This document shows, piece after piece, positions 1 to 64,000 of a stretch of 64,000 bases of DNA. Both the position numbers and the translations under genes were made by a program. The DNA comes from Liolophura sinensis (lineage: Eukaryota > Mollusca > Polyplacophora > Chitonida > Chitonidae): positions 10,861,704 through 10,925,703 of the forward strand of contig NC_088304.1 of NCBI RefSeq assembly GCF_032854445.1, read 5' to 3'. The notes under the pieces were generated by a model. The model saw only the letters and a program-made list of their open reading frames with translations, did not search any database and had not been told where the DNA came from. Position 1 is the first letter of the stretch. Each line of letters begins with the position of its first letter.

Positions 1-27
1 TCTGAATCTAATTATACGATTTACCTA

Positions 28-118
28 AATGACGTTTTACGCCGTATTGCACTTATACACGACGGCCGCCATGGGTATGCTGGAGGGAAATCAGGCAGAG
101 CCCTGGGGAAAATGACAT
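28..118 (-). mobile_element. Fragment of tRNA-derived SINE (family A)
   Basis: Diverged reverse-strand match to the 3' half of the family A consensus (acgttttacgccgta, acgacggccgcca, cagagccc). Confidence 0.6.
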
Positions 119-1639
119 ATCTGAAGTTTTTCTCCGAACACTTGGGCGTTATCTTATCAATGAAACTTTCTTAAGTACGGCGTTTGACATCGATAAATAA
201 ATAAAGAAAAATATTACGGGTGATTACATCCTCAATTCAACTGAGATCGTTAATCATCTATTGTTGGTCTTTGAAGTTCTTTCAGAATCTGGGTTGAGTG
301 TTTCTTTAAACTGGACACCTATCTGCGCAGAACGTCTTAAAAGTTATTTATGGCCATTTTGTAAAACCAGACGATGCCTGAACTTTCTTTCCTTTTAGCT
401 CGCACGTGATAGGTTACAACTGTGCACCAACACACCTCCCCTGAACAAATTTCGGATTAGTATGTTATCAAGTACAAAACCGGTACACTTGTCGCGTCCC
501 AACAACTTAACAACATTATCTGTATGTCACGATAACCATTCTCTGTTTAATTTATGTTGTCTAACTCAAGTTTATTTACCGCCAATGAATTAAACACTAA
601 CTTCTGAACTTTTTGCATCGTGATAAAATTGGGGGTGATTTGCTAGGTTGGGGGTCAAGGTTGTTTGCAGCATAATGGCGTAGATTTCCCCGCGCCGTAG
701 CGACAGACCTAAACCGGATTGACCATTGTTTTGTTGTAGTATGAGAATGCTGTCCATTTGTCATATGGATCAATTATATTTTCCCCATGTCACATGATAC
801 AGTTGGACAGTTTTCTCCATTTACGACAAAAGAGTTCGAACTAGAAACTCCCCTAGTGAAATCTCTCGTATTCTCACTCAGTCATAACGTACCGATATAT
901 GGCATACAGGTACTAGGTTTATATTCTATTACGAAGGGCCCGGTTTCAGGAAAATTTTTAATTTCTTTTCCATAAAGGCGGAGATAACATAAAAAAAAAG
1001 TTCAGATGAAAGAGTCTGAAAAGTTAGTTATAAACATGGTCTTAAATATTTTATGTCTTGGTTTTTCTTTAATGAGAAAAAGACATTTGCAAATACTTTT
1101 GTATGGTGGGTATTGTGACCTCCTCTTGGTATATATTGTCTGCATAGTAATGTTCTACATGAGGATGTAAGGGATGTTTAATAAACCTATGTGTGCTATC
1201 GAATTCGATCTTTTCCATTAACAAATGCCCGAATTTTAATCATATTTATATTTTTATATATTCAAGAAATTGTCATAATCCAGATTTATTCAGTGTATAA
1301 ACAATACATTTACAAAGGAATGAAAATTATCAGACAATTTTTCACATCTTTATTTATAACATTATTATGCAAAGGCAATATATAGCAACACGTGGTTTCA
1401 AATACCCACCATACCAAGAATATTATCAAATACCTGAAAAAACAAAATCGAAAAAACAGTAAAAACCATATTTGCAAGTAGCTTTTCACTCCCTTTAATC
1501 TTAAATATGCATCATTTTTATGTTTCCTTCTCCTTTGAGCACAAGTGTTTACGTGAAATAACTTAGATTGCGGTTCGCAGTTAGCGGTTAGCTATTCAAC
1601 GGGGACAAGCCATTATTTCTATTAATTACTCTATATAAA
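119..1639. other. Upstream sequence without a recognised gene
   Basis: AT-rich. Only short unsupported frames. Part of 1,330-1,540 is the dispersed repeat also seen at 46.8 kb. Confidence 0.6.
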
Positions 1640-2410
1640 TTATTGGGCTATATCTCCATTAATACTGCACCTAAATACATCATGCTTGGTATATTATTAA
1701 CACTTGATGCGGGCTATCACGCGATTCTAATAATTTGCGATTCTGACACCAGAGGGCGATTAGTGTGAATAGCAGTCTTGCCCATATCTCCACTAATACT
1801 GCAGCAACAGACATCATGCTTGGTACATTAATGACACGTAATGCAATATTAATGAAGACATTGGCCAGACTGATATTCAGACCGCTATTTACAGAAGCGC
1901 CCCCTGGTTTTAGAATCAAGTGTTAATAATGCACCTAGAATGATGTCCGTAGGTACAGTATTAATGGAGATATGGGCCAGACAACTATTCAGACTGCTTT
2001 TTACCGAACGCCTGCTGGTGTCAGAAACGGGAATTTTTGCCATGACGTAGTAGCCGGCATCATGTGTCATTAATGTAGCAAGTATGATGTCTGTAGGTGC
2101 AGTATATATGGAGATATCGGCAGAGTGCTGTCCAGACTGCCGTTCATAGAAGCGCCCTATGGTGTCAAAATCGGGAATTATTAGCATCACGTGATAGCCC
2201 GCATTAAGTGTCATTAATTTACCTAGTATGATTTCTGTAGTGCAGTATTAATAGAGATATGGCCCAGACTGCTATTCAGACTGCTATTTACAGAAGCGCT
2301 CCCTGGTGTCAAAATCGGGAATCATTAGCATCACGTGATAGACAGTATCAAGTGTCATTAATGTGCCAAGTATGATATCTGTGGTTGCAGTAATAATGGA
2401 GAAAAAGCCG
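1640..2410. repeat. Satellite array, ~145-bp units, with an orientation switch
   Basis: Units marked by gatgtctgtaggtgcagtat...ggagatatgg recur at about 1,942, 2,096, 2,230 and 2,374 (spacing 154, 134, 144). The left part (1,640-1,860) contains the reverse complement (ccatatctccactaatactg, agacatcatgcttggtac) at least twice, so the array flips near 1,865. Confidence 0.85.
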
Positions 2411-2912
2411 AATATATAATTGATAGAAATAAGGATTTGTCCCCGTTGAATAACTAACCGCAGTCTAACTTTACCCAAGTTCACTGAAACCTCATTCATG
2501 CCACACAAGACGAATGGTCTCGGTTGTCGAACTTTGGACTTTTTGTTATCATGGTTTTCTGTATTTTACACTTATTCAATAGGCCTGCGGACATTTCAGT
2601 CTGGTGCACAATGACCTTGTAGTCTTTTTTTTTGTTTTGGTGTCAATAGACTGGGCGTGCCAAACTTGAACCAGTATATACTTACAGCATTCACATATTT
2701 ATATCTCACTTACCCAATCCACTTCTTCCTTGTGGTAACTGTGCAACATTTTCTGCATTACACTTTCTGATTGGATTCTGATCCCATGACGCGTTTTGGG
2801 AAATTTTGGGAAATGTTTTCAACAGAAATAACATTTTAATGTCATTCTGTGCAGTAATCGTTGTTTCTAACTGGCACAGTCATTTCATCAGGTCTGGACA
2901 GTGTCTCTAGAC
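2411..2912. other. 5' flank of the gene
   Basis: Probably holds the promoter and 5' UTR, but no TATA box, initiator or upstream exon can be supported. Confidence 0.4.
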
Positions 2913-2980
2913 ATGCAGCTGTTTGTGTTGACATTTTGTCTTTTGGCTTGTCTCTCTGTGAAGGCTTTGTCACCCAGCGG
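2913..2980 (+). CDS. Exon 1: start codon and signal peptide
   Basis: ATG opens [18 protein letters not shown] followed by LSPSG, a classic short hydrophobic signal peptide with a plausible cleavage after the small residue Ala. The exon ends at GG|gtaagt in phase 2, which matches the acceptor phase of exon 2. No TATA box or promoter can be assigned upstream. Confidence 0.75.
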
Positions 2981-5900
2981 GTAAGTGTCAAAGAAATACC
3001 GCACGGAGGCGAGTTTTTACCTATTCTTAAAGAAAACGAGAGTTGCAAAACAACCCATTTCTTAGAAAACAAGTTTTTTGTCCAAAACCGTTTTCACTTT
3101 AGGCGTTATTCCTTCATTTAGGCAAATCAATGTCATGCAAGACACTGTTCAGAATAATATTAGGGTTGGGGTAAGTAAGCAGAGATTACACTTGCATCAT
3201 TTTAAAAGGCGCAGAAATTCGAAATGATACATTGTTTTGTTTGTTCTTAAACGCATTGAATGACTAAATTATTCACTTTGAATGAATAACAAGTCAAGTA
3301 AAAACTCAATTATTTACCATGTAAGAATTCCCTTTATGAATGAAGTGTACTTTGAGGTATGCTTAATATCTGTCCAAGGTGTGTAATATGGTATTGTGTC
3401 GTGTATCTGAGGTTTATTTGAAGCACTGTCAGTATTAACTGGCCATCTGACGATACAGATTAAGTACACATCGGTTCATGTATACACTGGCGAGACTGCA
3501 GTGGACGCCGAAGATCAGCGTAGGTATAGCTGGGTCATATTCATAGGCAAGGTGTATACCTCAGTCTTATTTACTTTCAGTTTTATTTTTATAGAGATCA
3601 ATCTCACAACATTTAACACTCACTGGCTACATATACATCAGAAGTGAACAGTTTTTGCGTAGCCCATATTCATGTAATTGAAAGATGTGTTATTTTTTGT
3701 ACGTCTGCAAATTTCCACAGGTAATAAACAACCTGATATGTACAGAACTTTATAACAGTTCCTGCTGCCTGGCTTTACACATTCTGTTCTACGACATCTA
3801 AATCTTTCGAGGTGCCTATACACACATCAATAGACATGCCCCCAGAAACAGCGTTAAACAAATGACTGGACAGTATTTTTTTTTCAAATAGTAACATGCA
3901 CATTCTTATTGGGAGAAGGGAGGGGCAGCTATGTTAGAGTGATCAGAGACACTCAGTTTAAGTCTTGAATTTCTAAACACTTTATCTGTTTCAAGTTTGG
4001 AAACGCGTCCTAATTTGAGAATGCATCACATATTTACAACAGTGAACACTCTTGTATGTTTATCGGGTTTTACTCAAAATATATACACAAAGTCATGCTT
4101 GCCAGACAATTTGTGTTTATTGAAAATATCAATCACATTAATATTTTAGAAATTTACGTCTTTATTTATAATAACTGCACCTCCTTAGTTACTTACGTGT
4201 TACTTATAACTGCGCGTCCTTAGTTACTAAACATAGATTTTTTATGCAAAACTGTAAAAGGAGAGGCTTTTATACACGGAACACTTATTTGTACACAAAA
4301 ATACATTCTTTTCTGTGATATATCAGCGTGTGCCAGATGAAAGACAACTCAATATGGTGAAAAAGGTTTTGTTTTATTTAAAATTGCTGCATTTTCCCCC
4401 CTAAAACTGGTTAAGCCATTGTGCTATGGGGCTTTATGCTTTTACAGTTATAATAAAACTGGGTATTTTGCAACCTTTCGCCGTTTAGAGAGAAGCAAAA
4501 TGTCATATGTAATGTCATATTTTATAACTTTCTCAGAGGTTGACATCATCACTTATTCACAAACTGGAGGTGCACGAGGCGTACGCCCATCTACACCTCA
4601 TACCTCTAAGGGTTGTGGATCTTTAAAGGCCGTGTGGAAGGCATGAAAATGTCATTTTTCTACTTTGTCTTTGTGCGAGGTAAAGTCTATAATGTGTGTT
4701 CTTCTATAAAACGATGAAAAAACTTTCCACCGCCTTACGGGCAGATGGAACGTGTATTTTTTCCTGTCTCCAGCAGACCGCCTGGTAAATGAAAGGTACT
4801 GTACTTCATGCTGACAACTTCCTTCAAAATTCCATGCTTGTTTGTCTTGTTTTATTGTATACTGGACAAAAGGAAAAGATAACCAAAATACAATTTTCTA
4901 TCTTAAATTATTTGTGCTTTTTCTTTTACACTTCCAGCCAGAATGTTTGTAGACACACCCGAATCGAGTCGTACACGGTCCAGGAGAGATACTATACGAA
5001 GTGCGGATGGTTCAACTGGGGAAGATGTACACGTCACAGGTTAGTGAAAGACCACTGAGACCAGGGTGCGATTCTTCAAAGACATTTCTCACTTAATTCA
5101 AAACTTAAAGTACGATTTCAGAGCATGTATTTGAGAAAAAACAATGTCACCTGAAGATTAACCCGTAAAAAAATTTAGATTTCAAAACCTGAGAACTGTG
5201 ATGTTTGAAAATTTCAAATCAGAGTGCTACTCCTGTTCAACCGGAAACTGGGAAGAAATATTAAAATGATAGAAAGACAATCTTAAGAAACACCATGACT
5301 CAGAAGTATTTCCAATGAGTAACATCATTTAAATCCTAAACCCGAAGACTCCTGAGAAACATTAGTTTGCATTAAGATTTTCTTGGTGTTATATGGCAAT
5401 ATTCCTTACGTGGCGTTGAATGGGCTTTTCAAAGTACAGCGTCATTTGTTGGTATACGCCATTGATGAGTGAATCTATGCGTCGAAAGAGATATTCGTAT
5501 ACCAGCTGTCAACCAATAAGGACGTTCCAGATCAATGATCGCATGGCCAATTACCAAAATGACGTTTACCACAAACTACAAAAAAAAACTAAGAAAGTAT
5601 ATTAAATACGAAAATAGGATGGGATCATACAAACAGAAGTAGTCAACAAATTTCAATAAAGTAGGAAAGTCGTAAGGTATGTTCTAGAGGACTAGGTGAG
5701 ATCAATATTCAAACCGTGTACCATGCTAGAGTACAAGATATCGATAAAAATACGTATATCAGTATCGCTTTGACTGCAGCTGTTCATATATCCAAAGCGG
5801 CGATCTATTTCAACACGATGATATACTACCCCAAGCTCCAGGTTAAGAGAAATTAGACACAATTATGAAGCAGAGTGCCAGAGAATCTGGACACTGTGTC

Positions 5901-8900
5901 CAGATTTACTTAGAGTGAGTGAGTGAGTGCTTGGGTTTTAACGTCGTACTTTTAACGGGGCAGGAAACCCCAAACCTGACAAGTCACTGATGAACTTTTC
6001 TACGTGTGAGTGATTGAGTGAGTACTTAGCGTTTCATGTCATATTTAACAATTTATCAATCATATGACGACGGAGATATCCTTAGGGTTCATGTAATGTG
6101 CCTCCTTGTTGCAGGACGGATGTCCACCGCTCTTTTATCTAGTGTTGCTTCACTGAGACGACTTACCGAAGGGATGTAACCCGCACCCCCGAGCCATTAT
6201 ACTAGTACGGGTCAACCAGGCGTTGCACTCTCCCTTTCACGCTGAACGCCAAGCGAGGAAGCTACAACTTTCTCTTTTAAAGTCTTAGGTGTAACTCGAC
6301 CCAGGATTGATCCTGGATCTACTGCTCCCGAAGCGGACGCTCTACCAACTTATTGACTTAGAAGAGAATTATATTCATTGTAAAACTTAATGACTCCTTA
6401 AAATGAAGGCGTTTGATGGAATAAGATTTGCACACGCCATTGATTCCATCTGTTCAGGAGTGACGTCACAAAATGGAATCGACAAAAAATATTTGTGTTC
6501 ATATCTTCCCCCAAAACACTCAATATTGCAATTTTTCGATGTATTAAGGAAAGCAGGTCTGACTATCCCCATCAATGTTATTCCATTTTTCGATACCCCT
6601 ACAGTGGCCTCATGGTTAGAGCGTTCGCCTTGAACTCGGGAGATCTGGGATCAAAACCAGGATCGGGTCACACCAAAGGCGTTAAAAATTGTACTTGTTG
6701 CTGCTTCGCTTGGCATTCCGCGGATAGAGCAAGGGCTGATTGGCTGGGTGTCAGTATAATGTGACCGGTTGGAATGTCGTGTTTGCTGTCTTCGGCGGTA
6801 GTACTTTGGCGCCATGGGATCTGCTACACGAAGACTTTATATATGTACACACCCCTAATGACTCCTCGTCGCCATAAGACTGAAAAAATGTTATGGGCGA
6901 CGTTAAACTCCCAAGTGTACGAACATACATACATACATACATACACACATACGAACGAACATACATACATACATACATACACACATACGAACGAACATAC
7001 ATACATACATACATACATACGAACATACATACTAAAGGAGCTGTTTGTCTGGAATAGCCCCAGGCACTTGCGCAAACTAGAGAGACCGGTGAGTCATTTC
7101 TCAATAAGTGGAATGACATCAGGCTGAACTACAGCAACGACAGTGTGTGCAGTTTAAGGATTATCTTTTCACACGAAACACTATCTGTGCTCTAATATTA
7201 CCCCAAGCCACAGGCGGCTTTTATCAAACCAAGCGTGATGTTTAAGTACATGGAGATCACCAGTGACAGATCAGATAACATCTACAGTACAGACAAAGTA
7301 AATACTTCAACGGTTGGGCGTTAAACTACGAGATGTGTCCCGTCAACCCTTTATCTGTTTCCGTTTTACAAGGGGTTTCTACGCGTCTGTTTTTTTTTTG
7401 TTTTTTTTTTTTTGATTGTTTGTTTTTGAGGAGATTATCAGTTACTGTGTTTCTGATTGACGAGAAGGTTTTAAGCTGCTGTTTTTCTGTGGGTCAAGGG
7501 GTTGCGAAGTGCCTCTTCTTCCGTTTGACAACACGTTTCTAACCTCTTCGTTTTCTGTTTCGCAAGACGTTTCTGGGCTGCTCTTTTTCTATTTGACAAG
7601 TAATTTCTGTTCTCCTATAATGCTATATGAGAACAATTTCTAAACCGCATTCTGTTTTAAACTGACAATCAGTTTCTACAAGCACTTTTTCTTCTGTTTG
7701 ACCAGAAGACTACGCTACTTTGTCCTGTCTGAAGATACATTTCTAAGGGCGTTCACTCTGTTTTGTTTTTATCTGCCATTCACATCTAGCAGCCCAGGCG
7801 GAATTAGATTTGAATGAACACCTACTCCTAGCTCAATTAAAAGCAACTGATCTCATTAGTATTAAGCTTTTCTAACTTTGCTTAAAAAGTAGTTAGGATG
7901 GGATGGAGGCAGATTACCATCAAATCTAATTCTCTACAAGGTAACGTAGGATGTGCCTGCTTGATTGAACATTGGAGTGATTTTTGTCACATTTCTATAT
8001 CATGTATTTTCACTTGACGTGGAATGTCACAGCACGTCTACACATATTGAACGTGAAGCCTAGGGTCCTATTCACGTTTCTGGTGTGACATGGGATGTGA
8101 TTTCTAAGATCATCTAGTCTTTCTGACATGTACCTCTAATGCAGCTGAATGTTACAGTTAATATTTCTTTCTTCCTTTTAGACATGCAATTAGAAGCGCC
8201 TGTATAATGTCCATTCATATATATGTAATGGACGTTTTATTTCTCTTTTTCAAATATAGTCTCAAAGTTCCTACATGCCATATGACGTAAACTTCCTAGG
8301 CTCCCCATTTTCATGTTTTACGTAAATCTGTGCGTCGAAACAGACATTTGTAAACCAGCCGTCAGCCAATAAGGACGTTCCAAATCAATAATCACAAGGT
8401 CAAATCCCCAACACGACGTATAGCACAAACCACCAAAGAACTAAGAAAGTGTATAAAGTACGAAAATAGGACGGAATCATGCAAAGAAGGCAGTCAACAC
8501 TTTTAATTGATGCTGAAAAGACGCAAGGTATGTTTTTGAGGACTGAGTAAAAATCAGTATGCAAGAATATTAGTTAGTCGATAACCAAATATGTATCTCA
8601 GTTCCGCTTTGACTGCAGCTTTTCATATATCCAACGCGGGAATCTAATTAACACGATGAATATAATGCCCCTAAAAGCGGGTTAATCGGAATTATACACA
8701 ATCATGCAGCAGAGCATCATAAAATCTGGGAGCAGTTATATTCCTCATGAATGAACTAATTGGACTTCACATTTTCCATATCATAAAATAAGGTTGGATT
8801 CAATATATTGCCATAAATCATCATATATTACTGTTAAATTCGTAGGAACGTAGTTCGTACCAGAACAGCCGTGGACTATAGGTGTTGCTCCGGATGGAAC

Positions 8901-11900
8901 AGTGCTGACAACATTCACTGTAAAAGAGGTAAGAGCTTATTTTTATACGCCCCAGCCATTAGACAGAGTGTATAATGTTGTAGTGATTTTATCCGTCTGT
9001 CCGTCCGTATTCGTGTTTGGGTTATAACTCCAACAGTTTCCAATTAGAGTTGTAATTTTTAATGGATACATAGATACACAGATGCGGCTCACATTTGTCC
9101 ATTTTTGCGGTTATCATGGAAACCAGATAGCTTTTTTCCTGATACATACTGTATAAATAGATATTGTTTTGCGCCCAAGCTATAACTCCAACAGTTTTCC
9201 GCATTAAGTTTAATTTTTTGTGAACACAATTGTCCTCTTGCGCGGTTGTCATGATAACCACATACCTATCATCAACACCCATCAAGATTCCCCTCAGAGT
9301 TCACTCTTACCCCAATCCTGCTGGTATTCTATTATACGTTTGAAACAAATGGACTTGTTGGGACGCATGTTGTGTTCACCTGAACTCCTGTTTATAATGT
9401 AATTTGGTTTTTTGTGATGTAATTTAATTAACACCGCTAATGGGTTGGTCATTTGATTTTGTCGTAACGGAAATCCTTTTTTTCCTTGGAAATCATGGAT
9501 AATTTGCAAACATCGATATCTTTATAAAGATCATCGTGTACTATGTTTCTTGAAGGCCTCTTGTCTTCTACGTCACATGTTTAAAAAAAACGACTCCGGC
9601 TCAGTTGGTAGAGCGCCCGCTTCGTGTTTGGTAGATCTAGGGTCAAGCCTAGGTCAGGTCAACGACTGGTTGACCCGTATCAGTATAATGACTCTGGTGG
9701 GACAGTTCACTTGCCTTCGATAAGTCGTCTCAATGAAACAGCACTAGTTGAAAGAGCGGTGAAAATCCGTCCTGCAACAAGGAGGCACATTTCGTACAGT
9801 CTTAAGGACTCCTTTGTGGTCATGTGATTGAAAAATTGCTAAATATAACGTGTAAGGCTAAGCACTGACTCAATCATTAACACGTAGAAAAGTTCGTCAA
9901 CTTCCTGTCCCATTAAAATTGACTGCCATCGTGTGTGCAAAAATTCTAGATTATGGCGTTAAACAGCAGATATATAAAAGTGGTTTTCTGTTATAACTCT
10001 TTAACTTAACCTTATTACGCAAAGCCATATCCAATTTTCTTTTCTGTGTTACCGTTACCAGCGATATGTACTGGATCCGCCCCAGGAACTTGTCCAAACG
10101 GTGGTGTTTGTATCCGGCCCACAGTTTGCACATGCAGGAAGGGATTTGACCAACCTAACTGTGCAGGTGAAGTATACAAAAAAGTATATTTACACGCTTA
10201 CACAAGAAGTAAGCAGACAATGTACTAGTGTATGACAGACTGTGTGCTCGATGTCAGTAAATGGTCGAAGCGATATCGATCCGTCTGTTGTTATTCATAT
10301 ATTATTCTCGTCCACTTTCTATAATATCCTCACATTTACAAGGAAACACCTTTGGTAGTAGATCGATATAAAATTGAAGACGACCGTATGCCCTCCCAAA
10401 AAGTATAAAATCAACGATTCGTCGTTTTAAACCTTTGTGTTATGCCTGGAAGTATCACTGGTGGGAGACTCCACTTGGAGGGGAAAGCTGTCTCCATGAA
10501 AAAGGAGTTTTTTTGTCTAAACGGTTGATAACCAACCAATAATAAATTGCCAGACCCCTTTTCTCTATTATATATGATGAAAACACAGCCTTTGGAGTAT
10601 TTCTGAATATACTGCGGTTACTGCTTAGTCGTGAGGTGAATTAAGCCATGTTACTAGTGGGCGTACCCGTTGCTACTTTCTAAGGAGTTGTCTAAACATT
10701 TAGCATAATACCCTAACTGAGGTAAAATGACAACAGGCCAGATTTCACGGGTTACGCCTGACCATTTGCAAAATATCACACTATTACTGTTGTTGGTACT
10801 CTCGTTTATCCTCCATACTGCAGTATTTTATATTATATTACGTAAACCAGAGTTTTGCGGTTTACCTAAGTATCCCGAGGACTGGTCCCGTTTTCATGTA
10901 TTTATAACATGTGGAACTACACAAAAAATTTGGGTATTTTTAAACAATAACATCTCACAAACTGCAATTGGTGCCACTAAACGTTGTTTGCAAAATTGGG
11001 CATTACCCATTGTTAAAGGTTGTAAAACTTGCTAGGTTCTAACCGGTCACCTAAACAGTTGGAACGAAATTATACCTGAAGTATACCCACAAGTGGCCAT
11101 ATTTCACCCGTTACATATCAAGATTTGCCAATTATCACCCTGTTGTTGCTGCTTTGGTTTCACTCCCCATCCTGTAGCCCTTTACATTCACTTGCATATT
11201 CCATTCGAAAGTTGTTTTGGATACGGGTCTTATGATTATCGAGCTGTAATGTCTCTTTGACTTGTATGAGTGGTATACATTTCTCGTTTTCGTCGCTGTT
11301 TGTTTTTGTCGCTAAACGCGAAGCACGTCGGCTACCAAAGTTTTTATCTCAAATATAGGATTCTCCTACGGTTATGTCAGGCAGAATGTAGATTCTGTCA
11401 CAACAGTGACAACTATTTTCAAAGCAGCAGAATGTGGAGAAACAGCCTCTGCCTTGTAAATGTCAAGAGATCTTTAATGAGGGTGATGTTATTTAAGTGA
11501 ATGGCTTAAGTAAAATTTATTCTGCGGTTTCTACATCAGTTAAAAATTTTGTCTTAAAGGTAGGTATCCAAATTTTTTTGTGTTGCTCTCATCTCGAAAC
11601 TCGCCACTAACGATTTTTTGAATATAAGCGTCAAGTCCGAAAACGCGCGCTTTAAATGGTACAGTGACCTCAACAGAGTTAATCCAGTCCGGCCCTGTTC
11701 CATTAATCACTACAGATGAAACGGACAATATTGTCTCTTTCCCAACTGTTTCCTAATTATAATTAAGTTCTTGATCGTGTTAAAAAATCATGGTTCCGGG
11801 CCCCATTCGGTTCATCTGAGTTTAGTGGCTAGAGCTACTGCCACAAGGTCGGGAGACCTTTGATAAAACCCGGGACAGGTCATGTGCTAAAGACTTTAAA

Positions 11901-14900
11901 ATGATACCTGTTGTAGCCTCACTTGGCACTCAGCACTGAGAGGTTGGCACAATGAAACGTGACTGGTTCACCCGGTGCAGGTATAATGTACTTGTAAATA
12001 ATGGGTGGGATGTCATGTCTGGTGTTTGCGGCATGATAAATGTGAACTGAACAAAGAAACTTCACCTGGGTTACCGTATGTTCCAAACATACACATACAG
12101 GACAAAGTGTGTTGCTAGTGAATAGACGTCAAGGTGCGCTTGATGCACCCTACACAGCCAACGGTTGTATGACTGTTTTATTTATTTATCTGATTGGTGT
12201 TTTACGCCGTACTCAAGAATATTTCACTTATACGATGGCGGCCAGCATTATGGTGGGAGGAAACCGGGCAGAGCCCGGGGGAAACCCACGACCATCCGCA
12301 GGTTGCTGGACGACCTTCCCACATACGGGTAACAGTTTTAAGGTGCGACTTGCCTGACGGTGCGTGCATACATGTAAATAAGCTTGAGTGTCAGTGAAGA
12401 ATGGGAAGAATGTGTTGTGGGCACTGTGTAAAGACGCACGAAAGGCAAACAACCTAAGGTCTGTTGTTTGTGTTGTTCAAGGTCAAACCGCCCCGTGTTT
12501 CATTTTTTTATCTGGAAGATTTCAGACTACTATAAACCTTACTCCTTCAACAAAGGTCAAGGTCACTGAAGCTATAGTGAGGTCAATCTATCCATCGAAA
12601 TCAGACATTCGTATACCAGCCGTCACCAATAAGGACGTTCCGGGTCCGAATAATAGCAAGGCCAATTACCAAAACTTCGGATACCAAAGCACCAAAGAAC
12701 TAAGAAAGTACATGGGACGGAATGGGACGGAATCATACAAAGAGAACAAGTCAAGGGTTTTCAATAATATGTTTCATTGACGCAAGATATGTTCTAGGCG
12801 ACTGACTGAAATCAGTATTCAAATCCTGTACCATGCTAGAATATAAGTTATCGATAACAAAATATGTATCTCAGTTAGGCTTTGATTCCAACTGTTCATA
12901 TATCTAATTCAACACGATGAATATAAAGGCCCTAGCCCCGGATTAAGCGAAATTAGACTCAATCATGAGGTAAACTTAACTGTGTGTGCAATGTACGGAT
13001 GTGATATATGAGAACTAACCTAGCATATTGGTATGTTGGAAAACTGTAATAACCGGTACATAGAGTGTTAAATTATGTTTTTTGATTCCAGATATCAATG
13101 AATGCTCACTAAACACAGATGGCTGTCAGCAGGGTTGCGTGAATACCGTCGGGTCTTTCAGATGCAGCTGTAGTGCTGGTTATGGACTATTGGCTGATAT
13201 GAAGAACTGCAAGCGTAAGTTTAAACAACAATAATAACTTGTGGGGGTGGAAGGCAATTTTGAAATCCGCATATTTGACAAGATCTGTAAGGCATCTTTG
13301 AAAATATAGTGATCTAACCAAAGCGATTCAGTACTCATTATATGTTCTGGACTCTGGTAAATAAATACATTCCAAAATGAAAAAAGTCACTATGGTCCAA
13401 AAACATACTTTTGTGTGAGTAAAGATATAGGCCAACTTGCATTAAATAACTCTTATCGTGAACAGAATCGATAACTGTTAGCGTATGCTAATATGTAACT
13501 AAGCCATTACATGACTAAGCCAAAGTCATAAGGTTGATTATTAGGCGAAATTAAAAGGATGGAACTTATACGTTGTTATATACCTGTATTTATTTATCTG
13601 ATTGTTGTGCGAGGTGAAGAATATTTCCGAAAGCTACACTTGTGGTGAATATTAATTCCCTCACTCGACAGTGTCTAATGCAAAAAAGATATTTCAGTGT
13701 GATTGGAGCAGGCCGCTATGTTTCGGTTTTATGACATATATACATCGCAAGCACGGATATAAACTCTCCTCTGTGCATGTTTGGGAGTTTGCACGACACA
13801 TAACAGGTAAGTGGAATAAAATAGAACTGAGAAAGGAATTCGCCTTGTGAAGGTGTCAGTCGTATCGATAGTCTGTTTCGCTTCTTGAGAGACACAGTGT
13901 CATGCACTGGAACCGATTCCCAGCCTTGTCATACCAGACCCTGTTGAACGGGAAATATTAAGAAATTTTCCATTATCGTATGCAGGCCAAGTAGGAATGC
14001 CGTGATTCGTTATGTTCGTATTGCTTAGTTAGGTCCATTTTATTGTGTAGACTTGTACCGTATCTCTTGCATGCCGTGGTTTAGCCACGTGAAACTGAAA
14101 CAACTTAAAACTAGATACTTTTTTGGCGTTTTGTAACTCACAGAGCAAAGGCATTCATGTTTGAAACAATTTTTGAATATATAAAGCAAACCGTTTATAG
14201 CAAACTTAAATTTACAGCCCTGAATTTAAAATAATTCAAAATTGTTTCACTGATATCTCGTTTTTCTTCATAGCGGTGTGCAACGGCCTTACCCCGGGGA
14301 TATGTGCCAACGGGGGAACGTGTGTGCGACCTGGAGTTTGTCAATGTCGGACAGGATACGCTCTGCCTAGATGTGACGGTGAGTGTAATTTATAATTGTT
14401 CGCTTTAATAAACCAGTTTCTGGTCGTGCATGGGTGGGTTTGCCAGCAACCTGTGTAATGCTGGTCGCCGTCGTATAGGTGAAATATTGAGTACAGCCTA
14501 AACCACCAATGAAATCAACAAATATTCCTAGGACCTAGTACAGTAAGGAGGAGAATCAACGTTAACCATGAAAATGTCTTGACTGAAAGTTTCACTTGTG
14601 CATTTCTACGTGCTGTCAAAGTTTCTCTTTGGTTAACGTTTGTCTTCAAATGTAAACAAAACGAGCGTTATGATGTGATTATTTTGTCATATTTTGGCAT
14701 GTCCAAGGCTGTATCCAGTGTTGTACACATCCGCCCAGGTATCCCAGGTATCCCAGGTTGGTTGAAATGAATCCTTATAAACTCAACCGGAGGCCTCCGT
14801 GGCCGGGGGGGTTAGCACGCCAGCGTGGCGCGATGACCAGGAGCCTCCCACCAATGCGATCTCTGTGAGTTCAAGTCCAGCTCAGGTTTGTTTCCTCTCC

Positions 14901-17900
14901 GGTCGTGCTTGGGAAGGTCTTTGTGGGTTTCCCCTGACTCTGCCTGGTTTCCTCCCACCATAATGCTGACCGCCGTCACATAAGCGAAATATTCTTAACT
15001 ACGGCATAAAACACCAATCAAGTTAATTAGTTATAAAGATTATAGACTCAACCAATATAGTTCAGGTTCAGGGAACAGGACATTCTATCCAGTCAGTTTA
15101 ATTCGGAACATACGCGAAACTGGCGCAAACACACAACACGGTGTACATGACAGAGTTAAGAGCCACATCTGATAGGACTAAGGGCTATTGTTTTAATGTA
15201 ATTGTATGTTAAATGTGATGACAACACAACATTTTGAGTAATTCTAAACCCTTGAGGTGTAATAAATTGCAATTTACATCACTGCATTTTTTTTACATAA
15301 TTCTTCTTAAGCCATGGTGTTAGGGGGCGTGTGATTGGCTTCTATTGATGCATTACATGAACAGTTACAATAAAACCCTGAGCTAAACTGACAAGTGACT
15401 GTATTTCACCGGTTACGTGTAACCATTTACCAGTTACATGTATTACACTGTTGTCGCCCCTCTTGACTTACTCTATGCGTCTTTAATTATATATTGAAAC
15501 AATTGTTGACTGTCCGTACCAACAAACGTCACGTCATTTAAGACACCCCAAAAGCAATTGTTTCTTAGGATGTGTTATTATTGATTTTTCAGATGTAAAT
15601 GAGTGTCTGATAAAAAATGGTGGATGCAGCCAAACATGCCAGAACCTCCAAGGGTCTTACCGTTGCGGATGTAGGAGTGGCTACGCATTGCTAAGCGATG
15701 TGAAATCGTGTAAACGTAGGTTAACATTTTTATGACAATTATTCTGATATGATAAGTCAAAAGATTTAAGGTTTAAGATGAAGAGAAGCATTGTATGTTA
15801 AATGCTACGATTGTTATTTTGGGGGGTAATATTTGATGTAAATTATTTACACGTTATTTATTAGTTGAAGCACTACAGCTTTATTTATTTGAATATTATT
15901 TCTTTGAATATGATAGTAATTGTAAAAGGATAAGAACAACACGTTCTAGACTGCAGTCGGAATACCAAAAAAGTAGAAAGGCTATTTCGTTATATGTAAA
16001 TTTATTTTCGTTCTTCTCTTCCTGACTGTCATTCAATAGCACTTTGTCACGGCGCTCCGACTGGAACCTGTCAAAATGGTGGGACGTGTGTCAAACCCGA
16101 TGTTTGCACGTGCCCAGTTGGTTTTGCAGCTCCCAGATGTGATGGTAAGTCAGCTGATGCTTTGAAAACAGACGAATACATTTAGAACATTTTCTGTATA
16201 TTTTGATATTAGATCGTGTCTAAATTCTTAATTCTTTGCCACGGAATGATGGCACCGGCCGATTTCACGATAGCACAATAGGTGTCAGGATAATGGTATG
16301 ATATCACGATAGCACGATGGGTCTCAGGATGATGACACGATAGCACGAGGCGTCTCAGCATGACAGCACGATAACACGATGTGTCTCAACATGATGGCAC
16401 AACAGCACGATGCGTCTTAGGATGATGACATGATCACACGATAGCATGAGGTGTCTCCGGATGACGAGACGATAGCACGAGCTGTCTCAGAATGATGGCA
16501 CGAGGCGTCTCAGGATGATGGCACGATAGCACGAGGTGACTCGATGATGACTCGATAGCTCGTGTTATCGTGCCATCATCCTGAGACGCCTCGTGCCATC
16601 ATCCTGAGAAAGCTATCGAGTCCCAGGATGATGGCACGATTGCACGATACCACGAGGCGTCTCAGGATGATGGCACGATAGCACGAGGCGTCTCAGGGTG
16701 ATGGCACAATAGCACGAGGCGTCTCAGGATGATGGCACGATAGCACTAAGTGTCTCGGTATGATGACACGAAGGGACAGCAGTACGGCACCAAGCAGTGA
16801 TATTAGGGCACAGAGCGACACAATTGTACAGAAAGGTTGTACAACAGGAAGAAAGGATAGCGCGACAGCATAAACGGATTGCTCGATGGTAGAAAGCGAT
16901 GACACAAAGACGAGAACCGATGCCTGGATTGTACGAAACCATGCCATGATTGCATGCAGCAATGTCATGATTGTTCGAAGTGATACCATGGTGGTATCGT
17001 CATTTTCGACGTCCACATTCCATTTATTTTGCAAAAAAATTCTTTTTGCGAGAAAAATAACTCCAAGGCTCATATCAGGAACAACTAATGGCAATAATTC
17101 CTATACAGAACTTACCGATTTTCAAAATACAAGTCGTAAATGGCGCTGTTATTGCAAGTGTTCAAAATGAAAACACTTACAGAGTAGAGCAAGAGCAGCG
17201 AGGACATGATGTGATGGTTGACAAATCGCCACACGTAATCAGAAGTGAGAAGATACGAGTCAGCAGTTGTGAACACAGATAACTATGACGCCTGTTTAAA
17301 TTAATGACAAAACTTAAATGATTCTAAATCTCTACAACAAATATAACACCTAACCATTTTCACAATTACACAACGCTGTGGTGACCCAGACAATACAAAT
17401 AGAAAGTACTTAGCTGAATAACTAAAGTCCTGGTTTAAGAAAGCCCTTTATGTGCGTTTCCGGAGTAATCCTGAACAACAGGCGAAGTCCTGGTATGACA
17501 TCCTATGTCCTGGCGCGATCGTCCATTCCAAATGAAAGTGCTCCAGATAATGGATCAGCTAACCCAGACAGTCAGTTATGAGAATCCTGGTATATAAATC
17601 CACAGATGTCAAGGTGAACAGCCTTTAGCGTACAGTCCACGTAATCAACGGAATATCCAAGTGGTGTCCGGAACACACAAGTTCAATGCAAATATTACAG
17701 ACTATGTCACTTCCAGTAGTAAACAAAGCGATGGTCTGCTCCTCTTGATGGTCACTGTCTAACTCTCCCAGTTGGCCTGTCTAACTCTACCCACTGGCAA
17801 AATGCTGAATCACGGCTAGATCAAGCCAGAGTAGCCAATCATCGTTTGGGTCACCTGTCTTTGTAGACCACGTGAACGATTACTTCCGTTGGATTAACTG

Positions 17901-20900
17901 TGCAAACACGTGCAGATAGTCCTTGGGTCGATCCTTGGTGTAAGAATGAAGCCTTCTGTTATGCAGGTTGGTTTATAGACGACTACATATAATAAATATT
18001 CCCTCAACTGTCACAATCCTTAATAGCAAGTATGAAAATATGTCCTGTGTAGATGTAATGCAGTTGATTGTATTTACCCGGAGGACTATTTTTTCAGATA
18101 TCAACGAGTGTAACACGAATAACGGTGGCTGTGGTCAGACGTGTACGAACACTCACGGGTCATACCGGTGCAGCTGTGAGCCTGGATACGGCTTGGTGAA
18201 CGGGAGTCTGTGTAAACGTGAGTATCATTATATAATCAAAACATTTTGGGTGATATTTATGTCTGTAACAATCATATGTATCCCCTACACAGAGTAAAGT
18301 GATGTTTGTGTGTCTTTTTGTGATCAGTCCGTGACTTTTACCTGAACAAGTTGCAAGAATCTTCCAGACATAACATAGCGATAAGGAGACTAAGACCAAA
18401 TATGTCTTGTAAATATTTATCATTATATGTTTTGAAATGTTCAGAATGCATAATTTAAGACGTACAGCATAGAAAGTAAAACAGAAGAAGCGAACGACAA
18501 ATAATATATACATGTATATATGAGCGTCATGTGCGATATTCGTATACCATTCGTAGTCCGTAAAGGGCGTTCCAAGTCGATAGTCGCAAGATCCATTTCC
18601 AAAACAACCTTTAACACTAGCTCCCAAAGACAAAGTTATGTAAGAAATGATACAAAAACGAAAAAAAGCTGGTAACACACAAGAGAAAAGCGGTCATCAG
18701 TTTTCAATGATGCGGGAAGACAGTGGATATTCCAGGCATGAATTCCATATCGAATTTCAAATTTGTAGTCCATGAATGAGTTCCAGGTCACATAACATTG
18801 CTTTGATTGCAACTGTTCATAAGGCATCATGCAGATGTAATGGGCATGGCGCCCTCTATGTGGTTGATCACAATGCAGATCGCCAAAGATTCGGAACGCT
18901 CTGTCCACACCTGCCAACCAGAGTGCTATTCTCATTGTAAAATTTGAGAAATTTAGAATGAAGGCGTTTGATGGAGTATCCTTGACAACCTGGTTTTTGA
19001 ACTAACAACTTGTGACGCAGATTAAAGTTATCACAATTAACGCAAGATCTGACAAATGCTACAAGGCGAGATATGTATACGCCATATGAAGGACCCTTTG
19101 GTATATTGCTATCCAAATAAGGATAATTTACAATATCAAAATTAAAATGATCCCTTTTGTCGTAAAGGTCACATGTAATTACACGTAATAATATGGTCAC
19201 ACGTAATAGTATGGTCACACGTAATTACACGTAATAATATGGTCACACGTAATAAGTGAAATCGCCCTCTTGACAATTTACCTTAGAACTTTATTCTAAT
19301 CCGCATTATGACTTGAACATTGGAAGTGGAACTGATTGTCAGTTACCATGGTATAAGTTAGTATCAATTTATAACCAATGCGCGCCACAATATAATTTGT
19401 TATTTTGATTAGTTTTGTCAGGATGCATTTTATCTGTGACTAGCTTAGGTATATTATGCACAGGTAACGGTTTTTATTACCGGCATGTCACGTGTCTCTT
19501 GCAGCGATCTGTTTTGGCGGTGTCCCCGGGACGTGCCCAAATGGGGGGAGATGTCTAAGCCCCGACAGGTGCTCCTGCCCTCAGGGCTTTTCCGGCTCAC
19601 CCTGTTCAGGTAGGTAAAGTTATCTTCAAGTCATTTATGCTTCGAGGACAAATGAGTATTAGGTGAAATAGTATTCGCGGACACTTTGAGAAATGACCAT
19701 GTTTCATTCATTTATTTTGTTTTACCCGTGTTCTTTTTTACCGTAGTAACGTATGCAGTCACACTTACTATTATAACAACACTGTATTTCAGTTTTCGCC
19801 TCTGATAGTAAATACAATCGACCAAAATGTTTGAGGCTCCTCCATGGTCGAGGGGGTCAGCACGCCAGCAATGACACAGAAACCTACCACCAATGCGCTT
19901 GCCTTGAATTCTACTCCGGCTCATGCTGACTTTTTTCCGGCCATACCACCAGTCTCCAGATGGTCGTGGGTTTTCATCAGGCTCTGACCGGTTTCCTGCC
20001 ACCATAATACTGGCCGCCGTCCTATAAGTGAAATATTCTTACGGCGTAAAACACCAATCAAATAAATAAAAGTTTGAGAACGAAAGCACAAAGGAATTAG
20101 GGAATATTTGTGATTGATTATGCATTTCTTACAAAGATGATCCTTGTTTAAGATATAAACGAGTGTCTCCAAAACAATGGCGGATGCTCGGGCACGTGTA
20201 CGAACACAGAGGGATCCTTCACATGCAACTGTAGCCATGGTTACCAGCTTGCTACGGACATGCTCACCTGTAAAGGTAATGTGGGAATATTGTGTATAAT
20301 CTACGTGGTGAAGTCGTGACTGACGGTGTCTATATAATGTACATATAGAGCCTATGAAGATGTATGCATAATCTACCTTGTGAACTCGTGATTGACGGTA
20401 CGGATATGTTTAGGCTTTAATGCCTGACCTACAACCCTCAAACCATCAAAACATTGGGCATCAAGTACCTTGAATACTCTATAAGATACGAAAAACAAAT
20501 GAAATCCGAAAGGTATTTGTAGGCCCACATGTATATTGTTACGTTTTGGACAAATGACTACGGTTGTAAGAACGGAATCACTCGGTCAGCCTGAATCCTT
20601 TATTCCTGTTAAGTTGCTTAGGCGTATACGTAAACGCATCTGTGGATTTGGGCAAACGAAACTCCTGCGTTTAATGTGCATATACAAGAAAGCAATTTAC
20701 CGAAAGGCAGTTAATCTGTTAACTTGTTATTAATAATCCTTTCAGCAATCTGCCATGGTCTTCCAGCGGGCACATGTCGCAATGGTGGTACCTGTGTTCA
20801 GCCAGATGTGTGTGAGTGTCCGGGTGGATTCTCTGCGCCTGCGTGCAACGGTAAGAAACTGTAGTTACAATTTTGTAATAAAAAGTGACTAAAGTTGCAG

Positions 20901-23900
20901 ATTTTCGCTGAACACTCAGCTCTCATATGATAACAAGCACAGGGGACATAGCGCGAAAGCTTTTCCGCACCATTTAAGGAGTCAGAATAATAGCTATATA
21001 GGTGAAAGTCTGTCAAGAGAATATTTATGTATTTATTTATTGATTGATTTTATTTGATTGGTATTTTACGTCATACTTAAGAATATTTGTTATACGACGG
21101 TGGCCAGCAATATGATGAGAGAAAACCGGGCAGAGTCCGGGGGAAGCCCACAATCATCTACAGGTTGCTGGAAGACCTTCCCAAGTACGCCTGGAAAGGA
21201 AGCCAGCTTGAGCTGGACTTGAACTCACAGCGAACGCATTGGTGAGACACTCCTGGGTCATTATGCTGCGCTATCGCGCTAACCAACTGAGACACAGAGG
21301 CCCCCAAGGCACAATTAAGATAATGCGATCGCTGTGGGTGCAAGTCCTGCTCATGCTGGCTTCCTCTCCGGTCGTACGGGGGATGGGTCGTGGGTTTCCC
21401 CCAGGCTCTGCCTGATTTCCACCCCCATAATGTTGGCCGACGTCGTATGAGTGAAATATTCTTGAGTACAGCATAAAACACCAATCAAATAAATAAATAA
21501 ATAAGTAATTATACTTTGATTGCAACTGTTCATATATCCAACATGAGGATCTAGATCAATACGATGAGTATATCCCAGCAACATGAGCTGAATTAGACAT
21601 ACAGCAGAGCATGCGGTCGTGTAAGGTGACTGCTAACTATTTATTTCAAAGTCAGGAAGTCAAGTTTATATATTAGAACTGTCAAGCCAAAATCTTGTTG
21701 AGATATTGGCCCCCTCTATTCAACCAGAAGCCTAAATGTATAGTTTATAGCACCACGAGTTATACAGTTCACAAAGAGATAAAGTTTTGAAACCCAGGCG
21801 TACTACCATGACCTTTTTACCATCAGCTTTTGTTATGTCGTTGTTTTACCATCAGTGCGTTGAACTTCGACCAGTCGAGACCCTTCCTAGGCATTTCCTC
21901 ATATACCTTCTTTTCATGAAACTTTTGTTAAAAATCAAGAGTGAATTGTAATTTGTTACTTTTGACACGCACACAAAAGCATTCATCTTCAGAGACCAGG
22001 TTTGTTGCGCCTTTGCACGTGTGCTAAAAGTGTACACCTGCAAGTCCTTAATACACTATAAACCGTTAATTTGGACCGGGACAAATGAAAACAGGTCAAA
22101 CCAGGCATTCAGTATCCTCAAAAAAGGATACGCCCAAGAAACCCGTATTCTTTTCAGGTCATGTTGACCTCATTCTACTCTGCCGATTCTACTCGTCGTA
22201 TGTATAGGTCGTACGACATTGCATGTGCAAATAATAGCCAGGCAGTTTATATATAACCATCGAAATGTTGAGACCTACTTCCCTATGCAGTCTTGTGCAA
22301 CTTGATACAGGCTCGCTCTGCTAGGAATCCAGCCAGCAGATAAAAAATGTAACTCAAAACGACGAGCAATGAATTCCAATTGTACACAATGTTAAAATGT
22401 TTGGTTAAAATTGACACATTCATGCACAATCTTTATAGATTTTGTGTAATTATGTAATTTAGTAAACGTTTCAATAATATGGTCAAATGGTGTCAACATT
22501 GACTGACCTGTAGGCAAACATTCACGCCAGTTCTTTCAAATCTGTAATACTCTTGTTTTCGAAGCTATACGTTGGAGAGTGTTCAGAAACCTCATGGCCT
22601 AGCAGTCTCTAACAGAGATAATACGTTCTTAACGGTTTTTTAGTCCTTCTGATCCCTTTGCCATTTATGTATTTACATGAACAGTTAGAATAAAACCCTG
22701 ACTGAGGCAAATAGACAAAAGAGCGTATTTCACCGGTCCATTGGCAGCTGCTCTGGTTTTTCTATGTGCTGTACGTCTTTATGATACTTTCAAGTTCACA
22801 CATCCCGGAAAATATAGGATTAACACATAGGTCAACATGTACTTCAGACTTGTACTGTATATTTAAGACTGCTTGAAATGTTCAGAATGCAAACTTTTGC
22901 AACCTTTTCGTATTCGATGTTAGGGCTTGTCACTTGAGTAGGTTGGGGGCGCTCTATGCATATACTCACAGAACTCCAGGCTCGTCCCAGTATTGGAGCT
23001 GGGTATTGACAGAAGATACAACGCAGAAATGAGAGACTCTGTGTCAACGATACGTCGATGTGATGGTTTGAGATGTAAACTTGCAAACTTTTGCAACTTT
23101 TTCGTGCTCGATATTAGGACTTGAGTAGGTTGAGGGTGCTCTTTGCATATACCTACAGAACTCCAGGCTCGTCCCAGTACTGGACTGGGTATTGACTTTA
23201 AAGACCAGTTGACAGAAGAACAACATAGAAACGAGATTAGTCGGAGACAGATGTTAAGTCTGCGGACTGTAGGCAGAACCAGGGGGAAAACCCACGACCA
23301 TCTGAATTGAAAAGCTCAGTGTCCTATATGTATAGCTTAAATGCAAACTCTGTGTATCTTAGTCGCGTTTCTGGACAACGGATCTTACAACTGCTCCAAG
23401 TAAAACAGGTGGTGATAACTCAGCGACCATACCCTCTACCACCACATGTCTTGGTTAAAGTAACATACCCCAGTAAAACAAAATCGTGCCGCAAGTACAG
23501 GACGGCTTGTTTTCAATACAAAACGTTTTAGAATCATCTGCGTGTCTATATAGCAACGTACCATTTTCAAAAGCGCTATCAGGAAATCACTCTCTTTTTT
23601 CATATTCACCATTTTCATTTAAGATACCAATGAATGTCTCTCCGAAATGGCGGATGTGAGCACCAGTGTGAGAATACAGAGGGATCCTTCCGGTGTAGAT
23701 GTTCCTCTGGATACCTGTTAGCTGAGGATGGAAAGGCGTGCACCGGTAAATCTGATGAGTACTCGGAATCGGGAAAAAAAGGGAAAAAAATGTTTCATTA
23801 CACGATGTCCTCATTTTTATTACATTTCGTTATGCCTCTATCAGACAGCAGTATAATGGCCGACCAGCGGTGAAGCCCTAGTTCAATCGGTGGTTGGCTA

Positions 23901-26900
23901 ATCCACCGTAACTGGGACTTGAACAGCCGTGGGATTCCCTGGTTTGTCATTTAACATGAGAGAATGGAAGAAATTCTATGAGATATAACCCCGGTGACAC
24001 GATGGTCTTAATTTTGTCTCTGTCTTGCAGATATTGATGAATGCGCAGAGGGTACTTCCGGCTGCAGCAATTTTTGTGTCAATGATCCCGGTAGTTTCCA
24101 CTGCAGTTGCCCTCTGGGATACCAGCTTGGAGTAGATGGGCGTCAGTGTCAAGGTATATATCAGGATGTATTGATATGATTTAATGGCAGAGGTGATACT
24201 CAGTTATACTGGTTTTCCTTTTTGGATTTATCTCCCTTTAATCCAGAAATCTGACAATATTTTATTCTTATGACATACTTTCTGTACTCTTGGAATTTGT
24301 TCCAAATATCCAGGTATAAATCTCCATTTGCTGATGCATTTTTCACCCGTCATTCGCCATATTAAACTCTTGCTAACTCTCATGACAAATGTATTTTTGA
24401 GTATTCTACGGTTTCAACGACTTGTAGACTTGGACGAATGCCAGGCTAATAACGGTGGCTGTAGTCAGACGTGTTCCAACTCTGAGGGCTCTTTCGCGTG
24501 TTCATGTCGAGATGGTTTTGTCCTCGATGAGGACAAGAAAACATGCAGAGGTAAGATCACTTGTGACACCAACTCAAACACCGGAAAACTCGCAGAGGTA
24601 AGAACGCGCGTGACACCAACTTAGACACCGGAAAACATGCAGAGGTAAGATTACTTGACATCCATACAGACACAGGAAAATGTGCAGAGATAATGTTACG
24701 TGACATCCATAGAAACACAGGAAAATGTGCAGTTTTAAGAACACGTGGGACATCAACTGAGACACAGGAATACGTGCAGCAGTAAAAACACATGTAATAC
24801 CAACCGAGACACGGGAAAACGTGCCGAGGATAGATCACGCGTGACACCAACAGAGACACAAGAAAACGTGCAGAGATAAGATCATGAGTGACACCAGTAA
24901 AGACACTAGTAGAGTGCTGCCAAAAAGCACCTACCAAGTCTTTCATTTTTACGAGAGCTGTATGATGCTGGCGAAGGAACACAAAACTCAGACACAATCC
25001 TTTATATGCCCACTAGATTAAACAGTGGGGCCTAACCTATTGCTGGGAAAAGGTGGGGTGGTGAGCAATTCATTCAAATGCGGTTCGCCAGCTTTCAATA
25101 AAGGGAAGCAAATCTTGTAACTGATAAAACAGCAGTGTCCTCTATCTATTTGAATAACAATGTTAGCATTTATTATTCATGATTACTGGTGTTGGCGTTG
25201 AAATCAGTGGTATTGTTTTTTAAGTAGGTAAAGGGCACTGCTGTTTTTTCAGTTACAAGATTTGCTTCCCTTTATATAGGGCTGGCGGACCCCATTGTTG
25301 TTTATGCTTTCAATAAAGACTTGCTGCTGTTAAGACATTTTAACGAAAATATAATTTCATTTTAATGAATATCATTTCTCTAAAACGTCGACAAAGAGAA
25401 TACTTGTTCTCTCTGTGAACGTGTATATATAACAAATATCCATATCTGAGAGTAAATCAATCACATATCACTCATGATATTACCTTTCATTTCACGCAGA
25501 TGCTTCAGACTGCGGTAACAAACAGTTCGTCTGGTGCTGGCCACAGTGTAACCAAGCAGCGTCTTCCTGTGAGTGCCCCTCTGGACACGTGCTTCACAGC
25601 AATGGGATTAACTGCGTAGGTAAGCTCAACAACAGACCACTACATTGTCTATACAAACATACAATATGGAAAGGTGACCGAGTACCTATGCAGTGTTAAA
25701 TATTATGTCGAGACGAAAATGCACCCATAACGGCCATCCTCCTTCTTCATGAAGGTTGTGTTTTTGTGTTAAGATATAAATGAAGCAATTCACTGTGAAC
25801 TGTTTGGAGAAATGTCTCGTTTTTATCGTAAACAAATTTCAACTAGCAATCATCAAACATTAGAAACAAGATTGCGTGCATATATGTATGTATGCTTGTA
25901 ATTTTATGTCGTGCTCACCAATTTTTCAGCCATATAAAAGATGAGGAGTCACTAGGTGCTTGGGGACATAAAAAGTGTTTTCTTGTGTCAATGCGAGTCC
26001 ACGTCACAACAGAGACACCAGACATGACACGGCGCTTAATCAAATTATACTGACACTGAGCCAATCAGTCCGGTTTTCTTGATCTAACCTCTCTCACAGC
26101 TGAGCGCCAAGCGAGGAGGCAACAAATCCCAATTTTACAATCATTAATATGACGTAACCCTGGGTTTGATCCCATTTCTCTGACAATTCGGTCATCCAAG
26201 AGAAATTGAACAGGTATACAGTGTACATATCCATGGTTCATATTTTCCTGTCAAGGATGAAAAAAACAAAATGAGAATCAGTGTTGTATATAAATATAAA
26301 TTGCCAAGGGTATGTTTATAAAACAGAAATGAGTTTTGTCTGTGAAGAGCACAGTAACTGGTGCTGAGCTACGAAAATCTAGTAACCCGTATAATTACGC
26401 AAACCGCATGTAACACATTTTATTTTAAATTTAAAGATACGTAAGTACTATGTAGATGGTCGCTGAGTCTCCGCTAGTATTGCATTGTTTATGAAGATCG
26501 TGAGCTTGAAATAGTAACTGGCAAAGTAACAATGACATTGCTCAAAATGAATAGATCCCGTGAAATCCACGCAGCTCTCTTATAAACAGAAAACGACAGA
26601 ACAAAAGAGTGCTGTGTTAGTAACAAAAGAAGCACGAGCTTCTTGCAGAGTGGAGTGGGCCAGTCTAATATATGTGTTCGTTTTACGTTATCCAGTGTAA
26701 AACTTAATGCACAATGACACTATGCTAACGGAATTCAAGCAAATTAAAGATAATGTTAATGAATTACGACACCGTAAATAAAAGACTTTTGATTTGGTCC
26801 TATTATATTTTAACAGGTTTGACTAATGTGGTAAACCAGGTCTAAAAGTCCTGTTTGCCACTTGACTTATCTCAATAAAATGAGAAGTGTCTTTCAGGTG

Positions 26901-29900
26901 TAATGTTTACATATTTACCAAGCCTGACTCCCCTTGGATCTGGTGGCGTTCCCAGTTTTCTGTTTTTCTGAAATAAATATTCCATTATTAGTCCAGGCTT
27001 GGAAAAAACCTGCCGTCTTTTCTGAGATTTCTCAGATTTTAAAACAATATTCGTGAGATCTTAATTTTTAAAAACACCACCGAACATTTTTAGGGCTTTA
27101 TAGGGGACAAATTTTTACGATTATCTTTTTTTCTCTATTCTCAAATAGTAAGATCGCAATAGATTGTCCTTTGTATTGTTCACATCTAAGATTTGGGCCG
27201 GTTTACACACAACGCCGTCCGTTGTCTCGCCCTGGGCCACAGTTAAGCTAGTAACACGTAAACATTTCCGTCGGCTGTATAGTTCGACCCGACCATGGAG
27301 TTTGTCATTCTCTTGTCTGAGCTATTTCATGGTTAAATCAAGTCATAGATTTCAGAAGATAGCTCAGTAGTCGTACTAGGCTGTGTCTCTGTTACTTCCA
27401 ATTTTTGAACCGCAGCCGTTGGTTTTCTGATTGACCGCATCACAGGTTGTTTAGTTTACTGTAGGGTGTATTCTACACAAGACTCGACACGGGATGCTAT
27501 ACGTTTATCAATAAGAGCCTCAAGATATCGTTCACAGAATTCACTCTTTTCTAAGTCGGGTTGGACAAGGCGTTGGTAGATTTACGCTTTCTTTTGCGAT
27601 CTACCTGGATCTGAACGAAGAAAGTACCATTCCCTTTTGTCGAGGAAGTCTTTAGTGGGTCGGTTAAGATAGCATGTTGAGGCTCTGATTGTCGGCTAGC
27701 CAATATTACGGTTGTTGTTAAATCCCGAAAAACAGTTGAAGGTTACACCAGGCACACATTTACAGCGTTCCACAGTAAAATGTCGGCTTTCGCCCTGATA
27801 GGCACACATTTACAGCGTTCCACTGTAAAATGTCGGCTTTCGTCCTGATAGCATTTACCGCAGTTGATCATCGAGAGGTTCAAAGAATAATCCATCAAAT
27901 TAAGAAAACGTCTCGTAAAATTAGCAGTGCCTCAGCACTAAAGAACAAAATGTTTCGCATGAAACATTCCTGAAGAAAACATTTTATTTATTTATGACAA
28001 CACATACATCACTGTTAGTGCCAGAGGGGCAATGACTAAAGCGATCGCTGTGTGGTCGAGAGCAGCTCCTGCTGGTCTCCTCACCCATCGGACGTTGGAG
28101 GGTCGGTCAACAACGTGTGGGTGATTTGGATATCCCCCGGGCTGTACCGGTTTTCTCCCACCATAATGCTGGCCGTCGTCGTACGAGTGACATATTTTTG
28201 AGCAGGGTGTAAAACCCTAACAAAATAAATAAAAACATAAAAAAACCTATTAGTACACCGCCGAACGCGTTACCTCAGAAAAAGCAACCAGGATGTACAT
28301 CTGTACAGAGCACGTCGCTTATATAAGGGTACTACCTATAACAATAAGTGTAACGCCTTATACTAAAAAAAACTCAACAACTTGATATATTAGTAAACAT
28401 AAGGCTTAAACAAAGTTTGACAAGCTTGTAAATAGCAAGTAAACAACTTCGTTTGGTTGGTGGATAGGTATGTAACTTTGGTGAAAGCGGTCAATGCTAT
28501 AAAGTGAATAATATATGTTTCGTTTACAGACCCTTGTTTTATCAAGCCCTGTCAACATAACGGCGTGTGCTCCAAACCCTCCTCTGATGCAACAACTTTT
28601 ACTTGTGACTGTACCAACACGGGTTACCAAGGAGACCGGTGTGAAACAGGAATCATCTCATTGCCTGACAAGGTACGAGTCAGAGCCGGGGTTCTGTCTG
28701 ACAATTTCGTGGTGACAGCTTTTCCGGAGCAGGAGTTAATCCTTAGTGCAATGAAGAATGATGACGTGCAGGTTTTCCCTGGACAAGTGTTCATCCGGAG
28801 TCCAGCTACTAGCGCCACTTTTAAAATTCTCTCTCCTGACAGCGGAAAATTCCTCGTCAGCTTCAAAGCGTCTGGAGTAGACGCTGGATCTTTTAGTGAC
28901 GTCACCACTCTCGAGATTCTGTCCGATGACGTCTTCTCAAAATACCAAATTCCCTTCGAGGGACTTCCGGAGGGGAATTTCTTCATCGACCTCAGTCTCC
29001 AAGGTGAAGACTATAAGTTCACGTCCACGTCTCAGTGGTACCGACTGAACTCTAACCCAAATGTCTTCTTCACCAAAGGTGTCACATTCTCCTCTGTTGG
29101 AAATCTCTCAGTGCCCATGTCTGTTAACGGTCTGGAGGTAAACGTAAACAACCAGTTAACAGTAGGTCCTGTGAGTGGCCATCGGCGCCCCGACGTAGGA
29201 TCGACTGTTTCAGGGGAAGTCATGAGAAGAGCGAGACACGCTCCTTTTGAACTCTCAGTCAAAGATATCAACGACTTCATCAAGGAACACAGTTTATTAC
29301 GACAGCTTTTTGTGTTGCTTGAGCCTTTGTTGCCGAATTGGTTGAGAATGTTTGTCGGCACAAACTCTCCGCAACCCTTCTTTTTTGCAACGATTGCTAC
29401 CGGAAGTACAGTAAAGAAGACAACCTATTGCAAAGGCGCGCCAGTTTTTGATGATACCAGATATCACGTATTCCGCTTTACTCATGCCATTGTACTGACT
29501 CTTGTCAACCAAGATGTGTATTTGCCAGAACTCCACAGTGAGCAGTACTGCATCATCCTGGACTTGTATAAAGATTCCGGCACGACATTCATGGTGATGT
29601 TTCCCGATAAAGCAGGTGCTCTGTTAGAGAAAGTTGAAGTCTTCAAAAAACTGAAAGAAGATACTGGTGTGAGGGTTTTTCCCAACGGCATTGGATTTTC
29701 TTTGTTTAGAAAGCTAAACGTACGCCCCATCGGGTCTGAACTTGAACTGTGGAACGGGGATGAAACATTCAAATATCCGTAAGTAATAGCAACTGCATGG
29801 TTATGAGGATAAAGTGATCCCCCAAATGATTAATTCACTATTGTTGTTTTTATGGAATGAATGAATCTTACAGGTTGCAATATTCGACAATGCACTTGCT

Positions 29901-32900
29901 GTATATCCGTTTGCTTATCTCTTCATTGTACATATTTGTTGGTGTTTTTCAAAGCCCTCGGGACAGACCGATGGCAATCAGGCTCACAGTTAACAGAAAC
30001 ACGCTGTAGACTACGACCGTGTCAGAACAGCTGTTTCCAAATACGTGAGTGAGTAAGAACCATAGAGTACCTGATAAGAGGTATTCTGCACATCTCTGAT
30101 TCGATCATACTTTGTGAACACAGTGATGTCTTCTCTTCCAAGGACTGCGTTTTTGTACTTTCATCTGAACTTGTTCCTAGTTGAGAAAAGAGTGTGATCT
30201 CCCTCAGGATCTCCCTCAGGATGTAAGAACAAGAACGTGTCTTTATCTTCTGATTAATTCTAGACCAGTGACGTCTAATAAATTGCAATAAACATCATTG
30301 CAATTTTTTCCGTACTTCTAAGTAAGCTATGGTGCTAGGGGACGTGTAGATTGCTGCTATTATTTGTGCATTTACATGAACAGTTAGAATAAAACCCCAA
30401 CTGTGGTAAAATGGCAAGAGGTGGTTTTTCATCGGTTACGTGTAACGATTTGCCACCTCTCACAATGTTGTCGCTGCTCTGGTCTTACTCTCTATGCAGT
30501 AGGTCTTTAATTGTCTTAAGGTCATTTTTATTTGCGCACGGATTTTGTATTTTACCTACATTTATTTGGCGTCATTGGACAAAACATCTCTTTTATTCCT
30601 GTTGCAGGGGCCTCCGTAGCTCAATTAGTTAGCGCGCTAACGCAGCGTAATGACCCAGGCACCTCTCACCAATGCAGCTGCTGTGAGTTCAGTCCACTCT
30701 CCTGCCGTAAGTGGGAAGGTCTGGCAGCAACCTGAGGATGGTCCCCCGGGCTGTGCCCGCTTCCCTCTCACCATAGTGCTGGCCGACGTCGTATAAGTGA
30801 AATATTCTTGAGTACCGCGTAAAATATCAATCAAATGAATGAAGAAATAAATATTCCTGTTGCAGCCTTAGTCAGACGGCCTCGTTTTGGGTATCATTGG
30901 ACGTTAGTCGAGTTCGAGATCCCAACAAAGTCTTTGACTTTTCAGTAGCCCCAGTTCCCGTGGAAACTTACGCAGCTCTGCCTGATATCCGAAAGGTAAG
31001 TGTCGAAAATTGGAAGGCTACGCGAGCTGACTGATTGAAATCTGTGTCAATACATTACCCACTCTTACAGACCATTAGTTTACACCTGCATTAAAGAACA
31101 ATTGGGACGGTGTGTTAATTCCATAAATTACATGTAGTCACATTAATTTTTAGTAATATTAATTATTAATACACTATCTTTATTCTAATTGATAGAATAA
31201 CAAAAAGAATGTTAATCTAGGCCCTGGTTATTCATGCCTTTTATGTGACATTCTTAATGGATAGTTTGTACTATTTGTTTTAATTGTTTACTAGGTAGGA
31301 CAATGAAAAGAAAATGGTTGAAAGAAATCCATACTTTTCTTTAGCGTAAATACAAATAAGGAAATGTACATTCATGTCCGATTATATCACGGTATTCTCT
31401 CTGGATATGATAAGATCTAGGCGTGGAAAGTGATATTAGTATACCCGGTGTCAACCAAAATGGACGATCGGGGTCAGTGGTCTCAAGGTCAATTCACAGA
31501 ACAATGTCCAGCACTGACCACCAAAGAAGTAAGAAAGTATATAAAAGAGAAAAAGAGGGCGGATTCACGTATAGAGAAGCAATTAGAAGTTTGCAATCAC
31601 GATAGACATTTCCATATAAAACGTTAACCACACGTGCCCAAAGGACTAATCAAGCATATCAAGACGGAAAGTAGGACGAAAAGTTTTCAATCACGATAGA
31701 CAGACGCACGGAACATTCTTGATAAAAAAAATTAACGGCAATAACAGTACGACATCAATATTCATTAACAATCATTACGATGATTAGTTTTTCTTTACCT
31801 GGCAGATTTTCACGCACGTGTTTGTTGACCCTTGGGAAGTTTACCTGAAGACTGGCGGGAAGCCAATGGAAGTGACTCTGTACGTCACGATATTGAAGAG
31901 GACAGCTCCAATTTCCTTGTCATTTGGCAATTTATTGCAACACACTTTACAAGCGTTTGGATCTGTTGGAGGTATGGGTACATGTACCCCTTGCAAAGCT
32001 TTTAAGCCTGTCCTTGTAATGTCCACCCTGCGAACTGTTTTCGTGAGACCGATTGTTAAGAGGTAAGCAGAGGAAATTGCCACCTGCCACTTTTTTGACA
32101 AGTCCGTACAGTTGCCCCCCCCCCCCCCCCCCCCCCCGTTTCCTTCGATTTGTACCTGGGAACGCGTCAGGTGTATGTAACACAAGCACTACCTATATCC
32201 GGAAGAAATGGTTTTCATCACATTATATCATTATGCGTTTGCCTAATGTGAGCGATGCCTAAATAATAGGTACACATGTTATAAAACTATACAAAACTAA
32301 GCTCCATTTTTATGTGTCTGAATAAATGTGTCTGTATTTAAACTGACCAACACGTGAATGGTTTGAATTTTATCATATATATCAAAGCCAGACTTGAAAT
32401 CTTGACATCAAACAAATGTAATTAATCAATAACCTATTGTTGTAGTTAAAGCTGATATCATATAATCTTTTCCAGGCCCAGGACCGAGAACATACTGTGG
32501 ACCCCAAGCCAACCCTCCTGGCGTTTTCACCACAGTTTTCGTTGACGCCAAACTTCTCCGTGGCATCCCTGTCATTCAGGATCTTGTCTTTAACATCGAC
32601 ATGGAAGCTGATTTCTTTTACCGTCTCGATGATGTCGACATTTCCAAAGTTCCTCGCCCGATTGATATCATCAAGTCTGTTTTGACCCATGTTAAACAGG
32701 CTGTTATTGAGCTCTTAAACTTCGTCGTGACTGAAATTCAAAAATACGTCGGGGTCATCGCACCAGTCATATTTGAAGCAATACAAGAATTTCGACAACA
32801 CATGCAAACGCTCTTGCAACTGGTCAACCAGTTTTTGGACAAATTCAACTTGACGGCCTTGATAACAAATGTGGGCGATCTTGTCAAAGATATCATAGAG

Positions 32901-35900
32901 AGCATCAATAATCTGGTTCAGAAAGTCAGACAGCTGGTGGACCTTATCAAACTGATGTTCGAAAAAACCCTCGAGAACTTCATAACATTTGTGAAAACGA
33001 AGGTGGATGAGATTAAGAACAACACGCTAACTATGGTACAGTCTCTCTACAACGAGACTGTCGGCATCTTCAAGGGCCCAAAAACATTCGGAATTCGCGG
33101 TTTCTTCTCAGTAACTGTTTTGGGTAAGGGTTTCGGTATCGAGGGTGAGTTCGTGAAATCTGACGCTCATTTACGGCGCTGTGGGAATTTAGTGGAAATC
33201 TACGATCACATGAATGGAGAAGCAGCATGGCGAGCCTTCGGAGTCATTGATGGATTCAAGATTGATCTTGCCAGTGGTAAAGCATCCAGCGGAGGGAAAA
33301 TAACGAGTAAACTTTGGAGTCTCCTTTCTGTGAAACTAGGATTTGGTTTTGGACTCGCCTTGGCCAGTGACAGCAACAACTTTGTAGTACAGTTTCACGC
33401 TCGCTTGAATTTCTTTGGAGCCAAAGCCAGCGCAGATGTCTTCGTCACGAACAAGGAGATCGCCACGCGGGCAGAAGTTAATATCTGGGATATTTTCACA
33501 GCCAGACTAACGATCCGGGCCACGGTATTTGTAAATGTTGCAGACTGGGCTTTGCGGATTCGCGGTGAATTTATTCCTGGTGGTGCCCCTAAGCACCAAG
33601 CAGGAAGCAACGTTCAGGCCAGCCTAGGAGATGCCATTCGAAATTTTGTGAACAGGTTAGCTGATGAGGCTGTGAAACGGATAAGTAAAGCCCAAGATGC
33701 AGTGAACAAAGCAAAGGACAAGCTTACAAGTGCACAGAAATGGTTGGATGATAAAAAATCCGAGGTGGATAAAGCTAACGTTGTCTTCGATAGGGCTATA
33801 GCTGGTTTAGAGCGAGCAAAGCAGAAGTTAGAGGCTGCAAAGGGTCCTTTCCGCAGAGCTCTTGCTAAACTCAACGCCGCACAGAAAAGAGTCGATCGCT
33901 TATGCAAAATCAAATCATGTTCAAAGATTTGTGTTCCTGGTATAAAGTTTAAAATATGCAAATGGGGATGGTTTAGGTTTCCTTGTCCGAAGTTTACAAG
34001 CTGTATGTTCAAGATTCCAAACCCTTTGTGTGTGGCCGCGAATTTGTTATGCCATGGTCTCAGGGCTATTGCCTTTGCGGCATTAGAAGTGGCTAAACTT
34101 TTCGTGAGAGTTCCCATGCTTGCCTTGGACGCTGCCAAGTTCGCACTGTCTGTCGCACAAGTTGTTGTTGATAAATCGCGTATTGTATTGGAAGTCGTAA
34201 AAGTCGCCTTAGACGTTGCCAAGGGTCTTCTTGAAGTGGCTAAAGGAGGACTTAGTTTAGCAAATGTTGCTCTAGAGGGGGTCAAATTTGCCGTGAGAGC
34301 CGTGCAATATGCCATCAACTTCATTGTAAAATATGGCTTACAAAGTATCATCGACATTGGTAATTGTGGGTTTGAGATTGAGTTATCCACAAGAGACTTG
34401 TTTGAGTTCGAAATATTTTGTGATGTTAATCCATTTAGGCTGGGCTGGCGAACCGTGCGTTTCCGTTTAAATTTCCACAATATTTTGGGTAGTATTTGGA
34501 ATGCAGCAAAATCATTGGTCAATAGCTTTTTGGATTCCTTAAAGAATCTGTTTGGTCGTCGAAAGAGAGAAATTAATTACGAGGCATTTTCAAGACTTCA
34601 CAAGGCATTCCGCTACAGACGACAGGCGGGAAATGGAACGTTAGACGAAGATTTGTTCGACAACCTTGAAGATGGAGTCTTGAATAACACCATACTTACA
34701 AACACAACACGAGAGAGTGAACTTCAATTCTGGAGAGAGCAATGCTCTCGTTACTCCCCTGTGAGAAATTTTCTGCAACAGAGCATTGTAGAGTTGAATA
34801 ACGTCACAAATGAGCTGGAGGCTTCCATGCAAGAAGTTTCCAATCGAGGTTCAGAAACAGTAGAGGTACGAAACTCCATTATTAACATAAGTGTTAATGA
34901 CTCTGAGGTTGACTACACTGTGGCCGAAGAAGACTTCAACGTGACAAGAGAACAAGTTGTTAACGTTTTGAATAGCGTAAATGCAAAGATGCAAGATAAT
35001 GATTTGGTAAAGGAAAGCAAATCTGCAACCGACTATGTCATTCAAGGAAACGAAGAGGCACTGAACAGTTTTGCAAGCGCAGAAATTTTACCTCTCTGGC
35101 GGGAAAGAATGGAAAATATTACCCTGGAACTATTGTCTACTGACGAGTGCTCTGGCTTTTATGACTGTGTGGTTTGGAGCTTTGGAGAAATATACCAACT
35201 GGTGGACTCCGTCGACCCACAGCTTCTTCCAAGAGCTCAGCAAGATTTACCCGCTTTGGAGGAACATTTTTACAGCCTTTTTGAGAATGACACAAAGAGC
35301 TTTACAGAACTGGTAGATATAACAACGGAAATCTTAAACGAACTGGAATTGTTGAGAGCTGATGAGATCTTCTGTGGTACCGTGCCAGAAATCACAAAGG
35401 GTCCAAGAAACGTCACAGTTAGGTCAGGCGAAAGTGTCACGTTGACGTGCTCGGCTTCAAGCATCCCCGAGCCCAGCTACTACTGGTTCTTGAACGAGGA
35501 AATGTACGGCACTGGTGGGTCTCTAACACTGACGGTTGTGACGAGTGAGGATGCCGGAGAGTACGTTTGTGTGGCTGGAAATCACGTGGCTAACGTGACG
35601 TCCGACCCAGCCATTGTCACAGTTATTTCCCCTCCTACAGTTCTGTCTCAACCCCCATCCCGAATTGAAGCTCTGGTCGGCGACAAAGTGGTCATTGTGT
35701 GCAGTATTTCCGCTTCACCGGAGGCAAACATAACATGGCGTCTGGTCTCCGATGATGCCTTTAAAGTGGAAAATAAATCCCTAGTGTTGCTTTCCGTCCA
35801 GGAGTCAGATGCTGGAGCTTATAGATGCGATGCTGCAAACGAGTACGGCAATGTTTCAACTAACGAAATGACTCTTGAGGTCTTGGAAGCCAGACCTCTT

Positions 35901-38336
35901 TGTCCCACAGTGACATTGAAGTTTGGGTTTATAACAGCCGAGCCAAGCACAGTGAAAGAAAACGAAACATTACTTCAAAAAGATGTAAACAACGTGCCAT
36001 TACAGACAGCTTTCCGCGAGACCGTGATGTTTCTTTCAAATGTGACGACGTTACCAGTCACCGCAGACGTCAGCATAACGACGTCATCACCAAACGTCGC
36101 ATTGTTGTCTATGACGGTCGGCTGTGGAGAAGTGCCTCTGACGTGTGTTTCCGCGATCTGCCAGCAAATTTACAGTGATGCCCATCAATTCCTTCAACAA
36201 ACCATCACCAACCTTCAAGAAGTGATCCTCTCTGACAAACCATTGTTCATCAATCACGAAAAGGCATTCTATTTCAACCCTTCAATTGTGAACGTACCGG
36301 AAGAGTCGAATAGCTGTCCCAAAGGGTTTAAGGACAATGACGCCCAGCTTTGTGGTGAGTGACAGATTCCTTTTATTTAGAACTTAAATATCAAAACATG
36401 TTCCAAAAGTAGGCGATTGACTCTTAAACCGTATTTCCTCTTGTGCAAAAGTGAAACTTTTGGTTGAAACCTTAAGAATACATTCATTTTTTTAAGCAGA
36501 TTTTTGCTCTCAGATTCAGATTCAGATGTACATTTCATCATATGATTGTTTTGGCAGAGGATTTTAATTACTAAACACGTGTGAAATTTTTGCTGAGGGA
36601 AAAAACTCTATGGCAGTTTTTTTTTGCTTGGGGTTCAAAACCAGGTGCTATTTCTTTTTGCAGTGAAATTTGATGATGGATCTCCACAGAACTTACGCAT
36701 TTCCAGAGCCATTCGTTTCGGCCCGGTGACAACTTTAATTCTGAACTGGGATTCTCCAACACCAGCTGGCGAGATTGTCAGCCAGCTAGGTGAGTCAAAT
36801 TTACAGTGTAAATTGTTGCCAAATTTGGTTTCACTCTCATGTGCTTGTGGTTAAGAATTAGTGGAATTCAAAACAAGTATACTGTGTCTTTACAATCCGT
36901 ATATGGTGATAGACTAAGTTGTTTTGGTACCTTGTGATTGAGTGGGGCCTCATGTCCAGTGTCTTCAGCGTCTTGTTCCAGTGATGCAGAACTATGAAAA
37001 CTAGGGCCAACCTATCACAACGAAAAACTGATGTCAAATGATCGAAATTGCATGCACAGTGGATCTAAATTCCGGAGGAGGAAAAACATAAAAAAACCCC
37101 AAAAAATGAAACAAGTAAAACAAAAAAGTGTCTTTTTCGCATTAAGCACGTCCCTTGTCATTATGACGTGGAATGCAGCTCACTTAGACTAATTAATAGT
37201 TGACCCCATTCTTCCGACTATGTCTCTTTTTGCCATGCAAGTTGATGGAATATAGAAGTTTTGAATAGAGATGAATACAGCGATTCACTCAGCTGACGCT
37301 TAACTACGACCGTCTCAGACGTGTTCTCAAGACTATTTACCAGGGGCCTCCTTGGTGCAAGTGCTTAACATGCCAGGGCGGCGCAATGGCACAGGAGCTT
37401 CTCACCAATACGGCCCCTGTGAGTTCAAGTTCAGCAGTGGCTGGCTTCCTCTCCGGCCATTCTCGGGAAGGTATGCAAGGTGTGGGTGATCGTCGATTTA
37501 TCTGGGGCTCTGTCCAGTTTCCTCCCCCACAATGCTTATATAAGTGAATTATTCTCGATTATGTCTTAAAACTCTGATGAAATAAATAAGTAAATAGCTC
37601 TGTTGCCCGGAAGATGAATGTGGTTAAGAGGCCTTTTTTAAATAAATGTGTGTGTTGGTTTTCACTTCTCTAGGGTACGTTGTGGAAATTTCCAACCTAA
37701 TGTACAGCCCAGCCAGTGTACAGAGGACGTTCTTCTCGTCGTTTGGTATCTTACTTCAAGCGAAGGATGGCGAGACTACTGTAAGAGTGAGGGCAGTTCA
37801 GGAGAATCGACTCAGTCCTGCGGCTGAGATTGTCATCCCTGCTGTCGGCGAAGGTGGGTTTCTCTTTATTTAGGTAAAGTGTAATATCTGTATACATGTA
37901 GTAAGTGAAGCTTTATAACTGTGTACTGTACAATATAGTAGCCTGAGCAAACCGAATAAACACTCCAAGTATTTTTAATCTTGAGGAGATACTTGTTCCG
38001 ACTCTTCCTAAGATGTATCAATTTTTATAGAATACAATTAGAGACGTATAGCATAAAGAGTAAAACCAGAACGGCGACGACAGCTTGGTAGCTGGCAGAC
38101 GTAACCGATTCAGAACTGCTGAAAATATTGCCTGTCACGGCATTTAACGTGCAATTAACATTAATTATTCCATCTGCATTAATAACAAATTTGTGTATTA
38201 CATAAACCAATTATTCAGATGTTTTCCTCGTAACCAATTAACAAACATTTAACGTTGACGTCAAAGTACATGTTTTTGTCTTTTGTTCTATGCAGAAAAC
38301 ACAACCGCATCAAATCCCATATTTGCACCAGCGTAG
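2913..38336 (+). CDS. Whole gene span: secreted EMI / 14x EGF / Ig-Ig / FN3 protein, 23 coding exons
   Basis: Exons were assembled by GT/AG sites and phase continuity. Domain order with approximate residues: signal peptide 1-23, EMI 24-84, EGF modules 85-625, unrecognised beta-rich block 626-1130, amphipathic helices 1186-1332, beta-rich block 1334-1506, Ala-rich helices and a Cys cluster 1519-1756, dibasic site near 1825, Ig domains 2102-2270, FN3 2425-2526, tail to about 2539. There is no transmembrane segment or GPI signal, so a secreted or matrix protein is expected. EMI followed by a calcium-independent plus a calcium-binding EGF resembles the EGFL7/MEGF6 type of arrangement, but the large C-terminal half is not something I recognise. 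Two one-base problems (exon 13, exon 19/20 junction) interrupt the reading frame. Total coding length is about 7.6 kb. An inverted, damaged copy lies at 49-64 kb. Confidence 0.85.
2981..4937 (+). other. Intron 1
   Basis: gtaagt to cttccag. AT-rich, no clear mobile element or other exon seen. Confidence 0.7.
4938..5039 (+). CDS. Exon 2: first half of EMI domain
   Basis: After a cttccag acceptor the frame reads [14 protein letters not shown] and then [14 protein letters not shown]. Three cysteines and the CGW-x-x-WGRC core are typical of EMI domains, the Cys-rich N-terminal modules of EMILIN, multimerin, EGFL7 and MEGF proteins that mediate protein-protein assembly. Both ends are phase 2. The 102-bp exon lies 2 kb downstream of exon 1. 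Confidence 0.8.
5430..5900. repeat. Dispersed repeat family C copy
   Basis: Shares with other copies the blocks accagctgtcaaccaataag, gacgttccagatcaatgatc, ccaattaccaaaatgacg, ctaagaaagtat, gactgcagctgttcatatat and tcaacacgatga. No coding capacity; it could be a non-autonomous DNA element. Confidence 0.75.
6040..6372 (-). mobile_element. tRNA-derived SINE (family B)
   Basis: Reverse-strand element: tail gtcatatttaacaattt, middle ggacggatgtccaccgctctttt and ctgagacgacttaccgaagg, head ctctaccaactta (A box) and cccaggattgatcc (B box). A gtgagtgattgagtgag simple stretch adjoins the tail. Confidence 0.8.
6600..6928 (+). mobile_element. tRNA-derived SINE (family B variant) with CATA tail
   Basis: tRNA-like head (tcatggttagagcg and gggatcaaaaccaggatc), middle gctgcttcgcttggcattc, 3' end gggcgacgttaaactcccaagtg, running into a CATA microsatellite that probably grew from its tail. 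Confidence 0.8.
6929..7032. repeat. CATA microsatellite with higher-order units
   Basis: Runs of CATA interrupted by cacacatacgaacgaa at regular intervals, giving a compound unit of about 38-40 bp present at least twice. It creates spurious long reading frames on both strands. Confidence 0.9.
8320..8740. repeat. Dispersed repeat family C copy
   Basis: gcgtcgaaacagacatt start, then ccgtcagccaataaggacg, caaaccaccaaagaactaag, gcagtcaacactttt, taacacgatgaatataatg. About 420 bp, one of the best preserved copies, just before exon 3. Confidence 0.78.
8846..8928 (+). CDS. Exon 3: second half of EMI domain
   Basis: The frame reads [19 protein letters not shown] and then IHCKR. The Y-x-CC-x-GW motif is the diagnostic C-terminal part of an EMI domain. 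The tag|GAAC acceptor has a weak pyrimidine tract; the next AG (8853) gives a stop after eight codons, so 8846 is chosen. It ends G|gtaaga in phase 1, setting the phase for all EGF exons. Confidence 0.78.
9590..9870 (+). mobile_element. tRNA-derived SINE (family B)
   Basis: Head ggctcagttggtagagcgcc and ctagggtcaagcctag, middle cgactggttgacccgtatca and gataagtcgtctcaatgaa, end ctaaatataacgtgtaaggc. Confidence 0.82.
10062..10166 (+). CDS. Exon 4: EGF module 1 (calcium-independent type)
   Basis: This 105-bp phase 1-1 exon encodes [17 protein letters not shown] then [12 protein letters not shown] and a final Cys: six cysteines, and [10 protein letters not shown] as in EGFL7-type first EGFs. It lacks the D-x-N-E-C calcium motif. 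It is the first of five exons of identical length and design (exons 4, 6, 8, 10, 12). Its counterpart in the inverted copy would lie just past the right end of the window. Confidence 0.85.
10610..11240. repeat. Dispersed repeat family D, two copies in tandem
   Basis: ctaactgaggtaaaatgaca, gatttcacgggttacgcctg, accatttgc and tatcacac..ttgttg occur at 10,700-10,800, then again in weaker form at 11,090-11,190. Matching inverted pair in the right arm at 63,350-63,870. Confidence 0.72.
11805..12060 (+). mobile_element. tRNA-derived SINE (family B variant), shared with right arm
   Basis: gtttagtggctagagctac head, cctgttgtagcctcacttgg middle, aataatgggtgggatgtca end. Its inverted counterpart is at 62,640-62,915. 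Confidence 0.75.
12179..12330 (-). mobile_element. SINE family A, truncated copy with an empty site in the other arm
   Basis: Starts with the tttattta tail and gtgttttacgccgtactcaag block and ends before the tRNA-like head. The matching place in the right arm (about 62,545) is uninterrupted, so this copy arrived after the duplication or was lost precisely there. Confidence 0.8.
12590..13000. repeat. Dispersed repeat family C copy
   Basis: atcagacattcgtataccag, ccgtcaccaataaggacgtt, accaaagaactaagaaagta, caacacgatgaatataaagg; ends just before exon 5. Confidence 0.75.
13092..13214 (+). CDS. Exon 5: calcium-binding EGF module 2
   Basis: This 123-bp phase 1-1 exon starts DINEC and contains [16 protein letters not shown], so it has both the calcium-binding N-terminus and the C-x-N-x4-F-x-C-x-C Asn-hydroxylation consensus. 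Six cysteines. It ends AAG C|gtaagt. Confidence 0.88.
13215..14273 (+). other. Intron 5
   Basis: Contains a short diverged SINE A tail near 13,588-13,650 (tttatttatctgattgttgt). Nothing else recognised. Confidence 0.6.
14274..14378 (+). CDS. Exon 6: EGF module 3 (calcium-independent type)
   Basis: 105-bp phase 1-1 exon encoding [17 protein letters not shown] then [18 protein letters not shown]. Six cysteines, no calcium motif. It is a close paralogue of exon 4. Confidence 0.86.
14421..14512 (+). mobile_element. SINE family A, internally deleted fragment
   Basis: Carries ggtcgtgcatgggtgggttt, taatgctggtcgccgtcgta and the caccaatgaaat end of family A, with a gap inside. Confidence 0.65.
14791..15025 (+). 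mobile_element. SINE family A, near full length with target-site duplication
   Basis: It has the tRNA-like head (aggcctccgtggc, B-box-like gagttcaagtcc) through to the acaccaatca end. A 13-bp direct repeat (tataaactcaacc at 14,776-14,788 and tatagactcaacc at 15,041-15,053) fits a target-site duplication with one later change. Confidence 0.85.
15240..15500. repeat. Dispersed repeat family D copy
   Basis: cccttgaggtgtaataaatt, agttacaataaaaccctgag, tttcaccggttacgtgtaac, ctctatgcgtctttaatta. It starts and ends with the same blocks as the copies at 30.25 and 49.58 kb. Confidence 0.72.
15593..15715 (+). CDS. Exon 7: calcium-binding EGF module 4
   Basis: 123-bp phase 1-1 exon, starts DVNEC and contains [16 protein letters not shown]. 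It has the calcium-binding and hydroxylation signatures and six cysteines. A polypyrimidine tract and ttttcag acceptor precede it. Confidence 0.87.
16040..16144 (+). CDS. Exon 8: EGF module 5 (calcium-independent type)
   Basis: 105-bp phase 1-1 exon encoding [17 protein letters not shown] then [18 protein letters not shown]. Six cysteines. It lies only 324 bp after exon 7, so exons 7 and 8 form the tightest pair in the array. Confidence 0.86.
16250..16790. repeat. 31-bp minisatellite with an internal inverted segment
   Basis: Repeats of gatgatggcacgatagcacg + aggcgtctcag fill this stretch of intron 8. Between 16,561 and 16,610 the units run in the opposite direction, bounded by the inverted 11-mers ACTCGATAGCT (16,550-16,560) and AGCTATCGAGT (16,611-16,621). 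Confidence 0.9.
16791..18097 (+). other. Rest of intron 8 after the minisatellite
   Basis: Non-repetitive by eye. The frames at 16,886-17,282 are not supported by any domain. Confidence 0.6.
18098..18217 (+). CDS. Exon 9: calcium-binding EGF module 6
   Basis: 120-bp phase 1-1 exon, starts DINEC and carries [16 protein letters not shown]. Six cysteines, one residue shorter than its sisters near the C-terminus. Confidence 0.87.
18490..18905. repeat. Dispersed repeat family C, subgroup also at 39.5 kb
   Basis: gtccgtaaagggcgttccaa, acactagctcccaaagacaa, ttgatcacaatgcagatcgc. The reverse complement of the same subgroup lies at 39,525-40,170. Confidence 0.7.
19168..19257. repeat. Short minisatellite in intron 9
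   Basis: Repeats of atggtcacacgtaat and tacacgtaataat, about four imperfect units. Confidence 0.8.
19505..19609 (+). CDS. Exon 10: EGF module 7 (calcium-independent type)
   Basis: 105-bp phase 1-1 exon encoding [17 protein letters not shown] then [18 protein letters not shown]. Six cysteines. Confidence 0.86.
19834..20071 (+). mobile_element. SINE family A, near full length
   Basis: Head aggctcctccatggtcga, internal catgctgac...ccggtttcctgccacc and tail caccaatcaaataaataaa. Diverged in the tRNA-like part. It ends about 80 bp before exon 11. Confidence 0.8.
20153..20275 (+). CDS. Exon 11: calcium-binding EGF module 8
   Basis: 123-bp phase 1-1 exon, starts DINEC and carries [16 protein letters not shown]. 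Six cysteines. The acceptor tgtttaag has a non-consensus A before AG, but phase and domain boundary fix it. Confidence 0.85.
20290..20405. repeat. Tandem repeat (~72 bp, 2 copies) in intron 11
   Basis: tgtataatctacgtggtgaa and gcataatctaccttgtgaac start two units, each with gactgacggt / gattgacggt. The right arm has three units at 60,420-60,612. Confidence 0.75.
20746..20850 (+). CDS. Exon 12: EGF module 9 (calcium-independent type)
   Basis: 105-bp phase 1-1 exon encoding [17 protein letters not shown] then [18 protein letters not shown]. Compared with its minus-strand copy (59873-59977) I count 6 differences in 105 bases. Five are silent and one changes His to Gln. Confidence 0.87.
21023..21303 (-). 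mobile_element. SINE family A, full length
   Basis: Complete reverse-strand copy from the tttattta tail to a clear tRNA-like head (gcgctaaccaactgagacac). It abuts a second copy in the opposite orientation. Confidence 0.85.
21321..21505 (+). mobile_element. SINE family A, 5'-truncated, head-to-head with its neighbour
   Basis: Starts inside the element (aatgcgatcgctgtg) and ends in an ATAA-repeat tail. Together with the preceding copy it forms an imperfect hairpin of about 180-bp arms. Confidence 0.85.
21530..22860 (-). repeat. Family E repeat (~1.3 kb) in left-arm intron 12
   Basis: Reverse complement matches 58,000-59,430 (same intron, right arm) and 60,990-62,400. It includes a conserved stretch near 21,850-22,045 that reads [20 protein letters not shown] on the minus strand, and a family D block at one end. 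Confidence 0.8.
22865..23215. repeat. Tandem duplication of ~195 bp in intron 12
   Basis: gcaaacttttgcaac...gagtaggttg...actccaggctcgtcccagta...ctgggtattgac occurs twice in direct orientation. Confidence 0.85.
23624..23745 (+). CDS. Exon 13: calcium-binding EGF module 10, with a one-base deletion
   Basis: The exon is 122 bp where every comparable module is 120 or 123. It starts DTNECLS, then the frame is lost at about 23,644. One base along, the expected [17 protein letters not shown] resumes. In the arriving frame a TAG occurs at 23,719-23,721. The inverted copy (55639-55761) is 123 bp and fully open, so the plus copy has lost a base relative to it. The neighbouring exons are all phase 1-1, so skipping this exon would restore the frame. 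A sequencing or assembly error is equally possible. Confidence 0.8.
24031..24153 (+). CDS. Exon 14: calcium-binding EGF module 11
   Basis: 123-bp phase 1-1 exon, starts DIDEC and carries [16 protein letters not shown]. Against the inverted copy I count 3 differences in 123 bases, all silent. Confidence 0.88.
24428..24550 (+). CDS. Exon 15: calcium-binding EGF module 12
   Basis: 123-bp phase 1-1 exon, starts DLDEC and carries [16 protein letters not shown]. The end (acatgcagag|gtaaga) is the seed of a 47-bp tandem repeat in the following intron that repeats the splice donor. Against the inverted copy: 5 base differences, giving Ser to Thr and Ala to Met. Confidence 0.87.
24532..24890 (+). repeat. 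47-bp minisatellite made from the exon 15 end and its splice donor
   Basis: gaaaacatgcagag|gtaaga followed by gacaccaactgagacac-like sequence repeats with the gcagag core at 24,545, 24,592, 24,639, 24,684, 24,729, 24,776, 24,823 and 24,870 (spacings 45-47). The first unit overlaps coding sequence. Units two and three keep a perfect AG|GTAAGA donor; the later ones have lost it. Confidence 0.9.
25500..25619 (+). CDS. Exon 16: divergent EGF module 13
   Basis: 120-bp phase 1-1 exon starting DASDC, with [10 protein letters not shown] and [11 protein letters not shown]. Six cysteines in EGF-like spacing, but the calcium and hydroxylation motifs are gone and the region between Cys2 and Cys3 is very short. 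It has no copy in the minus arm, where it falls inside a deletion. Confidence 0.78.
   Translation: MLQTAVTNSSSGAGHSVTKQRLPVSAPLDTCFTAMGLTA
25960..26205 (-). mobile_element. tRNA-derived SINE (family B variant)
   Basis: acaccagacatgaca, tatactgacactgagccaatc, gctgagcgccaagcgaggagg, gtttgatccc: the family B variant read in reverse, in intron 16. Confidence 0.7.
27130..27890 (-). other. Possible remnant of a mobile-element coding region
   Basis: On the minus strand the frame before the 50-bp duplication reads [20 protein letters not shown], a Cys/His cluster reminiscent of a zinc knuckle but with non-standard spacing. The flanking sequence is less AT-rich than the rest of the intron. No longer frame or known domain can be supported. 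Confidence 0.25.
27751..27850. repeat. 50-bp tandem duplication in intron 16
   Basis: ggcacacatttacagcgttc ... ctgata occurs at 27,751-27,800 and 27,801-27,850 with two base differences. Confidence 0.9.
28041..28235 (+). mobile_element. SINE family A, 5'-truncated
   Basis: Starts gcgatcgctgtg, includes ccaccataatgctggccgtc and ends aacaaaataaataaaa; lies about 300 bp before exon 17. Confidence 0.8.
28530..29778 (+). CDS. Exon 17: EGF module 14 plus unrecognised ~375-residue block
   Basis: The exon opens with a canonical EGF ([14 protein letters not shown] then [16 protein letters not shown]) and continues open for about 375 residues of alternating hydrophobic, probably beta-rich sequence that I do not recognise. 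It contains a few cysteines (YCKG, EQYC) and a basic stretch RRARHA. It ends TAT CC|gtaagt in phase 2. Previous exon ends phase 1, matching. Absent from the minus arm. Confidence 0.82.
30250..30550. repeat. Dispersed repeat family D copy in intron 17
   Basis: gaccagtgacgtctaataaa, cagttagaataaaacccc, tcatcggttacgtgtaacga, cttactctctatgcagtag; directly upstream of the SINE at the exon 18 acceptor. Confidence 0.72.
30607..30852 (+). mobile_element. SINE family A inserted exactly at the exon 18 splice acceptor
   Basis: Full-length copy (gcctccgtagctcaattagt head to ATAA-like tail) flanked by a perfect 14-bp direct repeat TATTCCTGTTGCAG at 30,594-30,607 and 30,852-30,865. The repeat contains the pyrimidine tract and AG of the exon 18 acceptor, so the insertion duplicated the 3' splice site. 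Use of the upstream AG would read into the SINE and meet TAG after eight codons. Confidence 0.88.
30866..30995 (+). CDS. Exon 18: short unrecognised exon behind a SINE
   Basis: The frame entering in phase 2 reads [16 protein letters not shown] then [21 protein letters not shown]. The other two frames hit stops. It ends AAG|gtaagt in phase 0. The acceptor TATTCCTGTTGCAG is also present immediately upstream of the SINE at 30,594-30,607 as a target-site duplication. Confidence 0.7.
31420..31720. repeat. Dispersed repeat family C, diverged copy in intron 18
   Basis: ccggtgtcaaccaaaatgg, gaccaccaaagaagtaagaa, agtatataaaagag match the family core, after which a short duplicated stretch (tttgcaatcacgatagac / tttcaatcacgatagac) follows. 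Confidence 0.6.
31806..32062 (+). CDS. Exon 19: unrecognised exon
   Basis: The frame is open from the ctggcag acceptor (phase 0) and reads [15 protein letters not shown], later GTCTPCKAF and FVRPIVKR, then AG|gtaagc in phase 2. The beta-strand-like sequence continues the block begun in exon 17. Its exit phase does not fit exon 20, which needs phase 1. No other donor in this exon gives phase 1, and no alternative acceptor before exon 20 fits. Confidence 0.65.
32117..32138. repeat. Poly-C run in intron 19
   Basis: About 22 consecutive C bases between exons 19 and 20, a likely spot for length error in the sequence or assembly. Confidence 0.9.
32476..36354 (+). CDS. Exon 20: giant 3.9-kb exon, helices, Cys cluster, cleavage sites, two Ig domains
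   Basis: One open frame of 1,293 codons. In order: strand-like start ([15 protein letters not shown]); amphipathic helices 32,640-33,080; Gly/Phe beta-like block 33,085-33,600; Ala/Lys helices 33,640-33,900; a Cys cluster 33,918-34,055 ([34 protein letters not shown]); a second run of Ala/Val/Lys helices with an 11-residue rhythm to 34,350; RRKR at 34,557-34,568 and RYRR at 34,611-34,622; a Glu/Asn-rich stretch; Ig domain 1 about 35,388-35,625 ([18 protein letters not shown]); Ig domain 2 about 35,630-35,890 ([18 protein letters not shown]); and a region rich in N-glycosylation sites. An in-frame TAA at 32,463 shows the exon starts after that. Secreted Ig domains suggest an adhesive or matrix role. 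The middle is unknown to me. Confidence 0.85.
36664..36789 (+). CDS. Exon 21: first half of FN3 domain
   Basis: 126-bp phase 1-1 exon encoding [16 protein letters not shown] then [18 protein letters not shown]. The P-x-N-L start and the conserved Trp before a proline-rich turn mark an FN3 fold. Against the inverted copy this exon carries 18 more bases (six codons) near its start. Confidence 0.78.
37343..37597 (+). mobile_element. SINE family A shared by both arms
   Basis: Diverged copy in intron 21 (head gcctccttggtgcaagtg, tail aaataaataagtaaat). A truncated copy sits at the same place in the right arm, so it predates the duplication. Confidence 0.8.
37674..37853 (+). CDS. Exon 22: second half of FN3 domain
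   Basis: 180-bp phase 1-1 exon, [11 protein letters not shown] then [20 protein letters not shown]. The Y-x-V-E-I strand and V-R-V-R-A-V-x-E-N strand followed by S-P-A-A are the C-strand and F/G-strand signatures of FN3. The inverted copy encodes the same 60 residues with eight substitutions. Confidence 0.8.
38296..38336 (+). CDS. Exon 23: C-terminal tail and stop
   Basis: The exon encodes [13 protein letters not shown] and then TAG at 38,334-38,336. It is short, hydrophilic and has one N-glycosylation sequon; no membrane anchor. The 41-bp sequence is identical in the inverted copy. Confidence 0.78.
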
Positions 38337-38467
38337 GATAACGGAACTCATACAGATGCTGCGTTACCAAAAGCTCAACGGCTAAAAGTCTCAAAGATTT
38401 TAAACAATTTACATCAATGTATTTCTTTTTATGATTTTTCTTTACTAATTACCGCTTTGTATGCTTC

Positions 38468-38473
38468 AATAAA
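38468..38473 (+). promoter_or_regulatory. Polyadenylation signal AATAAA
   Basis: AATAAA lies 132 bp after the stop codon, followed by a GT-rich stretch (tgtttgtgttttgtg), as expected for a cleavage/polyadenylation site. The same arrangement is conserved in the inverted copy at 49,214-49,219. Confidence 0.7.
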
Positions 38474-38489
38474 GAGCATTTTATAGAAT

Positions 38490-38780
38490 GTTTGTGTTTT
38501 GTGTTATTCTTTCTGATATTTTTCCGTCTAATTTCGTAGTTTATATTGTTACTGTGTTAGTTCTTTGGTGGTTTGTGTTAAAGGTGGTTTGTGTTAAAGG
38601 TGGTTTTTGGTAATTGGTCTTGTGATGATTGACCCGGAACGTCCAATTTGGCCGACGGCTGGTATACGGATGCCTGTTTCGACGCATGCATTACAAGATT
38701 AGAATCATATTCCGGTCAGTTGGGCGCAACATGTTATGGTCAGGGTATGAGTGAAATACTGCCATTGCCGTGTTTTAACT
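38490..38780. repeat. Family C copy immediately downstream of the gene, shared by both arms
   Basis: Contains ttctttggtggtttgtgtta (twice in part), gattgacccggaacgtcc and ggctggtatacgg in reverse orientation to the 8.3-kb copy. The right arm has it at 48,945-49,200, so it was part of the duplicated segment. Confidence 0.72.
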
Positions 38781-39419
38781 CTTTTCGTTCATTCATACAA
38801 TGGTGGGCTAAATGTCTTTTGAAGACATACTGAACAGTTGCTAATTTTAGACGGATAAAACTGACTTACGGTAAAGCGACTAGTGGTTATATTCTTTTCA
38901 CTGGCATTGCGTTATATCGGTTAAAGCTTTCATATCATCAATATACCGTCTGATGAATAACAATTTTTGATTGATTTATTTATTGAATCAAGAATTTCGA
39001 ACTTCATTATGATCATTCTATAGTAAATTTAGCATATAGTTCAATTCATTCGAAAACATAGGTACAGATTTCCCAAACAAACCGCACAAGTTATACCCAT
39101 CAGAATAACTGAAAGAATACACTCTTCATATATGGTTTCTGCGAATTCTTCATTTGTGATGACAAATTCAAGCCAATCAGTGAGCAAAGACATTTGGGGT
39201 CTTGAGTCTTGAATTGACTGTCGAGCGGCAGGTATCCTTTAAGGAATTCACAAAACTGTTGACGACAAAAGGTGAACAACGCTGGAAAACGTTAGCACCC
39301 CATTACATTTTCATGGCAAAACTTGGATATTTTATTTCGGATATGATAAAATCTCCTTAATGTGGTAAACATATGTCCTAAGTGGGGTTGTTGAGTCGTA
39401 AGCCTAACAGTTGTGTGTT

Positions 39420-39525
39420 ATTTCTACGACGGCGGTCCGCAGATTGCTGGCCAACTTCCCTACTATGGCCGGGGAAGAACAATGAAACAAAAGCCTCTCA
39501 CTTATTTTGTTGTGAGTTCAAGAGC
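39420..39525. mobile_element. Rearranged SINE family A pieces at the inner edge of the left arm
   Basis: ctacgacggcggtc and ggttgctggcc-like sequence are in reverse orientation, followed directly by gcctctcac and gtgagttcaag in forward orientation. Two oppositely oriented pieces are fused. Confidence 0.6.
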
Positions 39526-40170
39526 GTTCAGAATCTCTGGCGATCTGCATTGTGATCAAGCACCTAGACGGCGCTGTTATCCTTATGTACATATCTCTCA
39601 CGTACATGGTATTTAACAACATAACAGCTGGTTGCCGAGCGTAACCGTCTATCTTGCAGACAGCTTTTATACAGACCAGCATGTCATGTGTAAGGTCGTT
39701 ACATATTAACGGGAAAGACGTAATCGTCCATTACTTTTGAATCACAGTCTGTTCGGTTAAGGTCTGTAACGCTCGAACTGTATCTACATGTAATACCGCT
39801 TAACCTGGGGCTAGGGGCAGTAAAGGCAGCCATGCTCATTATATCTGCATGATGCCATTATGAACAGTTGCAATCAAAGCGCGACTGAGATACCTTGTTT
39901 AATTGTTATTTGACCTGAAACTTATTCATGGACTACGAATTTGAACTTTGATGTGGAATTCATGCCTGGAATATCCACTGTCTGCCTGGCATCAATGAAA
40001 ACCGATGACCGCTTCCCTCTGCTGTGTTACCGGCTTTATTTCCTATTCTTATTTATATCCTATTCGCAATTTCTTACATACCTTTGTCTTTGGGAGCTAG
40101 TGTTGCGATAATCGACTTGGAACGCCCTTTACGGACTGCGAATGGTGTATGAATGTCGGACATGACGCTT
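39525..40170. repeat. Family C subgroup copy in the spacer
   Basis: Reverse complement of 18,490-18,905 with extra flanking sequence that contains cattatgaacagttgcaatc and gcgactgagatacc, blocks also found at other family C copies. Confidence 0.68.
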
Positions 40171-41224
40171 ATATTGCTCGTGGTGGCTTCTTTCCTGGCT
40201 ATACGTAGGGTATCCACATACGGTTGACACCTGAATTTTTAGCAATGCCATAACGTCACTTCTTCCCAAAGGATTGTACTTCTTGTAGTGCTTACGTTAA
40301 GAGAGAGCTTTTGACCCCGCAGTAAAGCGAGCTTTGTAGGAGAATATATGCATTTTTTTGGAGTCCACTAAAGTTGTGGTATGTCGGTGTGACGGGAAGG
40401 TACGAATATTCTCCTCTGCGTTAGAAAGGACAGATATTTTTATGTAAGTCCTTCAAAGAAAAGGTCGTTATTGAATACGCTGGTGTTGCGGCACATGTCG
40501 TGATATTAAGCTGCTCCACAAGAACCTGAAACCAATCATTCTTGTAGAGAAAAATAATATTGTTAAGGGCTTTGTCCGCAGGAACATTAACGGGTTTTAC
40601 AGTTTTTAAGTAACCTTTGCACTGTAGGGTTCTTCAGAACTTGCTTGGCTGTTAAATGAGCATTAGTATTGATTGCACATACAACCTCTTTCTTAACAAG
40701 CTCAAGCCAAGTGTCAAGGACTGAGGGTTCTGTTTTCTTTCTTTTTAGACCATTTATTTGCAAAATTTTTAATCAGGCCTATCTTTTGTCATATTTATCT
40801 TGCTCGGCTTCGAACCTCTCAGCAGCAGACTTCGTAGAGTATCATTCTTTACAATATCATGGTTACCCCTCATAACATGTTGACATGAATTTAAAGGCTA
40901 ATCTGTTGATAAAAGTGGTCTTTGTTCAAAGTAAGTTGGACATTTCGCTTATGAAAACAAAGAATGCAACTCTGCTTCACCCACACCCCCTTATCCATGT
41001 GATGAACAGCCCTCTTTCTTTACCGAAACGTTTAAATTATTTAATTTGAAAAACAAGTTCTCGTTTATGCTCCTTCGTACAAATATTTAGAGAGCTGAAT
41101 TTGAAGGTATCGAAATTCTTCCTGTTCTATTCACCGTCTCCTTGAGATACAAAGCGCATACTGAATATATGGACGTAAGTAGCAATTGGTAGAGTAAATA
41201 CTTTTCAACACTTGGGCTAACAGG
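40171..41224. other. Spacer between family C repeat and TLR pseudogene
   Basis: No feature supported. The 41,099-41,175 stretch could be decayed N-terminal receptor sequence, but no motif is readable. Confidence 0.5.
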
Positions 41225-43146
41225 GAGTGATAAAAATATATCCTTCATCAACCTGAATTCTCTGACGTCCTTGGATCTGTCTCACAACCGACTAGAAAAG
41301 CTACAACCCTGGGCCTTGTCAAAGCTTTTGTCTCTCAATCTGAACCTAAAACAGTCTTCAGCTAACCTACGAAGCCTATCGTCCTAATGTCTTTCGCCCA
41401 CTTCATCGGTTAGAGACACTAAAGATAATGTACAATGCCAACACTGACAGGAAAGACCTTCCAAATGGATATCCAGATCAACTGGTCAGTAGCCTTGGAT
41501 CTGTGACACTGCTTACCATTGATGGTATTAATGGGCTACCTTTTGGACAAGGGTTTTTGACCATGTCCCAACTTACGTCAATACAGGTGAACTTTAGGGA
41601 GCAAGATAACCGACTGAAACGTTTGCTGTCTTCGGGAAGTTATCAAGTTGCTCACGTGGCAACCTTATGTGTTCAAGACCTATATCTTAGTAACAATTAT
41701 ATTATCTGCTTGGATATTAACGCCATGTTTGAAATTAAGTACCCAGAATGTTACGAAAGGATGAACTTTGGAGAAAATTATTTAGTAACAGGGCCTGCTT
41801 AGCTCTGCAGATACAGTGCACCTAACAATTTCCTTTCTACCTTCACTCCAAAGATTGAATTGTAGCTTTTATGGTAGTAGTGAGTTCCTAAGAATTAATG
41901 TTACATTTAAAGACTCGGACAAACTTCGAAATGTCGATTTGCCATTCACTCAACCAGTGCTTTCTGATGGCCCCAGGGATGCAGATTTCTGGTATAGGCT
42001 ACTCTCTGCTAAATCCAACATTTTTTGACTTCTTTCCAGGCTTACGCGTCCTTGTTGCACGAAGCTGTAGGCTGAGGAAAGACTTTGAACGTGAAGGGCG
42101 TTCCCTTCCGCTCTGTTAAAAACTTAAAAACACTTGATCTATCGAGCAACGATATAACAATGCTGTACAAAGATTTGTTTAAACCACTTCACAGCCTGGA
42201 AGTCTTAATCCTCAGAAACAACAGGTTAACCGTAATTCCCGTGGCTCTGTTCAACGTTAAGACTCAAAGGTATTTAAAACAGTCAATGTTCTTTCATCTT
42301 TTTCCGAAGAGGAAAGGCAGTGGGTCACCTCTACAACTTCTTTGGAAGGAAAAGAGTTGGTGATCTTGTCTCTTAGTAATAACCCCTTCCTCTGTATCTG
42401 TAACACGCTGCCGTTTGTCCATTGGATTCTAGCAAATTCTAACATTATCCTCGATCATCAAAGCCTTTCGTGCAGCATGGTAAATGAAATAGTGACAAAT
42501 ATAATGAACTTAAAGTCACAGGTAAAGGATATGGATGTCAGCTGCGTCAGCAAGATTTGGTTGACATTTTCTGTTGTTGGATCCTGTTTGTTAAGTCTAT
42601 GTAATCTTGGCAATAATGGGCTACCGTTACAGATGGAACATAAAATACTGGATTAGGACAAAATGTCGTAGAGGTCCTGTATATGACGAACTGGGGATGG
42701 AACATTATCAGTTTGACGCCTTTGTGTCCTATAATTCGCACAATTACCAGTGGGCCTGCCGTGATCTAAGAAACGTTTTTGAAACTCAGAACACTTAACA
42801 CTTTGCCTCTATGATCGTGATTTTCCTGTAGGTGTCAGCATACAACAGAACACTGTAGACGCCGTGAACACCAGCCGGAAAGTCATCCTGGTGATCAACA
42901 GAGCCTTTCTGAGAGGCGACTGGTGTGAGTTTGAAATTCAAATGGCGGGCATGCGCATGATGAGAGACGGTCGTGAGGACGCCATTATTGTGATCATGAT
43001 GGAAGAGGCCCCGGTAGCGGAAATGCCAAGGTCGTTACTAAATTTGTGGAAACACATTACTTTTCTCATGTGAGGAAAATGAGCAAACAGACGAAGAGAT
43101 TTTCTGGGATCGACTCCTAGAAGTAATGGCACGCCCTGAAACATAA
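41225..43146 (+). pseudogene. Toll-like receptor pseudogene (LRRs, LRRCT, TM, TIR)
   Basis: Pieces of one receptor appear in order in shifting frames: LRRs (LTSLDLSHNRLEKLQ at about 41,257; NLKTLDLSSNDITML and LEVLILRNNRLTVIP at 42,120-42,240), a C-terminal LRR cap (NNPFLCICNTLPFVHWI), a transmembrane stretch (IWLTFSVVGSCLLSLC), then a TIR domain with box 1 FDAFVSYNS, box 2 LYDRDFPVG and box 3 FWDRL before the TAA at 43,144. Frame breaks near 41,375, 41,800, 42,030, 42,267, 42,604, 42,798 and 43,075 make it non-functional. No signal peptide or N-terminal LRR start was found, so the 5' end is lost. In the family, ligand binding by LRRs outside the cell leads to TIR signalling inside. It sits alone in the spacer between the duplication arms. 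Confidence 0.88.
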
Positions 43147-43979
43147 ACAGCGATTATCATTTTGTCAGTTTTGTTCGTATATCATGTTTTTCTGAGTTGC
43201 AGTGGATAACGTTTGCTTGGCGTAGATTGTTTTAAAATGTGATAATATAAAATGCTTAAGAAGGTCTTGTACATGTGGAGCTTAAGAAATATGATCACAT
43301 CATTTTCGGAACTCTCTAAATCATGGGGTATGCATGTTTGATGTTATATCGTTGCTGAATCAGTAGTAACAGATTACTTATGAGCAAAGTGACGAAAAGA
43401 TTTTCTGAACAAAAAGGCTTCATCAGGTGCTGGAACGCCCTCAGACAAGGCAGTATAGCTACGTTTTTTTCTGAAACATTTTATTTCGTTATTTAACTTA
43501 CAACCTCGGAAACGTGTTTTTCATTTTATCCCCATCCCCTCACCCCATCCTTCAGTAATGTCAGTAATGCCAAAATCATACCGATGTGTCAGTAAGGCAT
43601 CTTGAAGAGTTTCAACATAATTTTGTTTTTTGTGTTGGGTCATGTTTCTCACAATTTGCTCTCTGTTATATTTGATGTTTGTCCTTAACTAAAATACATC
43701 AACAACAGTTTAGTAGAATGTTCATATTAAACAGTAATGAAATGGGTTCTGTTGCCCGCGGACGCATTAGTATGTAAGAGCAATTTGGTTATATAGCGCG
43801 CCGTGACATGAAATACTCCCGACACCTCCCTAAAACGCCATGTTTAATACGCCAGACAAACGCCACGCCCAACCACAGATAACCGGCCAGTATTTCGCCT
43901 GTCTTATTTATTTGTCACTTGATCTGGCTGTATTTGTTGTTTTATGTGTTTCTGTGCCAACCGACACGCTATCAAGCGG

Positions 43980-44310
43980 TCGAATTTCACCGGTTATGTG
44001 TGTCCATATACCAAATGTCACACAATCTACTGGTCGTATTTCGGCAGTCGTGGGTGATTGTATGCCAGTTACCACAAGGACACGTGATCATATTTCACCC
44101 TTTTGAGTATGTGTCCGAATCTCAGTCGTCACACTGTGATGTGGACGTACTTCTCCTATAGCATGTACATGTGTCTCAGAGCTAACTACTAATTAACACA
44201 CGGCCGTTATATGTTTCTGAGTCCAAAAGTTAGTTGTTATAATGTTAAGAGTTTATAGTTTGAAAGTCATTTGTGACAGTATGTGCCACTTATTTGTGAC
44301 TAAATGTCAA
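43980..44310. repeat. Degenerate tandem copies of a family D core in the spacer
   Basis: aatttcaccggttatgtgtg...ccaaatgtcacac recurs with spacing near 50 bp in increasingly diverged form. Confidence 0.55.
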
Positions 44311-44489
44311 TTGTCATACTGTAACTTATACGTATTTTGCGGCTCATATTTGCGTACAAACGGCAATCTCACTCCGACATCAGTGGTTAAAGTCGTTTTG
44401 ATTCACTTTTTATCATTTGTATATTTAGAGAGCATTGCTTTAGTCAAGTACTAAGCAGAGTTTATGTTTGCACTCAGGTTCTCGAATGA

Positions 44490-44800
44490 CTGTCCGTTTT
44501 GCTATTGTAACTGTCCATATTGCTAGTGTAACTGTATATATTGTTGTTAAAATGTCCGTTGGTACTGTAACTGTCCATATTGTTGCTAAATCTGTCCCTA
44601 CCGCTGTTCTGTCTGCCCCAATTGTTGTTGCAAGTGTCTCTGTTGCTGTTATAACCGTTCTCATTGTTATAACGGTCCTTATTGTTGTTAAACTGTCTAT
44701 ATTGTTTGTTAAACTGTTCCTATTACTGTTGACCCGATCCATATTGTTGCCAAAACTGTTCCTGTTGCCATTGCACCTGTCCATATATTTTTTTAAAAGT
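44490..44800. repeat. Degenerate short tandem repeat in the spacer
   Basis: actgtccatattgttg / aactgtccatattgctag / aatctgtccctaccgctg-like units of about 15-30 bp with loose conservation, open in several frames by composition only. Confidence 0.75.
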
Positions 44801-46759
44801 GAGGACAGAAGTACAGTTATAATCCTTAGTCTGCCTGTACCCAGAATCAGGGTAATCTAAAGCGTTATTGTAATTAGTGTCAGTGATATCAAATGTGTCA
44901 CCCTAATCAGAAGTAAAGTTGCCTCCATGCGTATAGTTGTAATAGTTTGAATCGCTGTAGTCAAAAGTTATTATTTAGTCGGGTTTAGCCATATCTACTT
45001 CTGTAATTGAATGTATGCTTGGGTTTTAACGTCGCACTTCGTCTACATATTGTAAGTGCCACCCTAGTTATCCACCGCCTTGTAATCACCGTAATGTGAA
45101 TACAGTTACATTTATCATCTTGTACGTTTTGTATTTTTTTTCTGTACAATCTTATTCCTGGGTTTTCAAAATTTACATGGAAAGATGCCTGTTCCCTTGT
45201 CTTTACGAGAGGGGCGTGTGCCTGCATAAACCGAATCGCATGTAATCCGGATCAAGACGACATAAATTTAAGAACATTTGCGAGAGGCTGCAGTTACATG
45301 TAATCACATCCATACTTTAAAAGTGCGCATGTCTGCCGAGGAGAGTTTCAACAATCTTTGGCTCAGAAGATAGGGAAGTCGTTCAAGGGCAAACAAAAGG
45401 GTAGCATCGTCTTAAACTGATGTGAACGTAAATATTGGGTATCTGCGTCTAATTCATACAGTCGAGCAAACAAATAAGGTAGCGTCTTTAACAGGCGTCG
45501 TCACCTGACGACCAAGGTGAAGTAAAGTAATAAACATTGCTTATATAGCAAAGAGAGCTGCTCAACCATTATGCTGCTCTGGCACATTAATCACCAGGCC
45601 AAACATACCTTTGTTGAGCATGTTAGCAAGATAGGAGAATAGAGGACCAATGTGCATTCAATATTTTTGACGTCGACCGAGACAAGGAAGTATTGGTCTT
45701 GAAAACTAAGTAATGGGATTAAAAGTGGAGAAAATATAATAATTGCAGAAAGTTCAGAGAAAAGAGTGTGAAAAGTTAGCAGTAAATGTTGTCTGCATAT
45801 ATTTGGATACAAAAAACAAATTTACATTCAAATATATTTATTAGACATGCATCACATCTTTGTTCAGAAGATTATTCTGTAGTGACGATGAATACTGTAA
45901 AGTGCTTATTATTCGCTGGAATTTATTTTCGAGGATTTACTCCAAAAATATGTTGGCGGGAATTAATTATTGCGTATTTGATCAAGGGAATACTGGAAAA
46001 AATCGTAGCATTTATAATTTTTCGTGGTTATAATATGGCCGAAATTGCTCAAGCACCTCAAACGGGTGTCATAATGGGTGGCTTTAATCCGCCTTTGTTT
46101 CGTAAGATTTCGCTAATCCTTGTAATCTGGATCAGAGATTAACGCAATAATATCACTATGTGAGAGAATTACTTTCGCACCTACCGGGAGAAGTATTCAA
46201 AGAATTGTCACTTTTTTGGAACCTTTGATGAGTATTTTTAATCAAGTGGCAAAGTGACCTTTCACTTTTTCAGCAGTTCAACGCAAAACAGATGAATTCA
46301 TCATTATCGGTGTCAGTCATTCAATCATTATCAAGCAACACGATTAGGGTTGCTTTGTCTTCGGTATTAATCGTCTACTGTAGCCGATCGGGAATCGCAA
46401 ACATTTCCGTAGTTGTCAAACGGCCATTGCGTTGTTGAATACACTTCAAAGTTTGTTAGACGCTCACTCATTGGTCCACAGTATATACACAGCCAAAGGG
46501 ATAGCCTCTAACAGAGCGACATTCATTAGAAGTCATCACGTCTTGGTATCTTTTCCTTCACTTCATCGGTATACCGAAGATTGATCAATCAAGACGAATG
46601 AACTCTCACTTTGTTTTATACCCTCCAAGCCTTAGCACCAGAGTTTGTATATATATATATCTAGGCAAAGCCTTTTTCTTTCTCTCCCTCACCCGCTGGG
46701 CTTTCTTATCCCAAGTCCTGCCAGCCCGGCAGAGATTTCACTTCATTAATACTACCACC

Positions 46760-47035
46760 TGTATCATATAATTTAATATTGGATTTTTCCAAGGAAATTG
46801 GTTCACGGTAAATTGTTGACCATGAAATACGCAAAAATTAGTTCCGTGTGAAAATTTAATATTATGTACAAAGCACCAAAATGTGGTCCCAAATACCCAC
46901 CATAGAAAAATATTCAAATACCTTTTCTCCAAGAAAATTGAAAAATATATTAGAATATACTTGTAAATACGTTTTGGACGCTCTTTCTCCTGATTATGGA
47001 ATCATTTGTCTTTTTCTTCTCCTTTAACATTAAGA
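46760..47035. repeat. Dispersed repeat shared with 1,330-1,540
   Basis: ccaaatacccaccatagaaa, caaataccttttctcc, ttgtaaatacgttttgg and cttctcctttaac correspond in order to 1,395-1,540 (aaatacccaccataccaaga and onward). Confidence 0.6.
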
Positions 47036-47903
47036 ATTAGACAAACTCTTGCAACTGCCTCTTTTTTGCAATGATACAGACGTCCAACATGTCGAAATGT
47101 AGAACTTGTAGTGTTTCGTGTCTCAGATGAAAGGCAATTTTGGTCTGAGCATGAACGACTTAACTGACGGCAAGACATAGGCGACAAGTAAAGGAAAGGC
47201 AGCCCATGTCATGCTATATAATCAACGTGCTTCCAAAATCATTTTACCGGCTGACCGCATCACTACAGGCTATCCGTCCGCAGGTTACACAGCCGCAGTG
47301 GGAAAGGCCTGAGGCTTACATATCCCATCAACGTGCCACCATAACCATGTATAGAGCCCAGCGCCACAACACTTTCACTGACCGCAGTATGGTGCCTGCC
47401 AACCATAGCAGGGGAGTTTCGAGTTCGAACTTTTTCTCGCTAAAGTTGAAAAATGTTCTGTTGTATCACTGTTACCCAACAAACATGTTAGGCTACTAAA
47501 GGCGTCAAAAAACCTGGTATAGTAACCCCTCATATGACCCCATCCCTGCTAATGTTTTGTTTGCTCCATGCGCTCCTAATAAAGAAAAAGGAAAGACAAC
47601 TTGTCCACGTGGCTATATTATGTTTGCCTACCTTATTCTCCAGGGTTTTAAACAATCTTGATATTGGGAGTCTCTTTATACATCGTCAGATCAAATTAAA
47701 TGTGGCAAAAGTTGCAAAAGAAAAATATGCTGTTGGCAATGAAAACATCAGTACCGGACTTATTCAGAGCAAACCTTTATCTGGTATGATATCGCGTATC
47801 AAGATACAATTCGATGGGGATAGAACTCGCTCATATTTATCTCCCCTGAACTGGTACAAAATGAACAGGTATTCCTTGACACAAAGAAATTTATTTCCTT
47901 CAT

Positions 47904-48118
47904 CAGTGTTTTACGCCGTAATCAAGAATATTTCACTTTTTTGACGGCGGTCAGAATTATAGTGTAAGGAAATTTAAATCGAACAGAGCTAGGCGGAAAC
48001 CCACGACCATCTGCTGGCGTACTTCTCTAGGTATGGACGGGAAAGAAGCCACCACGAGCAAGACTTGAACTCACAACGACAGAATAAGTGAGAGGCTTTT
48101 CTTTCATTGTGCTGGGTT
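47904..48118 (-). mobile_element. SINE family A at the inner edge of the right arm
   Basis: Starts gtgttttacgccgtaatcaag and ends in cttgaactcacaacgacag plus diverged head. A scrambled partial copy lies at the matching inner edge of the left arm (39,420-39,525). Confidence 0.75.
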
Positions 48119-48559
48119 AACAGAAGAAATAACACACAACTGTTAATCAAGTTCGAAATTCTTGAAGGTGGCATTAAGCGTCAATTCAATCAATGAATAA
48201 ATCAATCAAAATTCTTATTCATCAGACGGTAAATTGATGGTCCGATAGCTTTAAATAACCGATGTAAAGCAGTCTACGAAAAAATATAACGGCTTTTATT
48301 CGATTTGAAGGAAATTACAAACTGTTCATGTGGCACATTTTTATATTGCTTTAATGTTCTTCTTTTTTTAAATATGAAGATAACATATGGTTTTGAATAA
48401 TTCTAGGCCAAGTCCCACGTGTGACCAGAGGGGTCAGTCGCTTTGCGGTAGGTCCATTTTATCCGTCCAGAATTAGCAACTTTGCAGTATTGCACGTTCC
48501 ATGACAACTGCATTGATCATGGACTATATCAAAGCCTCATGATATCCACATTTAACTTT

Positions 48560-48720
48560 ATTAATTTATTTGGCGGAGTTTTCGGTCACCCTCAAGAATC
48601 TCACTTATACGTCGGCCGTCAGCATTATGGTTGGGAGGAATCGGGGTAGAGCCCGGGGGAAAACCAGGACCATACGCACGTTGGAGAGGAAGTCAGCAAG
48701 AACTGGACGATTAAACTTTA
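48560..48720 (-). mobile_element. SINE family A, truncated, right arm only
   Basis: ttaatttatttggcgg through cagagcccgggggaaaacc to gaggaagtcagcaagaactgga. No equivalent in the left arm between 38,780 and 38,860. Confidence 0.75.
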
Positions 48721-49213
48721 GGCCAAGTCTTCAGTTTTGTATCAGGTCCAAAAATTACTGTGTATAAGTACATTCAAAATGTTCTAAGTCTACTGCTGTT
48801 CTATTTGCTCTCTGTACAACTGTACTAGTTTGCTGGGTTTTGTAAATTCATGAATATGTAAATGTCACATCATACCGCTATTAGCTAATATACTTTTGAA
48901 AAAAAAGAACTCTTTCGATCGTGTTATTCTATGTATTGAAAAAATTCTTAAAACAATGCAATAGCAGTATTTCATTCACTCCGTGTTCATAACATGTTGC
49001 GCCCAACTGACCGGAATATGATGCTAATCTTGTAACGCATGCGTCGAATTTGCCAAATTGGACGTTCCGGGTACATCATCATAAGACCAATTACCAAAAC
49101 CACCTTTAACACAAACCACCAAACATCTAACACAGTAACTATATAAACCACGAAATTAGACGGAAAAATATCAGAAAGAATAACACAAAACACAAACATT
49201 CTATAAAATGCTC

Positions 49214-49219
49214 TTTATT
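49214..49219 (-). promoter_or_regulatory. Polyadenylation signal of inverted copy
   Basis: TTTATT on the plus strand is AATAAA on the minus strand, at the position matching 38,468-38,473 of the other arm. Confidence 0.6.
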
Positions 49220-49345
49220 GAAGCATACAAAGCGGTAATTAGAAAAATCATAAAAAGAAATACATTGATATAAATTGTTTAAAATCTTTGAGACTTTTAG
49301 CCTTTGAGCTTTTGGTAACGCAGCATCTGTATGAGTTCCGTTATC

Positions 49346-49386
49346 CTACGCTGGTGCAAATATGGGATTTGATGCGGTTGTGTTTT
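49346..49386 (-). pseudogene. Copy of exon 23 (C-terminal tail)
   Basis: 41 bp identical to the plus copy, including the stop codon (49,346-49,348) and tgcag acceptor. Confidence 0.82.
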
Positions 49387-49574
49387 CTGCATAGAACAAA
49401 AGACAAAAACATGTGATTTGATGTCAACGTTAAATGTTTGTTAACTGATTACGCGGAAAACATCTGAATAATTGGTTTATGTACTACACAAATCTGTTAT
49501 TGCTGCAGATGGAATGTATATGTATTAATGCTATTCTACTTTAAATGTATGACAGACAATATTTTCAGCAGTTT

Positions 49575-49850
49575 TGGATCAGTGACGCCTAACAAATTGC
49601 AGTCACTATATTTTTTATCTCTCTAAGCCAGGGTGCCAGGGGATATGTAATTTGCCACTGTATTAACATTATTATACATGAACAATTATGACATCATAAC
49701 TGAGGTTAACTATTACATGTATACTTGTATCACAGGAGGCCAGATTTCATCGGTTACGTCTGATCATTTGCCAGCTATCACACTGTCGTCACTGCTCTGG
49801 TTTTACTCTTTATGCTATACGTCTCTAATTGTATTCTATAAAATTTAATA
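49575..49850. repeat. Dispersed repeat family D copy, right arm only
   Basis: gatcagtgacgcctaacaaa, gacatcataactgaggtta, tttcatcggttacgtctgat, tttatgctatacgtc. No equivalent in the left-arm intron 22. Confidence 0.7.
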
Positions 49851-50039
49851 CATCTCAGGAAGAGTGGGACAAAGTATCTTCTCAAGATTAAAAATACTTG
49901 GAGTGTTTATTCAAAATGAGACTGACGATTGCTACATTCGGTTTGCTGAGGCTACTGTATTTTGCAGCACACTTTTGAAGAGCTTCACTTACTACATGTA
50001 TACAGATATTACACTTTACCTAAATAAAGAGAAACCCAC

Positions 50040-50219
50040 CTTCGCCGACAGCAGGGACGACAATCTCAGCTGCCTGACTGAGTCCATTCTCTTGAACTGC
50101 CCTCACTCTTACAGTGGTTTCTCCATCCTTCTCTTGAAGTAAGCTACCAAACGACGGGTAGAAAGTCCTCTGTACACTAGCTGGGTTGTACATTAGGTTG
50201 GAAATTTCCACAACATACC
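50040..50219 (-). pseudogene. Copy of exon 22 (FN3, second half)
   Basis: 180 bp, open, splice sites kept. Eight substitutions in 60 residues against the plus copy, with the core strand residues retained. Confidence 0.84.
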
Positions 50220-50295
50220 CTAGAGAAGTGAAAACCAACATACATATTTATTTAAAACATTCTTCTTAAACATATTCGTCTTACGGGCTACAGTC

Positions 50296-50500
50296 TTATT
50301 TGTTTATTTATTTATTTATTTTGTTGGAGTTTTAAGACATAATCGAGAATAATTCACTTATATAAGCATTGTGGTGGGAGGAAACTGGACAGAGCCCCGG
50401 AGAAATCGACGATCACCCACAGGTTGCTGACATACCTTCCCGAGTATGGCCGGAGAGGAAGCCAGCCACTGCTGAACTTGAACTCACAGGGGCCGCACTT
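50296..50500 (-). mobile_element. SINE family A, right-arm counterpart of the intron 21 copy
   Basis: Matches 37,343-37,597 in inverse orientation but has lost the tRNA-like head; tail tttatttatttattt is longer. Confidence 0.78.
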
Positions 50501-50792
50501 TCTGGTTCTGAATTTAGAACCATTGTGCATGCAATTTCGGTCATATGACAACAGTGTTTCTTTGTGATAGGTTAGCCCTGGTTTCGTAGTTCTGCATCAC
50601 TGGAACGCTGAAGACACCGGAAGACACATGACGCCCAAATGAATCACAATATATCAAAACGACTTAGTCCATCACCTTATACGGAATGTAAAGAGAGGAT
50701 AAACTTGATTTTAATTTGACTAAATTCTTAACCACAAGCACATGAGAGTGAAACCAAATTTGGCAACTACTGACATTGAAAATTTGACTCAC

Positions 50793-50900
50793 CTAGCTGG
50801 CTGACAATCCCGTCAGCTTGTGTTGGAGAATCCCAGTTCAGAATTACAGTTGTCACCGGGCCGAAACGGATGGTTCTGGAAAGTCGTAAATTCAAATTCA
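50793..50900 (-). pseudogene. Copy of exon 21 (FN3, first half)
   Basis: 108 bp, an in-frame 18-bp shortening relative to the plus copy, with open frame and both splice sites present. It lacks the residues around the KFDDGSPQ start of the domain. Confidence 0.82.
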
Positions 50901-51208
50901 CTGCAAAAAGAAATAGCACCTGGTTTTGACCCCAAAGAAAATCGCCACAGAGTTTCTTCCCTCAGCTAAAATTTCAAACGTGTTTAGTAACTTAAACGCT
51001 CTGATATAACAATGATATGACGACATATACATCTGAATCTAGAAGCAGAAATTTGCTTAAAAGATAAAAAAATGAAACAATTATGGTTTCAACTAAAAGT
51101 TTCACTTTTGTACAAGAGGAAATATGGTTTAAAAAAATCTACTTTTGGAACTACTACTTAAAGCACGTTGTCAGATTTACGTTAAAAAAATCGGAACCTG
51201 TCACTCTC

Positions 51209-54200
51209 TAAATAGCTGGGCGTCATTTTCCTTACACCGTTTTGGACGGTTGTTCGGCCCCTCTGGTACGTTTACAATTGAAGGGTTGAAATAAAATGCC
51301 TTTTCGTGATTGATGAACAATGGTTTGTAAGAGAGGATCACTTCTTGAAGGTTGGTGATGGTTTGTTAAAGGAACTGAAGGGCATCACTGTAAATCTGCT
51401 GGCAGGTCGCGGAAACATACTGAGGCACTTCTCCACAACTATTCATAATAGACAACACGGCGACGTTTGGTGGTGACGTCGTTATGCGGGCATCTGCTGT
51501 GACTGGTAACGTTGTGACATTTGCGACAAACATCACGGTCTCCCGGAAGGCTGTCTGTAATGGTACGTTGTATACATCTGTTTGAAGTAATGTTTCGTTT
51601 TCTTTCATTGTGCCCGGCCCGGCTGTTATGAACCCAAACTTCAGTGTCACTGTGGGACGAAGAGGTCTGGCTTCCAAGACCTCAAGCGTTATTTCGTTGA
51701 CACATTTCCGTATTCGTTCGCAGGTTTGCATCTGTGAGCTCCAGCATCTGATTCCGGGATTGAACGAAACACGAGATTTATTTTCCACTTTAAAGGCACC
51801 ATGAGAGACCATGCACCACGTTATGTTTGCCTCCGGTGAAGCGGAAACACAGTACACAATGACCACTTTGTCACCGACAAGAGCTTCAATGCGCGATGGA
51901 GGTTGAGACAGAATTCTAGGAGGGGAAATAACTGTAACAATATCTGGGTCGGACGTTACGTTATCCACGTGATTTTCAGCCATACAAACCTACTCTCCGG
52001 TATCTTCACTCGTCACAACCGTCAGTGTTAGAGGCCCACCAGTGCCGTACATTTCCTCGTTCAAGAACCAGTAGTAACTGGGCTCGGGGACGCTTGAAGC
52101 CGAGTACGTCATCGTGACACTTTCTCCTGACCACACAGTGACGTTTCTTGGACCCTTTGTGATTTCTGGCACGGTACCACAGAAGATCTCATCAGCTCTC
52201 AACAATTCCAGTTCGTTTAAGATTTCCGTTGTTATATCTACCAGTTCTGTAAAGCTCTTGGTATCATTCTCAAAAAGGCTGTAAAACTGCTCCTCCAAGG
52301 CGGGTAAATCTTGCTGAGCTCTTGGAAGAAGCTGTGGGTCGACGGAGTCCACCAGTTGGTATATTTCTCCAAAGCTCCAAACCACACAGTCATAAAAGCC
52401 AGAGCACTCGTCAGTAGACAATAGTTCCAGGGTAATATTTTCCATTCTTTCCCGCCAGAGAGGTAAGATTTCTGCGCTCGCAAAACTGTTCAGTGCCTCT
52501 TCAGTTTCCTCAGATGACATAGGATGTTGCGGATTTGCTTTCCTTTACCAAATCATTGTCTTGCATCTTTACATTTACGCTATTCAAACGCTAACAACTT
52601 GTTCTCTTGTCACGCTGAAGTCTTTTTCGGCTAAGGTGTAGTCAACTTCAGAGTCATTAACACTTATGTTAATAATGGAGTTTCGTACCTCTACTGTCTC
52701 TGAACCACGATTGGAAACTTCTTGCATGGAAGCTTCCAGCTCCTTTGCGACGTTATTCAAATCTGCGATGCTTTGTTGCAAGAAATTTATTCCTGGGGAG
52801 ACACGAGAGCATTGCTCTCTCCAGAATTGAATTTCACTCTCTCGTGTTGTGTTTGTGAGTATGGTGTTATTCAAAACGCCATCTTCAAGGTTGTCGAACA
52901 AATCTTCGTCTAACGTTCCATTTCCCGCCTGTCGTCTGTAGCAGAATGCCTTGTGAAGTCTTAAAAAAATGCCTCGTAATCGATTTCTCTCTTTCGACGA
53001 CCAAACAGATTCTTTTAAGAATCCAAAAAGCTATTGACCAATGATTTTGCTGCATTCCAAATGCTACCCAAAATATTGTGGAAATTTAAACGGAAACGCA
53101 CGGTTCGACGGCCCAGACTAAATGGATTAACATCACAAAATATTTCGAACTCAAACAAGTCTCTTGTGGATAGCTCAGTCTCAAACCCACAATTACCAAT
53201 GTCGATGATACTTTGTAAGCCATATTTCACAATGAAGTTGATAGCATATTGCATGGATCGCACGGCAAATCTGACCACCTCTAGAGCAGCATTTGCTAAA
53301 CTAAGTCCTCCTTTAGCCACTTCAAGAAGACCCTTGGCAACGTCCAAGACAACTCTTACAACTTCCAATACAATACGCGATTTATCAGCTTGTGCGACAG
53401 ACAGTGCGAACTTGGCAGCGTCCATGGGCACTCTCACGAAAAGTTTAGCCACTTCTAGCGCCGCAAAAGCAATAGCCCTGAGACCATGGCATAAGAAATT
53501 TGCGACCACACACAAAGGGTTTGGAATCTTGAACATACAGCTTGTAAACTTCGGACAAGGTAACCTTAACCATCCCCATTTGCATATTTTAAACTTTATA
53601 CCAGGAATACAAATGAACTTTTTTGATTTTGCATAAGCGATCGACTCTTTTCTGTGCGGCGTTGAGTTTAGCAAGAGCTCTGCGGAAAGGACCCATTGCA
53701 GCCTCTAACTTCTGCTTGGCTCGCTCTAAACCAGCCATAGCCTTATCGAAGGCAACCTTAGCTTTATATACCTCGGTTTTTTTTTTATCATCCGACCATT
53801 CCTGGGCACTTGTAAGCTTGTCCTTTGCTTTGTTCACTGCATCTTGGGCTTTACTTATCCGTTTCACAGCCTCATCAGCTAACCTGATCACAAAATTTCG
53901 AATGGCATCTCCTAGGCTGGCCTGAAGGGTGTTTCTTGCTTGGTGCTTAGCGCCACCACCAGGAATCTGCAACATTTACAAATACCGTGGCCCGGATCGT
54001 TAGCCTGGCTCTGAAAATATGCCAGATATTAACTTCCTTCCGCGTGGCGATCCCCTTGTTCGTGACGAAGACATCTGCGCTGGCTTTGGCTCCAAAGAAA
54101 TTCAAACGAGCGTGAAACTGTACTACAAATTTGTTACTGTCTCTGGCCAAGGCGAGTCCAAAAAAAAAATCCTAGTTTCACAGAAAGGAGACTCCAAAGT

Positions 54201-54433
54201 TTACTCGTTCTTTTCCCTCCACTGGATGCTTTACCACTGGCAAGACCAATCTTTCATCCATCAATGACTCCGAAGGCTCGCCATGCTGCTTCTCCATTCA
54301 TGTGATCGTAGATTTCCACTAAATCCACACAGCGGCGTAAATGAGCGTTGGATTTAACGAATCTCACTACCGAAACCCTTACCCAAAACAATTACTGAGA
54401 AGAAACCGCGAATTCGGAATGTTTTTGGACCCA
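51209..54433 (-). pseudogene. Truncated, broken copy of giant exon 20
   Basis: Starts mid-exon (matching about 33,074) directly after intron 15 sequence. Damage seen: loss of about 30 bases near 53,970 with a following TAA; an expanded A-run near 53,780; two in-frame losses near 53,400; frame breaks near 52,530-52,600 and 52,990; TAC to TAG in Ig domain 1 near 51,990; two offsetting indels in Ig domain 2; and GT to GA at the splice donor (51,208-51,207). The dibasic site region is also disrupted. Confidence 0.85.
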
Positions 54434-54599
54434 TTTCGCCAGCAATAGATTAGGCCCCACTGTTTAATCTAGTGGGCATATAAAGGATTGTGTCTGAGTT
54501 TTGTGTTCCTTCGCCAGCATCATACAGCTCTCGCAAAAAAGGAAAGACTTAAAAGGTGTTTTATGGAAGCATTTTACAAGTTCTCTACTGGTGTCAGTC

Positions 54600-54860
54600 A
54601 TGTCAATTATCTATGCACGTTTTCCTGTGTCTGAGTTGGTGTCACGCGTGGTCTTTCCTCTGCACGTTTTCCTGTATCTCGGTTGGTGTCCAACGTGTTC
54701 TTACTGCCGCAGGTTTTCCTGTGACTCAGTTGATGTGACACGTGTTCTTACTACTACACATTTTCCTGTGTCTGTATGGATGTCAAGTAATCTTACCTCT
54801 GCATGTTTTCCGGTGTCTAAGTTGGTGTCACTCGAGTTCTTACCTCTGCATGTTTTCTTG
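54600..54860 (-). repeat. 47-bp minisatellite, right-arm counterpart
   Basis: cctctgcatgttttcctgtg-like cores recur about every 47 bp downstream of the exon 15 copy. Fewer units than in the left arm because the array merges with sequence before the deletion junction. Confidence 0.82.
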
Positions 54861-54966
54861 TCCTCATCAAGGACAAAACCATCTCGACATGAACACATGA
54901 AAGAACCCTCAGTGTTGGAACACGTCTGACTACAGCCACCGTTATTAGCCTGGCATTCGTCCAAGT
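54844..54966 (-). pseudogene. Copy of exon 15 (calcium-binding EGF)
   Basis: 123 bp, open, DLDEC start, donor gtaaga kept and followed by the 47-bp repeat of the same donor region. The next exon downstream is the truncated exon 20 without its own acceptor. Confidence 0.86.
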
Positions 54967-55240
54967 CTACAAGTCATTCAAACCATAGAATACTCAAAAA
55001 TACATTTGTCATGAGAGTTAGCAAGAGTTTAATATGGCGAGTGACGGGTGAAAAATGCATCAGCAAATGGAGATTTATACCTGGATATTTGGAACACATC
55101 CCAACTGCACAGAAAGTATGTCACAAGAATAAAATATTATCAGATTTCTGGATTGAAAGGAGATAAATCCAAAAAGGAAAACCAGTATAACTGAGGATCA
55201 CCTCTGCCATTAAATCATATCAATACATCCTGATATATAC

Positions 55241-55363
55241 CTTGACACTGACGCCCATCTACTCCAAGCTGGTATCCCAGAGGGCAGCTGCAGTGGAAAC
55301 TTCCGGGATCGTTGACACAAAAATTGCTGCAGCCGGAAGTACCCTCTGCGCATTCATCAATAT
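55241..55363 (-). pseudogene. Copy of exon 14 (calcium-binding EGF)
   Basis: 123 bp, open, splice sites kept; only three silent differences from the plus copy. Confidence 0.87.
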
Positions 55364-55638
55364 CTGCAAGACAGAGACAAAATTAAGACCATCGTGTCAC
55401 CAGTGTTATATCTTATAGAATTTTTTCCATTCTCTTATGCTAAATACCAATCCAGGGAATACCACGGCTGTTCAAGTCCCAGTTCCGCTGGATTAGCCAA
55501 ATACCGATTGAACTAGGGCTTCCCCGCTGGTCGGCCGGTATACTGCAGTCTGATAGAGGCATAACGAAATGTAATAAAAATGAGGACATATCGTGTGATC
55601 AAATATTTTTTCCCTTTTTTTCCCGATTGCGGATTTAC

Positions 55639-55761
55639 CGGCGCACGCCTTTCCATCCTCAGCTAACCGATATCCAGAGGAACATCTACACCGAAAGGAT
55701 CCCTTTGTATTCTCACACTGGTGCTCACATCCGCCATTACCGGAGAGACATTCATTGGTAT
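55639..55761 (-). pseudogene. Copy of exon 13 (calcium-binding EGF), frame intact
   Basis: 123 bp, reads [16 protein letters not shown] without interruption and has good acceptor (tttcag) and donor (gtaaat). It is the better-preserved version of the broken plus-strand exon. Confidence 0.87.
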
Positions 55762-56989
55762 CTGAAATAAAAATGGTGAATTTGAAGGAGAGAGTGATTT
55801 GCTAAGAACGCTTTTAAAAATGGTACATTCATATATGGACACGCATACGATTATAAAACGTTTTGCATTGAAAACAAGCCGTCCTGTACTTGCGGCACGA
55901 TTTTGTTTTATTAGGGTAGAATACTTTAACCAAAGAGATAAGGTGGTGGTGGAGGGAGGGGGGGGGGGGGGGTCGCTGGGTTAACATCGCATTTTTCACT
56001 TAGAGCAGTTATAAGATCCGTTGCCCAGAAACGCGACTAAGATACATAGAGTTTACATTTAAGCTATACATTTAGGACACAGAGGTTTTCAATTCCGTGT
56101 GAGGGCTAGGGACTACTTTTTCCAGGTATTACGCTATTACAGAACTATTACTCTTGTGAATTTAACTGTCAAGATGGGAAAGAAATCTGAACAATGAAGT
56201 AAACATCGATAAAAAGGCCATAAAACGTGTATCTGAAAACAAATTCAGTAAAATGTTTGGGTTGGACGATGGGCTTAATGGACCATATCGACACACCACA
56301 TTTTCTACACATTTATGTTCATGGGTCATTGTTTTCTGAACCTTACTCGTGTAATCTGTGGTCATGCACCGAAAAGTGAAACATTTCAGGCATAAAGAAA
56401 AGACGGTCAGAAGGCATTGACGTCATGTAATATCCACATGGCCCATAAAGACCACCTTACAATCCAAGGACTTGATTTCATTTAATTCAGTGAAAATAAA
56501 ATCTTAAGAAAGCTTAAATTAAGTTATTCTGATGTACTTTTAATATTACAAATAATACTAATATTATAATATATGATTTTTATATTATTATTTTTTTTGC
56601 AATGTGTCCTTCCCTGTAATGGTTACTTACAAAGTGGGCGTTGGGATTATCTCATGTAAATTTTGAGACCGGAGTTTTTTTTTCCAAGTCAATAATGCAC
56701 AAGTAACTATATCCTTGGCTTTGCTACACATGCAAACTGTATCTCTTCCTCATGTATTTTGCGGAACGTCTGACCAGGCAAGTATGTGAAAAATGAGTAC
56801 GGTTTTGAAACAATTTGACGTCGGTGGTTGATGGTTTTACTGCAGAAGCTAGTTTGTCAAGGATATTCTACCGTTTTCACTTTAAGTTCCTTAAATTTTA
56901 TACAGCAAATACACATCTCTTGTTAGCAAATACGGCAAAGAGGGCCCATGATCTCTCTCTCAGTCTGCCTCATAACTCTATCTAATCCC
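55762..56989. other. Right-arm intron 12, part without recognised elements
   Basis: Homologous to the left arm only up to about 56,090 (matching 23,300 onward in inverse). Beyond that it is AT-rich sequence with no match seen in the window. Confidence 0.5.
55956..55972. repeat. Poly-G run in right-arm intron 12
   Basis: ggagggaggg followed by about 15 G. The matching left-arm place (near 23,430) has no such run. Confidence 0.85.
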
Positions 56990-57560
56990 GCGTAACTCAG
57001 GGCTCGGGGCGGGATATTCATCCTGTTGAATTAGACTGCCACGTTGGATATATAAACAGTTGCAACCAAAGCGCAACTGAGATACACATTTTCATTGTTG
57101 ACATCTCACTCGCTTGTATGTTCTATATACCCGTACTGGCCTCAATAGCTCAGTTGGTAGGGCGGACGATTCCGGATCAATCCTGCGTCAGGTCACACCT
57201 AAGACCTTAAAAGAGGCAGTTATAGCTTCCTCGCTTTGTGTTCAGTAATAGGGGGATAGTGCAACGACTGGTTGACCTGTATCGGTATAATGTCTCGGGT
57301 GCGGCTCTTACTTTTCTTCGGTACTTCGTCTCAGTGAAGCAAAACTAGACAAAAGAGCGGTGGAAATCCGTCTTGTTTACTGCTTCTGTCTGCATGAATT
57401 CATAATTTCTTACTTTGTGTACGGTGTTAGTTTTTGCTGTGTTAAACATTGTTTTGGAGACTGGTCTTGCGATTATTGATTCGGAACAGCCATTTTGGTT
57501 GACGGCTGGTATACGAATGTCTGTTTTGACGCCTCAATTTACGGCTCTTTTCTTCTGTGC
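56990..57560. repeat. Family C copy split by a family B SINE
   Basis: gaattagactgccacgttgg and gttgcaaccaaagcgcaact lie at 57,030-57,085, and gattcggaacagccattttg and ggctggtatacgaatg at 57,478-57,520. A SINE (57,138-57,385) sits between. Confidence 0.65.
57138..57385 (+). mobile_element. tRNA-derived SINE (family B)
   Basis: Head ctcaatagctcagttggtag, ccggatcaatcctgcg, middle gacctgtatcggtataatg and cttcgtctcagtgaagc. Inserted within another repeat in the right-arm intron 12. Confidence 0.8.
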
Positions 57561-57639
57561 CCTGTAAATATTTTGTTGTAAACCGTCACTGAAAGGTAGC
57601 TTCACCGGCTTCAGTAAAGGTTTACTTTTTGGTTAAGTA

Positions 57640-59430
57640 CATGCGTACTGGTTTAGTTAATAATTAAACCATTTCAAGTAAACTTAATACTAAAAAATAC
57701 TCAGTATTAACTCAACTTGGGCTTATCGAAACGATCTTAACGGAATAGGCATGATTACATAATTCAACCTCCAAGGTATAGGTAAGGTGTTGTTTTGAAT
57801 TGATGTATCAGTAAACTCGGAAGTACTTTATTTATCTAGTTGATTGGTGTTTTACGCCATACTAAAGAATATTTCACTTATACGACGGTGGCCAGTCGTA
57901 TGGTGGGAGGAAAGGGGGCACAGGCCGGATAAAACCCACGACCATCCGAAGGTTGTTGGCAGACCTTCTCATGTACAATAGGACGTACTTTTACAGACAT
58001 TTGTCATTCCGAACATTTCAAACAGGTTTATATATACAGTGCAAGTTTTAAGTCTGAAGTACATGTTGACCTATTTGGCCCTGTGTAGGACTTAATCCTA
58101 TATTTCCGGGACTTGAAATAATAATTAAGACGTAGAGCACAGAGAAAAACCAGAGCAGCGACGACAGCTGCCAAATGGTCACATGTGACCAGTGAAATAT
58201 GCCCTTTTGTCTATTTACCTCAGTCAGCGTATTATTGTAACTCTTCATGTAAATACATAAATAGAAAAGGGATCAGAAGGACCGAAAAACCGTTAAGAAC
58301 GTATTATCTCTGTTAGAAATTGCTAGGTTTATAAAGTTCTGAACGCTCTCCAACGTTAAAAACATCGAAAACAAGAGTATTACAGATTTTAAAGGAATGG
58401 CGTGAATGTTTCCCTATACGTAAGTCAACCTTCATTTGACCATATTAATGAAACGTTTAATATATTAAATACACAATTACAAAAAATCTATAAAGGTTGT
58501 GCATAAATGTGTAAATTTTTACACAAAATTTCAACAGTGTGTACAACCGGAATTTACTGCTCGTCGTTTTGAGTTACATTCTTTCTCTGCTGGCTGGACT
58601 CCTAACAAAGCGAGCCCGTATCAAGTTGCACAAGACTGCACAGGGAAGTGCGTCTCAACATTTTCGATTGGTTGTATATAAACTGTCTGGCCATTATTTG
58701 CACAGACAACATCGTGCGACGTATACATAAGAAGACTATCGGCAGAGTAGAATGAGGTCAACCTGACCCAGAACACTTCGCCTCATTACCTGAAAAGAAT
58801 ACGGGTTTCTTGGGCGTATCTTATGTATGGGTATTCAATGCCTGGTTTGACCTGTTTAAATTTGTTCTATCCCAAATTGAGAACGGATTTATATTGTACT
58901 GAGAACTTCAAGGTGTACACTTTTGGGTACGTGCAAAGATGCAATAAACCCGGGCTCTGAAGATGAATGCTTTTGTGTGCGTGCCAAAAGTAACGAATTC
59001 ACTCCTGATTTCCAACAAAAGTTTCATGATAAAGAAGGTATATGAGGAAATTCCTAGAGCGCGTCTCGACTGGCCGAATTTCAACGCAATGATGTTAAAA
59101 CGACGACGTAACAAAAGCCGATGGTAAAAAGTCATGGTGGGACGCCCAGGTTTCAAAACTTTATCTCTTTGTGAACTGTATAACTCGTACTGCTATGAAC
59201 TATGCATTTAAGCTTCTGGCTGAATAGAGGGGACAAAGTATGTCGATAAGCTTTTGGCTTGTCAGTTCTTATATATAAACTGAATTTTGCGGCTTTGAAA
59301 CAATTAGTTAACAGTCACCTTACACGATCACATAGGTCTCTGCTGTATATCTAATTCCGCCTAAACTAGGGCTACAGGCTGTATATTCATCGTGTCGAAT
59401 TAGATCCCCGCGGGTGTATGAACATTTTCA
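57640..59430 (+). repeat. Family E repeat with 5' extension, copy 2
   Basis: Starts ctggtttagttaataattaa, contains a SINE (57,828), a family D block (58,080-58,270), gttttgagttacattctttc, tcatgataaagaaggtatat, and ends in family C-like sequence. It is a direct repeat of 60,616-62,410. Confidence 0.82.
57828..57978 (-). mobile_element. SINE family A, truncated, inside a 1.8-kb repeat
   Basis: tttatttatctagttgattggtg tail, acgacggtggccagtcgtatggtggg, truncated before the head. The same position in the repeat copy at 60,812 also carries it. Confidence 0.8.
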
Positions 59431-59690
59431 ATCATTTGTTATCGACAACTTATATTCTATCATTGTGCATGATTTAAATACTGATTTCACTCAATTGCCA
59501 AGAACATACTTTGTGTCTTTCTAACATCATAAAAAACTGTAGACTGCTTCTCTTTGCATGATTCTGGACGATTTTTGTACTTTATATACTTCTTTAGTTC
59601 CTTTGTGGTCTATGATTAATGACCACAAACGTCCTCATTGGTTGACGGCTGGTATATGAATGTCTGTTCTGGCTTATAGACACATGTTTA
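59330..59690. repeat. Family C copy in right-arm intron 12
   Basis: tctaattccgcctaaactag, cactcaattgccaag, gactgcttctctttgcatga, tagttcctttgtggt and ggctggtatatgaatgtctg in family order, reverse to the 8.3-kb copy. Confidence 0.68.
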
Positions 59691-59872
59691 CACTTCGTCT
59701 GTCCGTCCGCCAGATCGTCACTAATAATTTTGTCCACATTTTGTGAAAAACAGACCATTATAATGAAATGAAATATGTTCCCTGTGCTAGCTATCATATG
59801 AGAGCTGAGTGTTCAACGAAAATCTGCAACTTTAGTCACTTTTTAAAAACAGAATTGTAACTTGTTTCTTAC

Positions 59873-59977
59873 CGTTGCAAGCAGGCGCAGAGAATCCACC
59901 CGGACATTCACACACATCTGGCTGAACACAGGTACCACCATTACGACATGTGCCTGCTGGAAGTCCCTGGCAGATTG
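59873..59977 (-). pseudogene. Copy of exon 12 (EGF, calcium-independent)
   Basis: 105 bp with intact splice sites and open frame, [17 protein letters not shown] onward. Six base differences from the plus copy, five of them silent. Confidence 0.85.
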
Positions 59978-60419
59978 CTGAAATGATAATTAATAATGAT
60001 AAGTTACCAGATTAACTGCCACTACCTTTCGGTAAGTTGCTTTCTGTATATGTACATTAAATGCAGGAATCGTGTTTGTCCACACCCACAGGTGCGTTCA
60101 CTTATACGCCTACGCGACTTAACAGAAATACAGGATTCAGGCTGACCGAGTGATTCCGTTCTTACAACCGTAGTCATTTGTCCGAAACGTAACAATATAC
60201 ATGTAGGCCTACGTATACCTTTCCAATTTACGAAGGCCTTTGCATTGATAATGCTTATATCTAGGCTGGCGAGAGCTTGACAATATTATAACATTTGCTT
60301 TCGATTCATATACAGTATTCAAGATATTCCATGCCCAATATTTTGAATTTTAGGGTGGCAGGTCAGGCATCAAAGTCTGAGCAATTCTGTACCGTAAATC
60401 ACGAGTTCAGATTATACAG

Positions 60420-60612
60420 ACACCATGATAGGTCCTGCGGGTACATTATGTAGACACCGTTAGCCAGGAGTTCACCCGGTAGATTGTACAAACACCTTCA
60501 TAGTTTGTGCAGGTACATTATGTAGACACCGTCAGCCATGAGTTCACCAGATAGATTATAAAAGTACCTTGATAGGTTCTGCAATTACATTATGTAGACA
60601 CCATCAGCCATT
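60420..60612. repeat. Tandem repeat (~72 bp, 3 copies), right-arm counterpart
   Basis: tacattatgtagacacc recurs at spacings of 70-74 bp with gccatgagttcacc between. The right-arm homology to intron 11 ends immediately after the last unit. Confidence 0.78.
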
Positions 60613-60615
60613 AGT

Positions 60616-62410
60616 TCACCAGGTACTGGTTTAGTTAATAATTAAACAATTTCAAGTGAACTTAATACTAAATAATACTCAATATTAGCTAAACCTGAAC
60701 TTATCAAGATGACCTTGATTGAATACGCATGGAGGTAGATTACATAATTCAACCTCCATGGTATAGGTATGGTGTTGTTTTGGATCGATGTATCGGTAAA
60801 TTTAGACGTACTTTTATTTATTTATTTGATTGGTGTTTTACGCCGTACTCAAGAATATTTCACTTATACGACGGCGGTCAGCATTATGGTGGGAGGAAAC
60901 CCACGAACATCCGCAGGTTGTTGGCAGACCGCTCCACGTACGGACAGACGTACTTTTACAACCATTTGTCACTCAGAACATTTCAAACCGGATGTACAGT
61001 TCAAGTTTTAAGACACATGCATCGGAGTCTGAAGTACATGTTGACCTATATGGCGCTGTGTAGGATTAAATCCTATATTTCCGGGATATGTGAACTTGAA
61101 AATATTACTAAAACGTATAGCACAGAGAAAAACCAGACCAGCGACGACAGCTGCCAAATGGTCACACGTGACCGGTGAAATACGCCCTTTCGTCTATTTA
61201 CCTTAGTCAGTGCTTTATTCTAACTGTCCATGTAAATCCATAAATAGCAAAGGGATCAGAAGGACCAAAAAATCGTTAAAAACGCACTGTCTCTGTAAGA
61301 AACTTCTAGGCTTATGAAGTTCTGAACACTCTCCAACGTATAGCTTCGAAAACAAGATTATTACGGATTTTAAAGAACTGGCGTGAATGGTGGCCTACAG
61401 GTAAGTCAATGTGGGCACCATTTGACCATATTAATGAAACGTTTAATGTGCTAAATACACAACTACACAAAAAGGGTTATGCATAAATGTGTAAATCTTT
61501 ACACAAAATTTTAACAGTGTGTACAATTGGGAAAAAAATTGATTGCTCGTCGTTTTAAGTTACATTCTTTATCTGCTGGCTGAATTCCTAACAGCGAGCT
61601 TGCATCAAGTTGCACAAGACTGCATGGGGAAGTAGGTCTCAAGATTGGTTATATATAAACTTCTTGGCTATTATTTGCATAGGCAATATCGTACGACTTA
61701 TACACAGGAAGACTGTCGGTAGAGTAGAATGAGGTCAACCAGACCCGGAACACTTCGCCTCATTACCTGAAAAGAATACGGGTTTCTTGGGCGTATCCTA
61801 TTTTGAGGATACCGAATACCTGGTTTTGCCTGTTTTTATTTGTCCTAGCCCAAACTGAGGACTTGCAGGTGTACACTTTTGGGTATACGTGCAAAGATGC
61901 AAGAGAGCCGGTCTCTGAAAATGAATGCTTTTGTGTTCGTGTCAAAAGTAACGAATTACAATTCACTCGTGATTTCCAACAAAAGTTTCATGAAAAAGAA
62001 GGTATATGAGGAAATGCCTAGGAAGGGCCTCGACTGGCCAGAGTTCAACTCCATGATGTTAAAACGACGACATAGCAAACGCTGATGCTAAAAGGTCATG
62101 GTTGAACGCCTGGGTTTCAAAATTTTCTCTCCTTGTGAACTGTATAACTTGTGGTGTTATAACCTATGCATTTAAGGTTCTGGCTGAATAGAGGGGACAA
62201 GGTATGTCGACAAGCTTTTGGCTTGATAATTTTTATATATAAACCTGACTTTCTAGCTTTGAAATAAATAGTTAGCAGTCACCTTACACGATCGCATGGG
62301 GCTCTGCTGTATGTCTAACCCCGCTCAGGTTGGTGGGGCTGTATATTCATTGTATTGAACTAAATCCTCACGTTGGATATATGAACAGTTGCAATTAAAG
62401 CACAACTGAT
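60616..62410 (+). repeat. Family E repeat with 5' extension, copy 3
   Basis: Direct repeat of 57,640-59,430. A coding-like stretch at 61,803-62,009 reads VYTFGYTCKDAREPVSENEC and beyond on the plus strand. It fills the place where exons 5-11 would lie, between homology to intron 11 and to intron 4. Confidence 0.82.
60812..60960 (-). mobile_element. SINE family A, truncated, second copy of the 1.8-kb repeat
   Basis: Same element at the same place as 57,828-57,978, with a short internal loss (the gggcagagcccg part is missing). Confidence 0.8.
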
Positions 62411-62639
62411 ATACACATTTTCTTAGGTACTTGATGCCCTACAAACACAGTCTTCCCATCAAGAGCCGACTGACACCCAAGCTTATTTACATGTGTAAGT
62501 ACGTAGGCACGCGCTGTCAGAGGAGTCGCACCTAAAACTGTTACAGTCACACTGTTGTTGGCTGTAGGGGTGCATCAAGCGCACCTTGACGTCTTTTCAC
62601 TAGCAACACACTTTGCCCTGTATGTGTATGTTTGGAACA

Positions 62640-62915
62640 TACGGTAACCCAGGTGAAGTTTCTTTGTTCAGCATACATGTATCATGCCGCAGACTCCAGA
62701 CATGACATCCCACCCATTATTTACACATACGTTATACCGGCACCGGGTCAAGCAGTCACATTTCATTACTCCAACCTCTCGGTGCTGAGCACCAAGTGAG
62801 GCTACAACAGGTATCATTTTAAAGTCTAGGATATGACCTGGCCCGGGTTTTATCAAAGGTCTGCCGACTTTGCGGCGGTAGCTCTAGCCACTAGACCACG
62901 AAACGGTCCAGCACT
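62640..62915 (-). mobile_element. tRNA-derived SINE (family B variant), right-arm counterpart
   Basis: Reverse complement of 11,805-12,060 with scattered differences; it confirms the insertion predates the inverted duplication. Confidence 0.75.
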
Positions 62916-64000
62916 ATGGGAGCAATCAATTAAATTTCTGAGGTGGATCGGATGGGGCACGGAATCATGATTTTTTAACACGATCCCTTGTCAAGCACAT
63001 ACTAAAAGTTAGGAAACAGGTGGGAAATATTGTCCCTTTCATCTGTAGTGATTAATGGAACAATGCCGGACTGGATTAACTCCGTTGAGGTCACTGTACC
63101 ATTTAAATCGCGCGTTTTAGGAAGAAGCTCTTGATAGGTGTGACCTCAGAAAATCGCACAAGATAGTTGAATACCTACCTTTAAGATAAGATTGTAATTT
63201 TTTGAACTAATGTGGAAACTGCAGAATAAATTTAATTTAACCCATTCACTTAAATAACATCACCCTCATTAAAGATCTCTCGACATTTGCTAGGCAAAGG
63301 ATGTTTCTCCACATTTTGCTGCTCTGAAAATAGTTGTAACTGATGTAACATAATCTACAGTCAATATAAAGGACTACAGGATGGGGAAACCAGAGCAGCG
63401 AGAACAGGGTGATAATTGGCAAATGGTGATACGTAACAGGTGAAATATGGCCTCTTGTGAGTAGGATTTCATTCCAACTGTTCAGGTAACCGGTTGAAAA
63501 CTAGCAAGTTATACAATCTCTAACAATGGGCAAAGCCGAATTTGGTAAACAGTGTTTAGTGGAGACAATTGCAGTTTGTGAGATGTCACTGTCTAAAAAT
63601 ACTCAAATTTCCGTGTAGTTTTTACATGTTATAAACACATGAAAACGGGACCAGCCCTCTGGATACTTAGGTAAACCGCAAAACCCTTGGTTACGTAATA
63701 TAATGTAAAATACTGCAGTATGAAGGATGAAACTAGAGTACTAACAACAGTAATGGTGTGATATTTTGCGAATGGTCAGGAGTAACCCGTGAAATCTTGC
63801 CTGTTGTCATTTTACCTCAGTTAGGGTATCATGCTAAATCTTCAGACAAATCCTTAGAAAGTAGCAACGGGTTCGCTCCCTAGCAACATGGCTTAATGCA
63901 TCTTAGCACTAAGCAGTAATTACAGTTTATTTAGAAATACTCAAAATGCTATGTTTTCATCACATGTAATGGGGAAAAAGGGTCTGACAATTTACTATTG

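Follow-up and report, generated by a model that had tools for sequence, protein, structure and literature searches.

Gene Model and Features of the Locus

The stretch of DNA analysed here, referred to as the window, comprises 64,000 nucleotides of the genome of the chiton Liolophura sinensis (609 Mb, 632 contigs) and corresponds to contig C10:10861704-10925703 (+). A 23-exon gene model, built from stop-to-stop frames and splice sites, occupies window positions 2913-38336 (+). With exon 13 omitted, it comprises 2,467 codons without an internal stop and with AG/GT borders. The ATG at 2913 is the start and the stop codon ends at 38336, which are the two limits that the initial annotation of this DNA had given; an AATAAA lies at about 38468. 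The features of the gene are as follows.

2913-2980 (+): exon 1, signal peptide ([18 protein letters not shown]...), judged by eye
4938-5039 (+): exon 2, EMI-like module, first half
8846-8928 (+): exon 3, EMI-like module, second half (YRCCSGW)
10062-20850 (+): exons 4-12, nine EGF exons, each phase 1-1, alternating between two types (Pfam)
10062-10166, 13092-13214, 14274-14378, 15593-15715, 16040-16144 (+): exons 4-8, EGF
18098-18217, 19505-19609, 20153-20275, 20746-20850 (+): exons 9-12, EGF
23624-23745 (+): exon 13, frameshifted EGF exon, skippable
24031-24153, 24428-24550, 25500-25619 (+): exons 14-16, three more EGF exons (Pfam)
28530-29778 (+): exon 17, final EGF and about 370 residues without Pfam match
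30866-30995 (+): exon 18 (exon A), no known domain; placed by splice phases and the close copy L002
31806-31971 (+): exon 19 (exon B); match strong in L002, weak in three of six diverged copies
32476-36354 (+): exon 20, the giant exon; in order, amphipathic helices, a beta-like stretch, a Cys-tipped helical hairpin, beta-like strands, the furin-type site, a helical stalk, both Ig domains and a spacer
33060-33599 (+): beta-like region, exon-frame residues 199-378 (170-degree moment)
33600-34355 (+): putative helical hairpin (379-630) with Cys-rich tip (480-529), cysteines conserved (periodicity, alignment)
34557-34622 (+): furin-type motifs RRKR (698-701) and RYRR (716-719)
35385-35882 (+): two Ig domains (974-1139) (Pfam; PDB sequence matches)
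36664-36789 (+): exon 21, FN3-like module, first half
37674-37853 (+): exon 22, FN3-like module, second half
38296-38336 (+): exon 23, short tail and stop; acceptor and stop also in copy L001 (L040)

The product thus begins with the signal, the EMI-like module and the EGFs, continues with 1,444 residues for which Pfam gave no match, and ends with Ig-Ig, the spacer, the FN3-like module and the stop. In the numbering of the model, the EMI-like module starts at residue 24, the EGFs extend to 585, and the region without Pfam match covers 586-2029, with the first furin-type motif at 1754; the Ig domains start at 2030, the spacer at 2199, the FN3-like module at 2353 and the tail at 2455. The giant exon alone is open over 1,298 codons.

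Exons 4-16 are EGF modules running from phase 1 to phase 1, with the exception of exon 13, which in the assembly carries a one-base frameshift relative to its own EGF frame. Its inclusion in the model brings in 114 stops, and the frame is intact when it is skipped, because the surrounding EGF exons are of phase 1-1. The part of the model of which we are least sure is exon 18, which was recognised only in the close copy L002, with an in-frame stop there, and in none of six diverged copies. Exon 19 was matched strongly in L002 and weakly in L028, L030 and L032 among the diverged copies (E 0.008-0.025). A later donor for exon 19 was ruled out by phase and by a stop that precedes that donor in L002. 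The in-frame stop in the exon-18 region of L002 lies at about 1878-2057 of L022 (C10:10975001-10977600), and the giant exon of that copy is open.

The window holds other elements as well. A dispersed repeat, translated as [16 protein letters not shown] or the like, recurs at about 12180-12330, 21050-21250 and 60780-60900; it sits within introns of the gene, at other places in the window and also in paralogue loci. A leucine-rich-repeat-like fragment lies at 41350-41799 (+), where LRR_8 scores under the cut-off (E = 0.06). A broken copy of the giant exon occupies 51210-54431 (-); piecewise it is mostly 77-86% identical, with two short pieces at 68-69%, and it contains several frameshifts and stops, while its EMI-like exons lie outside the window at C10:10927620-10932134 (-).

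Domain Assignments

The EGF and Ig labels are beyond doubt. EGF modules match Pfam above the cut-off in the window copy, as do two Ig stretches (Ig_3, E = 3.3e-29). In the PDB, the Ig pair finds its best sequence matches in titin, Robo2, carcinoembryonic antigen and DCC. Of the EMI and EGF pair that the initial annotation placed at the N-terminus, the EGF part therefore stands as given, but EMI (PF07546) reaches 16.8 bits in the window copy against a cut-off of 25. It is also the sole family listed for four of five paralogues (9.3, 15.3, 18.7 and 21.6 bits, all under the cut-off) and is absent in the fifth, which is why the module is labelled EMI-like.

The C-terminal end had been described as Ig-Ig-FN3. 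Its Ig domains are those just given, but FN3 has no Pfam match in the window copy, and the PDB search returned only gastric lipase at E 1.4. In four paralogues, a two-exon domain at the same place scores 28.2, 34.3, 20.2 and 16.5 bits for FN3, the first two values lying above the cut-off and the last two below it, and the label FN3-like for the window copy follows from these paralogue domains at the equivalent place.

No fibrinogen domain and no lipid-binding or lipid-transfer family was among the families listed in the Pfam scans of the pieces of the gene. At E <= 1, Pfam gave no family for the 527-residue span that begins in exon 17 and reaches the first part of exon 20. The exon-17 profile, aligned from 12 of 19 relatives, gave a single PDB match at E 1.8, which was not used.

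A Family of Paralogous Loci

A search of the L. sinensis genome with the giant exon gave at least 44 matches; scoring was restricted to the best candidates, so the true number may be higher. They were grouped into 23 loci, namely 19 nearly complete copies and four broken ones. An unbroken frame is kept in 16 of the nearly complete copies, the exceptions being L003, which has a stop, and L005 and L010, which are split. Identity to the window copy is 22-86% over the giant exon in the genome search; for the middle alone, the remaining 14 rows of a 15-copy alignment (all copies except L002, L003, L009 and L010) give 19-84%. In a maximum-likelihood tree of 17 of the 19 rows (without L003 and L010), the window copy groups with L001 and L002, and the long branches L014, L015, L017 and L018 are placed with uncertainty.

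The upstream exons are part of the same layout. In all 19 copies, the giant exon is preceded on its own strand by a relative of the EGF-bearing exon 17, and EMI-like exons lie upstream on the same strand in nine of them and in two broken copies (limit E 10); four of the nine matches reach E 0.04-0.9 only, their Cys pattern having been confirmed by reading. Two further EMI-like matches are left without an assignment, and one match (C1:94419219) is about 100 kb from the nearest family member. The initial annotation had regarded transcripts assigning the EGF half and the Ig/FN3 half to separate genes as a finding that would overturn its proposal. From the sequence, two separate genes are unlikely, because the exon-17 relative is in place in 19/19 copies and the middle and Ig domains share a single frame in 16/19. 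One gene with the domain order that had been proposed is likewise what the open 23-exon model indicates, with the same layout found throughout the paralogue family. Downstream of L015, the reverse strand of L038 (C1:94310900-94314250, about 1400-2520) carries a long tandem repeat with several open frames (YTGMPL and CRYTQV units).

The Central Region

The middle had been put at about 1,700 residues; as measured on the model, it has 1,444 (586-2029). Its description as novel held up in the Pfam check, which gave nothing above the cut-off for the middle of the giant exon in the window copy. A Pfam scan of 15 copies of the middle, in which cut-offs are given for the first row only and that row has none above, listed DUF745 in three rows (best 1.5e-4), Exonuc_VII_L in six rows (best 0.052) and single-row matches to coiled-coil-like families. 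We take the DUF745 matches as helix noise. Searched against PDB, profiles of the middle found designed coiled coils, apolipoprotein A-IV, tropomyosin and the like, at E 2.7e-4 upward.

The beta-rich and amphipathic-helical character first ascribed to this region is borne out by hydrophobicity periodicity averaged over the same 15 of 19 copies (without L002, L003, L009 and L010). In exon-frame numbering, periodicity is helix-like over most of residues 73-198, strand-like over much of 199-378, helix-like at 379-486, 523-630 and 667-702, and strand-like at 631-648. A cysteine-rich stretch connects the two long helical ones, which are similar in length. Twelve cysteine columns precede the convertase site, each with Cys in 16-18 of 18 rows, and the tip cysteines 480, 485, 522 and 529 are present in all 18. 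From this pattern we infer an antiparallel helical hairpin with a disulphide tip beside a beta sheet.

The initial annotation had suggested that the centre may be a lipid-binding or assembly module; in the former case, the amphipathic helices and the beta sheet would hold or carry lipid. A lipid-binding protein would fit the amphipathic-helix periodicity at residues 73-198 and 379-630, and also the profile matches of the first helical stretch, at E 9e-4 and 0.016 to apolipoprotein A-IV and at E 7.5 to apolipophorin-III. On that stretch, however, designed coiled coils score as well, the best of them (2.7e-4) ranking ahead of apolipoprotein A-IV; tropomyosin and vimentin match the hairpin at 0.02-0.1, and the Pfam scans list no lipid-transfer family. 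Helical composition alone can yield such weak matches, so lipid binding is unsupported, and we hold this reading to be very improbable.

Searched alone against its own genome, the beta/hairpin part finds every match at E <= 1e-3 within family loci, and the module as a separate gene in the L. sinensis genome was not found at that threshold. A bacterial origin of the middle was rejected as well, within a reach limited to close relatives: two short peptide patterns run against prokaryote genomes gave 535 stretches, none of them a relative. Open-literature searches of titles and abstract openings named no described family of such make-up. Within these searches, which covered Pfam, PDB sequences, the prokaryote pattern scan and the literature, the middle is undescribed. 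We therefore call the family a modular Ig/EGF receptor of a known kind and its central module new. The module consists of about 500 residues with a conserved cysteine frame inside the 1,444-residue region, has no Pfam match above the cut-off in the window copy and meets only helical look-alikes among PDB sequences.

A Furin-type Site Between the Two Halves

A furin-type site, absent from the initial annotation, is added by this analysis. In 16 of 18 rows, RX(K/R)R is found around residues 680-740, where it separates the middle from the Ig half; over the remainder of the rows, the motif appears eight times in 21,731 residues, or 0.022 per 60 residues. Motifs and sequons were counted in 18 of the 19 rows, without L010, which also has the motif when viewed apart. 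The 16 rows are related and are therefore not 16 independent events. The two rows without the motif are L015 (C1:94.31 Mb) and L018 (C1:69.33 Mb).

N-glycosylation sequons are commoner after the site in precisely the 16 rows that bear the motif; for example, counts before and after it are 3/16 in the window copy, 3/13 in L004 and 5/10 in L011. In the motif-less rows, they are 7/5 (L015) and 8/7 (L018). We infer that proteins of this family are cleaved at RX(K/R)R, and L015 and L018 may represent an uncleaved subfamily.

A Probable Membrane Anchor in Relatives and Its Absence in the Window Copy

The protein had been described as lacking a membrane anchor. This is so for the window copy, in which none was found, but not for the family. 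Judged by eye, 11 of the 14 diverged copies surveyed (L004, L005, L006, L007, L010, L011, L012, L014, L015, L017 and L018) have a hydrophobic stretch of 20 residues, followed by a polar tail, in their downstream sequence; none was seen in the 3.3-5 kb downstream of L008, L013 and L016. Each segment lies beyond the giant exon and, wherever the two FN3 halves could be made out, beyond these as well (they were not recognised for L005 and L006); the survey covers all copies but L003 and L009. A fixed rule (hydropathy > 2.1, a basic residue nearby and a polar tail >= 35), which was set after the segments were known, accepts eight of the 14 and misses L005, L007 and L014. The same rule accepted none of 16 opposite strands, nothing in 66.6 kb of other window sequence and none of the three window-cluster copies (window, L001 and L002). 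The tails have few signalling motifs: among the eight found by the rule, YxxPhi occurs once (L010) and NPxY not at all, and in L017 an overlapping-frame second segment contains YxxPhi twice.

The window copy and L001 have in common a last exon with a stop, 92% identical over 51 bases, and L002 has a stop right at the end of FN3. Because helix-bearing copies occur in every main group of the tree, a single loss of the membrane helix in the window cluster appears probable, and the missing anchor of the window copy looks derived.

Selection and Block Exchange

Selection and mosaic structure were analysed in the four closest copies (window, L001, L002 and L003). The middle is under purifying selection: dN/dS over it is 0.08-0.29, one zero aside. 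Over the two Ig domains it is 0.17-0.65 (six pairs) and over the spacer before FN3 0.14-0.84, all of these ratios resting on small counts where dS is low, with two values undefined. Since dN/dS never exceeds 1, nothing points to positive selection. A chance open reading frame was rejected on the grounds of the 1,298 open codons of the giant exon, its openness in 16/19 copies and the dN/dS over the middle.

Synonymous distances change abruptly from part to part. Between the window copy and L001, the distance is 1.32 in the hairpin and 0.17 in Ig2, and between the window copy and L002 it is 0.11 in the hairpin and 2.6 in the spacer. Sites private to L001 cluster in residues 201-1000, and sites that join the window copy and L001 against L002 and L003 cluster in 1001-1300; over 281 informative sites, the observed clustering was reached by none of 5,000 shuffles. 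We read these mosaic distances, together with the clustering of sites, as an exchange of domain blocks among tandem copies.

These data also bear on whether the window copy is a pseudogene that has a frameshifted exon 13 and has lost its membrane exon. Such decay would agree with the one-base frameshift, with the broken copy nearby and with the stops that L002 has in exon 18 and L003 in its giant exon. Against it, the remaining 22 exons are open with AG/GT borders, dN/dS is about 0.1-0.2 versus L001 and L002 over most of the giant exon, exon 13 is skippable, and the tail exon with its stop is kept in L001. We regard a pseudogene as quite unlikely. The window cluster as a whole may nevertheless be decaying, because of the frameshifted EGF exon in the window copy, the exon-18 stop in L002 and the giant-exon stop in L003.

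EMI- and EGF-type modules are common in extracellular matrix proteins, and the family could be one of extracellular or biomineral matrix, in which EMI, EGF and FN3 assemble, the hairpin polymerises and membrane-bound members tie the matrix to epithelia. The N-terminal modules, the long helix-like hairpin and the purifying selection on the middle would suit such a role, but tandem clusters with broken copies, block exchange and faster Ig domains are in our judgement less expected of a structural matrix, and we consider this reading doubtful. Were it to hold, the family would provide a new building block of molluscan extracellular matrix.

The order Ig-Ig-FN3-membrane is usual in adhesion receptors, and the copies might instead be developmental or neuronal adhesion receptors with no immune role, the window cluster being a decaying or neofunctionalised soluble branch. 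This would be in line with titin, Robo2, carcinoembryonic antigen and DCC as the best PDB matches of the Ig pair and with the lack of any dN/dS above 1. About 20 copies, with broken members and block exchange, are nevertheless unusual for developmental or neuronal adhesion receptors, so that this explanation is unlikely.

Proposed Explanation

We propose that the locus belongs to a family of processed type-I recognition or adhesion receptors of which this member is soluble, an explanation to which we give a probability of roughly 40%. For the cleavage, the fold, the partners and the role, it would run as follows. The ancestral product was most likely a type-I single-pass surface protein, with a signal, an EMI-like module, an EGF rod, the region of about 1,440 residues, a proprotein-convertase site, a helical stalk, two Ig domains, FN3, a membrane helix and a short tail. 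The region of about 1,440 residues would hold a module of its own, made up of a helical bundle, a beta domain, an antiparallel hairpin with arms of about 100 residues and a disulphide-rich tip, and beta strands. Cleavage at RX(K/R)R would give two chains, one with the EGFs and the hairpin and the other a glycosylated Ig/FN3 chain.

In the window cluster, the membrane exon has seemingly been lost, the window copy and L001 ending in a short tail exon and L002 stopping at once, and given this loss the window member should be secreted and soluble. The faster-changing Ig domains may serve ligand recognition or adhesion, and the conserved hairpin module may be a scaffold or an oligomerisation arm. 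Membrane members would then be receptors, and products of the window cluster would be soluble binders or decoys that bind the same ligands or block the membrane members. An immune or self/non-self use is our first guess. The wider proposition would be a non-vertebrate self/non-self recognition system: a new family of receptors that furin processes into two chains, built on a new module (beta / disulphide-tipped helical-hairpin / beta) and diversified within chitons through tandem duplication and block exchange, with membrane-bound and (in one cluster) soluble members. As a whole, this must be considered improbable, although it is far from negligible. In any case, apparently membrane-bound and soluble members offer a natural comparison within one mollusc.

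Comparison with Known Systems

The secreted proteins EGFL7 and MEGF6 have EMI followed by EGF repeats and are not known to contain anything else of size. The chiton protein resembles this layout in its signal, EMI-like module and subsequent EGF repeats. It differs in that its EMI is under the cut-off, in that the EGFs are not its end but lead on to the 1,444 residues without Pfam match, the furin-type site, the Ig pair and FN3, and in the membrane helix of most of the diverged chiton copies examined. In the latter copies, the combination of an EMI/EGF ectodomain with a single membrane helix is like that of the phagocytic receptors Draper, MEGF10 and SCARF, in which, to our knowledge, there is no Ig, FN3 or middle of this kind.

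Like Ig-superfamily adhesion receptors, the window copy has Ig domains. The FN3 and helix that follow Ig in those receptors are found in paralogues (FN3 above the cut-off in 2/4, helix in 11/14 by eye and 8/14 by rule), but the window copy has neither a Pfam FN3 nor a helix. No Pfam family of apolipoproteins or lipid-transfer proteins was listed for the chiton protein, whose PDB apolipoprotein matches are no better than those to designed coiled coils.

Three invertebrate systems invite comparison in how they work. The FREPs and FReMs of Biomphalaria are a multigene family defined by a C-terminal fibrinogen domain, FREPs having one or two IgSF domains and FReMs an EGF-like region (PMC7588048). 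The chiton genes are similar in forming a molluscan multigene family with Ig or EGF-like parts, but Pfam scans of the chiton gene listed no fibrinogen domain. The PTC2 TM1 cluster of Biomphalaria consists of single-pass membrane genes of 166-530 codons with no known domain but the helix, and two homologues are without a membrane helix (PMC7494358). Here, too, there is a molluscan cluster of single-pass membrane genes in which some members are helix-less, no helix having been found in the window copy; the chiton family differs in its length of about 2,500 codons (2,467 residues in the window copy) and in its EGF and Ig domains. In the tunicate Botryllus, fuhc comprises two separate genes that are linked, one secreted and the other membrane-bound with Ig domains (PMC3691228); compared by description, the likeness concerns working only, that is, linked secreted and membrane forms.

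The parallels with FREP, PTC2 and fuhc are thus, by analogy, a likeness of working and would not imply membership of those families. If the Ig half were polymorphic and expressed in hemocytes, the family would constitute a new chiton receptor system comparable to the FREPs or the PTC clusters.
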